This document shows, one piece after another, positions 1-64,000 of a DNA stretch of 64,000 nt; the first letter of the stretch is position 1; each line of letters starts with the position of its first letter. Both the position numbers and the translations under genes were made by a program. The DNA comes from Cryobacterium shii (GTDB lineage: Bacteria > Actinomycetota > Actinomycetes > Actinomycetales > Microbacteriaceae). Location: assembly GCF_004402595.1 (NCBI RefSeq), contig NZ_SOFY01000011.1, positions 62,001-126,000 of the forward strand, given 5' to 3'. Under the pieces are notes generated by a model that had not been told where the DNA came from, made no database searches, and worked only from the letters and a program-made list of their open reading frames with translations.

Positions 1-837
1 ATCGTCCTCGAGCCCGACCGGGGCTGGGAGCGCGGCGCGAACAACGCCGGCGTCGAAGACCCCCGGGTCACGTTCATCCCCCGCCTCGGTTTGCACGTCA
101 TGACCTACGTCGCCTACGGCCCCCTCGGCCCGCGCACGGCCGTCGCCGTGTCATCGGACCTGCGCGAATGGCGCCGGCTTGGCCCGGCTCTCTTCGCCTA
201 CGACGACGCGCTGGACATGGACCTGAACCTGTTCCACAACAAGGACACCGTGTTCTTCCCGGAGCCCGTCTCCGGCCCGAACGGCGTGGAAAGCTTCGCC
301 GTACTGCACCGCCCGATGTGGGACCTCAGCGAGGTCAAGCCCGGCGAGGGCGTGCGGGTCCCGGCCGGCGTCACCGACACCAGGCAGAGCATCTGGATCA
401 GCTACGTGCCCGTCGCCGACGTGCTCGCCGACCTGACGAGGCTCACCTTCTGGGGCGGCCACAAGTTCCTGGCCGGCCCGGAATTCCCGTTCGAAGCGCT
501 CAAGATCGGCGGCGGACCGGCCCCCCTGCGCGTACCGGAGGGCTGGCTGCTGATGCACCACGGTGTCACCGGCACGATCGACGGAGCGTTCTCGCAGCAG
601 CAGAAGGTCAACTACGCCGCCGGCGCGATGATCCTCGACGCCGACGACCCCACGATCATTCTGCAGCGCACCAGCGAGCCGCTTCTCAAGGCGGAGACGC
701 CCGACGAGATCAGCGGCATCGTGCCGAACGTCGTCTTCCCGACCGCGATCGAGGAGATCGACGGGCAGCTGTTCGTGTTCTACGGCATGGCTGACTCGAA
801 GATCGGCGTTGCACGCCTGGACCACGTCCCGGCGTAA
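1..837 (+). CDS. GH130 family glycosidase/phosphorylase (5' truncated)
   Basis: The reading frame is open from the first base, so the gene starts outside the window. The visible 278 residues contain GVEDPRVTFIPR near the N-terminal side and a C-terminal FYGMADSKIGVARL, both typical of the five-bladed beta-propeller of glycoside hydrolase family 130. Members of that family phosphorolyse or hydrolyse beta-mannosides and related glycosides in the cytoplasm. The family match is clear, but the substrate cannot be told from this fragment. The gene converges on csrA and ends just before a perfect 24-bp inverted repeat that would terminate it. It is not part of the flagellar locus. Confidence 0.82.
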   Translation: MVLEPDRGWERGANNAGVEDPRVTFIPRLGLHVMTYVAYGPLGPRTAVAVSSDLREWRRLGPALFAYDDALDMDLNLFHNKDTVFFPEPVSGPNGVESFAVLHRPMWDLSEVKPGEGVRVPAGVTDTRQSIWISYVPVADVLADLTRLTFWGGHKFLAGPEFPFEALKIGGGPAPLRVPEGWLLMHHGVTGTIDGAFSQQQKVNYAAGAMILDADDPTIILQRTSEPLLKAETPDEISGIVPNVVFPTAIEEIDGQLFVFYGMADSKIGVARLDHVPA

Positions 838-852
838 CGACAGGGACAGCCT

Positions 853-906
853 CGCGAACGGCCTCAGTACGGCGACGGAAACGTCGCCGTACTGAGGCCG
901 TTCGCG
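853..906. terminator. Perfect 24-bp inverted repeat, bidirectional terminator
   Basis: The arms at 853-876 and 883-906 are exactly complementary, with a GGAAAC loop between them. The hairpin sits 15 bp after the GH130 stop codon and between convergent genes, so it probably stops transcription from both sides. No U-tract follows, as is common in GC-rich actinobacteria. Confidence 0.8.
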
Positions 907-944
907 TCTCGTCCGTCTCATCCGTCGCCCCCGGCACGGCGTGG

Positions 945-1039
945 AACCAATTCGACGGAGATTTTGTCGCCGAAGTGCGATTCCGGTCCGTTTCGGCCCC
1001 GTTCGCGCCGGTCCGGGCAAAATCTCCGTCGAATTCGTT
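945..1039 (-). repeat. Palindromic intergenic element, copy 1 (95 bp variant)
   Basis: The ends are AACCAATTCGACGGAG on the left and CTCCGTCGAATTCGTT on the right, giving a stem of about 22 bp. The inner region is 10 bp longer than in the other copies. It lies between the GH130 terminator and the 3' end of csrA, i.e. between convergent genes. The remaining 1040-1135 stretch holds only short direct repeats (CTAGCCGGCCG twice) and no gene that I can see. Confidence 0.85.
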
Positions 1040-1135
1040 GGGGGAACGCGCGCTGGTGCAGGCGAGCGCACGCGCACTGGCGCAGGCTGCGAGGAGACGT
1101 GGGTCAGCTAGACGTGCGCTAGCCGGCCGTGGGTG

Positions 1136-1399
1136 CTAGCCGGCCGGTGTGGGCGGCGGGGTGAGGAGGCCGAGGGTGGCCTTCAGTCGGGCCTCGGCAT
1201 CCGGGTCGGCCTGACCGGCCTGGCTCGCCGTGATGTTCGCCTCGGTGACGGCACGCAGTACCTCGTCGCGCTGGATCTTGACCCCGCGCGGGGCATCGAC
1301 GCCGATGCGGATGCTGTCACCGCGCACATCAAGGACGGTGATGACGATGTCATCACCGATGAGGATCTTCTCCCCCTGTTTGCGTGTTAGAACCAGCAC
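1136..1399 (-). CDS. csrA: Carbon storage regulator CsrA
   Basis: This 87-residue protein begins MLVLTRKQGEKILIGDDI and continues with the IRIGVDAPRGV segment diagnostic of CsrA. CsrA is a small dimeric RNA-binding protein that blocks translation by binding GGA motifs near ribosome binding sites. The C-terminal tail after about residue 62 is longer than in Bacillus and rich in Ala and Pro. It is the last gene of the flagellar operon, 9 bp downstream of the FlhF-like gene. Its likely target is the fliC leader, where two CANGGANG sites are present, and its antagonist FliW is encoded at 31081-31524. Confidence 0.95.
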   Translation of the reverse strand: MLVLTRKQGEKILIGDDIVITVLDVRGDSIRIGVDAPRGVKIQRDEVLRAVTEANITASQAGQADPDAEARLKATLGLLTPPPTPAG

Positions 1400-1408
1400 C
1401 TGTTCAGC

Positions 1409-2398
1409 CTAGCTTGACCGGTTGGCCCGGTCGGTGAGGCTCGGCCTCAAACCCGCCATCGTCGCCGAGGTCGCCTCGGAACCGTCGATCCACCCCACCG
1501 GCAGTCCCAACTCGTCGATCGTCTCCGGCGACGCTGTGGACCCGGCCTCGATCACGGCGACCGCGTCGAGGGAGAGGTGCGCGGACAGGCGCGATACCCA
1601 GGCGGCGGTGTCCTCGGCCTTGCGGCCGGCATCCACGACCACCCAGACCTGGTCTGCGCCCACCGCAGCCAGGATCGCGGCCTCGTCCGCAGCCGCCTCC
1701 CCGGCTTCGTCATCGGACTCCAGGCCGAAGGCCACGAAGACCGTCTCGCCCTGATCCACCGCGCGGGCTCGGGCCGCCAGGGCCGTGCGCCGGTCCGTGA
1801 CCCGTCCGCTCCTCGCCGTAGACAGCACACCGGCGACCAGAGGGGATGATCCGGCGCCGCTCCGGGACGCCATCGCCCGCGCGACCGGGAACGCCGCGTC
1901 GGCCCGACCGATGATCAGCACGAGATCACCGTGCCCGGCCAACGGACGCGGCGGCGTGGCGGGGGCGGCTGCTGCCGGCACCCGTGTGGCCGGTACGGGT
2001 ACGATCTGAGGCCCCGGGCCGCGCTCATCCGTCACCGGACCGGCCGTCGTGAAAGTGAGTTCGTCCATCAGGTGGGCGAAGTCGTCGGAGGCGGTCGACA
2101 GGCGCGGTTCCGCCACCGCCTGCAGGCGGGCTTCGGCCTCGTCCGCCTCGTCCAGCAGTGCCGCGAGCCCGAGTCGCGTCTGCCGATCCGGCTGCACATG
2201 GGCTGCACGTCGCCGGCGCGTGGGCACGGGCACCTCGACCGTCACCTCGAGATGACGGCGGGCGAAGAATCCATGGATGCCGCCCACGGTGACCCGCTCG
2301 GCCGCGACGATGCGGGCATCCGCTCCGTGCTCCAAGAACACGCGAGCCTTCAGCTCCGGCAGGCTGGCACCCTCAAGCTGAAATCGTTTCCGTTCCAC
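1409..2398 (-). CDS. FlhF-like protein lacking the GTPase P-loop
   Basis: The protein has 329 residues. Its first 60 residues (KRFQLEGASLPELKARVFLEHGADARIVAAERV, then GGFFARRHLEVTVEV) match the N-terminal domain of FlhF, the SRP-type GTPase that places flagella in other bacteria. The middle is Pro/Ala-rich. The C-terminal half looks like a Rossmann-type remnant (LVLIIGRADAAFPVARA), but the GxTGxGKTTT loop and other GTPase motifs are missing, so GTP hydrolysis is unlikely. It overlaps the 3' end of flhA by 26 bp and precedes csrA, the position flhF holds in other flagellar operons. I infer a structural or polar-localisation role without enzymatic activity. It could also be a degenerating gene. 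Confidence 0.65.
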   Translation of the reverse strand: MERKRFQLEGASLPELKARVFLEHGADARIVAAERVTVGGIHGFFARRHLEVTVEVPVPTRRRRAAHVQPDRQTRLGLAALLDEADEAEARLQAVAEPRLSTASDDFAHLMDELTFTTAGPVTDERGPGPQIVPVPATRVPAAAAPATPPRPLAGHGDLVLIIGRADAAFPVARAMASRSGAGSSPLVAGVLSTARSGRVTDRRTALAARARAVDQGETVFVAFGLESDDEAGEAAADEAAILAAVGADQVWVVVDAGRKAEDTAAWVSRLSAHLSLDAVAVIEAGSTASPETIDELGLPVGWIDGSEATSATMAGLRPSLTDRANRSS

Positions 2399-4424
2399 GG
2401 ACCACCCCCACGGTCTCGATGCCGACGTTCGCGCTCGTCACCTCGAGGTAGGACAGCACGGGCAGCCCGCCGGCCTGGGCCGACACCATGCGCCGGATCG
2501 CCGGTCGCAGGGCGGGAGCGCAGACCAGTACGGCGGTCAGGCCGCTCTCCTCGACCGCGGCCAGGGAGGACTTGAGCGAACCGAGGATGGCGTCGATCCG
2601 GTGCGGCTCCAGCATGATCTGGGAGCCCTGCTCGGAGGGGCGCATGCCTTCGAGCATGGACTGCTCGAGAGCGGGTTCGATCATGATCACGCGGAGCAGT
2701 CCCTCGTCGAGGTACTGGGCGGTGAGCGCCGGGCCGAGCGCCTGCCTGGCAGCCTCGATCAGCCCCTCCGGGTCGGCCGAGACCTTGGCCCGGAGGGAGA
2801 GCGCCTCGTAAATGCGGGGAAGGTCGTTGATCGGGATGAGCTCGACGAGCAGACCCTGCAGCACACGCTGCACCTCGGCGAGGGAGAGCATCCCGGGGAT
2901 GAGGTCGTCGACGGCGGCGGGATTGACCTGCCGCACGCCGTCGGTGAGCACGCGCACGTCTTCCCGGGTGAGGAGCCGCGCCGCGTTGCCGGTGATGATC
3001 GAGGACAGGTGGGTGATCAGCACCGAGACCCGGTCGATGACCGTCGCGCCGACCATCTCGGCGCTGTGCCGCATCTCGCTCGGCACCCACTTGCCGGCCA
3101 GCCCGAAGACGGGCTCGACCGTTGCGGTGCCGGGCAGCCCGTCGAGGAAGTCGCCGAGGGCGAGGACCTTGCCGGCCGGGGCGAGTCCGCGCCCGGCCTC
3201 GACCCCCGCGATCCGGATCACATACGTCGACGAGGGCAGTTCAACACTGTCCCGGGTGCGCACGGGGGGTACGACCACGCCCAGGTCCATCGCGATTTTG
3301 CGGCGCAGCGCGCGCACCCGCGCGAGCAGGTCATCCTGCGCGCCGGAGACCAGGTCCACGAGGTCGGGGGCGAGCAGGATCTCGAGGGCGTGCACCCGCA
3401 TCGTCTCGATCAGGTCTTCAGGGGTGTCCGACCGGGGTGCCTGGCTCTCCAGGCTCACAGCGGCCTCACGCCCCGCCTGCTCGCGGGCCTCGCCCGCCTT
3501 GATCCGCTGGGAGAACACGATCAGGCCCACCCCGATCACGACGAAGGGGATGATCGGCATGCCCGGGATGAGGGACATCAGCAGCGCGGCGGCGCCGGCG
3601 ATCATCAGGGCGTTGCGGGATTGGGTGAGCTGCGCGGATGCGGTGGCGCCGATGTCGGATTCCACGTTGGAACGCGTCACGATCATGCCGGTGGAGACCG
3701 CCATCAGCAAGGCCGGGATCTGGGTGACGAGGCCGTCGCCGATGGTGAGGAGCGAGTAGGTGCTCATGGCATCGGTGATCGACAGGCCGCGCTGCACCAT
3801 GCCGATCGCGATACCGCCGACCAGGTTGATGATGATGATGATGATCCCGGCGATCGCGTCGCCCTTCACGAACTTGGACGCGCCGTCCATGGCGCCGTAG
3901 AAGTCGGCTTCGGCGGACACCTCGGCTCGGCGTTCCCGGGCCTGGATGTCGGTGATCAGGCCGGCGTTCAGGTCCGCGTCGATCGCCATCTGCTTGCCCG
4001 GCATGGCGTCCAGGGTGAAGCGCGCCCCGACCTCCGCCACCCGCTCAGCTCCCTTGGTGACGACGACGAACTGGATCACGACCAGGATCAGGAAGATCAC
4101 GGCACCGATGATGATCGAGCCGCCGACCGCGACCTGGCCGAAGGAGGCGATGACCTGCCCGGCGTAGCCGTCGCCCAGGACGAGCCGGGTCGAGGCCACG
4201 TTCAGGCCCAGGCGGAACAGGGTGGCCACCAGCAGCAGAGAGGGGAACACGGAGAAATCGAGGGGTTTCTTGACGAACATGGTCGTCAGCAGCACCACCA
4301 GCCCGAGCAGGATGTTGATGATGATCAGCACGTCCAGGAGCACGGCCGGCACCGGAACGACCAGCAGAAGGATGATGCCGACGACGCCGATCGGGACGGC
4401 GAGCTTGGCGAACGTGCTTTTCAT
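2373..4424 (-). CDS. flhA: Flagellar export gate protein FlhA
   Basis: At 683 residues this has the usual FlhA length. The N-terminal half is strongly hydrophobic (about eight membrane segments) with the conserved cytoplasmic stretch AERVAEVGARFTLDAMPGKQMAID around residues 125-150. The C-terminal half forms the cytoplasmic nonamer ring that docks chaperone-substrate complexes. FlhA is the main gate component of the flagellar type III export apparatus and uses the proton motive force. Its start overlaps the flhB stop by 4 bp (ATGA), showing translational coupling. Confidence 0.97.
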   Translation of the reverse strand: MKSTFAKLAVPIGVVGIILLLVVPVPAVLLDVLIIINILLGLVVLLTTMFVKKPLDFSVFPSLLLVATLFRLGLNVASTRLVLGDGYAGQVIASFGQVAVGGSIIIGAVIFLILVVIQFVVVTKGAERVAEVGARFTLDAMPGKQMAIDADLNAGLITDIQARERRAEVSAEADFYGAMDGASKFVKGDAIAGIIIIIINLVGGIAIGMVQRGLSITDAMSTYSLLTIGDGLVTQIPALLMAVSTGMIVTRSNVESDIGATASAQLTQSRNALMIAGAAALLMSLIPGMPIIPFVVIGVGLIVFSQRIKAGEAREQAGREAAVSLESQAPRSDTPEDLIETMRVHALEILLAPDLVDLVSGAQDDLLARVRALRRKIAMDLGVVVPPVRTRDSVELPSSTYVIRIAGVEAGRGLAPAGKVLALGDFLDGLPGTATVEPVFGLAGKWVPSEMRHSAEMVGATVIDRVSVLITHLSSIITGNAARLLTREDVRVLTDGVRQVNPAAVDDLIPGMLSLAEVQRVLQGLLVELIPINDLPRIYEALSLRAKVSADPEGLIEAARQALGPALTAQYLDEGLLRVIMIEPALEQSMLEGMRPSEQGSQIMLEPHRIDAILGSLKSSLAAVEESGLTAVLVCAPALRPAIRRMVSAQAGGLPVLSYLEVTSANVGIETVGVVRGTETISA

Positions 4425-5527
4425 CGGAGGCCTCCTGAAGCCGGGGCAAGGTCGTTCATGGTGTGCACGCCGGTCGAGGCGCCGGAGCCGCGCGCCTTCA
4501 GGGCGAGCACGAAGGCGAGCACCCGGGCGACCGCGTTGTAAAGCTCGATCGGGATCTCCTGGCCGAGGTCGCAGGCGCTGTGCAGGGCGCGGGCGAGCGG
4601 GATGTCCCGCACGATCGGCACCCCGTCGGTTTCCGCCTGCTCGCGGATGCGGGCGGCGATCACGCCGGCCCCCTTGGCGACCACGCGGGGCGCGGACTTG
4701 CCCGGCTCGTATCTGAGCGCGACGGCGAAGTGGGTGGGATTGACGAGCACGACGTCGGCGGTCGCGACCGAGGCGATCATCCGATTGCGGCTCATCGCCA
4801 GCTGGCGCGATCGACGCTGGGACTTGACCTGCGGGTCACCCTCGGAACTCTTGTTCTCGTCGGTGACCTCCTTCTTGGTCATCCGGGTGCGTTTGCGGTT
4901 GCGCTTCATGACGACGAAGACGTCGGCCGCGGCGAGCACGAGGCCGGCGATGACGGCCGACTGCACCAGCGAGACCGCCCCGCCCGTCGCCGCGTCGATC
5001 AGGGCTGTCACCGGCAGACCGCCGGCGGTCATCAGAACGGGGGTGAGCCCCTGGATCACCAGGGTGAGCACCACGCCGACGGCGATGGTCTTGAGCAGGG
5101 CTTTGACCCCCTGCCACACGGCCTGACCGCCGAACGTGCGCCCGAGGCCGGTGACCAGGTTGAACTGCTCATACTTGCCGGCCACCCTTTTGAAGTGCAC
5201 CCCGCCCTGTGCGACGGCCCCGCCCAACACGACGACGAAGACGGTCGCCAGCATCGGCGTGAGGATGCCCGCCATCGAGCCGAGCGATTCCCCGAGCATC
5301 TGCACGGCGAGGTCCGGGTCCGGGCGGGCGATGAGCATCCGGATGTTCAGCATCTGACCGGTTCCCGCCTGCGCGGCCAGTCCGACGGTCACCGGGGTCA
5401 TCACCGCCGCCGCACCGATCCCGAGCCATGCAGTCAGGTCCTGGGACTTGGAGAGTTGACCCTTGGACCGGACCTCGCGCATCCGTTTCTCGGTCGCCTG
5501 TTCGGTCTTCTCACCGGAGTCGGACAT
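4421..5527 (-). CDS. flhB: Flagellar export switch protein FlhB
   Basis: The 368-residue protein starts SDSGEKTEQATEKRMREVRSKG, the standard FlhB N-terminus. Four hydrophobic segments follow, then a cytoplasmic domain with the self-cleavage motif NPTH at residues 263-266. Cleavage there switches export from rod/hook to filament substrates. It adjoins fliR with no gap and overlaps flhA by 4 bp. Confidence 0.97.
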   Translation of the reverse strand: MSDSGEKTEQATEKRMREVRSKGQLSKSQDLTAWLGIGAAAVMTPVTVGLAAQAGTGQMLNIRMLIARPDPDLAVQMLGESLGSMAGILTPMLATVFVVVLGGAVAQGGVHFKRVAGKYEQFNLVTGLGRTFGGQAVWQGVKALLKTIAVGVVLTLVIQGLTPVLMTAGGLPVTALIDAATGGAVSLVQSAVIAGLVLAAADVFVVMKRNRKRTRMTKKEVTDENKSSEGDPQVKSQRRSRQLAMSRNRMIASVATADVVLVNPTHFAVALRYEPGKSAPRVVAKGAGVIAARIREQAETDGVPIVRDIPLARALHSACDLGQEIPIELYNAVARVLAFVLALKARGSGASTGVHTMNDLAPASGGLR

Positions 5528-6286
5528 CTATTTCACCCCCAGCATCGTGCTCACGGCGTCGCCGGTGAGCGAGGAGACGATCCGCGGAAGCGCGACGAAA
5601 CCGGCCGCGCCGAGGGTGAGGGTGATCAGGATCTTGAGCGGGAAGCCGAGGGCGAAGGCGTTCAGGGCCGGGGCGACCCGGGTGAGCAGGCCGAGGCCGG
5701 CGTCGGCGAGGAACAGGACGACGATGAGCGGGCCGGCGATCTGAACGGCCGCGAGGACCATCTGGCCCACGGCGGCGGTGACGGCCTGCATCGGCACGGC
5801 GAGGTCGAGCCCTCCCCCGAGCGGGAGCGCGTCGAAGGTGCGGCTGAGGCCGCCGATGATGAGCTGGTACCCGCCCGACGCGAACAGGAGTGCGAGGGCC
5901 GTCATCTGGTAGAGCCGGGTGAACATGGCGCCGTTGACCATGGCCTGCGGGTCGAAGCCCTGGGCCAGCTGGAAGCCCCCGAACATGTCGATCAGGTTGC
6001 CCGCGGACTGCAGCGCCGAGAAAATCACGAGCACGAGGAAACCCAGCACTCCGCCGACCAGGAGCTCCAGCAGGAGCGCGACGATGAAACCGGCGGTGTC
6101 AGGCGAGACGTACCCGGGGGTGACCCGCGGGGAGACGGCCAGGGCGAGGCCGAGCGCCAGCATTCCCTTCACGCGCAGCGGAAACGCGTTATAGGAGAAC
6201 GGCGGCGCTACGACTATGAAGGCCACCATTCGCACGCCCGCGAGGGTGACCGCTTCGATCCAGGCGAAGTCGAGGGTGAGATCCAC
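5528..6286 (-). CDS. fliR: Flagellar export gate protein FliR
   Basis: A 252-residue, highly hydrophobic protein of normal FliR length, with roughly six membrane segments and conserved patches such as FSYNAFPLRVKGMLALGLA and GGFQLAQGFDPQ. FliR packs with FliP and FliQ to form the export gate in the centre of the MS ring. The stop codon touches the flhB start and the gene begins 2 bp after fliQ, in the usual fliP-fliQ-fliR-flhB-flhA order. Confidence 0.96.
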   Translation of the reverse strand: MDLTLDFAWIEAVTLAGVRMVAFIVVAPPFSYNAFPLRVKGMLALGLALAVSPRVTPGYVSPDTAGFIVALLLELLVGGVLGFLVLVIFSALQSAGNLIDMFGGFQLAQGFDPQAMVNGAMFTRLYQMTALALLFASGGYQLIIGGLSRTFDALPLGGGLDLAVPMQAVTAAVGQMVLAAVQIAGPLIVVLFLADAGLGLLTRVAPALNAFALGFPLKILITLTLGAAGFVALPRIVSSLTGDAVSTMLGVK

Positions 6287-6287
6287 G

Positions 6288-6563
6288 TCAGCCGCCGCCG
6301 ATGAGTGAGGGGATCTTCTCGAAGAGAGCGTTGGTGAAGGCGACGATCTCGGAGATCATCCAGTGCCCGGAGATGAGCAGGGCCAGGCAGACCGCGATCG
6401 CCTTGGGCACGAAGGACAGCGTCACCTCCTGGATCTGGGTGATCGACTGGAGAAGGGAAATGGCGAACCCGACGACGAGGGCGGTGATCAGGATCGGGGC
6501 GGACAGCTTGCCGGCGATGATGATGGCCTGCATCCCGATGTCCAGGACGGCGTTGGTGTCCAC
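6288..6563 (-). CDS. fliQ: Flagellar export gate protein FliQ
   Basis: The 91-residue protein has two membrane helices (about residues 15-40 and 50-75) around the conserved SLLQSITQIQEVTLSFVPK motif. This is the standard two-helix FliQ, four copies of which surround the FliP/FliR core of the export gate. It directly abuts fliP. Confidence 0.96.
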   Translation of the reverse strand: MDTNAVLDIGMQAIIIAGKLSAPILITALVVGFAISLLQSITQIQEVTLSFVPKAIAVCLALLISGHWMISEIVAFTNALFEKIPSLIGGG

Positions 6564-7415
6564 TCAGCCACCCCGGTAACTGGTGATCAGGGTCGTGATG
6601 ATGAGCCCCCAGCCGTCGACGAGCACGAAGAGCAGGATCTTGAACGGCAGCGAGATCATCACCGGCGGCAGCATCATCATGCCCATCGACATCAGCGCCG
6701 CGGACACGACCAGGTCGATCACGAGGAACGGGATGAAGATGACGAAACCGATGATGAACGCGGCGCGCAGCTCGGAGATCATGAAGGCGGGGATCAGGGT
6801 GAGCAACGACACCGCGTCCCGGCTCACAGGGTTGGCCTGGTCGGCGGCCCGAGTCATCAGGGCCAGGTCTTCCTCGCGGGTGTGCGCGAGCATGAACGTG
6901 CGCAGCGGCCCGGACCCGAGCGTGACGGCGTCGTCGAAGGACATCGCGCCGTTCAGGTAGGGCTGCAAGGCGTGGTCGTTGATGTCGGTGAGGATGGGCG
7001 CCATGATGAACAGCGACAGGAAGAGCGCCAGTCCGGCGAGAACCTGGTTGGGCGGGATCGACGGCAGAGCGAGCGCGTTGCGGGTCATGGCGAGCACGAC
7101 GAAGATCTTTGTGAAGCTCGTCATCATCAGCAGCAGGGCCGGCGCGACCGACAACAGCGTGATGCCGATCAGGGTGACGATCGCCGAGGAGGGGGCGCCG
7201 TCCGGGCCGTTGATCTGCACGTTGAGTCCGCCGCCGCTCGGCGGGGCGGGCGTGGCCGGAGCGGTCGGGGTGACGGGGTCGATCGGTGCGGCGTGGCCCG
7301 CGGTCGTGACCAGCATGACGATGGCCGCGACGATCACGAGAACGAGGGCCGCCATCACCAGGTACCGGGCGATGTCCCGGCGCCGGCCTGTGCTGGTCAC
7401 GGTTACCCAGGTCAC
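6564..7415 (-). CDS. fliP: Flagellar export gate protein FliP
   Basis: The protein has 283 residues. A hydrophobic signal segment (about 18-38) is followed by a Pro/Ala-rich linker, then the FliP core with SVAPALLLMMTSFTKIFVVL and LAMTRNALALPSIPPNQVLAGLALFLSLFIMAP. FliP forms the pentameric centre of the flagellar export gate. The linker of about 35 residues after the signal is longer than in enterobacterial FliP. It overlaps fliO by 4 bp. Confidence 0.96.
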   Translation of the reverse strand: MTWVTVTSTGRRRDIARYLVMAALVLVIVAAIVMLVTTAGHAAPIDPVTPTAPATPAPPSGGGLNVQINGPDGAPSSAIVTLIGITLLSVAPALLLMMTSFTKIFVVLAMTRNALALPSIPPNQVLAGLALFLSLFIMAPILTDINDHALQPYLNGAMSFDDAVTLGSGPLRTFMLAHTREEDLALMTRAADQANPVSRDAVSLLTLIPAFMISELRAAFIIGFVIFIPFLVIDLVVSAALMSMGMMMLPPVMISLPFKILLFVLVDGWGLIITTLITSYRGG

Positions 7416-7840
7416 CGGTTCTGCCGCAGCGCGGCGGCGGTATGCTGCCAGGTCGCCGGGGACAGGATCGAGCCGGCCAGGCGGCCGGGTGCCGGCCGGT
7501 CGCGGCGGGGACGAAGGATGAAGGGCGGGGCCAGCTCGGCGTCGCCTCGCCCGGCATCGGCGAGTTCGCGGGCGAAGTCGGCCGGGGCATCCGTCTGCTC
7601 GCCCGTATGGAGCACGCTCACGGACTGTTCGGTCACGCCGAGCACGAACCTGCGCCCCTCGATGTCGACGACCACCACGGATGCCTTCTGGCCGAGGCCC
7701 TGGCGTCCGACCACGGTCACGAGGTTGGCGCTGCGGCCGCCGCGCGCGGATTTGGTCAGCCGTCGCTGCAGCACCCAGAGCAGCCCGAGCACAGCGGCCA
7801 GGGACAGGGCGACCCGAAGGGCAACGACGACGGTGTCCAT
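7412..7840 (-). CDS. fliO: Flagellar export assembly protein FliO
   Basis: This 142-residue protein has one N-terminal membrane helix with no cleavage site, a basic patch, and a small beta domain (VVGRQGLGQKASVVVVDIEGRRFVLGVTEQSVSVL) typical of FliO. FliO helps assemble the FliP ring of the export gate. The C-terminal 50 residues are poorly conserved. Its place between fliN and fliP supports the call. Confidence 0.9.
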   Translation of the reverse strand: MDTVVVALRVALSLAAVLGLLWVLQRRLTKSARGGRSANLVTVVGRQGLGQKASVVVVDIEGRRFVLGVTEQSVSVLHTGEQTDAPADFARELADAGRGDAELAPPFILRPRRDRPAPGRLAGSILSPATWQHTAAALRQNR

Positions 7841-8545
7841 TTAGGTGAGGCTCTCGGCCACGTCGAGGATCTGGGTGATGCGCACGGCGTAGTCCTGGTC
7901 GACGACGACGATCTCCCCATGGGCGATCAGGCGGCCGTTGAGGAGGATGTCGGCGGGTGCCCCGGCGGAACGGTCGAGCTCGATGACGGCGCCCGGCTCG
8001 AGGGCGAGCACGTCCCGCACCGACATCCGGGTGCGGCCGATCTCGACCGTGAGCGCCATTTCGACGCTGTTGATGCGGCCGAGCTTGCCGACGACGGACT
8101 GGGATGCACGGCCGTTCTGCCCGGCCGGCCCGTTGTCGCGCAGGCGGATCGCGAACCAGCCGGTGACGGCCCCGTCGCCGGTGAGCTCGTAGACGACCGT
8201 GTTGGCGTCGGAGACGAGCGCGGTCGCGTCTTCGACCCTCGTGTCGCCGAGCACGCCGACGCCGAGCACGGCTGCCGCGTTTTCGAGGGCGGGACGGAGC
8301 ACATCCTGGCGGGAGACGAGCGAGGACTCCTGGCCGCCGGCCGCGTCGAGTGAGGCCGGATCGGCCAGGACCACCGCGAGGTCGGCCGATGTCGCCCCGA
8401 CGAAGGAGGCGACGACCGCGGCACCGAGCCGGCCCGCGAGGGCGGCGCCGGAGCAGGGCTCGGCTCGCAGCCGGCTCGGGGTCGGCAGGACACCGAGGAG
8501 GGCGTCAACGGCCGCCATGTGCAGGGTGGTGGAGGTAGGGCTCAT
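7841..8545 (-). CDS. fliN: Flagellar motor switch protein FliN
   Basis: The C-terminal 80 residues (VEMALTVEIGRTRMSVRDVLALEPGAVIELDRSAG ... NGRLIAHGEIVVVDQDYAVRITQIL) are a clear SpoA/FliN domain. It forms the C-ring base with FliM and FliG. The N-terminal 140 residues resemble a CheC/FliY-like extension, so the protein is FliY-like in size (234 residues), although I see no certain phosphatase motif. I chose the ATG at 8545 because GAGGA lies 6 bp before it. An ATG at 8551 overlapping the fliM stop (ATGA) is the alternative. Confidence 0.93.
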   Translation of the reverse strand: MSPTSTTLHMAAVDALLGVLPTPSRLRAEPCSGAALAGRLGAAVVASFVGATSADLAVVLADPASLDAAGGQESSLVSRQDVLRPALENAAAVLGVGVLGDTRVEDATALVSDANTVVYELTGDGAVTGWFAIRLRDNGPAGQNGRASQSVVGKLGRINSVEMALTVEIGRTRMSVRDVLALEPGAVIELDRSAGAPADILLNGRLIAHGEIVVVDQDYAVRITQILDVAESLT

Positions 8546-8547
8546 GT

Positions 8548-9447
8548 TCATTCCTCGGTATCGATGACGATGCAGGCCAGGCGGGAACCGTTGGAACCGA
8601 GGGCCGCGCGGGCCAGCGGCAGACCGTCGACGACGACGTCGAGGGGACGGTGAGTGGAGTGCGGCACGGCCAGAAGATCGCCGACCGCGAGGCCGAGGAT
8701 GACGCTCGGCAGCACCCGGATCGGGGCCAGCTGCAGCGAAACGTCCACCGGCACCCAGGCCAGTTGGGCCTGCAGAAGCTGCTCCGGGTCCTCTGAGGCA
8801 CCGGCGGGGTTCGACTCGACGAGCTGCGGCAGTAGTGCGTCGGCGGGGATGGCCAGCGTCGCAACGGCGCTGCCCTCCCCGATCCGCATCGAGAACGTGG
8901 CCACGATCATCAGGTCGGCGGTGGCGGCCGCCTGGGCGAACTGGGAGTTGTACTGGATGGTGCCCACGGAGATCTGGTGCACGAGCAGGGACCCGAGCGA
9001 GTAGCGCAGATCCTCGAGCGCATCGTCCACGAGCCGGCGCACGATGGCCTGCTCGATCTGGGTGAACGCCCGCTCCGGGAGGGGCGCATTGCTGGTGCCG
9101 CCGAGCATGTGGCTGACCCAGGACAGGGCCGCCGAGGTAGGGAATTGGATGACGACCTTGGCCATAATGCCCTCGACCGAGCACAGCACCATGGCGGTCG
9201 TCGATGGGAGCGATGCCGCGTAATCGTCGTAGGTGCGCATGATGACGCCGTCGCACTTGACCTGGGACATGACGCGAACCTTCGCGGTCAGCTGGGTGCC
9301 CCACTGGCGGGCGAACGTCTCGAAGGCAAGCTCGAGCACGCGGGAGTGCTCGCGTGCGAGGGTCGTCGGCCGACGGAAGTCGTACACCTCGACCGGGCGC
9401 GTCGCAGAAGCGGGCACGCCAATTTTCACCTGTTCCTGGACCGTCAC
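8548..9447 (-). CDS. fliM: Flagellar motor switch protein FliM
   Basis: The 299-residue protein contains VEVYDFRRPTTLAREHSRVLELAFETFARQW, the FliM signature, and a C-terminal SpoA-like domain. FliM joins FliG to FliN in the C-ring and in other bacteria receives CheY-P. The N-terminal CheY-binding LSQxEIDxLL peptide is not obvious. I chose GTG at 9447 (VTVQEQVKIGV); an ORF can be read further upstream, but that part overlaps motB and does not resemble FliM. No strong ribosome binding site precedes the GTG. Confidence 0.92.
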   Translation of the reverse strand: MTVQEQVKIGVPASATRPVEVYDFRRPTTLAREHSRVLELAFETFARQWGTQLTAKVRVMSQVKCDGVIMRTYDDYAASLPSTTAMVLCSVEGIMAKVVIQFPTSAALSWVSHMLGGTSNAPLPERAFTQIEQAIVRRLVDDALEDLRYSLGSLLVHQISVGTIQYNSQFAQAAATADLMIVATFSMRIGEGSAVATLAIPADALLPQLVESNPAGASEDPEQLLQAQLAWVPVDVSLQLAPIRVLPSVILGLAVGDLLAVPHSTHRPLDVVVDGLPLARAALGSNGSRLACIVIDTEE

Positions 9448-9475
9448 GTCGGTGACTATCGACCGGCGACGGCAA

Positions 9476-10369
9476 TCAGTTAGCAGTGACCGCCACGGAT
9501 GTTTCGGCCCCGGTCGTTGTCGTTCCGTTTGCCGGAACCCCGGTTTCGGTGGCCGTGCCGTCCAGGACCGAGGGGATGAGTGCACGGATGTCGTCGGGCT
9601 GGTTCGAGAGCAGCACGACGTCCACCCGCCGATTCTGGGCCATCGCTGCCAGGTCCCCCCCGTCGGCGACAGGCCGTGCCGACCCGAAGCCGACCGCGGA
9701 GATCCGTTCCTGGGCGACGCCGCCCGACTCGACCAGACGTCTGAGCACCGCAGTTGCGCGGGCGGAGGACAGCTCCCAGTCGGTCGGGTAGTTGAGGGTG
9801 ACGCCGTGCCGATCGGCGTGCCCCTCGATCTTCACCTCGCGGGTGTTCGAGGCCAGGACCGGTGCGATCGCGTCGAGCACCTGTTCGGCTTGCGGGCTGA
9901 AGTTGGCAAGGTTGGGGGCGAAGAACGCCTCCGAGCCGACCAGGCCGATCGTGAGTCCCCGTGAGTCGATCGTGAACTGCACCAGCTGGCCGAGGCCCTT
10001 GGCGTCGACGGCATCCTGCAGTGCCTTCTGCGCCGCCGTGAGATCCGCGACCTCCGCCACGGCGAGATCCAGCTTCGTGAACCCGGTCACCTCGCCCTGG
10101 TTCGCCTTGTCCTTGGTGACGACGACCCCCTTGGCGGTGTCCACCTTGCCCACGTCGACGACACCGAATCCGGTCGCGAGGGAGTTCTTCAGCTGGAGGA
10201 ATTTCGCCTGGTCGACGGTGGACATCGCGAAAAGCACGATGAACATGCACATCAGCACGGTGACCATGTCCATGTAGGACGCCATCCAGCGCTCGTCGAC
10301 GTGTTCGACGTGCTCTTCTTCGAGGCCGCGGCTGCGACCGCGACCGCTACCGCGGCCATGCCCGCTCAT
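9476..10369 (-). CDS. motB: Flagellar stator protein MotB (OmpA-type)
   Basis: The 297-residue protein has a Gly/Arg-rich start, a single membrane helix at about residues 31-50 containing Asp34 (the proton-binding position in YMDMVTVLMCMF), and a C-terminal OmpA peptidoglycan-binding domain (KIEGHADRHGVTLNYPTDWELSSARATAVLRRL). It anchors the stator to the cell wall and couples proton flow to torque. It overlaps motA by 4 bp. In many flagellar operons fliL follows motB; here fliM follows directly. Confidence 0.96.
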   Translation of the reverse strand: MSGHGRGSGRGRSRGLEEEHVEHVDERWMASYMDMVTVLMCMFIVLFAMSTVDQAKFLQLKNSLATGFGVVDVGKVDTAKGVVVTKDKANQGEVTGFTKLDLAVAEVADLTAAQKALQDAVDAKGLGQLVQFTIDSRGLTIGLVGSEAFFAPNLANFSPQAEQVLDAIAPVLASNTREVKIEGHADRHGVTLNYPTDWELSSARATAVLRRLVESGGVAQERISAVGFGSARPVADGGDLAAMAQNRRVDVVLLSNQPDDIRALIPSVLDGTATETGVPANGTTTTGAETSVAVTAN

Positions 10370-11193
10370 GCGGCCTTGGGCAGAGGTTTGTCAGCCTTGC
10401 CGGCTTTGTCGGGCTTCCCGGATTTCGCGGACCTGGCCGTCTTGGCGGGGGTCGCCGGGACCATGGCCCGCAACCGCTCTCCGAGCAGCCGTGGCTGGCT
10501 CCCGGCCTGCACGGCGAGGGCGCCCTCCAGCAGCAGGGTCATCCGTTCGACCTCGATGTCGCTCAATCGCTTGAGCCGGTTACCGATCGGCAGCCAGAGG
10601 AAGTTGGCCGAGAGCAGCCCCCACAGGGTCGCCACGAACGCGGCCGCGATCATCGGGCCCAGGGTCGAGGGAGTGTCGAGGTTCTCGAGCACGTGGGTGA
10701 GTGAGATGACGGTGCCGATGATGCCGACGGTCGGGGCGTATCCGCCGAGGCTGGTGAAGAACTTGGACGCATTGCGGCTGGCCTTGGTGGCGGTCGCGAG
10801 TTCGTCTTCGAGCAGGATGCGCAGTTCATCGCCGTCAGTGCCGTCGGCGATGTTCTGCAGGGCGCCGCGCAGAAAGGGGTCATTGACGTTGTCGGCCTCC
10901 TGCTCAAGGGCCAGAAGTCCGGCACTGCGGGCCTTTTCCGCCAGGCCGACGACCTGGTCGATGACCTGTTGCGGCGGGGTGGTCTTGCCGATGAAGGCGC
11001 CGGGGATGGCCTTGAACGCGGAAATCGCGTCCCTGATCGTGCCGCCGGCGATGCCGACCGCAATCGTCGCCCCGAAGACGAGCACCATCGGCGCGGGCAG
11101 GAGAATCGAGGAGAGATGGCCGCCCTCGATCGTGATCATGGCGAACAGGGAGCCGAAGGCGAGGGCGATCCCGACCAGGGTTGCCGGATCCAT
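10366..11193 (-). CDS. motA: Flagellar stator protein MotA
   Basis: 275 residues with four hydrophobic segments and conserved stretches GGHLSSILLPAPMVLVFGATIAVGIAGG near the N-terminus and LGGYAPTVGIIGTVISLTHVLENL in the second half, which holds the Pro/Thr/Gly residues of the proton channel. MotA and MotB form the stator. The C-terminal tail of about 30 residues is Lys/Ala/Asp-rich. The start overlaps the flbD stop by one base (TGATG). Confidence 0.96.
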   Translation of the reverse strand: MDPATLVGIALAFGSLFAMITIEGGHLSSILLPAPMVLVFGATIAVGIAGGTIRDAISAFKAIPGAFIGKTTPPQQVIDQVVGLAEKARSAGLLALEQEADNVNDPFLRGALQNIADGTDGDELRILLEDELATATKASRNASKFFTSLGGYAPTVGIIGTVISLTHVLENLDTPSTLGPMIAAAFVATLWGLLSANFLWLPIGNRLKRLSDIEVERMTLLLEGALAVQAGSQPRLLGERLRAMVPATPAKTARSAKSGKPDKAGKADKPLPKAA

Positions 11194-11504
11194 CAGATTC
11201 TCCGGGGCCGGGAGGGAACGGTGCTGCCCGGTTCGATGACGTGCGCGATGGCATGCGGCCCGCCGACGATTTCCAGGGTCCTGGCCCCACTGCTGTACTG
11301 GGAGTCCTCGGTGAGGTACGCGAGAGAGATCACGTGCGCCCGGAAGCGGGCGATCTTCTCGATCACGTCCTCGAGGCTCTCCGTGACGATGAACTTGGCG
11401 CCGTCGACCATCACGAGCGTGGTGTCGGGGCTGGCATGGATGCGTTCGATCAGGTCGGGATTGATCGCGAACTGACTGTCATTCAGCCGAGTCACTACGA
11501 TCAT
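11193..11504 (-). CDS. flbD: FlbD family flagellar protein
   Basis: A 103-residue protein beginning MIVVTRLNDSQFAINPDLIERIHASPDTTLVMVDGAKFIVTE, which matches the small FlbD (swrD-like) family found just upstream of motA in Gram-positive flagellar operons. Swarming studies in Bacillus link this family to motor power. An upstream in-frame extension to 11552 exists but lacks similarity, so I start at ATG 11504. The C-terminal 35 residues extend past the usual family length of about 70. Confidence 0.85.
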   Translation of the reverse strand: MIVVTRLNDSQFAINPDLIERIHASPDTTLVMVDGAKFIVTESLEDVIEKIARFRAHVISLAYLTEDSQYSSGARTLEIVGGPHAIAHVIEPGSTVPSRPRRI

Positions 11505-11586
11505 GGGAACCGTCCCTGCCAGTTGACGACCCGTGTGACCGTCACGCTGCACTGTCGGCCGCCCCGACCGCAGGGTTAGCTGTTTC

Positions 11587-11629
11587 GGCCGGGACGACGT
11601 TCACGGGGCCCCAGGACCCCGTCCCGGCC
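11587..11629 (-). terminator. Possible terminator hairpin between flgE and flbD
   Basis: GGCCGGGAC at 11587-11595 pairs perfectly with GTCCCGGCC at 11621-11629, with a smaller GGGGCCC-type hairpin in the loop. Read on the minus strand it follows flgE and precedes flbD. It could partly separate the hook genes from the motor genes, or act as a 5' structure for flbD. I see no U-tract. Confidence 0.45.
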
Positions 11630-11659
11630 GCCGCGGGCTCCGACGTCGGGCAGCTGGCG

Positions 11660-11745
11660 AGCGAATTCGACGGAGATTTTGCCGGAATCGGGCCCGCACA
11701 CCCCGAAAAGGGTACTTTTCAGGCAGAATCTCCGTCGAATTGGTT
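11660..11745 (+). repeat. Palindromic intergenic element, copy 2 (86 bp)
   Basis: The left end AGCGAATTCGACGGAG pairs with CTCCGTCGAATTGGTT at the right. It starts 7 bp after the flgE stop codon, inside the flagellar operon, and is the only copy between genes that otherwise look co-transcribed. The loop contains a CCCCGAAAAGGGG-like second hairpin. Confidence 0.85.
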
Positions 11746-11751
11746 AGACGC

Positions 11752-12936
11752 CTAGCGCTTCAGGTTCGTCAGTTCCTGGAGTACCTCGTCGGACGTGGTG
11801 ATGATGCGCGCGTTGGCTTGGAAGCCGCGCTGCGCGACGATGAGGTTGGTGAACTCCTGGGAGAGGTCCACGTTGGACATCTCGAGCGCTCCCCCGGTCA
11901 GCGAGCCGAGTCCGCCGGTGCCGGGGGCGCCCAGGGCCGCATTGCCGGAGTTGAAGGTGGACCGGTACTCCGAGGAGCCGGCCTTCTCGAGCCCGCCGGG
12001 GTTGGAGAAGGTCGCGAGGGCGATCCGGCCGATGGCTTCCTGGCCGCCGTTGCTGAACAAACCGACCAGGGTGCCGTCCTTGCCCAGGGTGAAGGACTTC
12101 AGCGTGCCGGCGGCTTTGCCGTTCTGGTCGTTGACGGCAACGGTGGAGAGGCCGGCGAATCCCTCGACGGCGGACAGGTCCACCGTGATGGCGCCGCTGC
12201 CGAACGTGATGTTGGTGGTCGCGGAGGTCTGCTTGCCATCGGCGAAGGTCAGAGCGGCGGATGTCGATGCGGTCGCGCCATCGAGTCCCGTGACCGTCCA
12301 GGCGCCCGGGCCGGTGGACGTGAATGTCAGGTCGAGGGAGCGGGCCGTGCCGGATCCGTCATAGACCTTCACGTCTCGGCTGAACACGGTGCCGGCAGCG
12401 GCGTCGGACGGGAGGTTGCCGCCGACGGATGCAGTCGTGGTTGCCGTGGCTGCCGAGACGGTCTGCAGCGGCAACGTGATGTTCCCCGTCGTTCCACCCT
12501 GGTTGATGACGCCGCCGACGGCGTTCCAACCCTGCACGATGGCGCCTGCCGGGGTGACGAGCCGCCCCTGGGCGTCGAAGTCGAAGGCTCCGGCGCGGCT
12601 GTACAGGGTTTCGCCGCCAAGCTGGGTGACGAAGAATCCGTCGCCGGAGATCATGATGTCGGTGGCCTTGCCGGTGGCCTGGGACGAGCCCTGCGCGAAG
12701 TTGGTGGAGATGCCGGCGACCTTGACTCCGAGTCCGACCTGCGCCGGGTTGGTGCCGCCGACCTCGGCCTGCGGGCCGCCGGCGCCCTGGCTGAGCTGCG
12801 ACAGGGTGTCCTGGAACTGGGTCGCGGATGCCTTGAACGCCGTGGTGTTGACGTTGGCGATGTTGTTGCCGGTGACGTCGAGCATGGTCTGGTGCGATCG
12901 GAGGCCGGAGATACCGGAGTACAGGGAACGAAGCAT
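11752..12936 (-). CDS. flgE: Flagellar hook protein FlgE
   Basis: 394 residues, beginning MLRSLYSGISGLRSHQTMLDVTGNNIANVNTTAFKASATQFQDTL, the axial-protein N-terminus typical of FlgE, and ending SNVDLSQEFTNLIVAQRGFQANARIITTSDEVLQELTNLKR. About 130 subunits form the hook that joins the rod to the filament. The central domain is Thr/Ala/Gly-rich and variable. It lies 86 bp after flgD and is followed at once by palindromic element copy 2. Confidence 0.97.
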   Translation of the reverse strand: MLRSLYSGISGLRSHQTMLDVTGNNIANVNTTAFKASATQFQDTLSQLSQGAGGPQAEVGGTNPAQVGLGVKVAGISTNFAQGSSQATGKATDIMISGDGFFVTQLGGETLYSRAGAFDFDAQGRLVTPAGAIVQGWNAVGGVINQGGTTGNITLPLQTVSAATATTTASVGGNLPSDAAAGTVFSRDVKVYDGSGTARSLDLTFTSTGPGAWTVTGLDGATASTSAALTFADGKQTSATTNITFGSGAITVDLSAVEGFAGLSTVAVNDQNGKAAGTLKSFTLGKDGTLVGLFSNGGQEAIGRIALATFSNPGGLEKAGSSEYRSTFNSGNAALGAPGTGGLGSLTGGALEMSNVDLSQEFTNLIVAQRGFQANARIITTSDEVLQELTNLKR

Positions 12937-13022
12937 GGGTGCTGCCTTTCAGGAGGAAAACGTCAGGAGAAGAGCGGGAGTCGGACGAAAACGGTGGAGT
13001 CGGTGGGGTGGGAACGAGCCGG

Positions 13023-13463
13023 TCAGATGGCGGGCGCCGCGACGGGTCCGGCGGTGACGCCGGAGATCGCGTCGAGGGCGACGCTCGTGCCGTTGATCGT
13101 GACCTGGGGCACGGTGCCGGTGTAGGACACGGCCGACGCGGTGCCGGTGGCGCTGGTGCCGTCGGCCTTCGTGTAGGTGACGTCCTGGCCGACGAGGGCA
13201 GCCGCCGCGACCCGCATCTGCAGGGAGAAGTTCTCGTCCGCGGTGGTGGACAGGGCAGAGAGCTTCTCCATCATGGCGAGCTGCGTGGTCTGGGAGATCA
13301 TCTGGTTGGTGTCCATCGGCGAGCTGGGGTCCTGGTTGCGCAGTTGCGTCACGAGGAGCGCCATGAACGCCTCGGAGTCCAGGGCCTGCTTCGGCGTGCG
13401 GGTGGGGGTCGTGGTGTACATGCCGGTGGTGGCGGTGGTGGCGGCGACTGCGTCGATGGTCAC
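13023..13463 (-). CDS. flgD: Flagellar hook cap protein FlgD
   Basis: 146 residues. The conserved core is ALDSEAFMALLVTQLRNQDPSSPMDTNQMISQTTQLAMMEKL (about 28-68), the FlgD N-terminal signature, followed by ALVGQDVTYTKADG. FlgD is the cap on which FlgE polymerises and is shed after hook completion. It is short, lacking the C-terminal FlgD Ig-like domain of enterobacteria, as is usual in actinobacteria. It sits between fliK and flgE as expected. Confidence 0.95.
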   Translation of the reverse strand: MTIDAVAATTATTGMYTTTPTRTPKQALDSEAFMALLVTQLRNQDPSSPMDTNQMISQTTQLAMMEKLSALSTTADENFSLQMRVAAAALVGQDVTYTKADGTSATGTASAVSYTGTVPQVTINGTSVALDAISGVTAGPVAAPAI

Positions 13464-13483
13464 GGGATCTCGTTTCTTCTTCT

Positions 13484-14827
13484 CTAGGCCAGTACGTCGA
13501 TGGTGTGGGAGTTGCTGAACCGAACCGCGTGGAACACGGCCGGTTCGGCCGGTTCGCGGGCCTGAGCCGGACGGACGGGCGTCGCAGCGAACTGGCGGGC
13601 GGCCCCGTCGCCGGATGCCTGGTCGCGGTTCGAGAGGTCGAGCTGGGCATTCAGCCCGCCGCTCGCGAGGTCTCGGCGCAGGTCAGGCAGAATGGCGCGC
13701 AGCGCGTCGCGGGCGAGGTCGGTGGGAACGAAGAGTTCGACCCGGATGCCGTCGGCGCCCAGGTGGGCCCGCACGGTCACCGGGCCGAGGTTGTCGGGGC
13801 TGACCTGGATCGTCATCACGTGGTCGCCGGCCGCGGCGCCGGCGAGGGTGAACAGGGTGCGGGCGACCTGGGTCGTCAGTGGCACGACCGGCACGGATGC
13901 CGCGGGCACGTTGGACGGGACGGCCGACGCTGCCGCGGGCGTGCTCGGTGTCGTGGCGCTGCCCACGACGACGGGGAGTAGGGTCGCGGCGGAGTTCAGG
14001 TCCGGATCGAGGTTGCGGCGTGGCTCCGCCGCTGCGGGGGCGTCCGTCGCCGCGACCGCAGCGGCGACCGCAGCGAACGCGGACGCGTCGACCGCAGCAG
14101 ATGTAGGCCCGGACGCGGGGGTGTTGGCTGTCGGGCCGGACGGTGCGGCGACCGAGGCAAGATCAGCCGCCGCGGGGGTGGAGGCGGGTGCGGGAGGAGC
14201 CGGTGCGGGAGGAGCCGGTGCGGGAGGAGCCGGTGCGGGAGGAGCGGGTGCGGGAGGAGCCGGTGCGGGAGGAGCGGCCGCGGCCGCCGGTGCGGCCGGG
14301 ACCGGAAAGCCCGGTGCTGAGCCGCTGCCGTGAGCCGGGCCGGCGGCCGGCGTGGACTCCGCGGTCGGCGAATCGGCATCGGACGCCGCCGGAGGGAGTG
14401 GCGACGGCTCGGTCGGAGCGGTGCCGGTCGTTCCCCCCTCGGTCTCCCCCGCCGGCTGGACGGCCGACTGGACGGCCGTCGAAGGCGCGAGCGGCACAGG
14501 CACCGGCACAGGCACCGGCACAGGCACCGGCGCGGGCAGAGGTGTGGGCACCGGTACGGCCATGCCGATGGGTATGGCCGGCTGAGCAGCAGTCGGATCC
14601 GAGTCCGCTGACGTGGAGTCCGCGGCATCCGTTGCCTGATGGGGCGTGGAGGGCAATTGATCCCCGGACGTTGCCAGCGCGCTGGCCGGTGCGGACGCAG
14701 CGGCCAGGGTGCCCTCAAAAACGGATGCGAAGGCGCCCGCACCCTGCCCCACGCGCACATCCGGGACGCCACGAGGCGTGGTGGCCGGTGTGAGTGCTGA
14801 CAGAAGACGCCCGACGGCGCCACTCAT
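13484..14827 (-). CDS. fliK: Flagellar hook-length control protein FliK
   Basis: A 447-residue protein with a long Ala/Pro/Thr-rich N-terminal part and a C-terminal domain of about 90 residues (VARTLFTLAGAAAGDHVMTIQVSPDNLGPVTVRAHLGADGIRVELFVPTDLARDALRAILPDLRRDL) that matches the FliK C-terminal domain. FliK acts as the ruler for the hook and interacts with FlhB. The middle contains a PVPVPVP run and six APPAP repeats encoded by a 15-bp DNA repeat, so ruler length could vary between strains. The start overlaps the NlpC/P60 stop by one base. Confidence 0.9.
   Translation of the reverse strand: MSGAVGRLLSALTPATTPRGVPDVRVGQGAGAFASVFEGTLAAASAPASALATSGDQLPSTPHQATDAADSTSADSDPTAAQPAIPIGMAVPVPTPLPAPVPVPVPVPVPVPLAPSTAVQSAVQPAGETEGGTTGTAPTEPSPLPPAASDADSPTAESTPAAGPAHGSGSAPGFPVPAAPAAAAAPPAPAPPAPAPPAPAPPAPAPPAPAPPAPASTPAAADLASVAAPSGPTANTPASGPTSAAVDASAFAAVAAAVAATDAPAAAEPRRNLDPDLNSAATLLPVVVGSATTPSTPAAASAVPSNVPAASVPVVPLTTQVARTLFTLAGAAAGDHVMTIQVSPDNLGPVTVRAHLGADGIRVELFVPTDLARDALRAILPDLRRDLASGGLNAQLDLSNRDQASGDGAARQFAATPVRPAQAREPAEPAVFHAVRFSNSHTIDVLA
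14188..14277. repeat. Six 15-bp tandem repeats inside fliK
   Basis: The unit GTGCGGGAGGAGCCG (minus strand CGGCTCCTCCCGCAC) is repeated six times with single-base changes. It encodes Ala-Pro-Pro-Ala-Pro. The period is a multiple of three, so gain or loss of units changes protein length without a frameshift. Confidence 0.9.
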
Positions 14828-15462
14828 CAGGACCTGCCGTTCATCAGGGAGGCCAGGGCCGCGCCGACGAGGTCGGTGGTGCCGGCAGCCGAGGCTGGGG
14901 CCGCCGGCGCATCCGGGATGACCCGCCGGATGGTGTCGATGTCCGAGTCGTCCATGTAGGCCTCGACGAGGCAGACGGTGCGCCCCTCGTAAGGCGCGTG
15001 AATGACCTTGTGGTTTCCGGCGTAGATCAGGATGTGCTCACCGCCGCCGGTGACGATGAGGTCGCCCGGCTTGGCCTGGGCGAGGGAACCGACCTCGGTG
15101 CCGATCTTCATCTGCCCGGACACGAGGCGCGGGACGGTTATGCCCATGTCGGCATATACCGTCTGCACGAGTCCGGAGCAGTCCATCCCGCTCCCGTCCT
15201 CCCCACCGAAGACGTAGGGCACCCCGAGGTACTTCTCTGCGGCGGCGACGATGTCGGTGCCGGTGGCGCTTCCCGTTGCCGGTGTCGCTCTGGCGGAGCC
15301 CGTCGCGGACGTGCCGGTCGCGGAGGCGAGCGCGCTGGCGAACGTCGACGCGCCGGCCGAAGCGGCGGTCGCCGCCGCAGCCTTGGTGCCTTGCACGGTG
15401 TTGAACTGTTCGAGGGCGGCCTGGATCTGGCCGATCCGGCTGAGGGCGTCGACCATGCTCAT
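14827..15462 (-). CDS. NlpC/P60 family peptidoglycan hydrolase in the flagellar operon
   Basis: 211 residues. The N-terminal 70 are helical then Ala/Thr/Ser-rich. The rest is an NlpC/P60 domain with catalytic Cys95 (MDCSGLVQ), His143 (GEHILIYAG) and His155 (VIHAPYEG). Such enzymes cleave the gamma-D-Glu to meso-diaminopimelate bond. I see no signal peptide, so it probably leaves through the flagellar export system, in the manner of FlgJ, to open the wall for the rod. The gene overlaps fliJ by 4 bp and fliK by one base. This replaces flgJ, which is absent here. Confidence 0.85.
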   Translation of the reverse strand: MSMVDALSRIGQIQAALEQFNTVQGTKAAAATAASAGASTFASALASATGTSATGSARATPATGSATGTDIVAAAEKYLGVPYVFGGEDGSGMDCSGLVQTVYADMGITVPRLVSGQMKIGTEVGSLAQAKPGDLIVTGGGEHILIYAGNHKVIHAPYEGRTVCLVEAYMDDSDIDTIRRVIPDAPAAPASAAGTTDLVGAALASLMNGRS

Positions 15463-15893
15463 GAGCGGCCCCCACGCCGGGCCCGGTGCCAGCCGCTGGA
15501 CGCGATCTCGTCGAGGACCGTTTGCTCGGCGTGGAGTTCCTCGGCCCGGGCGATGACCGCATGCCGGTCGGAGAGCTTCTCGAGGCCGACGGATTCGGCG
15601 CGCCTGGCGTCGAAGACGTGCTGCGCCTCGCCGACCGCGAACTGGTAGTTGCGGCCGTGGGTCTCCATCTCAGCCAGCATGCTGCGGGCCGAGGCCCGTG
15701 CAGCGGCGATCGCGGACAGCGTTTCGGCCCCGCTGGCCAGGCTGGGGAGGCCGGCCAGGGCGGTCCGGGCCTGGTCCCGCCGGGCCAGGTTCGCCTGGGA
15801 CAGGGCATTGGCCGCGGCGAGGTCGGCGGCGGCCTGGTCCTGTTGCAGGTGCCGCAGGCGCAACAATCCGGCCAGAGCGAAGGCGCGTGCCAT
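15459..15893 (-). CDS. fliJ: Flagellar export protein FliJ
   Basis: A 144-residue, mostly alpha-helical, charged protein (AFALAGLLRLRHLQQDQAAADLAAANALSQANLARRDQARTAL) that fits the coiled-coil FliJ family. FliJ couples the FliI ATPase to the FlhA gate. Sequence conservation in this family is weak and the call relies partly on its position directly after fliI, sharing one base with it. Confidence 0.85.
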   Translation of the reverse strand: MARAFALAGLLRLRHLQQDQAAADLAAANALSQANLARRDQARTALAGLPSLASGAETLSAIAAARASARSMLAEMETHGRNYQFAVGEAQHVFDARRAESVGLEKLSDRHAVIARAEELHAEQTVLDEIASSGWHRARRGGRS

Positions 15894-17191
15894 CAGTGGA
15901 CCCCCAGGATTCGGTTGATTGTGTCGAGCTGGGCCCAGGCTTCGGATGCCGGGGTCTGGTCGTCCATCCGCTGCTGCAGGAAGGCGTTGATCGCGCCCTC
16001 GTTGGCGACGGCAGCGTCGACGAGCGGATTCGTGCCCTGCCGGTAGGCACCCACGTCCAGCAGGTCCTGCGCGTTGCGCCGGGCGGCGAGCACCGTGCGC
16101 AGCGTGCCCGCGATCTGGTTCTGGTGCGGGTCGTTGACCCGGGAGGCGACCCGGGAGATCGAGGCGAGGGCGTCGATGGAGGGGAAGTGGCCGAGAACGG
16201 CGAGTTTGCGGTCGAGCACGACGTGGCCGTCCAGAATGGACCGTGCGGCATCCGCGATCGGTTCGTTGTGGTCGTCCCCGTCGACGAGGACGGTGTAGAC
16301 GCCCGTGATTGAACCGGCTTCGTCGGTGCCGGCCCGTTCGAGCAGCCGCGCCAGCAGGGAGAAGGTCGACGGCGGGTACCCGCGGGTGGCCGGCGGTTCG
16401 CCGACGGAGAGGCCGATTTCGCGCTGGGCCATGGCCACGCGGGTGAGCGAGTCCATCATCAGCATCACGTCGGCACCCGTGTCGCGGAAGGATTCCGCGA
16501 TGCGGGTGGCGACGAAGGCGGCGCGCAGCCGCATCATGGCCGGCTCGTCCGACGTGGAGACCACCACGATGGACCGTGCGAGGCCCTCCGGACCGAGGTC
16601 GTCCTCGAGGAACTCGCGCACTTCCCGGCCGCGCTCCCCCACCAGGGCGATCACGGAGACTTCGGCGTCGGTGCCACGGGCGATCATGGAGAGGAGCGAG
16701 GACTTGCCCACTCCCGACCCGGCGAACAGGCCCATCCGCTGGCCTTTGCCGACGGTCGTCAGCGTGTCGAGCACGCGCACACCGAGCTGCAGCGGGGTCG
16801 TGATGCGCGAGCGCTGCATCGCGGAGGGGCTGTCGTGGTCGATCGAGACGAAGGAATCAACGGCGAGCGGACCCTTGCCGTCGATCGGGCGGCCGAGCCC
16901 GTCGATGACGCGGCCGAAGAGCCCGGTGCCGGTGGGCACGAGGTGCGGCGTTCCGTCGGAACGGACCGGGGCCCCGATGCGGATCCCGGTCATCCGGCCC
17001 AGGGGCATGCACCGGATGCCGTCCCGAGTCGTGGCCACCACTTCGGCGTCCACCTCGCGGAGTTCGCCGATCGTGACGAGGTCGCCGATCGCCGAGTTCA
17101 AGCCGCGAACTTCGAGCCCGAGGCCGACGATCGAGGAGACGACGCCGACCCGTTGAGGGCGAGCCAGACGGATGGCGGTGGCCAGGCTCAT
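15893..17191 (-). CDS. fliI: Flagellum-specific ATPase FliI
   Basis: 432 residues, standard length. The Walker A motif GSGVGKSS lies at 158-165. Other F1-beta-like motifs follow (ALVGERGREVREFLEDDLG, DVMLMMDSLTRVAMAQREIGLSVGEPPATRGYPPSTFSLL). It powers or primes export of rod, hook and filament subunits as a hexamer with FliH and FliJ. The start overlaps fliH by 4 bp. Confidence 0.97.
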   Translation of the reverse strand: MSLATAIRLARPQRVGVVSSIVGLGLEVRGLNSAIGDLVTIGELREVDAEVVATTRDGIRCMPLGRMTGIRIGAPVRSDGTPHLVPTGTGLFGRVIDGLGRPIDGKGPLAVDSFVSIDHDSPSAMQRSRITTPLQLGVRVLDTLTTVGKGQRMGLFAGSGVGKSSLLSMIARGTDAEVSVIALVGERGREVREFLEDDLGPEGLARSIVVVSTSDEPAMMRLRAAFVATRIAESFRDTGADVMLMMDSLTRVAMAQREIGLSVGEPPATRGYPPSTFSLLARLLERAGTDEAGSITGVYTVLVDGDDHNEPIADAARSILDGHVVLDRKLAVLGHFPSIDALASISRVASRVNDPHQNQIAGTLRTVLAARRNAQDLLDVGAYRQGTNPLVDAAVANEGAINAFLQQRMDDQTPASEAWAQLDTINRILGVH

Positions 17192-17811
17192 GCTGTCTCA
17201 CCCTGCAGCGCGGCCTTCGCCCGCTCGAGGGCGGTGCTGATGCGGGCGTCGAGGAAACCGTCCGCGAATTCGGTGATCGCGTCGCCGCGAACCAGGCTCG
17301 GGTCCGCCGTGAAACGGACGCCGGCCCGCTCCCGGGTGGCCCGGTCGATCACGTCGAGGTCCTCGGGGTTCATCCGCACCGTGTGGGGGGTGTCGTCGGC
17401 CGCGTGGTCGAGGGCCCGGCCGAGAGCGAACCGGGAGGAATTGCCGGCGTCGCTGAGCTCGTGCCCGAGAATCGCCTCGGCCAGTTCGAGTGCTGTCGCG
17501 ACCAGGGTGGCTTCGGCCTCCCGCAACACGGGTACCGTGCGCTCGTCGAGCGCCGCGGCGGCGGCTCCGAGCAGGACGATGGCGCGGTCGATCTCGGCCT
17601 GCCCTCTCAACACGACGGCGGCGTGTTCGGCGTCGAGCCGGGCCATCCGGGCGTCGACCGCCTGGGCGGCGGCGCGCAGTCCCTCGGCGTAGCCGGCGGC
17701 GTGGCCGCGGGCGCGGGACTGTTCGTCGACCCGGTCACGGTTCACGTCGCGCAGATTCGGGAACGACACCGTCGAGAATCGCGCCTCAGACGACCGCGCC
17801 TCAGACGACAT
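17188..17811 (-). CDS. fliH: Flagellar assembly protein FliH
   Basis: A 207-residue protein with a helical N-terminal part (GYAEGLRAAAQAVDARMARLDAEHAAVVLRGQAEIDRAIVLL) and a C-terminal domain (VRMNPEDLDVIDRA, GVRFTADPSLVRGDAITEFADGFLDARISTALERA) typical of FliH/YscL. It binds and restrains FliI and tethers it to the C-ring. It overlaps fliG by 11 bp. Confidence 0.93.
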   Translation of the reverse strand: MSSEARSSEARFSTVSFPNLRDVNRDRVDEQSRARGHAAGYAEGLRAAAQAVDARMARLDAEHAAVVLRGQAEIDRAIVLLGAAAAALDERTVPVLREAEATLVATALELAEAILGHELSDAGNSSRFALGRALDHAADDTPHTVRMNPEDLDVIDRATRERAGVRFTADPSLVRGDAITEFADGFLDARISTALERAKAALQGETA

Positions 17812-18820
17812 AGTCGTCCTCGTCCGCCCGTTTGACGGTGATGGTCCCCTGGGCCTCGAGGTCGCGGATCGCGCGCACGATCGTGGCGCGGGCCTCCTCG
17901 ACCTGGGACACCCGCACGGGCGCCATGGCCTTGACCTCGTCGTCGAGGATCTCCCGGTTGCGCTCGGAGAGGTTGGTGCGGATGATCTCGACCACCCCGT
18001 CGGTAGAGCCCTTCATCGCAATGGCGAGGATCGCGGCATCGATCCCGCGCAGGACCTGCTGCACGTCGCGGTTCTCCAGTTTGATGATGTCGCCGAAGGT
18101 GAGCATCCGTGAGCGCACCTCTTCGGCGAGCACCGGGTCGCTGGCGTCGAGCGCCTCGAGCAGCGCCCGCTCGGTCGCCACGTCAGAACGGTTGATGATC
18201 TCGACGAGAGGCTCAATACCACCGACGACCTGCACCGCGTCGCGGGTCGTCGAGACGGTCCCGACCCGGGCCTTGAGGGTTTCCGTGACGACTCGGATCC
18301 CTTCGGGCGTAGCCGTGCCCATTCCGGCGATGCACTGCGCGACCTGGGTGCGGATCGGGCTGTCCAGCCCGCCGAGCACCGCAGAGGCGTGCTCGGGTCG
18401 CAGGTGCGCGAGCACCAGTGCGATCGTCTGCGGCAGTTCCCCGTCGAGCAGGGTGAGTACCTGGATCGGTTCGGCCGTGTCGAGAAATTCGAACGCCTTG
18501 CCGGCCATCGAGGACGCCACCTTGCTCATGACGCCGGCGGCCTTATCGGCGCCGAAGGAGGCCTCGAGCAGGCCGACCGCGTAGGCGTGACCGCCGCGTG
18601 AGTTGCGCGTGCCCTTCTGGGTCAGGTCGTGGAATTCCAGGACGGCCGTTTCGGTGACGTCGGGGTCGACCCGGCGCATCTGCACGATCTCGGCGGTGAT
18701 ATCCGCGGCTTCACTCTCGGTGAATTGCTTCATCACCTCCGTCGCGTGCTGGCGCTCCATGCTCATCAGCAGCACGGCGACCTTCTGGGTTCCGGTCAGC
18801 ACCGTGGACGCGTCGATCAT
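17801..18820 (-). CDS. fliG: Flagellar motor switch protein FliG
   Basis: 339 residues, normal FliG length, with LTGTQKVAVLLMSMERQHATEVMKQFTESEAADITAEI at the N-terminus and the C-terminal torque helix (LSERNREILDDEVKAMAPVRVSQVEEARATIVRAIRDLEAQGTI). FliG is the rotor protein that contacts MotA and joins the MS ring to FliM. It overlaps fliF by 4 bp. Confidence 0.97.
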   Translation of the reverse strand: MIDASTVLTGTQKVAVLLMSMERQHATEVMKQFTESEAADITAEIVQMRRVDPDVTETAVLEFHDLTQKGTRNSRGGHAYAVGLLEASFGADKAAGVMSKVASSMAGKAFEFLDTAEPIQVLTLLDGELPQTIALVLAHLRPEHASAVLGGLDSPIRTQVAQCIAGMGTATPEGIRVVTETLKARVGTVSTTRDAVQVVGGIEPLVEIINRSDVATERALLEALDASDPVLAEEVRSRMLTFGDIIKLENRDVQQVLRGIDAAILAIAMKGSTDGVVEIIRTNLSERNREILDDEVKAMAPVRVSQVEEARATIVRAIRDLEAQGTITVKRADEDDYVV

Positions 18821-20424
18821 ACGGGCTGCCGATCATCCATCAGGCTGCGCAGGTATTCGGCCGTCTTTCCCGGGTCGCGCTGGGCAAGGGCGTCGATCTC
18901 CACGCGCATGCGATCGGCGTCGGGAAGGCCGGCGAACGCGACCGTGGGAGTCGGGTCGATGTAGAGCGGAGTGGCTGCCGCCGGCATCGGAAACGGGACC
19001 ACCGGGGCGGTCAGGACAGGCCGTGCCTCGATCATCTCGTCAAGCTCGATGGCTTCCCGGCTCTGGCGGCGTGAGCGGCGCGCATACAGCAAGAGGCCGA
19101 GCATGAACGTGAGCACGGTGCCCACGGTGATGATGGCGACCCGCAGGATGCCGGCAAACCGGTCGGCCGCGGCAGAGGCGTCCGCGGCGGCGAGGGCTGT
19201 CGCTGCGTCGGCGGCCCCGGCACCGTTGAAGCTGACAACCTGCACCGTGACCGCGTCCCCGCGTTTCGTGTCGATGCCGGCGGCGGAGGAGACCAGGGAG
19301 GTGACGTCGGAAATGTTGAGCTTGGCGGCGGCATCCTTATTGAGGGCCACGGACACGGTCTGCCGGTTCATGGACCCGGCCGGGATCGTCCGGGTCTCGG
19401 TGACCTTGTTCACGGCATTGTTCTTGGTGGTGTCGGAGGAGGTGAACGTGCCGTCCTTGCCGGCGCCGGCGGGCACCGCGATGTTGTCGGGGCCGAGGAC
19501 GCCCGCGGCCGAACCGGCGGCGCCGCCCGTTCCGCTGTACGTCTCGGTTTTTACGGCTTCGTTGAGCGAGGGGGCGTTCGTGGGCGTGGTGAACGATTCC
19601 TCGACCCGCTGGGCGGACTGGGCGCTCATGTCGGCGGCGACAACGACGGTGGCGTTGCCGGGGCCGACGACACGGTCGAGCATCGCCTGTACGGCACCGC
19701 GGACGCGCTGTTCGTAATCGCTCGCCTGCTGGTCGGCGCCGCCGGTGGTGCCGGTGCCGACCGCGGAGAGCACGATGCCCTTCGCGTCGATCACGGCGAC
19801 ATCGGCGGGCTTCATTCCCTCAATCGATGCGCTGGTGAGATGGACGATGGCCTGAACCTGGTCGGAGCTGAGGTTCACGCCATTCTCGGTTGCCACGAAG
19901 ACGGATGCCGTCGGGTCGCTTTTCTCCGAGACGAAGACGCTGTCCTTGGGGATGGCCAGCCGCACGGACGCGGTCTTGACGCCCTTCATGGCGCCGATCG
20001 TGTTGGCCAGTTCTCCTTCGATCGCCCTCTTGTACGTGACCGACTGCTGAAACTCGGAGGACGTGACGCCCATCTTGTCGAGGAGGGCGTAGCCGCCCGT
20101 GCTCGAGGTGGGCAGACCTGCCGCGGCGGCCTTGAGGCGTTCGTCGTAGACGCTCGCCTCGGGAACGAGGATCGTGGCCCCGCCGTCGCTCAGTTGGTAG
20201 TCGATGCTGTCGGTGCGCAATTGGTCGACGATCGAACTCGCGTCGGCGCCGCTCAGCCCCGAGAAAAGGGGTGTGTAGGCCGGCTTCGACGCCCACATCG
20301 TGAGCGCCGAGATGCCGAGAACGAGAACAGCGATGCCGATGATGGCGACCGTGCGCTGGGCGACGCTGAAGCTCTGGATGCCGCGGCCCAGGCTCTGCAG
20401 GGCATTGGTGACTGGGCGGGGCAT
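18817..20424 (-). CDS. fliF: Flagellar MS-ring protein FliF
   Basis: 535 residues with two membrane helices, one near residues 25-45 and one near 435-455, flanking a periplasmic-type ring domain (YTPLFSGLSGADASSIVDQLRTDSIDYQLSDGGATILVPEASVYDERLKAAAAGLP). The cytoplasmic C-terminus binds FliG. FliF forms the MS ring, the base on which the motor is built. It shares one base with fliE. Confidence 0.97.
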   Translation of the reverse strand: MPRPVTNALQSLGRGIQSFSVAQRTVAIIGIAVLVLGISALTMWASKPAYTPLFSGLSGADASSIVDQLRTDSIDYQLSDGGATILVPEASVYDERLKAAAAGLPTSSTGGYALLDKMGVTSSEFQQSVTYKRAIEGELANTIGAMKGVKTASVRLAIPKDSVFVSEKSDPTASVFVATENGVNLSSDQVQAIVHLTSASIEGMKPADVAVIDAKGIVLSAVGTGTTGGADQQASDYEQRVRGAVQAMLDRVVGPGNATVVVAADMSAQSAQRVEESFTTPTNAPSLNEAVKTETYSGTGGAAGSAAGVLGPDNIAVPAGAGKDGTFTSSDTTKNNAVNKVTETRTIPAGSMNRQTVSVALNKDAAAKLNISDVTSLVSSAAGIDTKRGDAVTVQVVSFNGAGAADAATALAAADASAAADRFAGILRVAIITVGTVLTFMLGLLLYARRSRRQSREAIELDEMIEARPVLTAPVVPFPMPAAATPLYIDPTPTVAFAGLPDADRMRVEIDALAQRDPGKTAEYLRSLMDDRQPV

Positions 20425-20738
20425 CAGGCCTGCATCCTCATGATCTCGTTGAACGCGTCAATGCCCTTGTTGCGCACGGCAGCCACGAGCTCGAGCGTGA
20501 CCTGGGCGCGGGTGGCAGCGATGGTGGCGGAGTGGATGTCGTTCAGGTTGCCGGTGACCGCCTGCACCGCGAGGGTGTTAGAGGTGGACTGCAGGGCCTG
20601 GAGGTTGTCGACCGCCCCGGCGAGTGCGGTGCCGAAGCCGGAGCCGTCCGTCGCCTGCGTGTTCCCTGTGTTCTGAATGCCGGACAGGTAGCCGGTGCCG
20701 GCCACGGCCTGCACGGAGGGGATCGATCCGATGGTCAT
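20424..20738 (-). CDS. fliE: Flagellar hook-basal body protein FliE
   Basis: A 104-residue protein with the C-terminal FliE signature (GNLNDIHSATIAATRAQVTLELVAAVRNKGIDAFNEIMRMQA). FliE links the MS ring to the rod. I set the start at ATG 20738, which overlaps the flgC stop by one base (TGATG). A longer ORF upstream is an out-of-frame shadow of flgC. Confidence 0.95.
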   Translation of the reverse strand: MTIGSIPSVQAVAGTGYLSGIQNTGNTQATDGSGFGTALAGAVDNLQALQSTSNTLAVQAVTGNLNDIHSATIAATRAQVTLELVAAVRNKGIDAFNEIMRMQA

Positions 20739-21130
20739 CAGCCGCGTCCGATCTGCAGTGCTGCTTCGTAGGTGGTCTTGGCGCGGTCGACGACGGCCGC
20801 GTTGGCCTGGTAGCCGCGCTGGGCCATGATCAGCTCGCCCATCTGCTCGCCGAGGTCGATGTCGGGGTGGCGCACGTAACCGGTCGCATCCGCGAGCGGG
20901 TTGCTGGGCTCGTAGGTGAGGATGCCGGTCTCGGAACCGAGAGCCGTGCCGGAGACGTAGGCACCGGTCGTGCCCTGCCCCTCCTGGGCGACGATGTAGC
21001 GGGCCTGGAAGGCCTTGCCGCTGGTGGGGGTGACGGTGTTGATGTTGGCGATGTTGTCGGCGACCGCGTCGAGCCATTTGCGGTGCAGGGTGAGGCCGGT
21101 ACCGGCGATGCCGATCGCGTCGATGCTCAT
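20738..21130 (-). CDS. flgC: Flagellar rod protein FlgC
   Basis: 130 residues. The N-terminus (AIGIAGTGLTLHRKWLDAVADNIANINTVTP) and C-terminus (LGEQMGELIMAQRGYQANAAVVDRAKTTYEAALQIGRG) carry the paired axial-protein motifs of FlgC, a proximal rod component. It follows flgB after 13 bp. Confidence 0.96.
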   Translation of the reverse strand: MSIDAIGIAGTGLTLHRKWLDAVADNIANINTVTPTSGKAFQARYIVAQEGQGTTGAYVSGTALGSETGILTYEPSNPLADATGYVRHPDIDLGEQMGELIMAQRGYQANAAVVDRAKTTYEAALQIGRG

Positions 21131-21143
21131 TACTGGCCGCCCC

Positions 21144-21515
21144 TCAGTTGGTGCGCATCGCGGAGCGGATGGCCGTGAACGGTCCGTTGACGGCCTGAGC
21201 CGCGAACTGGTAGCGCAGCACGGTCTCGGTGTTGGAGAGGGTCTCGGTGTCGAGGTTCACGTTGTTGCCGTCGAGCCGGGTGGGCTCGAGGGAGCTGGCC
21301 GTGGTGGCGGCGGTGTGGCCGTCGCCGGCCGCGACCGACTTCGCCAGGGCGCTCTCGAAGGCGACGCGCTTGGCGTGGTAGCCCGGGGTGTTGACGTTGG
21401 CGATGTTATTCGCGATGGTGCGCTGACGGAGGGCCAGCCCGTCCAGTGCGCTGGTCAACGCGGTGGCGGTCACGGATTCAAGCACGGTTACCCGATTCGT
21501 CGTCAGTGAAGACAT
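21144..21515 (-). CDS. flgB: Flagellar rod protein FlgB
   Basis: 123 residues, with ALDGLALRQRTIANNIANVNTPGYHAKRVAFESAL, the FlgB rod signature, and a shortened C-terminal half. It is the first gene of the long basal-body operon. A sigma-28-like promoter (21564-21591) lies 49 bp upstream, so the operon probably begins here and not at fliA. Confidence 0.95.
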   Translation of the reverse strand: MSSLTTNRVTVLESVTATALTSALDGLALRQRTIANNIANVNTPGYHAKRVAFESALAKSVAAGDGHTAATTASSLEPTRLDGNNVNLDTETLSNTETVLRYQFAAQAVNGPFTAIRSAMRTN

Positions 21516-21563
21516 GACGGCCGATCCGTGGCCTGTGGGTGAGCTATCCCTGCTCGTGCCTAG

Positions 21564-21591
21564 CTATCGGCCGGCGACGAGCACTCGTAAG
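21564..21591 (-). promoter_or_regulatory. Sigma-28 (FliA)-type promoter for flgB
   Basis: On the minus strand CTTA (21588-21591) is followed after 16 bp by GCCGATAG (21564-21571), about 49 bp before the flgB start. The same spacing and -10 octamer occur before fliC and flgN. GCCGATAA is the known FliA/SigD -10 core. Confidence 0.8.
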
Positions 21592-21668
21592 CAGGAATCT
21601 GAACTCGACTCGTAAGGGGGGGGGTCTCGCCGTCGCCTTCGCCAACGTGCGGGCTCGAATCGGCGGGA

Positions 21669-23144
21669 CTATTTCGCTTTGGCCGTGGCCCGGTGTTGCT
21701 GGGCGGGGACCCAGACTCGTGCTGAGTCGTAGCAGACCGGTGCCATGACCTCGGGTTTGCCACGGACCATGCGGATGAGCCACCCGGAGGTCTCGATGCT
21801 GTGGTGGTGCAGCCAGCACAAGAGAACTCCGTTGTCGATATTCGTCGGGCCGTGCTGTAGCCACGGGATCACATGGTGTACCTCGGCCCAGGCCGCGCTG
21901 ACCGGGCAGCCCGGGATGATGCAGCCGCCGTCACGGGCGGCGATCGCCCGGCGTTGGGCCCGGTTGAAGAATCGTTGCCTGACGCCCAGGTGGAGGACCT
22001 CGCCATGCTCACCGAACGCGATCTTGCGGTACCCGCCCGCGCAGATCAGCCGGTTCACGGTGCGCATCGAGATCGGGGCCTCGACCCCGTCGATCCAACC
22101 GACGCCGTGCCCGTCGGCGAGGTCGACGGCGTTCACGTGCACCATCACGGTCGGGGCCGCGCCGCCCATGGACGGGGTGCCCGGGTCGCGGGACGCTGCC
22201 TCGAAGATGCCGCGGAGGATGTCTGCGCGCTTCTCGCCGCCGTTGCGGTCGTCGCCGAGAGCGGCGGCCTCTGCCCCGGGGATGAACGCCCCCGAGTCCA
22301 TCCGTGCCTGCTCCTCCTCCGTGGGGAACGCCGGAGCGGCGTGCGCGGACAGGTACGTGTCGAAAATGCCGTTCATGATGCCGCGCAGCTCCGCCGTGAC
22401 CGCGCCCCGCAAGGGGTAAAGGCCGTCCCGGAGGACGCCGAAACCGACGGTGCTGCGCGGTTCGGCGACGTCTTCGTTCGGGGCTGTGCCGTCGGGGTCC
22501 AGCCGCGCCTGCCACTGCACGGCCATGCCCCGGATCAGGTCTGCGGAGAACGCGAACCCCTCCCCGGGCAACCCCTGGGTCTCTTCGGTGATCGCGCCGG
22601 TCGCCGCTGCAACCAGAGCCCGTTCGGCGGTGAGGACGTCGTCGGGCGCGACGCTCGGGCTGACCTTGTCGAGGGTCGTGACGATGGCCTCCGCCGCGTC
22701 GACGCCGAGGTCGCCGCGGGTCAGTCCCCCGGCGACCGCCGGATAGTAGGGCGGTAGCATGCCGGCGCCGGCCCGGCGTTGGCTGACGTTTCGGCCGAGG
22801 CGAACCCGGCGGTTCGTTTCCCGGGCCGACACCCGGGTCAGTCGGGTTATCAGGTCGACGTCGTTGCGCGCCCCCTGCTTCCAGGCGAGGGAGTCGTGGC
22901 CGAGGATGTTCCGCGAGCGGTCCGCGACATCCGTCGCCGTCGACACCCGCGCCGCGTCAACCCGGCGACCGAGCTGCTCGACTTCGGCGAGGACAGCCAG
23001 GGCGTCCGTGTCGCCCAGCAGAGAGAAGGAGATCGAATCCAGCGCGGCGGCCACGGCCAAGCGAGCCTGCCGTACAAGCTGCGCGGGCGAATCTGCCGCC
23101 TCGGCCGAGGCGACTGGTGACTGCGGTGCGGATGCTCCTGCCAT
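21669..23144 (-). CDS. DUF222 / HNH endonuclease domain protein
   Basis: 491 residues. The N-terminal 330 residues are the DUF222 (13E12-type) domain common in high copy number in Microbacteriaceae and mycobacteria. The C-terminal part is an HNH nuclease (GGCIIPGCPVSAAWAEVHHVIPWLQHGPTNIDNGVLLCWLHHHSIETSG) with paired Cys ligands. Its cellular role is unknown, and the family is often linked to mobile repeats. It lies between fliT-like and flgB, where no flagellar function is expected. There is no ribosome binding site. TAAAAT ends about 7 bp before the ATG in an AT-rich leader, which suggests a leaderless transcript with its own promoter. A run of nine G lies 3' of it at 21616-21624. Confidence 0.88.
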   Translation of the reverse strand: MAGASAPQSPVASAEAADSPAQLVRQARLAVAAALDSISFSLLGDTDALAVLAEVEQLGRRVDAARVSTATDVADRSRNILGHDSLAWKQGARNDVDLITRLTRVSARETNRRVRLGRNVSQRRAGAGMLPPYYPAVAGGLTRGDLGVDAAEAIVTTLDKVSPSVAPDDVLTAERALVAAATGAITEETQGLPGEGFAFSADLIRGMAVQWQARLDPDGTAPNEDVAEPRSTVGFGVLRDGLYPLRGAVTAELRGIMNGIFDTYLSAHAAPAFPTEEEQARMDSGAFIPGAEAAALGDDRNGGEKRADILRGIFEAASRDPGTPSMGGAAPTVMVHVNAVDLADGHGVGWIDGVEAPISMRTVNRLICAGGYRKIAFGEHGEVLHLGVRQRFFNRAQRRAIAARDGGCIIPGCPVSAAWAEVHHVIPWLQHGPTNIDNGVLLCWLHHHSIETSGWLIRMVRGKPEVMAPVCYDSARVWVPAQQHRATAKAK

Positions 23145-23240
23145 GCGACGATTTTAGCAAAATATGAACGCATTATCGAGAGTTATTCACATATTTGTGC
23201 CTGATTCTAGAAAGTAGTGACGAATGATGCCGATGTTACT
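23145..23240 (-). promoter_or_regulatory. AT-rich promoter region of the DUF222/HNH gene
   Basis: This is one of the few AT-rich stretches in the window. On the minus strand it contains TAAAAT at a leaderless -10 position just before the ATG at 23144. Base composition differs from both neighbouring flagellar genes, which fits an inserted gene carrying its own promoter. The rest of the gap to 23362 shows nothing I recognise. Confidence 0.5.
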
Positions 23241-23362
23241 GATGGGACCGACTCCATCGGGGTCGCCGGTCGTCTGCCCTGCTCGCGCATTGCACTGACA
23301 CTCGCCCATCCGCGCCGAATCCGCCGTCGACCTCGCCGAGCCGTGAGCAACTGGGCGGATGC

Positions 23363-23650
23363 CTAGCCGGCGACGTCGAGGTAGACGGACTGGTCGGTAC
23401 GCTGGGCCGAGAGGATCGTGCGGACGGCGGCGAGGTGCATGCCGGCCGAACGGCGGGCATCCTCGATCTCGCGGATGAGTTCGAGCTGGCCGGCGATGAG
23501 ACGCCTCGCGCGTTTCTCGAGGTCGGCCGGCAGCTGGCCGAGGTGTTCGGGGGCGCGCCACTGCACCCCGGTGGAGAGGCGCTCCCCCTCCACGGCGAGC
23601 ACGGCGTCACGTGCCCCGGAGCCCAGGCTCGTTTCGAGCTGGTCGAGCAC
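23363..23650 (-). CDS. Small flagellar protein, FliT-like
   Basis: A protein of about 95 residues, mostly alpha-helical and charged (VLDQLETSLGSGARDAVLAVEGERLSTGVQWRAPEHLGQLPADLEKRARRLIAGQLELIREIEDARRSAGMHLAAVRTI). Small helical proteins in this slot after fliS are usually FliT-like chaperones for FliD. Similarity is too weak to be certain, so the call rests on position and size. I chose GTG 23650, with GAGGA about 10 bp before it. A TTG at 23689 overlapping the fliS stop would add 13 residues. Confidence 0.6.
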   Translation of the reverse strand: MLDQLETSLGSGARDAVLAVEGERLSTGVQWRAPEHLGQLPADLEKRARRLIAGQLELIREIEDARRSAGMHLAAVRTILSAQRTDQSVYLDVAG

Positions 23651-23681
23651 GTGCAGCCATTCCTCGCGGGCTCCCGCCGGC

Positions 23682-24128
23682 CTAGGCAATGCCGTACTCC
23701 CCGCCGAATTGTGCCGACGTGGTCTGCGCGGGAAGCTGGTCGGCGGCTTCATGCCAGGTCTGGCGCAGCGGATCGAGCAGGGCGATGCTCTCCCTTGTAC
23801 GGTCGACATCCCGATGGATGTTGGCGCTCATCAGCGCGTTCGACACGTAGGTGTAGATCGCGAAGAGTCCTTCGCCGCCCTCCCACGCGTCCACCTTGAG
23901 CGACGACATCAGCTCGGAGACGATCGCCTGGGCGTGCTGCAGGTTGTCGGATGCGATCTGCCAGTTCTCGACCACCTGCGCGGCCTCAGCGCGGTTCAGG
24001 TCGAGCAGCAGGCGGTCGTACAGCATCGTCAGCAGGCGCACCGGGGTGGCCGAGAGGATCGCGTCGCGGTTGAATTGTGCGCGTCGGGCTGCCGCCCCGC
24101 CCATCATGCTCATAACAGCCATCATCAT
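23682..24128 (-). CDS. fliS: Flagellin export chaperone FliS
   Basis: 148 residues with ARRAQFNRDAILSATPVRLLTMLYDRLLLDLNRAEAA and LFAIYTYVSNALMSANIHRDVDRTRESIALLDPLRQTWHEA, the helical bundle of FliS. It binds the C-terminus of flagellin to prevent early polymerisation. The start region has three successive ATG codons (24128, 24125, 24122); 24128 overlaps the fliD stop as ATGA. Confidence 0.94.
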   Translation of the reverse strand: MMMAVMSMMGGAAARRAQFNRDAILSATPVRLLTMLYDRLLLDLNRAEAAQVVENWQIASDNLQHAQAIVSELMSSLKVDAWEGGEGLFAIYTYVSNALMSANIHRDVDRTRESIALLDPLRQTWHEAADQLPAQTTSAQFGGEYGIA

Positions 24129-25498
24129 CCTGTGGTCGAGGTCGTGGTCGGGAGTTGCGCGGTCAGCCAGGTCGATTGCGCCTTCAGCTTGCTGAGCTGG
24201 GTCTCCAGCGCGGTGTAGGTGCTCTGCAGGGTCGCCCGGCGGGTGGCCAGGCTGATGTCCCAGGCATCGATCCGGTTGCCGAGGTCTTTGACCGTGGACT
24301 GCTGGCCGGTGATCTGGGACGTGATCTGCCCGGTGTACTTGTCGGATGCCGCGGTGGCCACGGCGGCGACCCGGGCGGCGATCTCCTGCACGGCAGCTTT
24401 GACGGTGGTCGGGTCCTTGGCCAGTACGGTGGCGAACTTGGCCGCGTCGAACTCCATCGTGCCGGACTTCGTAATGCTGATGCCGTACTCGGACGGGGAG
24501 TGCCCGTTGACCGGAGCCGACGCGGCCGTGAGGATCTTCTGGTTGACGTCCCGCACACTGCTCTTGCCGGTGAAGACGCCGGGCGACATCACAGCGGCAC
24601 CCGCGGCGTTGGTGCTGTTGACGACCACGGACTTCGTCGAGATCAGGGCGAAGATGCCGTTGACGGAACTGACCAGCCCCGAAGCCAGGGAGCCGATTTG
24701 GGCGTCGTCGCGGGCGACCTTGATCGTCACCGGGTCGACCGAGATGGCGGATACGGTCACCGCAACGCCGGGGAGCAGGTTGGAGAACGTGTTGGTCGCT
24801 GAGGTGATGGTCTGCGCGGCGCCGGTGCCGGCCCAGAGGGTGACGCTCGCATCCTTGGCTGTGCGAATGACCGCGGAACCGGGGGCGGCGAGAAGATCGT
24901 TGGCCGGGGCCACATCGGCTTTGGCTCCCTGGTGCACCTCGAAGGATTTTGCGGCACCGGTGGCCGTCCCGGTGAACTGCAGGCGGTACTGCGGGGCCCC
25001 GAGAGCATCAACACCGGATGCGACCCTGGTCGCTGTCACCCCGGTGTTGGCAGCGTTGATGGCGGTGACGACGTCGTCAAGCGAGGTCGACGCTGCGGTG
25101 ATTTCGGTGCTCACCCCGCCCGACACGATTGTGAGCACGGGCGGCGTGGCAGGCCAGACGGTCAGGGCGGCGGAGACTTCGACCTGGCTGGAGGCGAGGG
25201 CGCCGACGACGACGTCGAGTTGGCCGGCGCTGGCTCCGGCCGAGACGGATGTCGTGATGGTCGGCGAGCTACTGGTCGAGGAGTAGAGGTCGAGGGCGGC
25301 GGGCTTCGCGGCGTTCGCGGCGAGGGTTCCGAGGGCCGCTACCTGGCTGTTGAGTCCCTGGAGCGCTGAGATGAAGGTCTGGGAGGTGGCGACCTTTGCC
25401 TTCAGCAGCGCCTGCGGTGCGGCTTCGACCTTCATCAGGGAGTTGATGAGAGAGGTAGTGTCGAGCCCACTGACGAGGCCGTCAATTGCGTTCGTCAT
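24125..25498 (-). CDS. fliD: Flagellar filament cap protein FliD
   Basis: 457 residues starting MTNAIDGLVSGLDTTSLINSLMKVEAAPQALLKAKVATSQ, the FliD N-terminal signature, with the conserved C-terminal coiled coil (QQSTVKDLGNRIDAWDISLATRRATLQSTYTALETQLSKLKAQSTWLTAQL). It caps the filament and guides flagellin folding. A GGAG lies 6-9 bp before the ATG. No GCCGATA-type promoter is visible in front of it, so it probably depends on readthrough past the hairpin after fliC. Confidence 0.96.
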   Translation of the reverse strand: MTNAIDGLVSGLDTTSLINSLMKVEAAPQALLKAKVATSQTFISALQGLNSQVAALGTLAANAAKPAALDLYSSTSSSPTITTSVSAGASAGQLDVVVGALASSQVEVSAALTVWPATPPVLTIVSGGVSTEITAASTSLDDVVTAINAANTGVTATRVASGVDALGAPQYRLQFTGTATGAAKSFEVHQGAKADVAPANDLLAAPGSAVIRTAKDASVTLWAGTGAAQTITSATNTFSNLLPGVAVTVSAISVDPVTIKVARDDAQIGSLASGLVSSVNGIFALISTKSVVVNSTNAAGAAVMSPGVFTGKSSVRDVNQKILTAASAPVNGHSPSEYGISITKSGTMEFDAAKFATVLAKDPTTVKAAVQEIAARVAAVATAASDKYTGQITSQITGQQSTVKDLGNRIDAWDISLATRRATLQSTYTALETQLSKLKAQSTWLTAQLPTTTSTTG

Positions 25499-25552
25499 CG
25501 CATCTCCGTTCCGGCTGTGATCGTGACGATTATTGAGCGAGTGAAACAGTGA

Positions 25553-25610
25553 ATGGCTGGTGGCGGCCGAGGGATGAGGTCCAGTTCATCTCTCGGTCAC
25601 CACCAGCCAT
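25553..25610 (-). terminator. Long hairpin after fliC
   Basis: ATGGCTGGTGG at 25553-25563 pairs with CCACCAGCCAT at 25600-25610, and the stem continues inward through CCGAG and ATGA with a few mismatches. It follows the fliC stop by about 40 bp. Such a stem would protect the abundant flagellin mRNA 3' end and reduce readthrough into fliD. Confidence 0.8.
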
Positions 25611-25651
25611 AGTTCACCGTGCGGTTTCCCGAAAGGTTCTGCTACTCCGGG

Positions 25652-26848
25652 TTAGCGGAGAAGCGAGAGCACGCCCTGGTTGGACTGGTTCGCCTGCGCG
25701 AGCATGGCGGTACCGGCCTGGGTCAGGATGCTGGAACGGGTGTACTTGACCATTTCGGCGGCCATGTCGGTGTCGCGGATTCGCGAACCGGCAGCGGTCA
25801 GGTTCTCCGTCGAGACGGCGAGCGTCTTGACGACGGACTCGAACCGGTTCTGGACGGCGCCGAGGTTGGCGCGAGCGGTGGATACGTAGTTGAGCTGTGT
25901 GTCAATGGTCGCGATTGCGGCCTTGGCACCCGCGGCGGTCGAGAAGTCAAGTCCTGCTGCAGCCGGTGCGTTCGTCGCGCCGCCGTTGGCCAGACCTACA
26001 GCCGCCGAATCTGCTACAGCGGTGGACACTGTTCCACCATTCAGAGCGGTGACCACAAGTCCAGTTCCCGCGCCGTTTGTGTCTTTCGTGACGCTGACGC
26101 TGAAGTTGGCCGAGAACGCCGCATCCCGACCGAGGGCTGATGCGTAATCGTCGACACTCGCGAAGGATGTCTGAGCGGCACCTGTTGCGTCCGTCAGCGC
26201 CAGCGTGGTGACGGACGTCACAACTCCACCCGCAGTAGTGCTCTTGAACTTGGCTGCAGAACCGTCCAGAGCGCTGAAGCTCGAGATCGCGAAAGCCGAG
26301 CCCGACGATCCGGACGAAGTCGTGAGCGCGGACGCAACCTTTGAGACGTCGACCTTGGACAGGTCAACGACGATCTGGCTGCTGTTGCCTGCATTCGCTC
26401 CGATCTGAAAGCTCAAGGAGCCCTTTTTGCCATCCAGGAGCTGAGTACCGTTGAAGTTGGTCGAACCCGCGATCCTCGTCAGTTCCGAAGTAAGCGCAGT
26501 CACCTCGGTCTTGATCGCGGTGCGTGAGTCGGTGTTGTTCGAGTCGTTACCGGCCTGAACGGCGAGGTCACGAACGCGCTGCAGAATGGACTGCACCTCG
26601 CTCAAGGAACCTTCAGCGGTCTGGACAACCGAGATGCCGTCCTGGGCGTTGCGGCTGGCGACCGTGAGGCCACCGACCTGCGACTTGAGGCCCTCCGAGA
26701 TGGTGAGGCCTGCCGCGTCATCCGAAGCACGGTTGATGCGGAGGCCGCTGGACAGCTTCTCCAGCGACTTGGACATGTCGTTCTGTGTTGCGGCGAGGTT
26801 GCGGTACGTGTTGTTTGCCGCGAGGTTGGTGTTGACCTGCATACCCAT
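25652..26848 (-). CDS. fliC: Flagellin FliC
   Basis: 398 residues. The N-terminal D0/D1 region (MGMQVNTNLAANNTYRNLAATQNDMSKSLEKLSSGLRINRASDDAAGLTISEGLKSQ) and the C-terminal region ending ANQSNQGVLSLLR are standard flagellin. The centre (about 140-300) is a Ser/Thr/Ala-rich D2-type domain. It is the only flagellin in the window. A GGAGG ribosome binding site (26857-26861) precedes the ATG by 8 bp and overlaps a CsrA-type site. A sigma-28 promoter and a leader hairpin lie upstream. Confidence 0.97.
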   Translation of the reverse strand: MGMQVNTNLAANNTYRNLAATQNDMSKSLEKLSSGLRINRASDDAAGLTISEGLKSQVGGLTVASRNAQDGISVVQTAEGSLSEVQSILQRVRDLAVQAGNDSNNTDSRTAIKTEVTALTSELTRIAGSTNFNGTQLLDGKKGSLSFQIGANAGNSSQIVVDLSKVDVSKVASALTTSSGSSGSAFAISSFSALDGSAAKFKSTTAGGVVTSVTTLALTDATGAAQTSFASVDDYASALGRDAAFSANFSVSVTKDTNGAGTGLVVTALNGGTVSTAVADSAAVGLANGGATNAPAAAGLDFSTAAGAKAAIATIDTQLNYVSTARANLGAVQNRFESVVKTLAVSTENLTAAGSRIRDTDMAAEMVKYTRSSILTQAGTAMLAQANQSNQGVLSLLR

Positions 26849-26856
26849 GATGAAAT

Positions 26857-26898
26857 CCTCCGTGATTGGGTGGTGTTAGCCAGGCCATCCATGGCCTG
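26857..26898 (-). promoter_or_regulatory. fliC leader with hairpin and two CsrA-type sites
   Basis: In the mRNA sense, CAGGCCAT-GG-ATGGCCTG (26881-26898) forms an 8-bp stem with GG in the loop, and CATGGATG (26886-26893) fits the CANGGANG CsrA consensus. A second fit, CACGGAGG (26857-26864), covers the Shine-Dalgarno sequence. This two-site layout is the same as in the Bacillus hag leader. CsrA binding here would block flagellin translation until FliW removes it. Confidence 0.75.
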
Positions 26899-26908
26899 AC
26901 ACCTTGAG

Positions 26909-26936
26909 CTATCGGCCCCGCTAAGTAGCGCGTTAG
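26909..26936 (-). promoter_or_regulatory. Sigma-28 (FliA)-type promoter for fliC
   Basis: On the minus strand CTAA (26933-26936, overlapping the fliA stop codon) is followed after 16 bp by GCCGATAG (26909-26916). Transcription would begin near 26901, leaving a leader of about 50 nt with the hairpin and CsrA sites. Confidence 0.85.
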
Positions 26937-27790
26937 CCGTTGACCGAAAAAACTTCGCGCGGCGCTAAATCCGGAGAATCGCCGGTATCCGCCGCATAGG
27001 CCGTGCCCGACGCCGTCGCCAGGCCGAGCATCGCCTGGTCCGCGAGGCGGGCCAGGTAAGCGCTGCGACGGGCCGGCGCGATGCGGGACTCCGGCACGTA
27101 CTCGACCTCGGCGTCGTCCGAGTAGTGCGTGCCCAGGCCGTCGCGGAGCAGACGGATGGCTTCGGCCCGCTGCTGCGAGACGGCGGAGTGCGTGATGCCG
27201 AGATCGGCCGCGATCTCCTTCACGGAGCGGTCGTCGAAGTAGACCTGCTGGATGATGTCGCGCATCTTGTCCGGCAGTACGTCGATGGCCGCGCGCAAAT
27301 AGGAGAGGCGCTCGGCCGACAGTAGGGAATCCTCCGGCAGCTCGGTGCCCGACACCAGGAACTCGGCGGTGGCGTCGTCGAGCGTGGACACGGTGCGCTC
27401 GGAGTCGGACAGGCCGGCCAGGGCGGTCTCCCGGTCGACGCCGAGCGCCGCGGCCACCTCGTCGACGGATGCCGCGCGGCCGAGAGCCGCAGCCAGCGTC
27501 TCTTGAACGGCGCGGGTCTCCTTAATGCGGCGGCGCGCCATCCGGGTGGCCCAGTCGTTGGAGCGCATCTCGTCAGCGAAGGAGCCGATGATGCGGCGAC
27601 GGGCGAAAGCTCCGAACGGCACCCCGAGGTCGGGATCGAAGGCGTCGGCGGAGGTGATCAGGGCGAGGGCTCCGGCCGAGGCCAGGTCGTCGCGCGAGAG
27701 GTGGCGGGCCTTGGCCCAGACCTCGGAGACGAGGTAGCCGACCAGGGGGAGATTGTCGATCACCAGCTTGTTGCGTTCTGCCCGATTCAC
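26933..27790 (-). CDS. fliA: Flagellar sigma factor FliA (sigma-28)
   Basis: 285 residues. Region 2 (LVIDNLPLVGYLVSEVWAKARHLSRDDLASAGALALITSADAFDPDLGVPFGAFARRRIIGSFADEMRSNDWATRM), region 3 and region 4 (LPDKMRDIIQQVYFDDRSVKEIAADLGITHSAVSQQRAEAIRLLRDGL) are all present. It resembles the FliA/WhiG sigma-28 group. A C-terminal tail of about 50 residues follows region 4 and has no known role. The start is GTG 27790 with GGGAG 8 bp before it. Three CTWA-N16-GCCGATAG promoters in the locus are its probable targets. No anti-sigma factor FlgM is encoded in the window. Confidence 0.93.
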   Translation of the reverse strand: MNRAERNKLVIDNLPLVGYLVSEVWAKARHLSRDDLASAGALALITSADAFDPDLGVPFGAFARRRIIGSFADEMRSNDWATRMARRRIKETRAVQETLAAALGRAASVDEVAAALGVDRETALAGLSDSERTVSTLDDATAEFLVSGTELPEDSLLSAERLSYLRAAIDVLPDKMRDIIQQVYFDDRSVKEIAADLGITHSAVSQQRAEAIRLLRDGLGTHYSDDAEVEYVPESRIAPARRSAYLARLADQAMLGLATASGTAYAADTGDSPDLAPREVFSVNG

Positions 27791-27975
27791 AGTGAATCTC
27801 CCTGAGTGCTTGCTTCGGATGAGGAGCTAATCGACTGGCTGGGCCAGCTGATTCGCTTTTGCCGGGTGAGCACGAGGACTAGTGAAGGAATCAGGGTTTC
27901 GGGGCCCCCAGAAAAAACATTTTCTTTGTTTTAAAACGTAGGCGAGCGCTTTCCCGGCCAACCACCGGCAGCACC

Positions 27976-28029
27976 CCCCACAACGGGGGAAAATACCCCC
28001 ACAACGGGGCAGATCACCCCTCAACGGGG
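27976..28029. promoter_or_regulatory. Triple CCCC-N5-GGGG operator-like array
   Basis: Three copies of a 13-bp dyad occur at 27976-27988 (CCCCACAACGGGG), 27997-28009 (identical) and 28017-28029 (CCCCTCAACGGGG). Their starts are 21 and 20 bp apart, two turns of the helix, so a bound protein would contact the same face three times. This looks like the site of a flagellar master regulator, but I do not recognise the motif. Confidence 0.65.
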
Positions 28030-28056
28030 TGGGGTCGCAGAGAACGGATGCTCACT

Positions 28057-28078
28057 GTGTCCTCTCTTTAGTGGACAC
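28057..28078. promoter_or_regulatory. Inverted repeat GTGTCC-N10-GGACAC
   Basis: A 6-bp dyad spaced by 10 bp, centred about 80 bp before the flgN promoter -10 octamer. It could be a second operator. No regulator is recognised. Confidence 0.4.
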
Positions 28079-28116
28079 CGCACCGGCTGACTGGCAGTCT
28101 GAATCGAAGGTCTCGG

Positions 28117-28144
28117 CTTACCGTGCGAGCGGCCCTGCCGATAG
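28117..28144 (+). promoter_or_regulatory. Sigma-28 (FliA)-type promoter for flgN-flgK-flgL-fliW
   Basis: CTTA (28117-28120) is followed after 16 bp by GCCGATAG (28137-28144), about 78 bp before the flgN GTG. It is the third copy of this promoter form in the locus. Confidence 0.8.
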
Positions 28145-28221
28145 TGACCAATAGAGGCACTGGACATGCGACCCAGCGTGAGCCGAGCCTGAATCGACAT
28201 CGAAAGGCAGTTGGAGGAGAC

Positions 28222-28707
28222 GTGGGGGCCAATGAACTTTCAGCGTTGCTGTGGCGCGAGCGGGAACTTCTCGAGCTGCTCGTCTTCAAGCTCGACGAGG
28301 AGCAACTCCTCCTGACCAACGGCCGGACCCGCTGGCTGCAACAGGGCACCCGTGAGGTCGAGCAGGTGCTGGGACACGTGCGCGATGCCGGCCTGGCCCG
28401 ATCGGTCGAGGTGGCCGCAGTCGCCCTCGAGTGGGGCACCGCCGAAGATGCCACTCTGCGCGAACTCGTCGTTCACGCACCCGCCGGCCCCTGGAGCGAG
28501 ATCATGGCCGCGCACCTCAAGGCCATGGGCGACCTCACGACCCAGATCAAGGAACTGCGCGACGCGAACGAAGTGTTGCTGCGCGCCGCCGCCCGCTCGA
28601 GCCAGGAAACGCTCGCCGACGTGCGCACCGCGACCCGCACCTACGACGCCCGCGGCACGGCTGACGCCAGCGCCGCCGGCTCCCGACTGTTCGACCAGAT
28701 TTTGTGA
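28222..28707 (+). CDS. flgN: Flagellar chaperone FlgN family protein
   Basis: A 161-residue helical protein (ELSALLWRERELLELLVFKLDEEQLLLTNGRTRWLQQGTREVEQVLGHVRDAGLAR) in the FlgN fold, with a Thr/Ala-rich C-terminus. FlgN escorts FlgK and FlgL to the export gate, and flgK follows 10 bp downstream. I chose GTG 28222 because GGAGGAG lies just before it. The ORF extends upstream, but that part overlaps the promoter. Confidence 0.85.
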   Translation: MGANELSALLWRERELLELLVFKLDEEQLLLTNGRTRWLQQGTREVEQVLGHVRDAGLARSVEVAAVALEWGTAEDATLRELVVHAPAGPWSEIMAAHLKAMGDLTTQIKELRDANEVLLRAAARSSQETLADVRTATRTYDARGTADASAAGSRLFDQIL

Positions 28708-28717
28708 GGATGCCGCG

Positions 28718-30175
28718 ATGAGCACGTTCGGAGGACTCAACACCGCGTACACCGGCCTGATCGCCGCCCGACAAGGGCTCGAGGTCGTGGGGCAGAACAT
28801 CGCCAACGCCAACACAGAGGGCTACACCCGCCAGCGCATCTCGACCTCTGCCGTTGACGCGGCCACCCGGGTCGGCCTGATGAGCGCCGGCCTGCAGGCC
28901 GGCCAGGGCGTCAGCGTCGACGGCATCGCCCGCCTTGGCAGCGCCCAGCTGGATGCCCAGGTGCGGTCATCCGCCGCGGCTGCCGGTTACTCAGCGGTGC
29001 GCTCCAACGCTCTGAGCGCCGTCGAAGCTTCGATGCACGAACCGGGTGAGAACGGGCTGTCCGCCCAGTTGCAGGAGTTCTGGGCCGGCTGGCAGGACGT
29101 GTCGAACGCCGGCGGAAGCACCGCCCCCGCCGGCGTCCTACTCAGCCAGGCCGCAGCGCTCACCACGCAGATCGCACAGGGCTACCAGGCCGTAGCCACC
29201 GAGTGGTCGAGCGTGCGCGGCAGTGTCGACGGCATGGTCGCCGAGATCAACGGGGCGGCAAGCCAGGTGGCCGCGCTCAACGGCCAGATCCGTTCGGAGC
29301 TGGCCGGCGGCGGAAGCGCCAATGAGCTCCTCGACCGGCGCAGCCAGCTCACCACGACCCTCGCCGCCCTCACCGGGGGCACGGTCGTCGACCGCGGTGA
29401 CGGCACCGTCGACGTGCTCGTCGGCGGCAACGGGCTCGTCACCGGGGACTCTGCCCAGAAACTCGTGGCGGTCGGCGCCACGAGCATGGCGGGCACCGGA
29501 ACCGTGCACCTCGAGTGGGCCGGGAAGCCCGCCGGCGCCGTGGCCGTCGACGGTGGCGAACTCGCCGGCGCACTCTCCCTGCTTGCCCCGGCCGTGACCT
29601 CGGGTACCGGCGCGGGTACCGGCGGCGCCCTCGCCGAGGCTGGCGAGTCGTACAACACGTTCGCCCGGAACCTGACCGACAAGGTCAACACGATCTACAA
29701 GACAGGCACGAACTCGAGCCTGCCGACCCCCGGGGACTTCTTCAAGGTCACGGCCGGTGTCCCGGCAGCGACGGGCCTGAGCGTGATTCCGAAAACGGCG
29801 GCAGAGCTGGCGACGGGTGACCTCTCGAAGGGCAAGCTCGACGGCTCGGTCGCCGATCAGATCGCCCAACTCGGCGCCGGCAAGGCCGTCACGACGGCCG
29901 GAACCTCGATCCAGTCCCCCACGACCGACTGGTCGAACTTCGTCACCGGGTTCGCGGTCAAGACCAAAACCGAGCTGCAGCACGCCTCGCTGGCCGACCT
30001 CACCTCGACCGCCGCGGTCAGCGCACAACTCTCGAACGCCTCCGTCGACCTCGACGAAGAGAACGTGAACCTGCTCATGTTCCAGCACGCCTACCAGGGC
30101 GCCGCCCGGGTGATGACGGCCGTGGACGAGATGCTCGACACCCTGATCAACCGCACCGGACTGGTGGGAAGGTAA
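28718..30175 (+). CDS. flgK: Flagellar hook-filament junction protein FlgK
   Basis: 485 residues, starting MSTFGGLNTAYTGLIAARQGLEVVGQNIANANTEGYTRQRI and ending VNLLMFQHAYQGAARVMTAVDEMLDTLINRTGLVGR, both FlgK signatures. It forms the first junction zone between hook and filament. GAGGA lies 7 bp before the ATG. The following flgL starts 3 bp after its stop. Confidence 0.96.
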   Translation: MSTFGGLNTAYTGLIAARQGLEVVGQNIANANTEGYTRQRISTSAVDAATRVGLMSAGLQAGQGVSVDGIARLGSAQLDAQVRSSAAAAGYSAVRSNALSAVEASMHEPGENGLSAQLQEFWAGWQDVSNAGGSTAPAGVLLSQAAALTTQIAQGYQAVATEWSSVRGSVDGMVAEINGAASQVAALNGQIRSELAGGGSANELLDRRSQLTTTLAALTGGTVVDRGDGTVDVLVGGNGLVTGDSAQKLVAVGATSMAGTGTVHLEWAGKPAGAVAVDGGELAGALSLLAPAVTSGTGAGTGGALAEAGESYNTFARNLTDKVNTIYKTGTNSSLPTPGDFFKVTAGVPAATGLSVIPKTAAELATGDLSKGKLDGSVADQIAQLGAGKAVTTAGTSIQSPTTDWSNFVTGFAVKTKTELQHASLADLTSTAAVSAQLSNASVDLDEENVNLLMFQHAYQGAARVMTAVDEMLDTLINRTGLVGR

Positions 30176-30178
30176 GCC

Positions 30179-31084
30179 ATGATCGCCCGCGTCACCACGT
30201 CGACCCAGATGCGCTCCGCGCAGAGCAACCTGCAGACCAACCTTGCCCGGATGGCCCAGCTCCAGGAGCGGGCATCCTCGCTCAAGGCCATCGAGCGGCC
30301 CTCCGACGACCCGGCCAGGGCAGCCGACGCCCTGGCCGTGCGGGCCGAGCAGCGCGCCGTCACCCAGTACAGCCGCAACGCCGACAACGGGAACGGCTGG
30401 CTGACCAGCGCAGACACCGCCCTCGGTGCGACCACCGACCTGCTGAACCGGGTGCGCGACCTTACCCTCCAGGGCGTCAACGACATCCTCTCGCCCACCG
30501 CGAAGGAAGCGATCGCGGCGGAACTGGACAGTCTCAAACAGGATCTGCTCGCGCAGGCCAACACGGCCTACCTCGGCCGCACCGTCTTCGCCGGCAGCTC
30601 GGATGCCGGCGTCGCGTTCAAGTCCGACTTCAGCTTCACGGGTGTTGCCGGGGCGACCGTCGAACGTCGCATCGGAGCCGACACGACCGTCGCGGTGAAC
30701 GCAGACGGCGCCGCGATCTTCGGGGCGACGGCGGAGAACCCCGTCTCCGTGTTCGACCTGCTCACGAACATCAGCGCAGCACTGCGTGGCACGGCCACGA
30801 CGCCACCGGCCAACGTGGGTCCGTTCCTCACCGCCGTGGATTCGCGAATGAAGACCGTGCTCTCCGCGCAGGCGGATGTCGGTGTGCGCCAGGCCCAGAT
30901 TCAGAAGGCAGGAGACACCCTCGTGCAGCGCACCGGCGCCCTCGAAGCCCAACGTTCCTCGATCGAAGACGTCGACCTCGGTCAGGCCATCCTCGATCTC
31001 AAATTGCAGGAAGTCACCTACCAGTCGGCTCTCGCCGTCACCGCCAAGGTGCTCCAGCCGACCCTGATGGATTTCCTCCGATGA
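30179..31084 (+). CDS. flgL: Flagellar hook-filament junction protein FlgL
   Basis: 301 residues with a flagellin-like N-terminus (MIARVTTSTQMRSAQSNLQTNLARMAQLQERASSLKAIERPSDDPARAADALAVRAE) and C-terminus (IEDVDLGQAILDLKLQEVTYQSALAVTAKVLQPTLMDFLR) but only a short central domain, as in FlgL. It forms the second junction zone. It overlaps fliW by 4 bp. Confidence 0.95.
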   Translation: MIARVTTSTQMRSAQSNLQTNLARMAQLQERASSLKAIERPSDDPARAADALAVRAEQRAVTQYSRNADNGNGWLTSADTALGATTDLLNRVRDLTLQGVNDILSPTAKEAIAAELDSLKQDLLAQANTAYLGRTVFAGSSDAGVAFKSDFSFTGVAGATVERRIGADTTVAVNADGAAIFGATAENPVSVFDLLTNISAALRGTATTPPANVGPFLTAVDSRMKTVLSAQADVGVRQAQIQKAGDTLVQRTGALEAQRSSIEDVDLGQAILDLKLQEVTYQSALAVTAKVLQPTLMDFLR

Positions 31085-31524
31085 AAACTGCACTGAAAAC
31101 AGCCGCCCCGCAGTCCGCAGACCCGACGGATGCGCCCACACTGAGCGCCAGGCTGACTTTCGTCTCCCCTCCGCCCGGCCTCGCACCGCTGACCGAGTTC
31201 GCGCTGACCGAGATCCCCGGGGCGGCCGGTCTGTTCACCCTGCAGGCGGCAGCGGATGCCCACACCCGCCTGTTCGTGCTCGACGCCTCCGTCTACCTGC
31301 CCGACTACTCCCCCGTGATCAGCGACGACAACGCGTCGGCGCTCGAACTCGCCGGACCCGACGACGCCTTGATTCTCGTGGTGACCAACCCGGGCGAGGG
31401 TGGCACGACCGTCAACCTGATGGCCCCGATCGTGGTTAACGCCCGCACCGGTTGCTGCGCCCAGATCATCCTGGAGGGCCAGAACTGGCCGCTCCGCGCG
31501 GAGCTCGGCGACCGCTCCGCCTAG
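31081..31524 (+). CDS. fliW: Flagellar assembly factor FliW
   Basis: 147 residues with the FliW core (FVLDASVYLPDYSPVISDDNASALEL ... ILVVTNPGEGGTTVNLMAPIVVNARTGCCAQIILEGQNWPLRAEL). FliW binds free flagellin and, when released, inhibits CsrA, so flagellin translation follows export. The gene is coupled to flgL (ATGA), as in Bacillus. Here csrA lies 30 kb away at the far end of the other arm. Confidence 0.92.
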   Translation: MKTALKTAAPQSADPTDAPTLSARLTFVSPPPGLAPLTEFALTEIPGAAGLFTLQAAADAHTRLFVLDASVYLPDYSPVISDDNASALELAGPDDALILVVTNPGEGGTTVNLMAPIVVNARTGCCAQIILEGQNWPLRAELGDRSA

Positions 31525-31729
31525 CCGCTCCGCCGGGCCCCGCTCCGTCCGGCCCGGCCAGTCGGCTGCCTGGGACCCACCAGCCGACTCCATTCCTGTA
31601 CGTATTCTCATAATTCTTCCGTGTCAACCATGGCGACCAATCCGCCCCCGGGGAATACGTTTGCGGGTACAGCACCGCCCGTCGATGGACATCTCCCCGA
31701 CGAAGGTCGTCCAAGTTACGGAGCTGCTC

Positions 31730-32134
31730 ATGCATGTGCTCGTCAGCATATTCGCCAGCCTGGACAGTCCGAGCATCTACCTCGGCTGGGGGGCCTTCCA
31801 AATCCAGCTCGGCAATCTGATCGTGATCCTCGTCATGATCCTTCTGTTCGTCCTGGCCCTGGCCCTGGTCCTGCCGTTCCCGAGCGGGAAGAAACGCCGA
31901 CGAGCCTCCGCGAGGAGCCGACCCGCACGTCAGCGGAGAACACGGATCCGGACGAGGCCGAGTACCACACCTGGACCGGCAAGGCCCGCGGCTGGCTGCT
32001 GCGCCACCTGCCCGCCGACAAGCTGCTGCCGGAAGACCAGCCCAGCTACATCGCATCCTGGATCTACGTCTTCGGCATGGCCGCGCTCGTCTCCCTCGTC
32101 TACATCTTCGTCTCGGGGATCGTCCTGTCACTGA
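31730..32134 (+). CDS. Small single-helix membrane protein with a lost stop codon
   Basis: The first 57 residues (MHVLVSIFASLDSPSIYLGWGAFQIQLGNLIVILVMILLFVLALALVLPFPSGKKRR) form a small protein with one membrane helix and a basic end. GGAG lies 6 bp before the ATG. After that the frame runs on for 77 Arg/Pro/Ser-rich residues that overlap cytochrome b and look like nonsense. At 31900-31903 the bases are ACGA; a T in place of C at 31901 would give ATGA, ending this gene and starting cytochrome b. I think the natural product is the 57-residue form. Its function is unknown, probably an accessory to the cytochrome b. Confidence 0.6.
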   Translation: MHVLVSIFASLDSPSIYLGWGAFQIQLGNLIVILVMILLFVLALALVLPFPSGKKRRRASARSRPARQRRTRIRTRPSTTPGPARPAAGCCATCPPTSCCRKTSPATSHPGSTSSAWPRSSPSSTSSSRGSSCH

Positions 32135-32616
32135 ACGGACCGTCCTGGTACCACGTGTCGGACCTGGGCCGGTTTGTGAACAGCACCCACCTGTGGAACG
32201 TCGAGCTCTTCTTCATGACCATGGTCGTTCACCTCTGGGGCAAGTACTGGATGGCGGCCTGGCGTGGCGGGCGCGCGCTCACCTGGATCACGGGCGTGGT
32301 GTCATTCCTGATCTCGATCGTCGCCGCCTTGACGGGCTACCTGCTGCAGACCAACTTCGACTCGCAGTGGATCGCCTTCGAAGGCAAGGATGCGTTGAAC
32401 GCCGCCGGTATCGGGGCCTGGTTCAACGTGGCCGACCTCGGTCAGATCTTGGGCTTCCACATCATGCTGCTGCCGCTTCTGGTCGGCGCGATCGTGGCTC
32501 TGCACGTGCTGCAGGTGCGCATGCACGGCGTCGTCCCGCCGATCGATGCGGCCGAGACGGATGCCCAGCTGACACCCGGTGCCACGACCGCGACCCCCGG
32601 GGAGGCCGGCCGATGA
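31900..32616 (+). CDS. Cytochrome b (b6-type, N-terminal domain)
   Basis: About 238 residues with four membrane helices. Two helices each carry a pair of His residues (STHLWNVELFFMTMVVHLWGKYW and GFHIMLLPLLVGAIVALHVLQ), the ligands of two b haems, as in the cytochrome b N-terminal domain. The segment LTGYLLQTNFDSQWIAFEG matches the family. It probably moves electrons to or from quinone. No normal start codon fits: ACG at 31900 sits where an ATG would overlap the stop of the small protein. A frame from GTG 31621 is open but its first 90 residues are unlike the family. The next gene overlaps by 4 bp. Confidence 0.8.
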   Translation, partial: TSLREEPTRTSAENTDPDEAEYHTWTGKARGWLLRHLPADKLLPEDQPSYIASWIYVFGMAALVSLVYIFVSGIVLSLNGPSWYHVSDLGRFVNSTHLWNVELFFMTMVVHLWGKYWMAAWRGGRALTWITGVVSFLISIVAALTGYLLQTNFDSQWIAFEGKDALNAAGIGAWFNVADLGQILGFHIMLLPLLVGAIVALHVLQVRMHGVVPPIDAAETDAQLTPGATTATPGEAGR

Positions 32617-33575
32617 GCGCCGCGCCGGCACGCCCACCCCGTCGCGGCACGGACAGCGACGACCTCGCCCGCCGTCCGTGGCGTGGCGCGGTGCGCGAAT
32701 ACGACCTGTTCAAGGAACTGACCGTCGCCCTCGTCGTGGTGGGCCTGGTCACCCTCACCCTGTCGGCCGTGTTCGGGTCGCCGGACGAGAAGAGCATCAC
32801 CATGAAATCCTGGGCGGCGGCGCCGGACGACTTCGTCACCACCGCGACCGCCGAGCTCGCCGGCACCAGCGAGACCGCCGGCTACGGACCACCGTACAAT
32901 TCGACCCCCGACGCCACCCAGACCATCGGCCCACTTGACCTCCAGAGCCTGTCCGGCGTGCAGATCCCGATCGACACGGCCACAGATCTCGTGACCGGCC
33001 CGCTGTCGACGCTGAACGATCCCCCGGCCGGTTTGGCGATCTGGGACAGCGCGTCCGACACCCAACGCGGCGACTGGGCCACGGCCTACACGGATGCGCT
33101 GGCGAAAGCGCCCGACAACGACCCGGCCAGGGTGGCCGGGGGCTCCTACGGCCCCGTGCCGGAGCTGACCGGCGCCCTGCTCACCATGGCGCAGCAGGGC
33201 GCGCTGGACGGGGTGCTGCAGGCGAAGGACGCGTTCTACAACTTCGACTACACCCGCGGCACGCTCTTCCTCGGGGACGGCACCTACTTCCCCGATCTGG
33301 CTGCCGCGGCGCATCTGACCGGGGATCAGTGGGGAATGATGAACGAGACCGGAAACACCCCCGGCCAGTCCTGGCTGTGGCTGTTCTCCTTCTGGTACCA
33401 GGTGGAACCCTTCGCCTCCGCCGAGAATGCGGACCTCCTCATCGTGCTCCTGATGCTGGTCCTCAGCCTGCTGCTCATGCTGGTGTCCTTCATCCCGGTA
33501 CTCCGCGACATCCCGCGGTGGATACCGGTGCATCGCCTGGTCTGGCGGGATTACTACGCCAGGCGGAGCGGGTGA
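32613..33575 (+). CDS. Membrane protein of the cytochrome b module, unknown function
   Basis: 320 residues. One membrane helix near residues 33-55 is followed by a long extracytoplasmic-looking region and then two helices at the C-terminus (LLIVLLMLVLSLLLMLVSFIPVLRDI, with WIPVHRLVWRDYY at the end). No CxxCH haem motif or Rieske motif is visible. It starts by ATGA overlap with cytochrome b and must work with it. The C-terminal part could take the place of the cytochrome b C-terminal subunit. I do not recognise a named family. Confidence 0.7.
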   Translation: MSAAPARPPRRGTDSDDLARRPWRGAVREYDLFKELTVALVVVGLVTLTLSAVFGSPDEKSITMKSWAAAPDDFVTTATAELAGTSETAGYGPPYNSTPDATQTIGPLDLQSLSGVQIPIDTATDLVTGPLSTLNDPPAGLAIWDSASDTQRGDWATAYTDALAKAPDNDPARVAGGSYGPVPELTGALLTMAQQGALDGVLQAKDAFYNFDYTRGTLFLGDGTYFPDLAAAAHLTGDQWGMMNETGNTPGQSWLWLFSFWYQVEPFASAENADLLIVLLMLVLSLLLMLVSFIPVLRDIPRWIPVHRLVWRDYYARRSG

Positions 33576-33689
33576 GGCGCCGCCGACCCGTCCCCCGAAC
33601 GGATGCTTTCTTAATCCACCTAAGATAAGCTCAGGTTCATGGACGCGCAGCCGAGTCGTCCGTCGTCGTGCCACCTTGGGAGCATGTTC

Positions 33690-34628
33690 ATGTCCTCTGT
33701 CCAACCGCTCGCCTCCCACCTCGCGATCGATGCCGGCCAGACCGGCATCCGGGCCCGGCTGCGACGCGAGGACAGGCGCGGCGACCTCTATGACTTCGAC
33801 GGCATCCGTACCGACTCTGCCCTGATCCCCCAGCTCGTCGCCGTGGTGGCCCAGGTCGCCCAGGCCTGCGGGGCGCCGATCCACACGGTGAGCGCCGGCA
33901 TCTCCGGTTACACCAACTCCACCGACCAGGCCGTGCAGATGCAGGCCGCGACGGGCGCATTCGGGGTGCGGGAGGTGCAACTCGCCCACGATTCGGTGAC
34001 CTCCTACCTCGGCGCCCTCGGCGACACCCTCGGGGCCGTGATCGCGGTCGGCACCGGCGTCGTCACCCTCGCCGTCGGCTCACACCGGGTGACCCGCATC
34101 GACGGCTGGGGCTACCTGCTCGGTGACGCGGGCAGCGGGTACTGGATCGGCCGCGCCGCCCTGGACGCGGTCATGCGCGACTACGACGGCCGCGGCGCCC
34201 GCACCGCCCTGACCGAACTCGTGCGCGGCGACTTCCCGAACCTCGAGACCGCCTACACCCAGCTGCAGGCCGACCCCGCCCGGGTGAGCCGCATCGCCGC
34301 CTACTCCCGCCACGTCACGGCCCTCGCCCCGACGGATGCCGTCGCCGCCGCAATCTGCGCCGCCGCCGCCGCCGAACTCGTGCTCTCCGTCTCGACCGGG
34401 CTGCGAATCGTGGGCGAAGGGCCCCTCGGGGCACCGGTCGTCTGCGGTCTCGGCGCCGTGTTGCAGGCGCCCGAGATCGCCGCCCCCTTCGAAGCGGGCC
34501 TGCGCGCGCTCTACCCGCACCTGGACCTGCGTGAGCCGGCCGGGAACGGCCTCGACGGTGCGGCACTCCTCGCCCGCCTGGGCACGGAGAGCGCGCTGCG
34601 CGACCGGGTGGCCTCCGCGCAGGGCTAG
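33690..34628 (+). CDS. BadF/BadG-type ATPase, N-acetylglucosamine kinase-like
   Basis: 312 residues in the ASKHA fold. The phosphate 1 motif is LAIDAGQTGIRARL, and GAVIAVGTGVVTLAVG and GWGYLLGDAGSGYWIGRAALDAVMRDYDGRG match BadF-type N-acetylglucosamine or glucosamine kinases. It would phosphorylate amino sugars recovered from cell wall or chitin. I chose ATG 33690 with GGGAG 7 bp before it; in-frame starts at 33639 and 33684 are possible. It is followed by a NUDIX gene after 9 bp. Confidence 0.8.
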   Translation: MSSVQPLASHLAIDAGQTGIRARLRREDRRGDLYDFDGIRTDSALIPQLVAVVAQVAQACGAPIHTVSAGISGYTNSTDQAVQMQAATGAFGVREVQLAHDSVTSYLGALGDTLGAVIAVGTGVVTLAVGSHRVTRIDGWGYLLGDAGSGYWIGRAALDAVMRDYDGRGARTALTELVRGDFPNLETAYTQLQADPARVSRIAAYSRHVTALAPTDAVAAAICAAAAAELVLSVSTGLRIVGEGPLGAPVVCGLGAVLQAPEIAAPFEAGLRALYPHLDLREPAGNGLDGAALLARLGTESALRDRVASAQG

Positions 34629-34637
34629 CCTTCCTCT

Positions 34638-35231
34638 ATGAGTACTGCCATCCACTCGAACACCGCGCAGGCCTTCGAGACGTCCCTGGCCACCTGGCTG
34701 CCCGTCGACCCCGCCCAGGCGAGCCTCCGAGCCGAGTACCTGTCGTTCGTGCGCGCGGGAGGCGACGCCGCCCTGGACCGGGATGGCGGCGCCGAGCATG
34801 TCACTGCCAGTTGCTTCGTCTTCAACCCGCACCTCAGCCACCTGCTGCTCTGCTTCCACAAGAAGGGCCGGTTCTGGGTGCAACTGGGCGGCCATGTCGA
34901 GCCGGCCGACGCATCCGTGGCCGCCGCGGCCCTCCGCGAGGCCCGGGAGGAGGGCGGCATCACCGGCCTCCGCCCGGCGGGCCCGGCGGGCCCGCCGCCG
35001 GTCGACGTGCACCGGCACGCGCTGAGTTCACGATTCGGCCGCTGCACCACGCACTGGGACGTCGGCTATGTGGCCATTGCGCCCACGGATGCCACGCCCG
35101 TGGTCAGCCCGGAAAGCGAAGACGTGCGGTGGTGGCCGACGGATGCGCTGCCCGAGCAGGTCCCCGAGGGTTTCGCCGAGCGCGTGGCCGTGGTGCTTCG
35201 CGAGCTGGCGCACCAGCGAGACGGGCTGTAG
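34638..35231 (+). CDS. NUDIX hydrolase
   Basis: 197 residues with a complete Nudix box GGHVEPADASVAAAALREAREEGGI (Gx5Ex7REUxEExGU) at about residues 88-112. Such enzymes hydrolyse nucleoside diphosphate-linked compounds, but the substrate is not predictable. It probably shares a transcript with the kinase upstream. A strong hairpin follows its stop codon. Confidence 0.88.
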   Translation: MSTAIHSNTAQAFETSLATWLPVDPAQASLRAEYLSFVRAGGDAALDRDGGAEHVTASCFVFNPHLSHLLLCFHKKGRFWVQLGGHVEPADASVAAAALREAREEGGITGLRPAGPAGPPPVDVHRHALSSRFGRCTTHWDVGYVAIAPTDATPVVSPESEDVRWWPTDALPEQVPEGFAERVAVVLRELAHQRDGL

Positions 35232-35259
35232 GCCGCATCGGCTGGTAGCGGAACAGACC

Positions 35260-35293
35260 GGTGAGGGGCCCGGACGCTGCCGGGCCCTTCACC
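35260..35293. terminator. Terminator between convergent NUDIX and VOC genes
   Basis: GGTGAGGGGCCCGG pairs with CCGGGCCCTTCACC around a 6-bp loop, with one mismatch. It would serve both converging genes. Confidence 0.8.
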
Positions 35294-35346
35294 TCGTGCA
35301 GGGCGTCCTGCCTGCGGCGGTCTCTGCGAGCACTGAGCGATCCCGG

Positions 35347-35730
35347 CTAGAGCATCTGGAAGATGCAGATGAAATTGCCTTCGGTGTCCCTGAACCAGGC
35401 CGACTTCATCTCGTCCGTCGCGGCGACACCGTTGACGGTCTTCAGTCCCGGGACGTCGTAGTCCTCGAACACGACGCCGCGTTCGCGGAGCCGGCTCATT
35501 TCGGCATCGAGATCGTCGGTGGTCCAGCACATCTGGGTGTTCCGGGCGGTGCCGGCGTTGCTCGTCTCATAGATCTCGAACGTGCCTCCGGCCCCCGTGC
35601 GGTACACGAGGGTTCGGCTTTCCTCGTGGGCCTCGGCGGGGTCAAGTTCGAGAGCATCGTGATAGAACGCTTGAGCGCGTCTGAGATCGGCGGCCGGCAA
35701 TACGGTGTGGAGTTCCTTCAGCATGTTCAA
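35347..35730 (-). CDS. VOC superfamily (glyoxalase-like) protein
   Basis: 127 residues in the paired beta-alpha-beta-beta-beta form: ELHTVLPAADLRRAQAFYHDALELDPAE in the first half, SAWFRDTEGNFICIFQML at the end. The C-terminal DTEGNFICIFQ is typical of VOC metal-site proteins of the glyoxalase/bleomycin-resistance group. The substrate is unknown. The start may be 35730 or 35724 (MLKEL). Confidence 0.82.
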   Translation of the reverse strand: MNMLKELHTVLPAADLRRAQAFYHDALELDPAEAHEESRTLVYRTGAGGTFEIYETSNAGTARNTQMCWTTDDLDAEMSRLRERGVVFEDYDVPGLKTVNGVAATDEMKSAWFRDTEGNFICIFQML

Positions 35731-36069
35731 CGCCTCCTTGGCGCATCTGGAGGTATTCGGCGGAAGCGCTCCTCAATCGAACTGGTCACGGATCCCGCGC
35801 CGGATCGGATGCCGACGGCGGCGTGCTTCCCTGGGTGAGAGTGCCGGCTGCAGTACAGCCGCTGGCGCGAATCGTGGCCGGTACTCTTCGTTCGCCGGGC
35901 TGTAATCCCGGCCAGGCGAGCGTTGGCTATCGCATTTCGACTACTCATAATACGCCGCCCGTCGGCGTCGATAAAGGGGTCCCGCACGAAATTGCGGGGC
36001 CGCCCACGTCAGCTGGTTGTTCACTCACCGCGCGGGCGGTGCGCCCGCCCCGACGCAGGTCCGGCGCCC
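35731..36069. other. Intergenic region with no recognised gene
   Basis: No protein-coding gene is convincing here. A stem GCCGGG-CTGTAAT-CCCGGC at about 35894-35912 resembles a tRNA-Tyr anticodon arm, but no acceptor or T arm matches it. A GC-rich hairpin lies near 36030-36055. It ends at palindromic element copy 3. Confidence 0.5.
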
Positions 36070-36154
36070 AACCAATTCGACGGAGATTCTGCTCTAAAAA
36101 CAGACATTCCGACCGTTGGAGCCTGATTTGGGCAGAATCTCCGTCGAATTCGTT
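36070..36154 (-). repeat. Palindromic intergenic element, copy 3 (85 bp)
   Basis: The ends are AACCAATTCGACGGAG and CTCCGTCGAATTCGTT. It lies 35 bp after the sufU stop codon. On the minus strand it aligns base for base in length with copies 4, 5, 6, 7 and 8. Confidence 0.88.
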
Positions 36155-36189
36155 CGGTCCACGCGCGTCAAGCCGCTGACGCACGGGTC

Positions 36190-36708
36190 CTACGGACCGA
36201 GCAGGGCCGCCTCGAACGCGACCCAGGCCAGCATGGCGCACTTGACCCTGGCCGGGTAGCGGGAGACTCCCCCGAAGGCGGCGGCGTCGCCGAGCACCTC
36301 TTCGTCGGGTTCGATGGTGCCGCGGGAACGCAGCATCTCCCGGAAGGTGTCGAGCAGGGCACGCGACTCCGCCACGGTGGTCCCGCGCACGCTGTCGCTG
36401 AGCACGGAGGCGGATGCCATCGAGATCGAGCATCCGTCGCCGCGCCAGACGAGCTCGTCGATCACCGCATCGCCATCCGCATCACCGTCGGCCCGATCCG
36501 GATCGGCGCGCACGCCCATGCGCACCGTCACCTCGTCGCCGCAGGTCGTGTTGACCTGGTGCGACTCGGTCAGGTGCAGCCCCCGGGCATCCGCTGCGGC
36601 CGCAGCCTCCGCCAGGGGAGGCAGCTCGTCCGGCGAGGCGCCGTGCCGGGACTTGGCGTGGTCGAGGATGATCTGCTGGTACAGCTGCTGCATGGCGCTG
36701 TTGGTCAT
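36190..36708 (-). CDS. sufU: Fe-S cluster assembly scaffold/sulfur carrier SufU
   Basis: 172 residues with the three zinc-binding Cys of SufU in context: NTTCGDEVTV, WRGDGCSISMASASVLSD and ARVKCAMLAWVAFEAAL. SufU accepts sulfur from SufS by zinc-ligand swapping. A short Asp/Gly/Ala-rich insert (RADPDRADGDADGDA) follows the first Cys region. It is coupled to sufS by an ATGA overlap, the usual Gram-positive pair. An upstream extension of the frame lies inside sufS and is a shadow. Confidence 0.93.
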   Translation of the reverse strand: MTNSAMQQLYQQIILDHAKSRHGASPDELPPLAEAAAAADARGLHLTESHQVNTTCGDEVTVRMGVRADPDRADGDADGDAVIDELVWRGDGCSISMASASVLSDSVRGTTVAESRALLDTFREMLRSRGTIEPDEEVLGDAAAFGGVSRYPARVKCAMLAWVAFEAALLGP

Positions 36709-38021
36709 GAGTGCACTCCGAAGAAAGGCGCAACCTCGCGCAGGGTCGCCAGGAACTGGTCCACCTCGTCGGTGGTGGTGTACAGGTAGGTGCTCGCGCG
36801 GGTCGACGCGGTCACGCCGAGACGGCGGTGCAGCGGCTGGGCGCAATGGTGCCCGATCCGCACGGCGATGCCCGCCTCGTCGAGGTACTGTCCCACGTCG
36901 TGGGCGTGCACGCCGGCCAGGTCGAAGCTGGCCAGCCCGATGCGCTCCACCCCGAGGGGAGGCCCCAGCAGGCGCACGCCGGGGATGTCGGTGAGCCCGG
37001 TGACGAGACGCTGGCCCAACTCGGCCTCCCTGGCCGCGATGCGCTCCATGCCCGTCTCGGTCAGGTAGTCCACGGCGGCGGCGAGGGCGATCGCCTGCGA
37101 GATGCGCTGGGTGCCGGCCTCGAACCGCTGCGGCGGTGCCAGGAACTCGGCGGTGTGCATGTCGACGGTGGTGATCATGGACCCGCCGGTGAGGAACGGC
37201 GGCATGTCGGCGAGCAGCTCGTACTTGCCGAAGAGCACGCCGATCCCGGTCGGGCCGAGCATTTTGTGGCCGGAGAAGACGGCGAAGTCCACGTCGAGCG
37301 CGGCCACGTCCACGGGCATGTGCGGCACCGATTGGCAGGCGTCGAGCAGCACGAGCGCGCCGACCGAGCGGGCCAGGGCGACGAGCTCGTCGACCGGGTT
37401 GACCGTGCCGACCACGTTCGAGGCGTGAGTGAACGCCAGCACCCGGGTGCGGGGCCCGACGACTCCGGCCGCGGCGGCCAGGTCCAGGGTGCCGTCGTCC
37501 AGAACCGGAATGAACCGCAGGGTCGCGCCGGTGCGCAGGGCGAGCTGCTGCCAGGGGATGAGGTTGGCGTGGTGCTCCATCTCGGTGACGACGATCTCAT
37601 CGCCCGCACCGAGCCGGAAGCGCCGGGCCGCCGCACCGCCGAGGCCGAGCGACGCGTTCGAGAACGAGTACGCCACGAGGTTCACGGCCTCAGTCGCGTT
37701 GGAGGTCCAGACCACCTCGTCGTCCCGGGCCCCGATGAAGGCCGCGACGGTCGTCCGGGCGGCCTCGAACGTCTCGGTGGCGCCGAACGCGAGGGTATGC
37801 GCCCCGCGGTGCACGGCGGCGTTGCGCTGCTCGTAGAACTCCTGCTCGGCCTCCATCACGCTGAGCGGGTTCTGCGAGGTGGCACCCGAGTCGAGGTAGT
37901 TGAGCGGATGCCCGTTCACCTGCTGGGCGAGGATGGGGAAATCGTTGCGGATGCGATCGACTTCCTCGTCCGTCAGCGGGCGAGCGTTCGCACGGGGGGA
38001 CGGTGGAACGGAAGACGTCAT
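36705..38021 (-). CDS. sufS: Cysteine desulfurase SufS
   Basis: 438 residues of the aminotransferase class V fold. Visible motifs are VWTSNATEAVNLVAYS, VTEMEHHANLIPWQ, DACQSVPHMPVDV, DFAVFSGHKMLGPTGIGVLFGK (PLP lysine) and RIGHHCAQPLHRRLG (catalytic Cys). It releases sulfur from cysteine for Fe-S cluster assembly and perhaps for molybdopterin. Only sufU accompanies it; sufBCD are not in the window. The start is ATG 38021. Confidence 0.95.
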   Translation of the reverse strand: MTSSVPPSPRANARPLTDEEVDRIRNDFPILAQQVNGHPLNYLDSGATSQNPLSVMEAEQEFYEQRNAAVHRGAHTLAFGATETFEAARTTVAAFIGARDDEVVWTSNATEAVNLVAYSFSNASLGLGGAAARRFRLGAGDEIVVTEMEHHANLIPWQQLALRTGATLRFIPVLDDGTLDLAAAAGVVGPRTRVLAFTHASNVVGTVNPVDELVALARSVGALVLLDACQSVPHMPVDVAALDVDFAVFSGHKMLGPTGIGVLFGKYELLADMPPFLTGGSMITTVDMHTAEFLAPPQRFEAGTQRISQAIALAAAVDYLTETGMERIAAREAELGQRLVTGLTDIPGVRLLGPPLGVERIGLASFDLAGVHAHDVGQYLDEAGIAVRIGHHCAQPLHRRLGVTASTRASTYLYTTTDEVDQFLATLREVAPFFGVHS

Positions 38022-38196
38022 CCTTCCAGCGTATTCCCTCCTCCCGGCAATGCCCACCGGCCCGACCGAGGAGCGAGGCAGCGGTCGTGGACGGGAGCGA
38101 CGCAGCGGTCGGACGGGAGCAACGCAGCGGTCGGTCGGGAGCGAGGCAGAGCGCGTAGACGGGGGTGAGGCTGCGGTCGGACGGGAGTGGGGCAGG
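38022..38196. repeat. Degenerate tandem repeats between sufS and the moaB-like gene
   Basis: Units resembling GGACGGGAGCGACGCAGCGG recur about four times between 38090 and 38190 with substitutions. They occupy the divergent promoter region and may hide the promoters. No gene is seen. Confidence 0.6.
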
Positions 38197-38853
38197 ATGG
38201 AGCACGTGAACGCAGCAGCGAGCAATCCAGCGAGCAAGTCGACGGGCGAGGCGACGGGCAATGCGATGACGCCGGCCGCGTCGCCGCCTCCTGCCCGGCA
38301 GCGGTCCGAGCATCCGTCGCAGCCCCCGCCGCAGCATCCGTCGCAGCCCCCGCTTCGGGCCCCGGCGCACCCTCGGACCGCGCGCATCGCGCAGGTGATC
38401 GTGGCGTCGACCCGGGCGGCGGGCGGCGTCTACCCCGACCGCACCGGCCCCAGCATCGACGCCTGGCTCGGCGAGCGCGGCTGGACGCTGCGGGAGCGCC
38501 GCGTGGTTCCCGACGGCGACGCGGTCGGCGCGGCCCTCGCCGCGGCCGTGGATGCCGGCTGCGACCTGGTCGTCACCACCGGCGGAACGGGTGTCAGCCC
38601 CCATGACCACACGCCCGAGCAGACGCTGCCGTTCCTCGACCGGCAACTCCCCGGCCTGATGGAGGAAATGCGCCGCCGCGGCTCGTCCTCGACTCCCCTG
38701 GCCGTGCTCTCCCGCGGTTACGCCGGAATCTGCCGGGGCCGCACCCTGATCATCAACCTGCCGGGATCCCCGGGCGGCGTGAAAGACGGCCTGGGCCTGC
38801 TCGACGACGTGCTCGACCACATCCTGGACCAGTTGCACGGTCTGGACCACTAG
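38197..38853 (+). CDS. MoaB/Mog-type molybdopterin adenylyltransferase
   Basis: 218 residues. From about residue 62 it is a MoaB/Mog domain: AQVIVASTRAAGGVYPDRTGPSIDAWL, LVVTTGGTGVSPHDHTPEQTLPFLDRQLPGLMEEMRRRG and LIINLPGSPGGVKDGL. It would adenylylate molybdopterin before molybdate insertion by MoeA. The N-terminal 60 residues are a Pro/Gln/Ser-rich tail not typical of the family, so the true start may lie further in. It lies between suf genes and xanthine dehydrogenase, away from the other moa genes. Element copy 4 begins 6 bp after its stop. Confidence 0.88.
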   Translation: MEHVNAAASNPASKSTGEATGNAMTPAASPPPARQRSEHPSQPPPQHPSQPPLRAPAHPRTARIAQVIVASTRAAGGVYPDRTGPSIDAWLGERGWTLRERRVVPDGDAVGAALAAAVDAGCDLVVTTGGTGVSPHDHTPEQTLPFLDRQLPGLMEEMRRRGSSSTPLAVLSRGYAGICRGRTLIINLPGSPGGVKDGLGLLDDVLDHILDQLHGLDH

Positions 38854-38859
38854 CCCCCG

Positions 38860-38944
38860 AACGAATTCGACGGAGATTTTGCCCGAATCGGCGCCAGAAC
38901 GTTGAAAACTCGCGTTTTAGATCAAAATCTCCGTCGAATTGGTT
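38860..38944 (+). repeat. Palindromic intergenic element, copy 4 (85 bp)
   Basis: The ends are AACGAATTCGACGGAG and CTCCGTCGAATTGGTT, directly after the moaB-like gene. The following stretch up to 39153 is GC-rich and contains a possible -10 (TAATCT) near 39069 for the xanthine dehydrogenase genes but no gene. Confidence 0.88.
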
Positions 38945-39153
38945 CACAGCGGGGAAGCTGGTTCACGGCGGCACGGGGTGGAGGCCCCGGGGTGCAGACC
39001 CGCTGCCCTGGCCGTGAGGATGCCGCGAGCGTGCGCGTCGACTCGCGGGCGGCGGGCTCCGCGCGGATAATCTCAGGTATCCAGCGCGTGACACCCGGCA
39101 CCCGCCCGGCACCGGGCACGCACCGCGCGACACACTGCCCTGCAGGGGGAACG

Positions 39154-40065
39154 ATGGACCTGAACACCGTACTGACGATCACCCCGGCGCGCAGCCGCGA
39201 AGACCTGCGCGCCCTGAGCCCCCAAGTGGCTCCCCTGGCCGGCGGGTCCGACCTGTTCGCCGACCCGCAGGTGCACCTCACCGGGCTCGTCGACCTGCAG
39301 ACCCTGCGCTGGCCGGCGCTCACGGTGACCACCGACGCCGTGGCCGACGGGGTGACCGGCACGGTGGCCGACGGGGTGGCAGGCACCGACCCGGGTGACA
39401 CCGGCGGCGTGAGCGGCCTCGAGATTGCGGCAACGTGCACCCTCGCGGAGCTGTCCCGGCTGCCGGCCGCGCCCGGCTGGACGGCGCATCCGTTGTTGTT
39501 CCAGTGCTGCACCGCCCTCTACGGCTCCTTCAAGATCTGGAATGTCGCCACCGTCGGCGGCAACCTCTGCGCCTCCCTGCCCGCCGGCCCGATGACCACC
39601 CTCGCGGCCGCCCTCGAGGCCGAGGTGCTGATCTGGCGCGCCGACGGCAGCGACGAACGGATGCCGGCCGCCGCCTTCGTGACCGGCAACACCACCAACG
39701 TGCTCGGCACCGGCGACGTGCTGCGGTCCATTCACGTTCCGGCCTCCTCGCTGGCGTCCCGCACCGTGTACCGCAAGATCGCCCTCTCCCCGCTCGGCCG
39801 CTCCGGCGCCGTGCTCGTGGGTCGCCTCGACCCGGCCGGCGGTTTCGTGCTCACCGTCACCGCCGGCACGGTGCGCCCGGTGCAGCTGCGCTACCCGTCA
39901 CTGCCCGCGGCGAGCGCGCTCGCCCGCGATATCGCCGCCATCGACTACTGGTTCACGGATGCCCACGGCGCCGCCGACTGGCGACGCGCGGTGAGCGGGG
40001 TGCTGGGCGAGGAGATCCGCGCGGAACTCGAAGGCGCCGCACTCGAAAACGGAGAGCACCCATGA
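39154..40065 (+). CDS. Xanthine dehydrogenase FAD-binding subunit
   Basis: 303 residues in the CO dehydrogenase/xanthine dehydrogenase FAD-binding fold. LAGGSDLFADPQVHL and LYGSFKIWNVATVGGNLCASLPAGPMTTLAAALEAEVLIW are the FAD contacts (VATVGGNL). It passes electrons from the Fe-S centres to NAD or another acceptor. A short V-A-D-G repeat near residues 64-78 is an insert. GGGGGA lies before the ATG. It overlaps the large subunit by 4 bp. Confidence 0.92.
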   Translation: MDLNTVLTITPARSREDLRALSPQVAPLAGGSDLFADPQVHLTGLVDLQTLRWPALTVTTDAVADGVTGTVADGVAGTDPGDTGGVSGLEIAATCTLAELSRLPAAPGWTAHPLLFQCCTALYGSFKIWNVATVGGNLCASLPAGPMTTLAAALEAEVLIWRADGSDERMPAAAFVTGNTTNVLGTGDVLRSIHVPASSLASRTVYRKIALSPLGRSGAVLVGRLDPAGGFVLTVTAGTVRPVQLRYPSLPAASALARDIAAIDYWFTDAHGAADWRRAVSGVLGEEIRAELEGAALENGEHP

Positions 40066-42893
40066 GGTTCCAGATCAACGGTGAACCGGTCGACGCCACT
40101 CCGGCGCCCGGCCAGTGCCTGCGCTCCTTCATCCGCGACCAGGAGCACTTCGAGGTCAAGAAGGGCTGCGATACCGGGGACTGCGGCGCCTGCTCCGTGC
40201 TGGTCGACGGCACCCCCGTGCATTCCTGCATCTACCCCGCGTTCCGCGCCGAGGGCGCCGACGTCACCACGGTCGCCGGGCTCGGCCGGCCCGGCGACCT
40301 CGCCCCGCTCCAGCAGCGCTTCGTGGACGCCGCCGGCTTCCAGTGCGGGTTCTGCACCGCGGGCCTGATCGTGACCGCCTCCACCCTGACCGAACCAGAC
40401 CTGGACGACCTCCCTCGCCTGCTCAAGGGCAACCTCTGCCGCTGCACCGGCTACCGCGCCATCGAGGACGCGATCCGTGGCACGCACACCCCCGCCGACG
40501 GCTCTGGCCGCACCGGTCTGGGTCCGGTGGTCCAGACCGGCCGTCGCCCCGGCACCGTCGGCACCTCCCTGGGCGCCCCGGCCGGCGAGCGCGTGGTGAG
40601 CGGGCGGGAACCGTACACGCTGGACGTCACGGTGCCCGGGCTGCTGCACCTCAGTGTGCTGCCGAGCACGCAGGCGCATGCGCGCATCCGTTCGATCCGG
40701 ACCGACGCGGCGGCCGCCCTGCCCGGGGTGCACGCCGTGCTCACCCACGCCGACTCCCCCGCAACGCTCTACTCCACCGCCCGGCACGAGGACCGCCTCG
40801 ACGACCCGGACGACACCCTCGTGCTCGACCCGATCGTGCGGTTCCGCGGCCAGCGGGTCGCGGCCGTCGTGGCGGACACGGTCGCCATCGCCGAAGCCGC
40901 CTGCCGGCTGATCGAGGTCGACTACGAGCCGCTCCCGGCCGTCTTCGACCCGGCCGAGGCGCTCCGGCCCGGCGCTGCCCTGGTGCACGGCGACAAGGAT
41001 GCCGCGGCCAGCCGCCTCGCCGACCCGCAGCATAACCTGGTGGCCGAGCTGCACGGCGAGTACGGCGACATCGCGGCCGGCCTGGCCGGCGCCGCCCACA
41101 CCGTGAGCGGCAGCTGGCAGACCCAGCGGGTGGCGCACACGCACCTGGAGACGCACGCCACCATCGGCTGGCTCGAGCCCGGACCCGACGGCGAGAACGA
41201 GGGCACCGGCGAGCGCCTGATCCTGCGCACCAGCTCCCAGGTGCCGTTCCTGGTGCACCGCGAGATCTGCCGCCTGTTCGACCTCGAACCCTCCCGCCTG
41301 CGCGTGTTCACCGCCCGGGTCGGCGGCGGCTTCGGCGGCAAGCAGGAGATCCTGACCGAGGACATCGTCACCCTCGCCGTGCTGAAGACCCGGCGCCCGG
41401 TGCAGTACGAGTTCAGCCGCTCCGACGAGTTCACCCTGTCCCCGGCCCGGCACCCCATGCGCATCTACGTCACCCTCGGCGCCGACGACACCGGCCGCCT
41501 CACCGCTCTCAAGCTGGGCGTGCTCGCCGACACCGGCGCCTACGGCAATCACGGCCCCGGCGTGATGTACCACGGCAGCTCCGAATCGGTCAGCCTCTAC
41601 CGGGTGCCCAACAAGCGGGTGGATGCGCAGAGCGTCTACACGAACAACCTCCCGTCCGGCGCCTTCCGCGGTTACGGCCTCGGCCAGGTCATCTTCGGCG
41701 TCGAGTCCGCCCTGGACGAGCTCGCCCGCACCGTGGGGCTGAACCCGTTCGACCTGCGTCGGCTGAACTCGGTCGGCCCGGCCGACCCCCTCGTGGTGAC
41801 GCATGTGGAGGGCGAGGACCTGATCTTCGGCAGCTACGGCCTCGACCAGTGCCTCGACCTGGCCCAGGCGGCGCTGGCCCGCGGCAACGGCCAGGCCGTC
41901 CCCGCCGGCGCGGAGTGGAAGGTCGGCGAGGGCATGGCCACCGCCATGATCGCGACCACCCCGCCGCGTGGTCACTACGCACAGGCATCCGTCACGCTCG
42001 GCGACACGTTCGGCGACACGTTCGGTGACGTGACGGCCGCCAACCCGGGCCGCTACACCGTGCGGGTGGGCACGGCCGAGTTCGGCAACGGCACGACCAC
42101 CGTGCACGCGCAGCTCGCAGCCACCGCCCTGGGCACGACGCCTGACCGGATCGAGATCCTGCAGTCGGACACGGATGCCATCGGTTACGACACCGGCGCG
42201 TTCGGGTCGGCCGGGATCGTCATCGCAGGCAAGGCCGTGCTGGCCGCGGCGAACGACCTGGCCGCCCGGCTGCGGTCGGCCGCCAGCGAGCGACGCCCGC
42301 CGATCGCCTCCGCCGAGTGGACCCTGGAACCCGACGGGCTGCGCAGCGGGACGGCGTTCGTGCCGCTGGCCGAGCTGGCCGAGCACGCCGGAGCATCCGT
42401 TCTGCGCGGTACCGGCGCGGAAGATGGCGCCCGCCGCTCGGTGGCGTTCAACGTGCACGCCTTCCGGGTGGCCGTGAGCACCCTGACCGGCGAGGTTCGC
42501 ATCCTGCAGTCCATCCAGGCCGCGGATGCCGGGGTCGTGATGAACCCGGAGCAGTGCCGCGGCCAGATCGAGGGTGGGGTCGCGCAGGCGATCGGCACCG
42601 CACTCTACGAGGAGGTCGTCCTCGACGGCGCGGGCACCGTCACCACCAGCGTGCTGCGCAACTACCACATCCCCCTGCTGGCCGACCTGCCGCTGACCGA
42701 GGTGTACTTCGCGGACACGTCGGACGTCCTCGGCCCGTTCGGCGCCAAGTCGATGAGCGAGTCGCCGTACAACCCGGTGGCGCCGGCACTGGCGAATGCG
42801 GTGCGCGACGCGATCGGCATCCGTCCCACCGAGCTGCCCATGTCCCGCGACCGGATCTGGCGGCTGCTGCACCCCGAGCGGGCTGCAGGCTGA
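40062..42893 (+). CDS. Xanthine dehydrogenase, fused [2Fe-2S] and molybdopterin-binding subunits
   Basis: 943 residues joining two parts that are often separate. Residues 1-150 hold two [2Fe-2S] clusters (CDTGDCGACSVLVDG with a fourth Cys in HSCIYP; FQCGFCTAG and LCRCTGY). From about 170 comes the Mo-pterin domain with VGGGFGGKQEI, NLPSGAFRGYG and, near the C-terminus, FGAKSMSESPYNP, which carries the likely catalytic Glu. It hydroxylates purines such as hypoxanthine and xanthine. The guanine deaminase next to it supports purine degradation. A small direct duplication (GDTFGDTFGD) is seen near residue 650. Confidence 0.93.
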   Translation: MRFQINGEPVDATPAPGQCLRSFIRDQEHFEVKKGCDTGDCGACSVLVDGTPVHSCIYPAFRAEGADVTTVAGLGRPGDLAPLQQRFVDAAGFQCGFCTAGLIVTASTLTEPDLDDLPRLLKGNLCRCTGYRAIEDAIRGTHTPADGSGRTGLGPVVQTGRRPGTVGTSLGAPAGERVVSGREPYTLDVTVPGLLHLSVLPSTQAHARIRSIRTDAAAALPGVHAVLTHADSPATLYSTARHEDRLDDPDDTLVLDPIVRFRGQRVAAVVADTVAIAEAACRLIEVDYEPLPAVFDPAEALRPGAALVHGDKDAAASRLADPQHNLVAELHGEYGDIAAGLAGAAHTVSGSWQTQRVAHTHLETHATIGWLEPGPDGENEGTGERLILRTSSQVPFLVHREICRLFDLEPSRLRVFTARVGGGFGGKQEILTEDIVTLAVLKTRRPVQYEFSRSDEFTLSPARHPMRIYVTLGADDTGRLTALKLGVLADTGAYGNHGPGVMYHGSSESVSLYRVPNKRVDAQSVYTNNLPSGAFRGYGLGQVIFGVESALDELARTVGLNPFDLRRLNSVGPADPLVVTHVEGEDLIFGSYGLDQCLDLAQAALARGNGQAVPAGAEWKVGEGMATAMIATTPPRGHYAQASVTLGDTFGDTFGDVTAANPGRYTVRVGTAEFGNGTTTVHAQLAATALGTTPDRIEILQSDTDAIGYDTGAFGSAGIVIAGKAVLAAANDLAARLRSAASERRPPIASAEWTLEPDGLRSGTAFVPLAELAEHAGASVLRGTGAEDGARRSVAFNVHAFRVAVSTLTGEVRILQSIQAADAGVVMNPEQCRGQIEGGVAQAIGTALYEEVVLDGAGTVTTSVLRNYHIPLLADLPLTEVYFADTSDVLGPFGAKSMSESPYNPVAPALANAVRDAIGIRPTELPMSRDRIWRLLHPERAAG

Positions 42894-43006
42894 GCCGGAG
42901 CCGTTTCTCCCGGCCGTCGCCCAATACACTGGGGGCGTCCCGCCCGCGGTCACCCGCGGCACCGCCACCGGCCATACCCGCAGCACCAGCCAGAACGGAC
43001 CCCTCC

Positions 43007-44533
43007 GTGACACCCTCCAGCCGGGTCTACCGCGGCCACATCTTCCACGTCGCCGGCTCCCCCACGGTCGCCACCGCCCGCGAGAACCTGGTGTCCCTGC
43101 CGGACGGCGCCCTGGTCACGACCAAGACGGGCCGGATCGCCTGGGTGGGCAGCTTCGCCGACCTGCCCGCGGCCTTCGCGGGCCTGCCGGTGACCGACAA
43201 TCGCGGCGGCTTCATCCTGCCCGGCTTCGTGGACACGCACCTGCACTTTCCGCAGACCTACTCCACGGATGCCTACGGCGGCGGCCAACTGCTGGAGTGG
43301 CTCGACAACTGCGTCTTCCCGGCGGAGGCCCGGCTCGGCGACCCCGCGTTCGGTGAGCGCATCGCCCGGGACTTCACCCGGCGCCGCATCGCCGCGGGCA
43401 CGACCAGCGCCCTCGTCTTCGGCTCGGCCTTCCCCCACGCCCAGGACGCCCTGTTCGCCGAGTCGCAGCGGGCCGGCCTGCGCCTGGTCAGCGGCCGCGG
43501 CATCCAGACCGTGGGCTCGGAGCCCTCCCGGGCCCTGCTCACGGGCGAGACCGAGGCGCTCGACCTGGTCTCGGCCGAGATCGACCGCTGGCACGCCGTG
43601 GACACCGGCGACCCGGCGACCGCACTGCTGCAGGTGGCCGTGGTGCCCCGGTTCAGCCTGTCGGTTACGCCGACGACCCTGGCCGGCCTCGGCGATCTCT
43701 ACGACGGGGTGCGCGGCCGCGGCGTCTACTTCCACAGCCACCTGAACGAGAACAACCGGCCCGGCACCGGCGAGATCGACGCCGTGAAGTCGGTCTACCA
43801 GGTCGACACGTACCTGGACACGTACGACGGCCGGTTCCTGCCGGGGTCCGCCCGGGGCGGGTCGAGCCTGCTGGGGCGGCGCAGCATCCTCGCCCACGCC
43901 GTGCACTGCGAGGACGAAGAGCTCGCCCGGCTGGCCGAGACCGGCACCTCGGTGGCGCACTGCCCGACCTCGCAGCAGTTCCTCGGCTCGGGCACCATGC
44001 CGTGGCTGCGCACCACGTCGTTCGGCGTGAACGTGGCCATCGGCTCGGACATCGGCGCCGGCGACGAGTGGCTGGTGTCGCGGGTGCTCAACGACTGCTT
44101 CAAGGTGCACCTGTCCGAGCCCGGTGACGCGGGCCTGTCGATCGACCCCGCCGCTCTGCTCTTCACGGGCACACTGGCCGGGGCGCGCGCGCTGGACATG
44201 GAGACCCGGTTCGGCAACTTCGACGTGGGCAAGGACGCCGACTTCCTGCTGATCGAGCCGGACCGCTGGGAGCCGCTCGCCAGCGTGCTGGAACGCGGCA
44301 TCCGTGCCGACGACGAGGCGATGGCCACCGAACAGACCCTGTTCGCGCTGCTGCTGGCTCTCCGCCAGCCGGCGATCACCGGCGTCTACGTGCGCGGCCG
44401 CCGGGTGCTCGCCCCGGAATTGGCCCCGCCCCGGGCACCCTCACCGTCCCCGTCCCGTCCCCGTCCCGTCCCCGTCCCGTCCCCGTCCCGTCCCGGCGGC
44501 GACCCAACGAATTCGACGGAGATTCTGCTTTAA
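43007..44533 (+). CDS. guaD: Guanine deaminase
   Basis: 508 residues of the amidohydrolase family. Zinc and substrate motifs are PGFVDTHLHFPQTYSTDAYGGGQLLEWL, YFHSHLNENNRPGTGEI, ILAHAVHCEDEELARLAETGTSVAHCPTSQQFLGSG and VAIGSDIGAGDEW. It converts guanine to xanthine for the adjacent xanthine dehydrogenase. The start is GTG 43007. The natural end is probably near YVRGRRVLAPEL: the last 35 residues or so come from an 11-bp tandem repeat and then from palindromic element copy 5, which supplies the TAA stop. Confidence 0.92.
   Translation: MTPSSRVYRGHIFHVAGSPTVATARENLVSLPDGALVTTKTGRIAWVGSFADLPAAFAGLPVTDNRGGFILPGFVDTHLHFPQTYSTDAYGGGQLLEWLDNCVFPAEARLGDPAFGERIARDFTRRRIAAGTTSALVFGSAFPHAQDALFAESQRAGLRLVSGRGIQTVGSEPSRALLTGETEALDLVSAEIDRWHAVDTGDPATALLQVAVVPRFSLSVTPTTLAGLGDLYDGVRGRGVYFHSHLNENNRPGTGEIDAVKSVYQVDTYLDTYDGRFLPGSARGGSSLLGRRSILAHAVHCEDEELARLAETGTSVAHCPTSQQFLGSGTMPWLRTTSFGVNVAIGSDIGAGDEWLVSRVLNDCFKVHLSEPGDAGLSIDPAALLFTGTLAGARALDMETRFGNFDVGKDADFLLIEPDRWEPLASVLERGIRADDEAMATEQTLFALLLALRQPAITGVYVRGRRVLAPELAPPRAPSPSPSRPRPVPVPSPSRPGGDPTNSTEILL
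44451..44494 (+). repeat. Four 11-bp tandem repeats in the 3' end of guaD
   Basis: The unit CGTCCCGTCCC occurs four times in a row. Because 11 is not a multiple of three, any copy-number change shifts the reading frame of the guaD tail. Confidence 0.9.
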
Positions 44534-44590
44534 AAAGACCCGTAGCATCCGTTTCGGCCCGAAATCGTCAAAATCTCCGTCGAATTCGTT
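44506..44590 (-). repeat. Palindromic intergenic element, copy 5 (85 bp)
   Basis: Both ends carry the CG form (AACGAATTCGACGGAG and its complement), unlike the other copies, which have one CC/GG end. The first 28 bp are translated as the end of guaD, including the stop codon. Inner bases match the other copies in minus orientation. Confidence 0.88.
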
Positions 44591-44684
44591 AGGGGCTCGG
44601 GTACCTGAGGTGCGGAAGCCTGAGGCTCGGGTGTTCGAGGGGCCGGACGTGCCGACCGGGCTCCCCACCGGCCCGCGCCCTACG

Positions 44685-45377
44685 ATGGCAGGCATGCCCC
44701 TCTCCTCCCCCACATCGATCGCCGGCCTCGTGCTGGCGGCCGGCGCCGGCTCGCGGTACGGCCTGCCGAAAGCCCTTGCGGGCGGCGGCGACGGCGTCCC
44801 CTGGCTGGTTCGCACGATCCGCACGCTCGCCGACGCCTGCTGCTCGCCCGTGATCGTCGTGCTCGGCGCCCGAGCCGACGACGCCAGGGCGCTCCTGGTC
44901 GAATTCGCCCTGACCGGGGCAACGGATGTCCCCGGCACCGCCACGAGGACCGGCGCCCCGACCCCGCCGGTCCTCGTGGTGCAGGCCGAAGACTGGGCGG
45001 AAGGACTCTCCGCGTCGCTCCGCGCGGGCCTCCGGGCCGCGACGTCGCTTGCGCCGGAGCCCGAAGCCGTGGCGATCGTGCCGGTCGACGTCCCGGGGCT
45101 CCGCTCGAGCACGGTGGCACGCCTCATCGCGCCGCTGCCCGGCACCAGGGCCGGCAAGACGGGATCGGAGGCATCCGTCGGTCCGGACACGCTCCGGCAG
45201 GCCGGTTTCCTCGGACGACCGGGGCATCCCGTGGTGATCGGGCGCGCGCATTGGCCCGAGCTGATCCGATCAAGTGGCGCCGACACCGGAGCCCGACCCT
45301 ATCTGCAGGCCCACCACGCCCACCTGGTCGAGTGCTCCGACCTCGAGACCGGTCTCGACATTGACCGGAGAGACTGA
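44685..45377 (+). CDS. MobA/MocA-like nucleotidyltransferase
   Basis: About 230 residues starting with the nucleotide-binding motif AGLVLAAGAGSRYGLPKAL, then VVLGARADDA, AIVPVDVPGLRSSTVARLI and GRPGHPVVIGR. This resembles MocA/CoxI-type cytidylyl or guanylyltransferases that finish the molybdenum cofactor for xanthine dehydrogenase-type enzymes, which fits its position after the xanthine dehydrogenase genes. The start is ATG 44685 or 44694. The end runs into a region of ACCGGAGAGACT repeats (45364-45420). Confidence 0.85.
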   Translation: MAGMPLSSPTSIAGLVLAAGAGSRYGLPKALAGGGDGVPWLVRTIRTLADACCSPVIVVLGARADDARALLVEFALTGATDVPGTATRTGAPTPPVLVVQAEDWAEGLSASLRAGLRAATSLAPEPEAVAIVPVDVPGLRSSTVARLIAPLPGTRAGKTGSEASVGPDTLRQAGFLGRPGHPVVIGRAHWPELIRSSGADTGARPYLQAHHAHLVECSDLETGLDIDRRD

Positions 45378-45480
45378 CCGGAAAGACCACCGGAGAGACT
45401 GACCGGAGAGAACACCGGCCGGACCGACCGCTCGTCAGCAGGCTGCTCGCCGCGCCGACCTCGCCCAGCCACGCGCCGCA

Positions 45481-45550
45481 GCTGCGCCGACCTGCGCCGA
45501 CCTGCGCCGACCTGCGCCGACCTGCGCCGACCTGCGCCGACCTGCGCCGA
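45481..45550 (+). repeat. Seven 10-bp tandem repeats
   Basis: The unit CCTGCGCCGA is repeated seven times (first copy with G for C). The period is about one helical turn. It lies 105 bp before the DUF1275 gene and could be a variable-number repeat or an array of protein sites. Confidence 0.92.
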
Positions 45551-45654
45551 TGCGCCCGGCATCCGTGGAATCATGAGACCTAGATTCGGCCCCGGTCCCA
45601 CCCCCGCAGCCAGCCCGCCGCCAGCCCGCAGTCGCGCTCTCCGATAGGACCCCC

Positions 45655-46344
45655 GTGCTTGAGAAACTCCGCCGCCACCCCGCGAATCTGCACCTGGGGC
45701 TGATGCTGGCCCTGACATTTTCCACGGGCGTGGCGGACGCGGTCGGATACCTCGGCCTGGACAAGGTCTTCACCGGCAACATGACCGGCAACGTCGTCAT
45801 CCTCGGGATGGCCATCGCGGGCGCCCCGGGACTTCCCGTGGCCGGGCCCCTGCTGGCCCTGTTCACCTTCATGCTCGGCGCCGCCGTCGGCGGACGGGTG
45901 CTGCGCCCGGTCGCCATCGGCTGGACCACCCACGCCACTGTCCTGTTCGGCGCGCAGGGCCTGATCATGCTGGTCCTGGCAATGGTGCTCTTCGCCGGCG
46001 GCGGCGTGCCGCCGCACCCGTTCGGCCTCCTGATCACTGGTTCTCTGGCCGCCGTGATGGGGCTGCAGGCATCCGTCGCCCGGCATATCGGGGTCAAGGA
46101 TGTCACGACCGTGGTGGTCACGTCCACGATCACCGGGTTCGCGGCGGACTCGCGGCTCGGCGGCGGCAAAGGCCAGCCGTGGTTTCGGCGCCTGGCCGCG
46201 ATCGTGCTGATCCTGCTCGGGGCGGGCGTCGGGGCGCTGCTGCTGACGTTCAACATCGCCTGGGGCGTCGCCCTGTCGGCGCTGATCACCCTCACCGTGA
46301 CCGCCATCGGCCACGCCGCCGGACGGCCGCACCACGCGCCGTGA
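45655..46344 (+). CDS. DUF1275 family membrane protein (YoaK-like)
   Basis: 229 residues with about six membrane helices. LALTFSTGVADAVGYLGLDKVFTGNMTGNVVILGMAI is the DUF1275 signature, and SLAAVMGLQASVARHIGVKDVTTVVVTSTITGFAADS a later conserved block. The family is thought to be membrane transporters, but the substrate is unknown. The start is GTG 45655. A 13-bp repeat (AATCCGGTCGCCG) fills the gap to clpS. Confidence 0.9.
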   Translation: MLEKLRRHPANLHLGLMLALTFSTGVADAVGYLGLDKVFTGNMTGNVVILGMAIAGAPGLPVAGPLLALFTFMLGAAVGGRVLRPVAIGWTTHATVLFGAQGLIMLVLAMVLFAGGGVPPHPFGLLITGSLAAVMGLQASVARHIGVKDVTTVVVTSTITGFAADSRLGGGKGQPWFRRLAAIVLILLGAGVGALLLTFNIAWGVALSALITLTVTAIGHAAGRPHHAP

Positions 46345-46436
46345 CCTCAGCCCCGGAATCCGGTCGCCGAATCCGGTCGCCGCACCGGTCGCCGCACCGG
46401 GTGGAATTGCGCCCCACTCCGTGTGAGGCTTAAGGG

Positions 46437-46721
46437 GTGCCGAAAACAGATGAACGCGTCGATCTGCGAGAAGCCGTCGTCCTCGACCGCCCCTGGATCA
46501 CCATCGTCTGGGACGACCCAGTGAACCTGATGAGCTATGTCTCCTACGTGTTCCGCAGCTACTTCGGCGTCTCCGCCGAGGAAGCCGAACGTCTGATGCT
46601 GCAGGTACACAACAACGGCCGGGCCGTGGTCGCGACCGGCAACCGGGAAGCGATGGAACGCCACGTGGAAGCGATGCACGGCTACGGGCTCTGGGCCACC
46701 CTCGCCAAGGACGAGACCTGA
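46437..46721 (+). CDS. clpS: ATP-dependent Clp protease adaptor ClpS
   Basis: 94 residues with [70 protein letters not shown], the complete ClpS domain including the N-degron pocket (DDPVNLM) and the ClpC-binding face. It delivers N-end-rule substrates to ClpC. The start is GTG 46437. Its stop overlaps the DUF2017 start by one base, the standard actinobacterial pair. Confidence 0.95.
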
Positions 46722-47449
46722 TGGAATTCCTGCCCGCAGGAGGGGAAACCGGTCGGGACCGCTCGAACGGCCGGGCCGGCAAGGACAGCCAGGCCGGCAA
46801 GGGCGGCCATGCCGGTCAGGACGGCCAGGCCGGCAAGGGCGGCCATGCCGGTCAGGACGGCCAGGCCGGTCAGGCCGGTCAGGCCGGTCAGGCCGGCCGT
46901 GCCAGCCCCACCGGCGAGAGCGCCGGCAGCGTGACCGCGCAGTTCGAACCGGCCGAGGTCGGGCTGCTCCGCATGGCCGCACGCCAGCTGATCGAGCTGC
47001 TGGAGGCCGCGGAGTCCCACGCGCTCGGGACATCGGTCGACCCTGCCCTGCGACGGCTGCTGCCGGATGCCTACACCGACGACCCGGAGGCCGCCGCGGA
47101 ATTCCGCCGGTTCACGGCCGGCGACCTGCTCGAACGCAAGGTGCGGAATGCTCGCGTCGTGATCGCCACACTCGGAGAGGAGTTGGCGGACGAGATCGCC
47201 GACGACGCGCCCGAGACGCTCAACGACGACGACTTCGACGAGCCGGCGACGACGATCACCCTCGACCGGGACGACGTGCAGTCCTGGCTCCGCACGCTGA
47301 CCGATCTGCGCCTGACCCTGGCCGAACGCCTGGAGATCTCGCCCGACGGGGTCGTTCACCTCGCCGAGGACGAGGCGCCCTTCCTGCACGGCATCTACGA
47401 GTGGCTCGGCATGGTGCAGGAGTCCCTGGTCTACGCCATCGACGTCTAG
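46721..47449 (+). CDS. DUF2017 protein with a collagen-like Gly-X-Y insert
   Basis: 242 residues. From about residue 70 the protein is an all-helical DUF2017 domain (FEPAEVGLLRMAARQLIELLEAAESH ... DPALRRLLPDAYTDDPEAAAEFRRFTAGDLLERK), which always follows clpS in actinobacteria and has no assigned function. Residues 18-60 are unusual: fourteen triplets, nearly all starting with Gly, rich in Gln, Lys, His and Ala, encoded by a repeat of about 36 bp. This insert is not normal for the family and is probably strain specific. Confidence 0.88.
   Translation: MEFLPAGGETGRDRSNGRAGKDSQAGKGGHAGQDGQAGKGGHAGQDGQAGQAGQAGQAGRASPTGESAGSVTAQFEPAEVGLLRMAARQLIELLEAAESHALGTSVDPALRRLLPDAYTDDPEAAAEFRRFTAGDLLERKVRNARVVIATLGEELADEIADDAPETLNDDDFDEPATTITLDRDDVQSWLRTLTDLRLTLAERLEISPDGVVHLAEDEAPFLHGIYEWLGMVQESLVYAIDV
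46771..46900 (+). repeat. Repeats encoding the Gly-X-Y insert of DUF2017
   Basis: A 36-bp unit containing AAGGGCGGCCATGCCGGTCA occurs twice, followed by four 9-bp CAGGCCGGT units. All periods are multiples of three, so the frame is kept. Confidence 0.88.
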
Positions 47450-47482
47450 CTCCCGTGTGACTCCCGTCTGACTCCCGTGCCG

Positions 47483-47567
47483 AACCAATTCGACGGAGAT
47501 ACTGCTCTAAAAACCCGGATCCGGACTGTTTCAGCCCGATTCCGGCAAAAACTCCGTCGAATTCGTT
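47483..47567 (-). repeat. Palindromic intergenic element, copy 6 (85 bp)
   Basis: The ends are AACCAATTCGACGGAG and CTCCGTCGAATTCGTT. It lies between convergent DUF2017 and glycosyltransferase genes. Short repeats (TCCCGTGTGAC, CAGCCCGGC) flank it on both sides. Confidence 0.88.
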
Positions 47568-47628
47568 AGGGGCGCGGGCGGGAGCACAGCCCGGCCAGCC
47601 CGGCCAGCGCGGCCAGCGCGTTGGCGGC

Positions 47629-48942
47629 TCAGAGCGCGGGCACCGCCCGCAGCGCGGCATACGCGCGCCGCGGCCCGGCCCCGCACGCAAGGGACTCGCC
47701 GAGCCGGTCCAGCCGCAGCCGGGCGTCGCCGTGGAGGGCGAGCAGCGCCGCCGCCGCAACCCGGATCTCCTCGGCCGTCGCCGTGTTGGGCGCCAGGGCG
47801 AGCCCGAAACCGGCCCGCTCGATCGCCGCCCCCCCGGCGAACTGATCCGTTGAGAAGGGCAGCACCAGCAGCGGCACGGCCGAGGTCATGGCCTCGGTGA
47901 CGCTGTTGTTGCCGCCGTGCGTCACCGCCAGGGCGGAGTGCCGCAGCACCGTCACCTGCGGGAGGAAGCCTCGCACCAGCCACGAGTCCGGCACGGGGCC
48001 GAGCTCGGCCGGGTCGGAGGCCCCGGTCGCGAGGGCGACCCGCACGTCGAGGGCGGCCAGCGCCTCGGCCACGCGGGCCAGCACGTCGGCCCGCACCGAC
48101 AGGAAGCTGCCGAAGCTGACGTACACGATCGGCCGGTCGCTCTCCACCGCCAGCCACCGTTCCACCTCGTCGTCCACGGCCTCCGCGCGCACGGCGGAGC
48201 CGAGGAACGCGTGCGGAGGCAACAGGTCCGCCCGCTTCGGGTCGTGCAACTCGGCCGGATAGTTCAGCAGCAGGATGTCGCCGGCCTCCTGGAACGCATC
48301 CGTGCTCGGGATCATCGACGGGTCGAGGGCGAGGAGGGCGTCGTTCCACTGGCGGGTGAACGAGTCGCGCACGTCCTCGCAGGTGTGGTGCAGCGCGTCG
48401 AGCTCGGCGGGCTCGGGCGAGAAGGCGTCCGGCCACTCGGGCGGGTAGCCGTAGACCTCGTCGCCGACGGGCAGGGCAGACGGATGCCCGATCACGACGT
48501 CCGCATGCCGCACCCCCGCACTGAGCAGGGCCAGCCGGGCGCTGAACGCCAGGTGGTCGACGATCACGTGGTCCGGGCGCACCTCGGCGACGATCCGCTG
48601 CACCTCCCTCGCCACCTCCACCGGGTTCCAGAGCAGGTCGCTGCTGCGGGCCTCGGCCTGGAAGCGGAGGGTGTCGACCATGCCGCGGCGGGTGGCGTCG
48701 AAGAACCCGCGCAGGGCGTCGTCCTCGCCCTTGGGCTGTTCTTCGGCGCGGATCGTGCCGGGGTTGGAGCCGCGGCCCAGCTGCAAGTTCACCCGTTCGA
48801 AGCCGAAGGCCGTCACGATGTCGGCCGTGGCGGGGCCGCTGGCCACCACCACGCGTTCGCCCGCCTCCAACCAGGCTGTGCCGAGCGTGGCGAGCGGAAA
48901 CAGGTGGGACGCGTAGTCCGGGCTGATGATGAGCAGCGTCAT
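47629..48942 (-). CDS. UDP-glycosyltransferase / MGT-type glycosyltransferase
   Basis: 437 residues of the GT-B fold. The N-terminal acceptor domain begins LLIISPDYASHLFPLATLGTAWLEAGERVVVASG. The C-terminal donor site is VTHGGNNSVTEAMTSAVPLLVLPFSTDQFAGGAAIERAGFG, the signature of family GT1 enzymes that glycosylate macrolides, lipids or carotenoids. The acceptor is unknown. The start overlaps the 3' end of the HEAT-glycosyltransferase gene by 4 bp, so the two enzymes probably act together. Confidence 0.9.
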   Translation of the reverse strand: MTLLIISPDYASHLFPLATLGTAWLEAGERVVVASGPATADIVTAFGFERVNLQLGRGSNPGTIRAEEQPKGEDDALRGFFDATRRGMVDTLRFQAEARSSDLLWNPVEVAREVQRIVAEVRPDHVIVDHLAFSARLALLSAGVRHADVVIGHPSALPVGDEVYGYPPEWPDAFSPEPAELDALHHTCEDVRDSFTRQWNDALLALDPSMIPSTDAFQEAGDILLLNYPAELHDPKRADLLPPHAFLGSAVRAEAVDDEVERWLAVESDRPIVYVSFGSFLSVRADVLARVAEALAALDVRVALATGASDPAELGPVPDSWLVRGFLPQVTVLRHSALAVTHGGNNSVTEAMTSAVPLLVLPFSTDQFAGGAAIERAGFGLALAPNTATAEEIRVAAAALLALHGDARLRLDRLGESLACGAGPRRAYAALRAVPAL

Positions 48943-51149
48943 GAGGCGCTCAGCGCCCAGTCAGTCGGCTCGTCCGCGTCGGACGCATCGGAGACGTCCC
49001 GGTAGACGCGGGACAGGGTCGCGGCCATGGCCTGGATGGTGAACGAGCCGGCCACCATCGCCCCGGCGCGATCCGCGTACTCCGGCCCGAACGGCCCGGA
49101 GGCCAGCACCAGCGCCGCGGTGATCCCGGCGGAGAGGGCCGCCCGGTTGCCGGTGTCGACGAGGTACCCCGTCACTCCCTCCTCGACGTAGGTGGCCGGT
49201 CCGCCGGAGTTCGGGGCCACGACAGTGAGCCCGGACGCCATCGCCTCGAGCAGGGCGATGCCGAACTCCTCCTTCATGCTCGCGCAGACGTACACGCCGC
49301 CGGGCGCAGCCAGGCCCGGACGGCCGTAGCGCGCGGCGGCCAGCCAGCGGGCGACCGTGTCGTTGGTGCGGTGCCCGGCCAGCAGCAGCCCGTGCCCGGC
49401 CGCGTCCGCCAGCGGCACGACGGCGGCCATCGAGTCCAGCTGCCCCTGCTCGTCGAACGAGGGCGCGTTCAGGTCGCCGCCGAGCACGAGCAGGTTGCAG
49501 CTCGCTCGGAGGCCCGCGTCGGCAGCCCAGGCCTCCACCAGCGTCGCCATGCCCTTCACCCGGTGCAGCCGGCCGACGGTGACGGCGAGGGGCAGGCCCT
49601 GTCGGCTGGTCGGCAGGGTGGCCAGCAGGGCGTCGAGCTCGGCCACCGCCGGGGCGCCGTCCGATACGGATGCCGCGCCCGCCACATCCGCGGCCGCCAC
49701 AGCAGCGCCCGCAGCACCCGCAGCATCCGCCAGGGACCGCTCGATCACCGCGAGGTCGATGCCCTCCGCGATCACGGAGTGACGCTCGGGATGCTGCGAG
49801 ATGTCGATGCCCACGAGGTCGCGCATGTCGCGCTGCAGGTCGGGCCGGGGGAAGAGCACGGTGTGCGCGGCATCCGCGGCCAGCCTCTGCACGAGCCGCG
49901 CCCGGAACCAGAAGTGCTCCGTCTCGTCGACCGTGCCAAAGTTGGCCCGGGTCAGCACCCCGGACGTGTCCAGGGAATGGATGACGCTGTGCGGGTCCGG
50001 CGCGACCGTGAACACGATCGGGATGTCGAGTTCCCGGGCGACGGTGGACGCCGCCAGGGTGCCGATGTCCGCCATCCGCAGGTGGATCGCGTCGACGGAA
50101 CCCGCCGCACGCAGAATGCGACGGATGCCCCGCTGCGTCTCGATCCGCCGGGGCCAGGCGTCCACGGATGCCACCGGGTCACCCAGGAACGGAACGGTCG
50201 CGAACGCGTGGCCGGCGAGGGTCGAGCCGACCTCGGACAGGCAGGAGAGCCCGGCGGCGTGGTCACCCCGCGAGAGGGTGAGCACGCGTTCGACGGGCGA
50301 CCCGGCCGGCCCGGCGACCAGGGCGTCGCCGAGGCGCACCAGCAGGGTCGCGATGCCGCCGTTATCACCGGACCCGACCTGGCTGAGCTCCCGGTCGATG
50401 TCGGCGTGCAGGAAGAGCTGTGCCACCGTGAGGCCCTGACTCCAGGGCGGGCGGGGATAGGTGGGCACGGTCAGGTCGACCAGGGCGAGCCTGGCGACAT
50501 CCGCGAGCTCGTCGGACCCCTGGGACAGCTCGCTGACGATCCGGATGCTGGCCTCGTTCGGCCCGAGGTCGCCGAGGGCGGCGATCGCGGTCGCACGCAC
50601 GGGCACCGATTCGGCGCGGTCCACGGCGACGCGGCGCAGCAGGCGCTCGGCGATGCGGCCGGCCGTGAGTCCCATCGTCTCGACCAGCCGGGCCCGGGCG
50701 GCGGGCTCGTGCACTCCGATCAGGGCGCCCTCCAGGGCGAGAGCCACATGCTCGGGAACCGACGAGCTCCACTGTTCCAGGGTGCGCTGCGCGATCATGC
50801 CGGAGAATCCGCCGGAAACGACCATGGTCAGGAGCCCGGCGAGCGCGTCGAAGCGGGGCAGGCGGGCACCGAACGCCCAGGCCGCGTGTTCCCGGATGAA
50901 GGGCGAGTCGTGCAGGAGCAGGGACACCAGGACTTCGTCGGCGGATTCGTCGAACACCTGGCCGAGCGAGTGGATGGCGGCGATGGCGGTGAGCTGGTCT
51001 CCGGCATCGAGGGCGGCCTGGGCGAGCAGGCGCACCGCGCGCACGCCGCCGTCCCGGCTCGCGGCGATGGTCAGGTTGTCCGCGCAGCGGATGCCGTCGA
51101 GGATCGACCTGCTCTGCCGCATCGTGTCCAACGTCGTATGAGTCCCCAC
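48939..51149 (-). CDS. Helical-repeat (HEAT-like) protein fused to a GT4 glycosyltransferase
   Basis: 736 residues. Residues 1-235 are repeated helical pairs (VRAVRLLAQAALDAGDQLTAIAAIHSLGQVFDESADEVLVSLLLHDSPFIREHAAWAFGARLP; RATAIAALGDLGPNEASIRIVSELSQG) of the HEAT or PBS-lyase type. From about 255 comes a GT-B glycosyltransferase with VTVGRLHRVKGMATLVEAW and a C-terminal ASMKEEFGIALLEAMASGLTVVAPNSGGPATYVEEGVTGYLVD, the GT4 nucleotide-sugar site. The helical part may bind a partner or acceptor. An Ala-rich linker separates GT-B halves. The product is unknown. Confidence 0.85.
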   Translation of the reverse strand: MGTHTTLDTMRQSRSILDGIRCADNLTIAASRDGGVRAVRLLAQAALDAGDQLTAIAAIHSLGQVFDESADEVLVSLLLHDSPFIREHAAWAFGARLPRFDALAGLLTMVVSGGFSGMIAQRTLEQWSSSVPEHVALALEGALIGVHEPAARARLVETMGLTAGRIAERLLRRVAVDRAESVPVRATAIAALGDLGPNEASIRIVSELSQGSDELADVARLALVDLTVPTYPRPPWSQGLTVAQLFLHADIDRELSQVGSGDNGGIATLLVRLGDALVAGPAGSPVERVLTLSRGDHAAGLSCLSEVGSTLAGHAFATVPFLGDPVASVDAWPRRIETQRGIRRILRAAGSVDAIHLRMADIGTLAASTVARELDIPIVFTVAPDPHSVIHSLDTSGVLTRANFGTVDETEHFWFRARLVQRLAADAAHTVLFPRPDLQRDMRDLVGIDISQHPERHSVIAEGIDLAVIERSLADAAGAAGAAVAAADVAGAASVSDGAPAVAELDALLATLPTSRQGLPLAVTVGRLHRVKGMATLVEAWAADAGLRASCNLLVLGGDLNAPSFDEQGQLDSMAAVVPLADAAGHGLLLAGHRTNDTVARWLAAARYGRPGLAAPGGVYVCASMKEEFGIALLEAMASGLTVVAPNSGGPATYVEEGVTGYLVDTGNRAALSAGITAALVLASGPFGPEYADRAGAMVAGSFTIQAMAATLSRVYRDVSDASDADEPTDWALSAS

Positions 51150-51384
51150 GGTTGCCTCTCTGTTGGGCTGTCGAGTCTGTTGGGCTGTCGAGCTGTCGGC
51201 TGTCGAGCTCCCCTGGGCTGTCTTCCCAGGCCTGGCCGGGCACCTACGTGTCTAACCGGATGCAGACCAGCATCATTCCACGAACCCATCAAACGCCATA
51301 TCCCTGACCAGTTGCTGCTGATCCGGCTGGGAATCACCCGGGACCCTTGCCGGCAGCGCGAGCCGGAGGGAGCAGGATGGAGGA
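51150..51384. promoter_or_regulatory. Divergent promoter region with TGTTGGGCTGTCGAG repeats
   Basis: It lies between the glycosyltransferase operon and the FdhF-like gene. Near 51161-51208 the unit TGTTGGGCTGTCGAG occurs twice, followed by related shorter copies. No gene is visible. Confidence 0.45.
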
Positions 51385-53688
51385 ATGACACGACGCGCTC
51401 CGATCGACGACATCAACGAAGACAACCTGGTCGTCAAGAAGCCGAAGAAGTCCGCGGCCGGCGTCGAGGCCGTCGCCGTCGCCCTCGAACGCGGCATCGC
51501 GCAGGCCGGCGTCGGCCGCACGGCCAAGGCGCTGCTCCGGCTGAACCAGCGCGACGGCACCGACTGCCCCGGCTGCGCCTGGCCGGAGTCGCAGGGCCAC
51601 CGCAAGACGGCGGAGTTCTGCGAGAACGGCGCGAAGGCCGTCGCCGAGGAGAGCACCCTGCGTACCGTGACCCCGGCGTTCTGGGCCGAGCACTCGATCG
51701 AGGAACTCGCCACCAAGACCGAGTACTGGCTGGGCAACCAGGGCCGCATCACGCATCCGATGGTCATCCGTCCCGGCGACACGCACTACTCGCAGATCTC
51801 CTGGAACGCCGCGTTCGAACTCATCGGCGAGCAGATCCGCGCCACCGTGCCCGACCGCACCGTCTTCTACACCTCGGGCCGCACCGCGAACGAGTCGGCG
51901 TTCCTGTACCAGCTGTTCGCCCGCTCGATCGGCACGAACAACCTGCCCGACTGCTCCAACATGTGCCACGAATCCTCCGGAAGCGCACTGAACCCGACCA
52001 TCGGCATCGGCAAGGGAACCGTGTCCCTCGAGGACCTCCACCAGGCCCAGCTGATCCTGGTCGTCGGCCAGAACCCCGGCACCAACCATCCACGGATGCT
52101 GTCGGCCCTGAAAGAGTGCAAGGACAACGGCGGCAAGATCGTCGCCGTCAACCCGCTGCCGGAGGCCGGGCTGTTCAACTTCAAGGACCCGCAGTCGGTG
52201 TCCGGACTGATCGGCGACGGCACCGCCCTCTCCGACGAGTACCTGCAGATCAAGGTCGGCGGCGACCTGGCCCTGTTCCAGGCCCTCGGCCACCTGCTGC
52301 TCGAAGAGGAAGAGCGCGTGCCCGGATCCGTCGTGGACGCTGAGTTCGTGGCGGCGAACACGCAGGGCCTCGAGGACTACCGCGCGGCCCGCAAGAGCAT
52401 CGACTGGGCCGAGACCGAAAAGGCCACCGGCCTGAACGTGCTGCAGATCACCACCGTGGCGCGCATGATGGCGGACTCCAAGGCCACGATCATCTGCTGG
52501 GCGCTGGGCCTGACCCAGCAGCCGCACTCGGTGAACACGCTCAAGGAGATCATCAACCTGCTGCTGCTGCAGGGCAACTTCGGCAAGCCCGGCGCCGGCG
52601 CCTGCCCGGTGCGCGGCCACTCCAATGTGCAGGGCGACCGCACCATGGGCGTCTGGGAGAAGCCGAAGGAGGCGATGCTCGCCGCTTTGGACACGGAATT
52701 CGGCATCAACGCCCCGCGCGAGCACGGCCTCGACTCGGTGGACACGATTGCGGCGTTCGAGAACGACGACGTCGACGTGTTCGTCGCCATGGGCGGCAAC
52801 TTCGTCCTCGCCGGCTCCGACACCGTGGCCCTGGAGACCGCGATGCAGCGGGTCGGGCTCACCGTGCACGTGTCGACCAAGCCGAACCGGTCGCACATCA
52901 TGCACGGCCGGACCTCGCTGATCCTGCCGACGCTCGGGCGCACCGACACCGACGACAAGCATCCGGGCGGACGCCAGGTGCTCTCGGTCGAGGACTCGAT
53001 GTCGGTCGTGCGCACCACGCAGGGGCGCCTCGACCCGGTCTCCGAACACCTGCTCGCCGAGCCGGTCATCGTCGCCCGGATGGCCAGCGCCACCCTCGGA
53101 GAGGACCACGTGATCGACTGGAAGGCCATGGCCGACGACTACGACGTCATCCGTGACCGCATCTCCCGGGTGATCCCCGGCTTCCAGGACTTCAACACGC
53201 GCCTCAAGACCAAGAACGGGTTCGTGCTGCCCAACCCGCCGCGGGACACCCGCAGCTTCGCCACGGACATCGGCCGGGCCCGGTTCACGGTCAGCCCGCT
53301 CGAGTACCTGACCCCGCCTCCCGGGCACCTGATCCTGCAGACGATGCGCAGCCACGACCAGTACAACACCACCTTCTACGGCCTGGACGATCGGTACCGC
53401 GGCATCTCCGGCGGCCGCCGCGTCATCCTGATCCACGAGGACGACGTGACCGAGCTGGGGTTCACGGACCGCGACATGGTCGACGTGATCAGCACCTTCC
53501 GGGGCGAGGAACGCCGCGCCAACGAGTTCCGCCTGGTGGTCTACCCCACTCCGCGGGGCTGCGCGGCGGCGTACTTCCCCGAGGCGAACGCCCTGGTGCA
53601 CCGCGAGCTCGTGGCGCGCGAGTCGAACACCCCCGGCTACAAGGCCATGTCGGTGCGGTTCATCCCGCACGAAACCGTGCCCGCCTAG
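51385..53688 (+). CDS. FdhF/YdeP-type molybdopterin oxidoreductase alpha subunit
   Basis: 767 residues. CPGC at 61-64 lies in DGTDCPGCAWPE, typical of the YdeP subgroup, and no four-Cys [4Fe-4S] motif is visible. The Mo-bis-MGD fold follows: WNAAFELIGEQIR, TSGRTANESAFLYQLFARSIGTNN, LPDCSNMCHESSG with Cys194-His195 where formate dehydrogenases have Sec/Cys-His, and VVGQNPGTNHPRM. No in-frame TGA is present, so no selenocysteine. It probably oxidises formate or a related small molecule. The electron partner is not encoded here. GGAGGA lies just before the ATG. fdhD and the molybdenum cofactor genes follow nearby. Confidence 0.9.
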   Translation: MTRRAPIDDINEDNLVVKKPKKSAAGVEAVAVALERGIAQAGVGRTAKALLRLNQRDGTDCPGCAWPESQGHRKTAEFCENGAKAVAEESTLRTVTPAFWAEHSIEELATKTEYWLGNQGRITHPMVIRPGDTHYSQISWNAAFELIGEQIRATVPDRTVFYTSGRTANESAFLYQLFARSIGTNNLPDCSNMCHESSGSALNPTIGIGKGTVSLEDLHQAQLILVVGQNPGTNHPRMLSALKECKDNGGKIVAVNPLPEAGLFNFKDPQSVSGLIGDGTALSDEYLQIKVGGDLALFQALGHLLLEEEERVPGSVVDAEFVAANTQGLEDYRAARKSIDWAETEKATGLNVLQITTVARMMADSKATIICWALGLTQQPHSVNTLKEIINLLLLQGNFGKPGAGACPVRGHSNVQGDRTMGVWEKPKEAMLAALDTEFGINAPREHGLDSVDTIAAFENDDVDVFVAMGGNFVLAGSDTVALETAMQRVGLTVHVSTKPNRSHIMHGRTSLILPTLGRTDTDDKHPGGRQVLSVEDSMSVVRTTQGRLDPVSEHLLAEPVIVARMASATLGEDHVIDWKAMADDYDVIRDRISRVIPGFQDFNTRLKTKNGFVLPNPPRDTRSFATDIGRARFTVSPLEYLTPPPGHLILQTMRSHDQYNTTFYGLDDRYRGISGGRRVILIHEDDVTELGFTDRDMVDVISTFRGEERRANEFRLVVYPTPRGCAAAYFPEANALVHRELVARESNTPGYKAMSVRFIPHETVPA

Positions 53689-53729
53689 CCGAGCGCGCCC
53701 TTCACCGTCACAGCGCGGTGCTGCTGCTG

Positions 53730-53814
53730 AACCAATTCGACGGAGATTCTCGGCTAAAACCGCTGTTCTGGGGTTGCCAGGGCCGATTTGGCCAAAATCT
53801 CCGTCGAATTCGTT
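53730..53814 (-). repeat. Palindromic intergenic element, copy 7 (85 bp)
   Basis: The ends are AACCAATTCGACGGAG and CTCCGTCGAATTCGTT, 41 bp after the FdhF-like stop. Inner bases share the TTTTAGC and AATCGGCC blocks with copies 4 and 8 on the opposite strand. Confidence 0.88.
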
Positions 53815-53870
53815 CGGGACGCGGGGCGGCAACACCTTACGGGTGGGGGCCCGGCCGAACACAGGGCGCC

Positions 53871-53930
53871 CCGACCGAGGCCAGGTTGGCCCGACCGAGG
53901 CCAGGTTGGCCCGACCGAGGCTAGGTTGGC
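53871..53930 (+). repeat. Three 20-bp tandem repeats before the DHFR-like gene
   Basis: The unit CCGACCGAGGCCAGGTTGGC occurs three times, with one change in the last copy. It ends 26 bp before the start codon. The period of two helical turns and the place within the promoter zone suggest either an operator array or a variable repeat. Confidence 0.9.
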
Positions 53931-53956
53931 TGGACTGACCGCACACGGAGGTGCCC

Positions 53957-54511
53957 ATGGAGCAACGCAGCTGGTCCGGCCACGTCTTCATCGCGACGAG
54001 CGTGGACGGTTTCATCGCCCGCAGCAACGGCGACATCAACTGGCTCACCGACACGCCCGGCGAGACGCCCGGCGACGACGAGTTCTTCGCATCCGTCGAC
54101 CATCTCCTGATGGGGAGGGCGACCTACGAGAAGGTACTCAGCTTCGACCGGTGGCCCTACGGCAGCACACCGGTGCTGGTGCTCAGCAGCACGCTGATGC
54201 CGGCCACCCAGGCAGCGACCGACGGCCAGAGCATCCGCGTCGTGCGCACGCTCGCGGAGGCGGTGTCCGTGCTCAACGAGGCGGGAGCCGCCCGTGTCTA
54301 CCTCGACGGCGGCAAGGTCGTGCGGGCCTGTTTGGCCGCCGACCTCGTCGACGACCTGGTCATCACCCGGATCCCGGTGCTGCTGGGCGACGGCATCCCG
54401 CTTTTCGGCGCTCTTCCCGGGGCGCTCCCGGCGGACATCCGGCTGCAGACCCTCTCGGCTGGGCAGATCAGCGGGGGCATGATCCAGGAGCGCTATTCGG
54501 TCGTGCGCTGA
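53957..54511 (+). CDS. Dihydrofolate reductase family protein (RibD C-terminal-like)
   Basis: 184 residues with WSGHVFIATSVDGFIARSNGDINWL, LLMGRATYEKVLSF and VYLDGGKVVRACLAADLVDDLVITRIPVLLGDGIPLFG, the pattern of the YyaP/RibD C-terminal reductase group. It probably reduces a pterin or similar compound with NADPH; the true substrate is unknown. I chose ATG 53957 with GGAG 6 bp before it; a GTG at 53951 is also in frame. Confidence 0.85.
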   Translation: MEQRSWSGHVFIATSVDGFIARSNGDINWLTDTPGETPGDDEFFASVDHLLMGRATYEKVLSFDRWPYGSTPVLVLSSTLMPATQAATDGQSIRVVRTLAEAVSVLNEAGAARVYLDGGKVVRACLAADLVDDLVITRIPVLLGDGIPLFGALPGALPADIRLQTLSAGQISGGMIQERYSVVR

Positions 54512-54524
54512 GCTTCGAGCCGAC

Positions 54525-55403
54525 TCAGCCCGCGATGACCGCCCGGCTGCGCGCGGCGCTTTCGCTGTCGATCCGCTCGGCCCCGGCGTAGATCACCATC
54601 GAGTCGCCACGCAGGAACCCGACCAGGGTCATCCCGACCTCGGCCGCGAACTCCGCGGCCAGCGACGATGGCGCGGAGACGGCGGCGAGCACCGGGATTC
54701 CGGCCATCATCGCCTTCTGCGCAAGCTCGAAACTGGCCCGGCTCGACACCATCAGCACCGTGCCGGAGAGCGGCAGCAGGTTCTCCTTGAGCGCCCAGCC
54801 GATGACCTTGTCGACCGCATTGTGACGGCCGACGTCCTCGCGCAGCACCAGCATCCGCCCGGTGGCGCCGTCGAAGAGGGCCGCCGCGTGGATGCCGCCG
54901 GTCTTCTCGAACACGGCCTGCGCTTCCCGCAGCGCGTCGGGGAAGGTGATGAGCAGTTCCGCGCTGACCCGCAGGGGGTCCTCCGCCACCGGGAACGACG
55001 ATTTCGTGCGCACGGCGTCGATGCTGGCCTTGCCGCACAGCCCGCAGGAGCTGGTCGTGAGGAACGAGCGTTCCAGGCTCGGGTCCGGCGGCCGCACACC
55101 CGGTGCGAGCGACACATCGAGCACGTTGTAGGTGTTCTCGCCCTCGTCGTCGGTGGCGCCGGCGCAGTACCGCGCGGTGAAGAAGTGCTCGCCCCGAGTG
55201 ATCACGCCCTCCGACACCAGGAACCCGGCGGCCAGGTCGTAGTCGTTGCCGGGGGTGCGCATCGTGACGGCGAGCGAACGGCCGTTCACGCGGATCTCCA
55301 ACGGTTCTTCGGCCGCCAGCACGTCTTCCCTGGTGGTGGGGTTCTGGCCCACCGTCAGCCGCACGACCTTGCGCCGCACCGTGATTCTGCTCAAATCAGT
55401 CAC
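54525..55403 (-). CDS. fdhD: Formate dehydrogenase accessory sulfurtransferase FdhD
   Basis: 292 residues. The catalytic loop is CGLCG ([16 protein letters not shown]), and conserved parts include [33 protein letters not shown] and [35 protein letters not shown]. FdhD sulfurates the molybdenum cofactor of formate dehydrogenases, here presumably the FdhF-like enzyme 0.8 kb away. It overlaps moaA by 4 bp. Confidence 0.95.
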
Positions 55404-56518
55404 CCGCCAATGTAGGACATTTCGATTCTTTTCTTGCCGGATGCCCGCAGGCCCCCGGTCTGCGAGCTGCGCAGCTCCGAGTAGCGGTCGGTGCGCTCAC
55501 GCCAGATCTGCGCCATCACGGTGGACAGCTGCTCGTCGGTGCAGCCGCCGCGCATCAGGGCCCGCAGGTCGTGCCCTTCGGTCGCGAACAGACAGGTGAA
55601 GAGCTTACCGTCGGTGGAGACCCGCGCCCGCGAGCAGGAGTGGCAAAACGACTGGGTGACGCTGGAGATGACCCCGATCTCGCCACCGCCGTCGCGGTAC
55701 CGCCAGCGCCGGCTGGTCTCGCCGCTGTAGTTGGGCGAGACCTCCTCCAGGGGCAGCTCGGCGTTGATGCGTGCCACGACCTCGGAGGAGGGCACCACCG
55801 CGCCCATCTCCCAGCCGTTGCTGGAGCCGACATCCATGAACTCGATGAAACGCAGGATGTAGGGCGTGTCCTTGAAATGGCGGGCCATGGCCACGATGTC
55901 CTGGTCGTTCTGGCCGCGTTTCAGCACCATGTTGATCTTGATCGGCCCGAGGCCCACCGAGTGGGCCACGTCGAGGCCGTGCAGCACCTTGGCGACCGGG
56001 AACTTCACGTCGTTCATGGCCTTGAAGGTGGCGTCGTCGAGCGAGTCCAGGGACACCGTCACCCGCCGCAGCCCGGCATCCTTCAGCGCCTGGGCCTTCA
56101 GCGCCAGCACGGAACCGTTGGTGGTCAGGGCGATGTCGACTTCGCGGCCGTCCGGGGTGCGCAGCGCGGCCAGCATCGCGACGAGTTCTTCGAGCCCCTT
56201 GCGCAGCAGCGGTTCGCCGCCGGTCAGGCGGATCTTCTCGACCCCGTGAGCGACGCTGATCCGGGCCAGCCGGGTGATCTCCTCGAAGGAGAGCAGCTCA
56301 TCGCGGTCCATGAACGCGAAGTCCTTGCCGAAGACCTCTTTGGGCATGCAGTAGACGCAGCGGAAGTTGCACCGGTCGGTGACCGAGATGCGCAGGTCGT
56401 GCAGCGGGCGGGCGTACCGGTCGGTGACCAGACCGGTCGGCTGTTCCACGGCGACCGGGATGTCGGTGAGGGCACTGAAGTAGCGGGGAACGAGTGCGGT
56501 GATGTCGACTCCGGTCAT
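55400..56518 (-). CDS. moaA: GTP 3',8-cyclase MoaA
   Basis: 372 residues. The radical SAM motif is CNFRCVYC ([24 protein letters not shown]), with a second Fe-S site toward the C-terminus ([20 protein letters not shown]) and the C-terminal GG needed for activity. It makes cyclic pyranopterin precursor with MoaC, the first step of molybdenum cofactor synthesis. It is transcribed with fdhD. Confidence 0.96.
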
Positions 56519-56586
56519 GTCTCCACACTAACTGCCGCCCCGAGCGGCAAAAGGTCGCCGGGACGGTGAGAAATCCCCGGGACGCG

Positions 56587-56619
56587 AAACCCGGCCGGGG
56601 CGAACCGCCGGCCGGGTTT
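56587..56619 (-). terminator. Terminator after the formaldehyde dehydrogenase gene
   Basis: AAACCCGGCCGG and CCGGCCGGGTTT form a perfect 12-bp stem with a 9-nt loop. It lies 20 bp past the fdhA stop codon and before moaA. Confidence 0.85.
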
Positions 56620-56638
56620 CCCGTTTGGTGGGGCGCGG

Positions 56639-57853
56639 TTACTTGATGTACTGGTTCGGGTTCAGCACGTACTTGACAGACTTGCCGGCGTCGAACTCGG
56701 CGTACCCGCGCGGGGCATCGTCCAGGCTGATCGCCTGGGCGTTCACGGCCTTGGCGATCTGCACCTTGTCATGCAGGATCGCCATCATCAGCCCCCGGTT
56801 GTACTTCATCACCGGGCACTGACCGGTGGTGAAGGAGAGGGACTTGGCCCAGCCCAGGCCCAGCCGGATGGACAGCGAGCCGACCTTCGCCGCCTCGTCC
56901 ACCCCGCCCGGGTCACCGGTGACGTAGAGCCCCGGGATGCTCAGGCCGCCACCGGCGGCGGTGACCGTCATCAGCGAGTTGAGCACCGTGGCCGGGCGCT
57001 CCGTGCCCGCGTCCTTGCCGTGGCCACGGGCCTCGAACCCGACGGCATCCACACCGCAGTCGACCGTGGGTTCACCCAAAATCTGCTCGATCTGGTCCTG
57101 TGGTTCGCCCTTCCGCAGGTCGATGGTCTCACAGCCGAAGCTGCGGGCCTGGGCCAGCCGCTCTTCGTTGAGATCGGCGACGATCACGACGGCGGCCCCG
57201 AGCAGCTGAGCGGATGCCGCCGCAGCCAGGCCCACCGGTCCGGCGCCGGCGACGTAGACGGTCGACCCGACCCCGACTCCGGCGCTGTACGCGCCGTGGA
57301 ATCCGGTCGGGAAGATGTCGGAGAGCATGGTGAGGTCCATGATCTTCTCCAGCGCCTGGTCCCGGTCCGGGAACTTCAGCAGGTTCCAGTCCGCATACGG
57401 CACCAGCACGTACTCGGCCTGGCCGCCGACCCAGCCGCCCATGTCGACGTAGCCGTAGGCGCTGCCCGGGCGGTCCGGGTTGACGTTGAGGCAGATCCCG
57501 GTCTTGCGCTCCTTACAGTTGCGACAACGGCCGCAGGAGATGTTGAACGGCACCGAGACGATGTCGCCGACCTTGATGAACTCGACGTCGGGCCCGCACT
57601 CGACCACCTCGCCGGTGATCTCGTGGCCGAGCACCAGGTCCATCGGTGCGGTCGTGCGCCCGCGGACCATGTGCTGGTCCGAGCCGCAGATGTTCGTCGT
57701 GACGGTCTTGAGGATGACCCCGTGCGGCACCTTCCGGCCGACGTTGGCCGGGTTCACGCCCGGCCCGTCCTTCAGCTCGAAGGTGGGGTAGTCGATGTCG
57801 ATGACCTCGACGACGCCTGGGCTCTTGTAGGCAACTGCTCTGTTTCCAGTCAT
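56639..57853 (-). CDS. fdhA: Glutathione-independent formaldehyde dehydrogenase
   Basis: 404 residues, close to the Pseudomonas FdhA type. It has the catalytic zinc region (TTNICGSDQHMVRGR, GHEITGEVVECG), a four-Cys structural zinc loop (CGRCRNCKERKTGIC) and an NAD-binding fold (VYVAGAGPVGLAAAASAQLLGAAVVIVAD). It oxidises formaldehyde to formate with bound NAD and may dismutate aldehydes. Formate could then be handled by the FdhF-like enzyme. It has its own terminator and a 200-bp promoter region shared with moeB. Confidence 0.93.
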   Translation of the reverse strand: MTGNRAVAYKSPGVVEVIDIDYPTFELKDGPGVNPANVGRKVPHGVILKTVTTNICGSDQHMVRGRTTAPMDLVLGHEITGEVVECGPDVEFIKVGDIVSVPFNISCGRCRNCKERKTGICLNVNPDRPGSAYGYVDMGGWVGGQAEYVLVPYADWNLLKFPDRDQALEKIMDLTMLSDIFPTGFHGAYSAGVGVGSTVYVAGAGPVGLAAAASAQLLGAAVVIVADLNEERLAQARSFGCETIDLRKGEPQDQIEQILGEPTVDCGVDAVGFEARGHGKDAGTERPATVLNSLMTVTAAGGGLSIPGLYVTGDPGGVDEAAKVGSLSIRLGLGWAKSLSFTTGQCPVMKYNRGLMMAILHDKVQIAKAVNAQAISLDDAPRGYAEFDAGKSVKYVLNPNQYIK

Positions 57854-58054
57854 GAAGTACCTTCCTAGTTCCTGATTGCTTTCCTCGTGGCGCGGCCACT
57901 GCGGTCGCGCGAGAGTGCATGGGTGTCTCTAGTTGGATTCCTTTTCGTGGTGCGATCCCTAGGTGACTACAGATGGCCTGAGAATTCAAGGTGTTTGCCG
58001 GAGTTCGCCCGGATGGGTATTCACCGCACGCCCCCAGCGCCTACCGTGGTAGTC
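57854..58054. promoter_or_regulatory. Divergent fdhA / moeB promoter region
   Basis: This 201-bp region has lower GC than its neighbours, and the fdhA ribosome site (GGAAGG) sits at its left edge. A short inverted motif TCGTGGCGCG / CGCGCGAG occurs near 57885-57915. No clear operator is recognised. Confidence 0.4.
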
Positions 58055-59290
58055 ATGGCCATACCTCCCCTCGTCGAGCCGGTCGCCCGGCTCAGCGCCG
58101 CCGAATCCGTCCGCACCGCACGCCAGCGTCGCCTGCCCCAGCTGAACGAGCTCGGCCAGCGCCGGCTCGCCAACGCCCGGGTGCTGGTGCTCGGCGCCGG
58201 CGGTCTCGGTTCCCCCGCGCTGGTCTACCTGGCCGCGGCCGGGGTCGGCACCATCGGCATCGTCGACAGCGACGACGTCGAACCCAGCAACCTGCAGCGC
58301 CAGATCGTGCACGGCCAGGCGGATGTCGGCCGGCCCAAGGTGGTCAGCGCGGCCGAGTCGATCGCGGCCATCGCGCCGGAGACCGTGGTCGTGCAGCACG
58401 GCGAGCGGCTCGACGCCGGCAACGCCGCCATCATCCTCGGCGGCTACGACGTCATCATCGACGGCACCGACAACTTCCCGACCCGGTTCCTGGTCAACGA
58501 CACCTGCGCGGCCCTGGGCCTGCCGCTGGTGTGGGCATCCGTGCTGCGCTTCGACGCGCAGCTGTCGGTGTTCTGGGCCACCCCGCCGGCAGGGAGCGGC
58601 CTCACCGGGGTTCACCTGCGCGACCTCTTCCCGACCCCGCCCGCCGAGGGCGAGGTGCCCAACTGCGCGGAGGCCGGCGTTCTCGGCGCGCTCTGCGGCC
58701 AGGTCGGTTCGCTGATGGCCACCGAGGCCATCAAGCTCATCGCCGGGATCGGCACCCCGCTGATCGGGCGCATCCTCGTCATCGACGCCCTGTCGGGGCG
58801 GTTCACCGAGGTTCCCCTGCTCGGCACCGGCATCGCCGCGGCCGACCCGAACCCGCCCGCGACAGCCGCCGCCGCGCCCAACGCCTGGCCGACGATCACC
58901 CCGGTCGAGCTCGTCGCCCGTCTGGGCGCCCGGGCGAAGAGCACCGACGCGTTCCTGGTCGTCGACGTGCGCGAACCGGACGAACACACCGAGAGCGCCA
59001 TCCCGGATGCCGTACTGCTCCCCCTCGCCGAACTGCTCACCGCCGAGGGAATGGCCACCCTTCCCCGCGACGTGCCGCTGGTGCTGCACTGCCACACCGG
59101 CACGCGTGCGGCCCGCGCCGCGACCGCGCTCCAAGCGGCCGGCTTCACCGACCTCACCCTGCTCGACGGCGGAATCGTCGCCTGGGACGCCGCCGTCGCC
59201 GCCCGCACCGCCCCCGGCCTCGGCAGCAAGTGGTCCAGGGAGTGGTCGGCCACCTGGTCGCCGGAATGGTCCACCGAGGCCAGGAGCTGA
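58055..59290 (+). CDS. moeB: MoeB/ThiF-type adenylyltransferase with a rhodanese domain
   Basis: 411 residues. The ATP-binding part is VLVLGAGGLGSPALVYLAAAGVGTIGIVDSDDVEPSNLQRQIVHGQADVGRPKV with DGTDNFPTRFLVND. A C-terminal rhodanese domain ends in HCHTGTRAARAA, whose Cys would carry persulfide sulfur. The enzyme activates the GG end of MoaD and can transfer sulfur to it. The last 25 residues are Trp/Ser-rich (KWSREWSATWSPEWS), an odd tail. The start is ATG 58055. moeA follows 2 bp downstream. Confidence 0.92.
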   Translation: MAIPPLVEPVARLSAAESVRTARQRRLPQLNELGQRRLANARVLVLGAGGLGSPALVYLAAAGVGTIGIVDSDDVEPSNLQRQIVHGQADVGRPKVVSAAESIAAIAPETVVVQHGERLDAGNAAIILGGYDVIIDGTDNFPTRFLVNDTCAALGLPLVWASVLRFDAQLSVFWATPPAGSGLTGVHLRDLFPTPPAEGEVPNCAEAGVLGALCGQVGSLMATEAIKLIAGIGTPLIGRILVIDALSGRFTEVPLLGTGIAAADPNPPATAAAAPNAWPTITPVELVARLGARAKSTDAFLVVDVREPDEHTESAIPDAVLLPLAELLTAEGMATLPRDVPLVLHCHTGTRAARAATALQAAGFTDLTLLDGGIVAWDAAVAARTAPGLGSKWSREWSATWSPEWSTEARS

Positions 59291-59292
59291 CC

Positions 59293-60609
59293 GTGGCCGA
59301 GGGAACGCACCGGCACGATCACGGCGGCAGGCACACCCACGAGCACGTCGCCGACGGCTGCTCCGTCCCCGCCTCGGCCCGCACCGTGGCCGAGCAGCTG
59401 GCCGCCGTGCTCGCCGCGGTCGCCCCGCTGCCGCCGGCGCTGGTGTCCCTGGACGAGGCCCTCGGGCTCGTGCTCGCCGAGGACATCCGGAGCGCCACGG
59501 ACACCCCGCCGTTCGACAACTCGGCCATGGACGGCTATGCCGTGCGACGCGCGGACCTGCTCGGGGCCACGGAACAGACCCCGGTCTCCCTGCCGGTGGT
59601 CGCCGACCTCGCCGCCGGCACGGCGCAGAATCCGCGCCTGGAAACCGGCCAGGTCGCGCGCATCATGACCGGGGCGCCGATCCCTGACGGGGCGGATGCC
59701 GTGGTGCCGATCGAGGACACCGACCAGGGCACACAGACGGTCCAGGTTATGCGCCCGCCCGGCCCGGCCGCGCACATCCGTCGCGCCGGCGAGGACGCGC
59801 ACGCGGGCGACACCGTGCTGACCCGCGGGTCCGAGCTCTGGCCCACCCGGATCGCCGCCGCCGCGAGTGCCGGCACGTCCGGCCTGCGGGCCCACCCCGC
59901 CCCGCGCGTGGCCGTGATCTCCACCGGCAGCGAACTCGTCACGCCGGGCGAACCGACCCGGCGCGGCCAGATCCCCGATTCCAATTCGTACCTGCTCGCC
60001 GCTGCCGTCGCCGAGGCCGGCGGGGTGCCGATCCGGCTGGGCGCGGTGCCCGACGACGAGAACACCCTCCGCAGCCTGCTCACCAGCCTCGCCGGCACCG
60101 TCGACGCGATCGTGCTGTCGGGCGGCGTGAGCGTGGGCGCGTACGACGTGGTGAAGGCCGTGCTGGCCCCGCTCGGCACGGTGCGGTTCGGCCCGGTGAA
60201 GATGCAGCCCGGCAAGCCGCAGGGCTTCGGCCGGTGGCCCGCCGACGCGGACGGAACCGACGGCCCGGTCATCTTCGCCCTCCCCGGCAACCCGGTGAGC
60301 GCCTTCGTCTCGTTCGAGGCGTTCGTGCGACCGGCCCTGCGCCGGATGGGCGGGCACAGCGAGCTGTTCCGGCCCACCGTGGACGCCGTCGCCGCCGAAA
60401 GCTGGGCTTCCCCGGCCGGCCGCGCCCAGTACATGCCCGTCATGCTCCGCCGGGACGGCACGCGCACACTCGCCCGCCGCGCCGCGGCCGGCGGGTCCGG
60501 CTCGCACCTCGTGGCCGGTCTCGGCCAGGCCCAGGGACTTGCCATCGTGCCGGAGGACGTCACCCGGATTGACGAGGGTGGGCCCGTCACTGTCATGCTG
60601 GTGACATGA
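59293..60609 (+). CDS. moeA: Molybdopterin molybdenumtransferase MoeA with a His-rich N-terminus
   Basis: 438 residues. Motifs include DTPPFDNSAMDGYAVRRADL, RIMTGAPIPDGADAVVPIED, AVISTGSELVTPG, LSGGVSVGAYDVVKAVL and ALPGNPVSAFVSFE. It inserts molybdate into adenylylated molybdopterin. The first 23 residues hold six His (positions 6, 8, 10, 14, 16 and 18) plus a Cys at 23, a metal-binding-like tail not usual in MoeA. The GTG start at 59293 has AGGAG 6 bp before it, so the tail is probably translated. It overlaps moaC by 4 bp. Confidence 0.93.
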   Translation: MAEGTHRHDHGGRHTHEHVADGCSVPASARTVAEQLAAVLAAVAPLPPALVSLDEALGLVLAEDIRSATDTPPFDNSAMDGYAVRRADLLGATEQTPVSLPVVADLAAGTAQNPRLETGQVARIMTGAPIPDGADAVVPIEDTDQGTQTVQVMRPPGPAAHIRRAGEDAHAGDTVLTRGSELWPTRIAAAASAGTSGLRAHPAPRVAVISTGSELVTPGEPTRRGQIPDSNSYLLAAAVAEAGGVPIRLGAVPDDENTLRSLLTSLAGTVDAIVLSGGVSVGAYDVVKAVLAPLGTVRFGPVKMQPGKPQGFGRWPADADGTDGPVIFALPGNPVSAFVSFEAFVRPALRRMGGHSELFRPTVDAVAAESWASPAGRAQYMPVMLRRDGTRTLARRAAAGGSGSHLVAGLGQAQGLAIVPEDVTRIDEGGPVTVMLVT

Positions 60610-61115
60610 CCGCACGCGACACGCCCGCACACCCCTTCACCCACCTCGATTCCGCCGGCCAGGCCCGAATGGTCGACGTCACCGACAAGGTGCCCACCGT
60701 GCGCAGCGCGACCGCGGGCGGTTTCGTGGCCTGCGGCCCGAAGGTCGTCGCCGCCCTCCGCGACGGCAGCACCCCGAAAGGCGACGTGCTGGCCGTGGCC
60801 CGCATCGCCGGCATCCAGGGCGCCAAGAAATGCGCCGACCTGCTCCCCCTCGCGCACGTGATCGGGGTGCACGGCGCCGCCGTCGACCTCGTGGTCGAGG
60901 ATGCGGGCGTGCGGATCATCGCCACGGTGCGCACGGCCGACCGCACCGGCGTCGAGATGGAAGCGCTGACCGCGGTGTCGGTGGCGGCGCTGGCCGTCGT
61001 CGACATGGTCAAGGGACTCGACAAGTCGGTCATGATCGAGAACGTGCGGCTGATCACCAAGACCGGCGGCAAGTCCGGCGACTGGCACCGCCCGGCGGGG
61101 TCGTCGGGCGACTAG
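60606..61115 (+). CDS. moaC: Cyclic pyranopterin monophosphate synthase MoaC
   Basis: 169 residues with MVDVTDKVPTVRSATAGG, ARIAGIQGAKKCADLLPLAHVIGVHGAAVDL and GVEMEALTAVSVAALAVVDMVKGLDKSVMIENVRLITKTGGKSGDW, the complete MoaC pattern with its catalytic Lys/His residues. It converts the MoaA product to cyclic pyranopterin monophosphate. Confidence 0.96.
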   Translation: MTARDTPAHPFTHLDSAGQARMVDVTDKVPTVRSATAGGFVACGPKVVAALRDGSTPKGDVLAVARIAGIQGAKKCADLLPLAHVIGVHGAAVDLVVEDAGVRIIATVRTADRTGVEMEALTAVSVAALAVVDMVKGLDKSVMIENVRLITKTGGKSGDWHRPAGSSGD

Positions 61116-61117
61116 CC

Positions 61118-61777
61118 ATGAGCGTCGACCTGATCGTGCTCGCCGGCGGCCGCGGCAGCCGGCTCGACGGCGCGCTCAAGCCCGCAGTGGAGGTGGCCGG
61201 CCGTTCCCTGCTGTCCCGGGTGCTGGACGCCCGCGGGCTGGCGCGACGGGTCGTCGTGGTGGGGCCGGACTCGGCCCGCCCCGCCGCGGGCGAGGCCGTG
61301 CCCGCGGCGGCCTGGACCCTGGAGGACCCACCGTTCGGCGGGCCCGTCGCCGGGATCGTCGCCGGGCTGGCTGCGCTGGACCGGCCCGCGGCATCCGTTG
61401 TCGCGGCCGAGTGGGTGCTGGTGCTGGCCTGTGACCTGCCCTGGGCCGCGGATGCCGCGCGCCTGCTGGTGCCGGCGGCGACCGACCCGGGGCTGCCGGC
61501 ATCCGTTCACGGCCTGCACCTCACCGACGAGGGCGGCCGGGCGCAGTGGCTCGCCGCGATCTACCGTCTGGCTCCCCTGCGGGCGGCCGCGGGCCGGCTC
61601 GGCGCCGACGCGCACGGTTCGAGCATGCGTGACCTGCTGGCCCCGCTCACCCTGCGCGGCATCCGGGACGCCGCCGGCGCGGGCAGCGACGTGGACACGT
61701 GGCAGGATGTGGAGAGGAGCTCCGCACTCCTGCTCACCGAGGCCGACCCCGTCGCGGAGCAATCCGATGAGGAGTGA
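61118..61777 (+). CDS. mobA: Molybdenum cofactor guanylyltransferase MobA
   Basis: 219 residues with the nucleotide motif LIVLAGGRGSRLDGALKPAVEVAGRSLLSRVL, the block PPFGGPVAGIVAGLAAL, and LACDLPWAADAARLLV. It makes the guanine dinucleotide form of the cofactor needed by FdhF/YdeP-type enzymes. It starts 3 bp after moaC and is followed by DUF6457. Confidence 0.92.
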   Translation: MSVDLIVLAGGRGSRLDGALKPAVEVAGRSLLSRVLDARGLARRVVVVGPDSARPAAGEAVPAAAWTLEDPPFGGPVAGIVAGLAALDRPAASVVAAEWVLVLACDLPWAADAARLLVPAATDPGLPASVHGLHLTDEGGRAQWLAAIYRLAPLRAAAGRLGADAHGSSMRDLLAPLTLRGIRDAAGAGSDVDTWQDVERSSALLLTEADPVAEQSDEE

Positions 61778-61783
61778 AACCGA

Positions 61784-62071
61784 ATGAGCACCTCCGCCCC
61801 GCTTCCCCCCGAGGCCCTCGACGACTGGCTGGCGGCCCTCGCCGCGCGGCTGGGCCTCGACCCGGCCGACGTCCCGGTGGGCACCCTGCTCGACGTGGCC
61901 CGCGACGTGGCCCACAATGTGGCCCGGCCCGCCGCGCCGCTGAGCACGTTCCTGGTCGGGCTGGCCGCCGCCCGCGCCGGGGGTACCGCCGCCGACATTG
62001 AACGCGCCTCCGCCCTGGCCACCGAGCTCGCCCTGGCATGGCCGGCCGACTACCCGGACACGACCCGCTGA
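61784..62071 (+). CDS. DUF6457 domain protein
   Basis: A 95-residue helical protein (LDDWLAALAARLGLDPADVPVGTLLDVARDVAHNVARPAAPLSTFLVGLAAARAGG) of the DUF6457 family, which is regularly next to mobA in actinobacteria. The role is unknown, but the conserved linkage suggests help in dinucleotide cofactor synthesis or delivery. The stop overlaps the moaD ATG by one base. Confidence 0.82.
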   Translation: MSTSAPLPPEALDDWLAALAARLGLDPADVPVGTLLDVARDVAHNVARPAAPLSTFLVGLAAARAGGTAADIERASALATELALAWPADYPDTTR

Positions 62072-62310
62072 TGGCCACGGTGCGCTTCTTCGCGGCCGCC
62101 GCCGAGGCCGCCGCCACCGACGGCACCGCCCTCGACGCGGCCACGATCGGCGACCTGCGCGCCCGGCTCGTGGCCCGCTACGGGGCCGAGTTCGAACGCA
62201 TCCTGAACCGGTGCTCGCTGCTGGTGAACGGCACCCGGGCCACGGATGACGCGGTGCCGCTCGCCGGCAGCGACGCCGTCGACGTGCTGCCGCCCTTCGC
62301 CGGCGGCTGA
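62071..62310 (+). CDS. moaD: Molybdopterin synthase sulfur carrier subunit MoaD
   Basis: 79 residues of ubiquitin-like fold (ATVRFFAAAAEAA ... LLVNGTRATDDAVPLAGSDAVDVLPPFAGG). The C-terminal GG is the site of thiocarboxylate formation by MoeB. Its partner MoaE is not in the window. I chose ATG 62071, which overlaps the DUF6457 stop; an in-frame ATG at 62038 adds a non-conserved leader. Confidence 0.92.
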   Translation: MATVRFFAAAAEAAATDGTALDAATIGDLRARLVARYGAEFERILNRCSLLVNGTRATDDAVPLAGSDAVDVLPPFAGG

Positions 62311-62474
62311 CCCGGCCCGCCACCGTTCGGCTACCGCCGGGACGAGGTTCGAGCCGGACCGGATCGGAATCATTTTTCACGGTGTTCGCGCGTTGTCGCA
62401 TCCCGGCCGGCCGGTCAAGGTGGTAGCTATGCGGGCCTTTGGCGCCCGGCAGCGCACTCGGACGAAGGAAGAAC

Positions 62475-63800
62475 ATGTCTGTCGCACCGCCCACGCAGTA
62501 CGCCGCGAACCTCCAACCGGACCTGTCGAACTGGGACCCGGAACACGACGAGACCTGGGATCCGAAGCTCGCCTGGCGCACCCTCTGGATCACCACCTTC
62601 AGCCTGACGCTCAGTTTCGCCACCTGGTACCTCGTCAGCGCGATCGCCCCGCGCCTGAACGACATCGGCTACTCGCTGACTCCCGGCCAGCTGTACTGGC
62701 TGGTGGCCCTGCCCGGACTCGCCGGCGGCCTGCTGCGCCTGGTCTTCATGTTCCTGCCGCCGATGATGGGCACCCGGGCCCTCGTGGCCATGTCCTCGGC
62801 CCTGCTCGTACTGCCCATGATCGGCTGGACCCTCGCCGCCCGCGACACCTCCACCCCGTACTGGGTGCTGCTCGCGCTGTCCTTCTCGGCCGGAATCGGC
62901 GGCGGCACGTTCTCCGGCTTCATGGCATCCACCAGCTATTTCTTTCCCAAACGCCTCGCCGGCACCGCGCTCGGCCTGCAGGCCGGCCTCGGCAACTTCG
63001 GCATCGGCCTGATGCAGCTGCTGCTGCCCTGGGTCGTGGGCTTCGGCCTCCTCGGCACGGCGGCCCTCACCCCGCAGAGCAGCGCCGCGGGCGACCTGGT
63101 CTGGCTGCACAACGGCGGCCTGGTGCTCATCCCCTGGGCGCTGCTCGCCGTCGTGCTCTCGGTCGTGTACCTGCGGCGGGTGCCGGTCACGGCCAACTTC
63201 CGCCAGCAGATGGACATCTTCGGGGTCAAGCACACCTGGATCATGACGGCCATCTACCTGATGAGCTTCGGCGCCTACAGCGGCCTGGCCGCCCAGATGG
63301 GCCTGATCATCCTCAACGTCTACGGCGACTTCCCGGATGCCCCGAACCCGCTCGCGTTCGCGTTCATCGGCCCCGTCGTGGGCGCCCTGGTGCGCGCGGC
63401 CAGCGGGCCGTTCTGCGACCGGTGGGGCGGCGCGATCTTCACCTTCGTCGGCGGCCTCGGCATGGTGGCGGGAACCGCGTTCACGTCCTTCTTCCTCACC
63501 CCGACCAGCGTGGACGAGTTCTGGGGCTTCCTCGCCGGCATGATCGTGATCTTCTTCTTCGCGGGACTGGCCAACGCCGGCACGTTCAAGCAGATGCCGA
63601 TGATCTTCCCTAAGCGACAGGCCGGCGGCGCCATCGCCTGGACCTCCGCGATCGCGGCCTTCGGCCCGTTCATCGTCGGCATCTCGCTCACGGCCATCAG
63701 CCCGACCGCGTTCTTCATCGGCTGCACCGTGTTCTGCGTCTTCTGCACCTGGCTCGTTTGGTTCTACTACGCCCGCAAGGGCGCTCCCTTCCCCAGCTGA
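62475..63800 (+). CDS. narK: Nitrate/nitrite transporter NarK
   Basis: 441 residues with about twelve membrane helices of the major facilitator superfamily. The nitrate signature blocks are GIGGGTFSGFMASTSYFFPKRLAGTALGLQAGLGNFGIGLMQLLLP (first half) and GLANAGTFKQMPMIFPKRQAGGAIAWTSAIAAFGPFI (second half). A soluble N-terminal stretch of about 30 residues precedes the first helix. GAAGGAAG lies before the ATG at 62475. It is separated from the Moco operon by 164 bp, so it may have its own promoter. A molybdenum nitrate reductase is likely encoded beyond the window. Confidence 0.94.
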   Translation: MSVAPPTQYAANLQPDLSNWDPEHDETWDPKLAWRTLWITTFSLTLSFATWYLVSAIAPRLNDIGYSLTPGQLYWLVALPGLAGGLLRLVFMFLPPMMGTRALVAMSSALLVLPMIGWTLAARDTSTPYWVLLALSFSAGIGGGTFSGFMASTSYFFPKRLAGTALGLQAGLGNFGIGLMQLLLPWVVGFGLLGTAALTPQSSAAGDLVWLHNGGLVLIPWALLAVVLSVVYLRRVPVTANFRQQMDIFGVKHTWIMTAIYLMSFGAYSGLAAQMGLIILNVYGDFPDAPNPLAFAFIGPVVGALVRAASGPFCDRWGGAIFTFVGGLGMVAGTAFTSFFLTPTSVDEFWGFLAGMIVIFFFAGLANAGTFKQMPMIFPKRQAGGAIAWTSAIAAFGPFIVGISLTAISPTAFFIGCTVFCVFCTWLVWFYYARKGAPFPS

Positions 63801-63819
63801 CCGCGCCGCGCCGCGCCCT

Positions 63820-63904
63820 AACGAATTCGACGGAGATTCTGCCCGAATCGGCCCCAGATACCCCGAAGACGCGCTTTTACAGCAAAATCTCCGTCGAATT
63901 GGTT
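63820..63904 (+). repeat. Palindromic intergenic element, copy 8 (85 bp)
   Basis: The ends are AACGAATTCGACGGAG and CTCCGTCGAATTGGTT, 19 bp after narK. It is very close in sequence to copy 4, with ATTCTGCCCGAATCGG on the left and TTTTA before the right arm. Confidence 0.88.
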
Positions 63905-63995
63905 CCGCGCCGGGGGCGGCGGCCGGGGGCGGCCGGCTGCCGCGGTTCCCTCGGCGGCACCATCGACGTATTCTGGGCAAAAAACGGAGGACGTC

Positions 63996-64000
63996 ATGCG
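63996..64000 (+). CDS. Start of a further gene (truncated by window end)
   Basis: An ATG at 63996 is preceded 5 bp upstream by a perfect GGAGG. Only five bases of the gene are inside the window, so its product cannot be known. Confidence 0.45.

Follow-up and report, generated by a model that had tools for sequence, protein, structure and literature searches.

In enterobacteria, BIME and REP sequences are intergenic, often follow 3' ends and have been proposed to play a role in supercoiling and in the nucleoid, a position shared by the repeats described here. The Rickettsia palindromic element (RPE) is likewise a palindromic repeat that also occurs in frame within protein-coding genes, although most of our copies are intergenic and both the sequence and the host are different. 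Whether REP-type repeats are selfish or functional, and what role their spacer plays, are long-standing questions. According to the sections of the literature cited here, the GI REPINs of Pseudomonas fluorescens SBW25 consist of two 16-mers with a start-to-start distance of 71 bp, in a unit of approximately 87 bp (PMC3116915). The Cryobacterium repeats resemble them in having a variable spacer of fixed length between two conserved, inverted arms, roughly 100 copies, tandem clusters, species-specific arms and use as an insertion sequence (IS) target, as far as these traits are described in the same sources (PMC3116915, PMC6006769). They differ in that their unpaired spacer is phased at 10 bp, with length steps of one helical turn, and in that their host is an actinobacterium. 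BIMEs are described as mosaics of REPs of 21-65 nt (in part of PMC6006769), whereas the present repeat is a single 85-bp unit of rigid length.

The analysis was centered on a 64,000-nucleotide stretch of DNA from the cold-living Cryobacterium shii (the window), for which the original prediction listed eight palindromic elements, six of them exactly 85 bp long. All eight are present (Table 1), with lengths of 85 bp (six copies), 86 bp and 95 bp. Using gene calls from a home-made codon scorer, all eight were found at most about 110 bp from the 3' end of a called gene. The additional claim that they all lie between genes holds for most copies, but one gene ends within the copy at 44506, and in-frame copies occur inside genes elsewhere.

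Table 1. Copies of the repeat in the window and their gene context.
Feature	Coordinates	Strand	Remarks
Element copy, 95 bp	945..1039	+	AACC end first; one helical turn longer; within a convergent pair, genes called 1-837(+) and 1136-1399(-)
Element copy, 86 bp	11660..11745	-	6 bp from the 3' end of called gene 11752-12936(-)
Element copy, 85 bp	36070..36154	+	AACC end first; 35 bp past the 3' end of called gene 36190-36708(-)
Element copy, 85 bp	38860..38944	-	6 bp past the stop of called gene 38395-38853(+); shared as an ortholog with five other Cryobacterium genomes
Element copy, 85 bp	44506..44590	.	AACG at both ends; source of the TAA stop (44531-44533) of called gene 43007-44533(+)
Element copy, 85 bp	47483..47567	+	AACC end first; within a convergent pair, genes called 46721-47449(+) and 47629-48942(-)
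Element copy, 85 bp	53730..53814	+	AACC end first; 41 bp downstream of the stop codon of called gene 51385-53688(+); not found at the orthologous site in 8/8 relatives compared
Element copy, 85 bp	63820..63904	-	19 bp after the stop of called gene 62475-63800(+)

Each 85-bp unit has a 41-bp interior between two 22-bp arms in inverted orientation. It had been considered at the outset that the genome might hold only a few copies, or that the arms might not be conserved in relatives. The copy number is high, with 125 exact AATTCGACGGAG...CTCCGTCGAATT pairs in the C. shii genome (3.49 Mb), and the arms are conserved in relatives. We scanned 729 kb of C. shii DNA, in stretches chosen around elements and including the window, for both arms (44 arm positions, spacing 83-87), and observed 87 places with at most four mismatches, no place with 5-8 and 13 with 9-17. 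The larger stretches were mostly picked around element matches, and the element density in them is not an estimate for the genome. The same scan of the reversed sequence returned no place up to 17 arm mismatches, and the 13 more distant places may be decayed copies. The 87 closer ones carried 0, 1, 2, 3 or 4 arm mismatches in 33, 27, 14, 11 and 2 cases, respectively. A covariance model (R1), searched in Cryobacterium only with 79 candidates scored per genome, both strands counted and stricter filters, matched 24 of 57 genomes; the other 33 had no match, so that the function is dispensable within the genus. When two sequence patterns were searched outside Cryobacterium, 11 of 388 genomes of the taxonomic family had one or two chance-like matches each, and on these patterns the repeat is apparently restricted to the genus. 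The window had no Rfam 15 match at the gathering score. Among the titles listed in open-access literature searches the repeat is undescribed, which is not proof of absence.

The arms had been described as near-invariant and the center as drifting, and both the comparison of species and the limit of four arm mismatches in the 87 C. shii copies agree with this. At locus 38860, compared across six species, the arms in the five other genomes were 98-100% identical to those of the window copy, and the interiors, which aligned without gaps, were 44-59% identical. The copies at 44506 and 47483 are shared with one relative (G039, an assembly 87% complete and 7% contaminated), in which the arms were only 93% and 86% identical; the 47483 locus lies there on two contigs, one with the element and one without. 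The 36070 copy is absent in all three relatives in which both flanks could be placed, which, together with the absence of the 53730 copy from all its relatives, indicates a fast turnover. Moreover, one pair of dispersed copies is 98% alike inside and has unrelated flanks, which shows that copying takes in exactly the 85-bp unit, from one end to the other.

The predicted conserved mismatch in the stem and asymmetric center were also recovered. The AACC/AACG end mismatch was found in 38/49 C. shii copies and 69/122 copies of other species, and a complementary pair at position 4/82 was rarer than expected from column composition (0.36 vs 0.49). With polarity set by this mismatch alone, the interior predicted the orientation of 29/35 C. 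shii copies and 47/63 copies of other species, above the maxima of 26 and 42 reached in 100 random relabellings of the respective sets.

In the 149 copies of 85 bp, A/T tracts are located at positions 28, 38, 48 and 58. The mean periodogram peaked at 10.0 bp (1.46 vs 0.26 in shuffled sequences), and all four tracts were present in 65 of the 91 C. shii copies of 85 bp compared with 2.2% of shuffles. Interiors were 52% identical, against 39% in a phase-keeping shuffle, and given this shared ancestry part of the common phase may be inherited rather than selected. The arms are different (GTACCATTCGACGGWG) in two divergent genomes, G003 and G040; the units of these genomes are still 85 bp long, and their tracts fall at the same four positions in the same numbering (strand-averaged profile of 30 and 28 copies). 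With 60-130 bp allowed, C. shii lengths were 84-86 bp (88 copies) and 95-96 bp (three copies) only, and the 96-bp copy seems, by eye, to have one extra A/T tract; exceptions of 92, 98, 99 and 102 bp exist. In a wedge model of curvature, with assumed wedge angles, the end-to-end ratio was 0.927 for the elements, 0.968 after shuffling of the interior and 0.984 for random 85-mers of the window, with 12 of 156 copies no more curved than their own shuffles. Pairing between interior positions 23-42 and 44-63 was overall at or below expectation (13 of 20 pairs below, 149 copies), the largest excess being 0.42 vs 0.31 (40/46). After insertion, the arms stay nearly unchanged; hardly more is retained of the interior than the 10.0-bp spacing of its A/T tracts, together with an overall size close to 85 bp or, in rare cases, 95 bp.

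Ends that hardly change around a middle that keeps one A/T run per helix turn suggest a protein gripping both ends and bending the DNA. A spacer that is largely free in sequence while its helical phase and number of turns are not points to a DNA-protein complex. We favor, with moderate confidence, a genus-restricted REPIN-like miniature repeat whose arms are kept as the site of a candidate DNA-bending protein that would hold both arms. Of the options in the original prediction, sites for a DNA-binding protein agree best with a phased interior, lengths that step by helical turns and constrained arms, but neither such a protein nor a copying enzyme was found. The 85-bp unit spreads through the genome with precise ends and, according to this model, one trans-acting protein or complex would recognize the arm core TTCGACGG. 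This putative factor would hold both arms on the same helix face, the phased tracts bending the intervening DNA into a tight loop, and the outer end mismatch and interior polarity would make the complex directional. The same ends, length and bendability could also be kept by a selfish element for which being copied is the only selected trait. Roughly a hundred natural variants of a single putative DNA-bending device are available in every high-copy genome. Sister species with the other type of arm, and the natural absence from much of the genus, provide material for comparison, and the reading as a DNA-protein complex allows simple in vitro tests.

As for gene context, intergenic copies were found between convergent (36), tandem (49) and divergent (8) genes, against length-weighted expectations of 0.198, 0.571 and 0.231 (p = 2.8e-6). 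This test used 93 of 106 copies, omitting 10 at stretch edges and three in called genes, one of which (L320) has undetermined bases in its reading and is not counted as in-gene. Given this excess between convergent genes and scarcity between divergent ones, the putative complex might act in chromosome organization at transcription-unit ends, perhaps as a trap for a small loop or supercoil or as a block to read-through. The depletion between divergent genes could also simply reflect a poor tolerance of promoters for insertions. A less probable, more far-reaching version is that of a sequence-specific, nucleosome-like wrapping or looping station at transcription-unit ends, in which a dedicated protein would grip the two arms and the intervening DNA would form a single tight loop, 85 bp being the usual size and 95 bp the next one allowed, the repeat spreading as a mobile element before being selected by the host in place.

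No dedicated factor would be needed if the repeat worked like a BIME and were bound by gyrase, HU/IHF or some other general protein of the nucleoid. Such proteins are not known to require sites as specific as these long near-invariant arms, which changed in concert between species, and we consider this explanation unlikely even though the gene-end position and the phased A/T tracts suit proteins that wrap or bend DNA. IHF, DNA polymerase I and gyrase are reported, in part of PMC6006769, to use REPs as sites.

We also doubt that the repeat is a MITE moved by the DDE transposase of a past or present IS with the same ends, its phased interior only helping the ends of a short DNA to meet in the transpososome. 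Terminal inverted repeats, a short fixed length, directional ends and dispersed copies with precise ends and unrelated flanks are all what a bacterial MITE would show. However, no target-site duplication was detected, as originally claimed: none of 232 flank pairs (of 233 copies) had a repeat of at least 3 bp (2.4 expected at 3 bp) and 2-bp repeats numbered 41 vs 44.4 expected, a duplication of 0-2 bp remaining compatible. In addition, the C. shii arms inspected (among the matches listed, 100 of 261 arm places) paired at about 85 or 95 bp or lay at an IS-interrupted contig end, and no autonomous IS with AACSAATTCGACGGAG ends was seen among them. Arms kept at an orthologous site across six species while the interior drifts would be unexpected for dead copies.

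A true REPIN, that is, a REP doublet without a host role, mobilized by a RAYT (TnpA_REP) transposase from a single gene in each genome, appears quite improbable. The original suggestion of a MITE or REP-like mobile element is supported for the REP-like organization and the copying, with some 125 copies, most of those studied being extragenic, and the approximately 87-bp GI unit close to 85 bp (PMC3116915, in part), but other hallmarks are absent or were not found in the DNA examined. Single arms folded as DNA (n = 5) reached 0 to -1.2 kcal/mol, not better than shuffles, and thus form no stable hairpin alone. The arms begin with AACS or GTACC, and neither they nor the bases just outside contain the GT[AG]G foot, a REP criterion in a source that, in the part cited, also mentions atypical classes without it (PMC6006769). 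Unlike the REPIN spacers described in part of PMC3116915, the spacer shows no compensatory pairing. No RayT relative was found in the Cryobacterium DNA examined, the best hit of an E. coli RayT query, which may be too distant a probe, having an E value of 0.14 among 16,049 ORFs, including those from the flanks, some short, of 106 C. shii copies. Pfam scans covered 223 neighbor proteins, with the 25 commonest of about 230 families considered in each. An HUH pattern for RAYT retrieved three ORFs, which were without a Pfam family, a cytochrome b and a pyridine nucleotide-disulphide oxidoreductase.

It is very improbable that the repeat acts in RNA, as a 22-bp hairpin that stops, protects or processes transcripts at mRNA 3' ends. 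Four copies folded as RNA at -30.6 to -44.9 kcal/mol, and the proximity to gene ends and the enrichment between convergent genes suit this idea, but of the traits of an intrinsic terminator only the outer stem is present, the end mismatch is over-represented, and neither the 10-bp A/T phase nor the lengths in helical turns make evident sense at the RNA level. The terminator or mRNA stabilizer of the original prediction is disfavored as a general function because the interior is unpaired, the T-run is absent and in-frame copies with intact arms persist in several species, namely in xylulokinase (two genomes) and a methyltransferase-like gene (7/10 genomes aligned). Integron attC sites, evoked by the AAC...GTT ends and the gene-end position, were rejected since copies are spread over core loci, some in frame within genes, and their flank columns lack an RYYYAAC-type box.

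The element was also considered as a cassette boundary in the G003/G040 clusters, but gene order along these contigs looks normally syntenic, the elements being doubled. Plasmid and phage collections had no match to the one copy used as query (36070), and one viral contig (L156) contains a copy. At 19 of 21 junctions, an ISL3-type insertion sequence was located within the arms, adding a further case of an IS with an extragenic palindrome as its target. The part of a survey cited here (PMC1525189) names five IS families, and ISL3 is not one of them.

The eight palindromic elements of the window, built of two inverted 22-bp arms around an interior, were found where the original prediction had placed them; six are 85 bp long, one is 86 bp and one 95 bp. 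Contig C52, to which the window belongs, is one of 91 in a draft genome of 3.49 Mb. An arm search of this genome returned 125 exact matches to AATTCGACGGAG paired with its complement, so the family is not confined to a few copies. The arms are also conserved in relatives. Exact pairs occurred in 19 of 57 Cryobacterium genomes, C. shii included, and were absent from 43 genomes representing other genera of its family or order, while R1, a covariance model made from 36 element copies, gave matches at E 0.001 in 24 of the 57, three of these with just 1-4 matches. At least 97 stretches matched in a named genome collection, and all matches listed were named Cryobacterium. A looser core pattern (TTCGACGG-N55-59-CCGTCGAA) was run on 398 genomes of the family. 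It matched five of ten sampled Cryobacterium genomes, with a single place in G055 that was not element-like, and 11 of 388 genomes outside the genus (1-2 places each), where the A/T tracts described below were absent by eye; the backwards control matched two of the 398 genomes, once each. An IMG/VR viral contig, which may be phage or host DNA, carries one longer copy of 102 bp with its outer ends.

The arms, at positions 1-22 and 64-85, were nearly invariant across 149 copies 85 bp long, whereas the interior varied, bearing out the predicted contrast between constant arms and a drifting centre. Interior A/T content peaked at positions 28, 38, 48 and 58, and the C. shii copies showed the same peaks without averaging both strands. 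The mean periodogram peaked at 10.0 bp (power 1.46 vs 0.26 for shuffled interiors). All four A/T tracts were present in 65 of the 91 C. shii copies of 85 bp, three in 22 and two in 4; all four occurred in 2.2% of shuffles. Pairing of interior positions opposed across the palindrome was overall not above the expectation from column composition. With 60-130 bp permitted, copies measured 84-86 bp (88 copies) or 95-96 bp (3) in C. shii, with no other length, and 85-87 bp (108), 92 bp (1) or 95 bp (1) in other species. Single copies of 98, 99 and 102 bp stood in other copy lists, and therefore the length rule has exceptions. According to a dinucleotide wedge model, predicted curvature exceeded that of interior-shuffled versions in 144 of 156 copies. 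The element also has a direction, as first proposed: when orientation was set solely by the AACC end, the interior of a left-out copy predicted it in 29 of 35 C. shii and 47 of 63 other copies, exceeding all 100 random relabellings. Among copies of 85-86 bp, 107 of 171 showed the end mismatch (38 of 49 in C. shii, 69 of 122 elsewhere).

Exact pairs of the first type of arm were missing from three genomes (G040, G003 and G022), which nevertheless scored with R1. Copies in G003 and G040 (30 and 28) read GTACCATTCGACGGWGTT...AACWCCGTCGAATGGTAC, are again 85 bp long and carry the four tracts at the same positions under the same numbering, and four copies in G022 start with a sequence close to ACCRTTCGACGGAGATT. 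In G003 and G040, two or more copies often stand in a row at gene boundaries, mostly 124-204 bp apart (seven stretches). Doublets or triplets were seen on L223, L225, L228, L230 and L232, and between contigs that seem syntenic in these genomes, a single copy can stand in one and a double copy in the other. In G044 and G050 (L265, L271), the intergenic region matching the 38860 site holds yet another type of arm, GTAACGTCGGAGATT.

The element at 38860 was present in six genomes and missing in three (G008, G032, G026). Its arms in the other five genomes were 98-100% identical to the window copy and its interiors 44-59%, overall no closer than unrelated copies within the C. shii genome (mean 51%); the flanking intergenic DNA was alignable just in part. 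G039 shares the 44506 copy, which G008 and G032 lack, the site being unplaceable in five others; the 47483 copy was carried by one of the two G039 contigs that span its site and was absent from the other seven genomes. The 36070 copy was missing in the three relatives with both flanks placeable, and none of the eight relatives compared was found to have the 53730 copy. Over the 44 arm positions, 87 copies in 729 kb of C. shii DNA had 0-4 mismatches, none had 5-8, and 13 places had 9-17 (0 in the reversed control); strongly decayed copies are therefore few although the interiors are old. Interiors are related to each other (52% identity vs 39% in a phase-keeping shuffle). Two dispersed copies are 98% alike within the element and have unrelated flanks, the similarity breaking at the AAC and GTT ends, and none of 232 copies had a flank duplication of at least 3 bp, in agreement with the predicted lack of target-site duplication. 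Taken together, these results show that the 85-bp unit is copied and that its arms are then conserved.

Several C. shii contigs terminate in a common sequence fused to a cut element. A search of ten genomes with this 94-bp insertion sequence (IS) end found seven copies in C. shii, 13 in G025 and one in G012, with junctions inside an arm in 6 of 7, 13 of 13 and 0 of 1, respectively (19 of 21), usually at GAGATTYT or a sequence close to it. The only full copy seen, that of G012, lies outside any element and encodes a 419-aa protein matching Pfam DDE_Tnp_ISL3 (E 3.6e-66). Judging by the shared end, the C. shii and G025 copies probably belong to the same IS. At two C. shii contig ends, GAGATACT and its complement adjoin opposite ends of the IS, as would fit an 8-bp duplication. 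The preference for arms could be due to the octamer by itself, because all 14 GAGATTYT sites on both strands of the window lie within elements and none outside. The ISL3 transposase encoded on L291 contains an extended repeat of the FG dipeptide towards its C-terminus.

As described in PMC3116915 and PMC6006769, REPINs have conserved inverted ends at a fixed distance and many extragenic copies, along with species-specific ends, clusters and use as an IS target. The element resembles them in all these respects. Unlike REPs, its arms fold into no hairpin when tested, it lacks the GT[AG]G foot and its spacer is unpaired. No relative of RayT, the REP-associated Y1 transposase, was found among 16,049 ORFs of the selected Cryobacterium DNA stretches examined. 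The phasing of the interior, the length steps of one helical turn and the absence of pairing in the interior suggest that the element works as double-stranded DNA seen from a single side. We therefore propose a protein complex that would bind both arms and bend the DNA between them into a loop, possibly with a role at gene ends; the architecture, constraint, copying and distribution of the element are themselves demonstrated.

Using our own gene calls, 93 of 106 C. shii copies could be placed between two genes (36 convergent, 49 tandem, 8 divergent; fractions expected from intergenic length 0.198, 0.571 and 0.231). Median distances were 50 bp to a gene 3' end and 117 bp to a 5' end. A larger mixed set of 178 copies, including many of other species, comprised 59 convergent, 91 tandem and 8 divergent, the rest being 4 inside called genes and 16 at stretch edges. 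The prediction that copies lie between genes holds for most C. shii copies but fails for in-frame copies in two genes; in each gene the copy occupies a low-complexity linker. A xylulokinase gene (TIGR01312, above its cut-off) contains an in-frame 86-bp copy in C. shii and G050, two of the four genomes aligned; in G026 and G032 (L177, L178), the alignment places a possibly decayed remnant there, dependent on the alignment itself, reading CGGAGAGTCC...AAGAATCTCCGTC in G026. A methyltransferase-like gene, matched by no NCBIfam model at its cut-off, has an in-frame 86-bp copy in seven of ten genomes aligned (G000, which is C. shii, G008, G012, G025, G039, G050, G056), a different repeat at the site in G042 and nothing in G026 and G032. 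In the window, the TAA stop codon (44531-44533) that ends the called gene 43007-44533 comes from the element at 44506-44590.

Locations of in-gene copies and IS-related features, by contig (C) of C. shii and by DNA stretch examined (L)
Feature	Contigs	Stretches and coordinates
In-gene 86-bp copies		L001:699-2321; L319:4598-6454; L065, L070, L189-L198
ISL3-type IS, including C. shii (G000) contig ends	C28, C29, C41, C43, C46, C49, C52, C54	L289-L309
ISL3 transposase with FG repeat		L291:94-1353(-)
Longer copy on IMG/VR viral contig		L156:172-265
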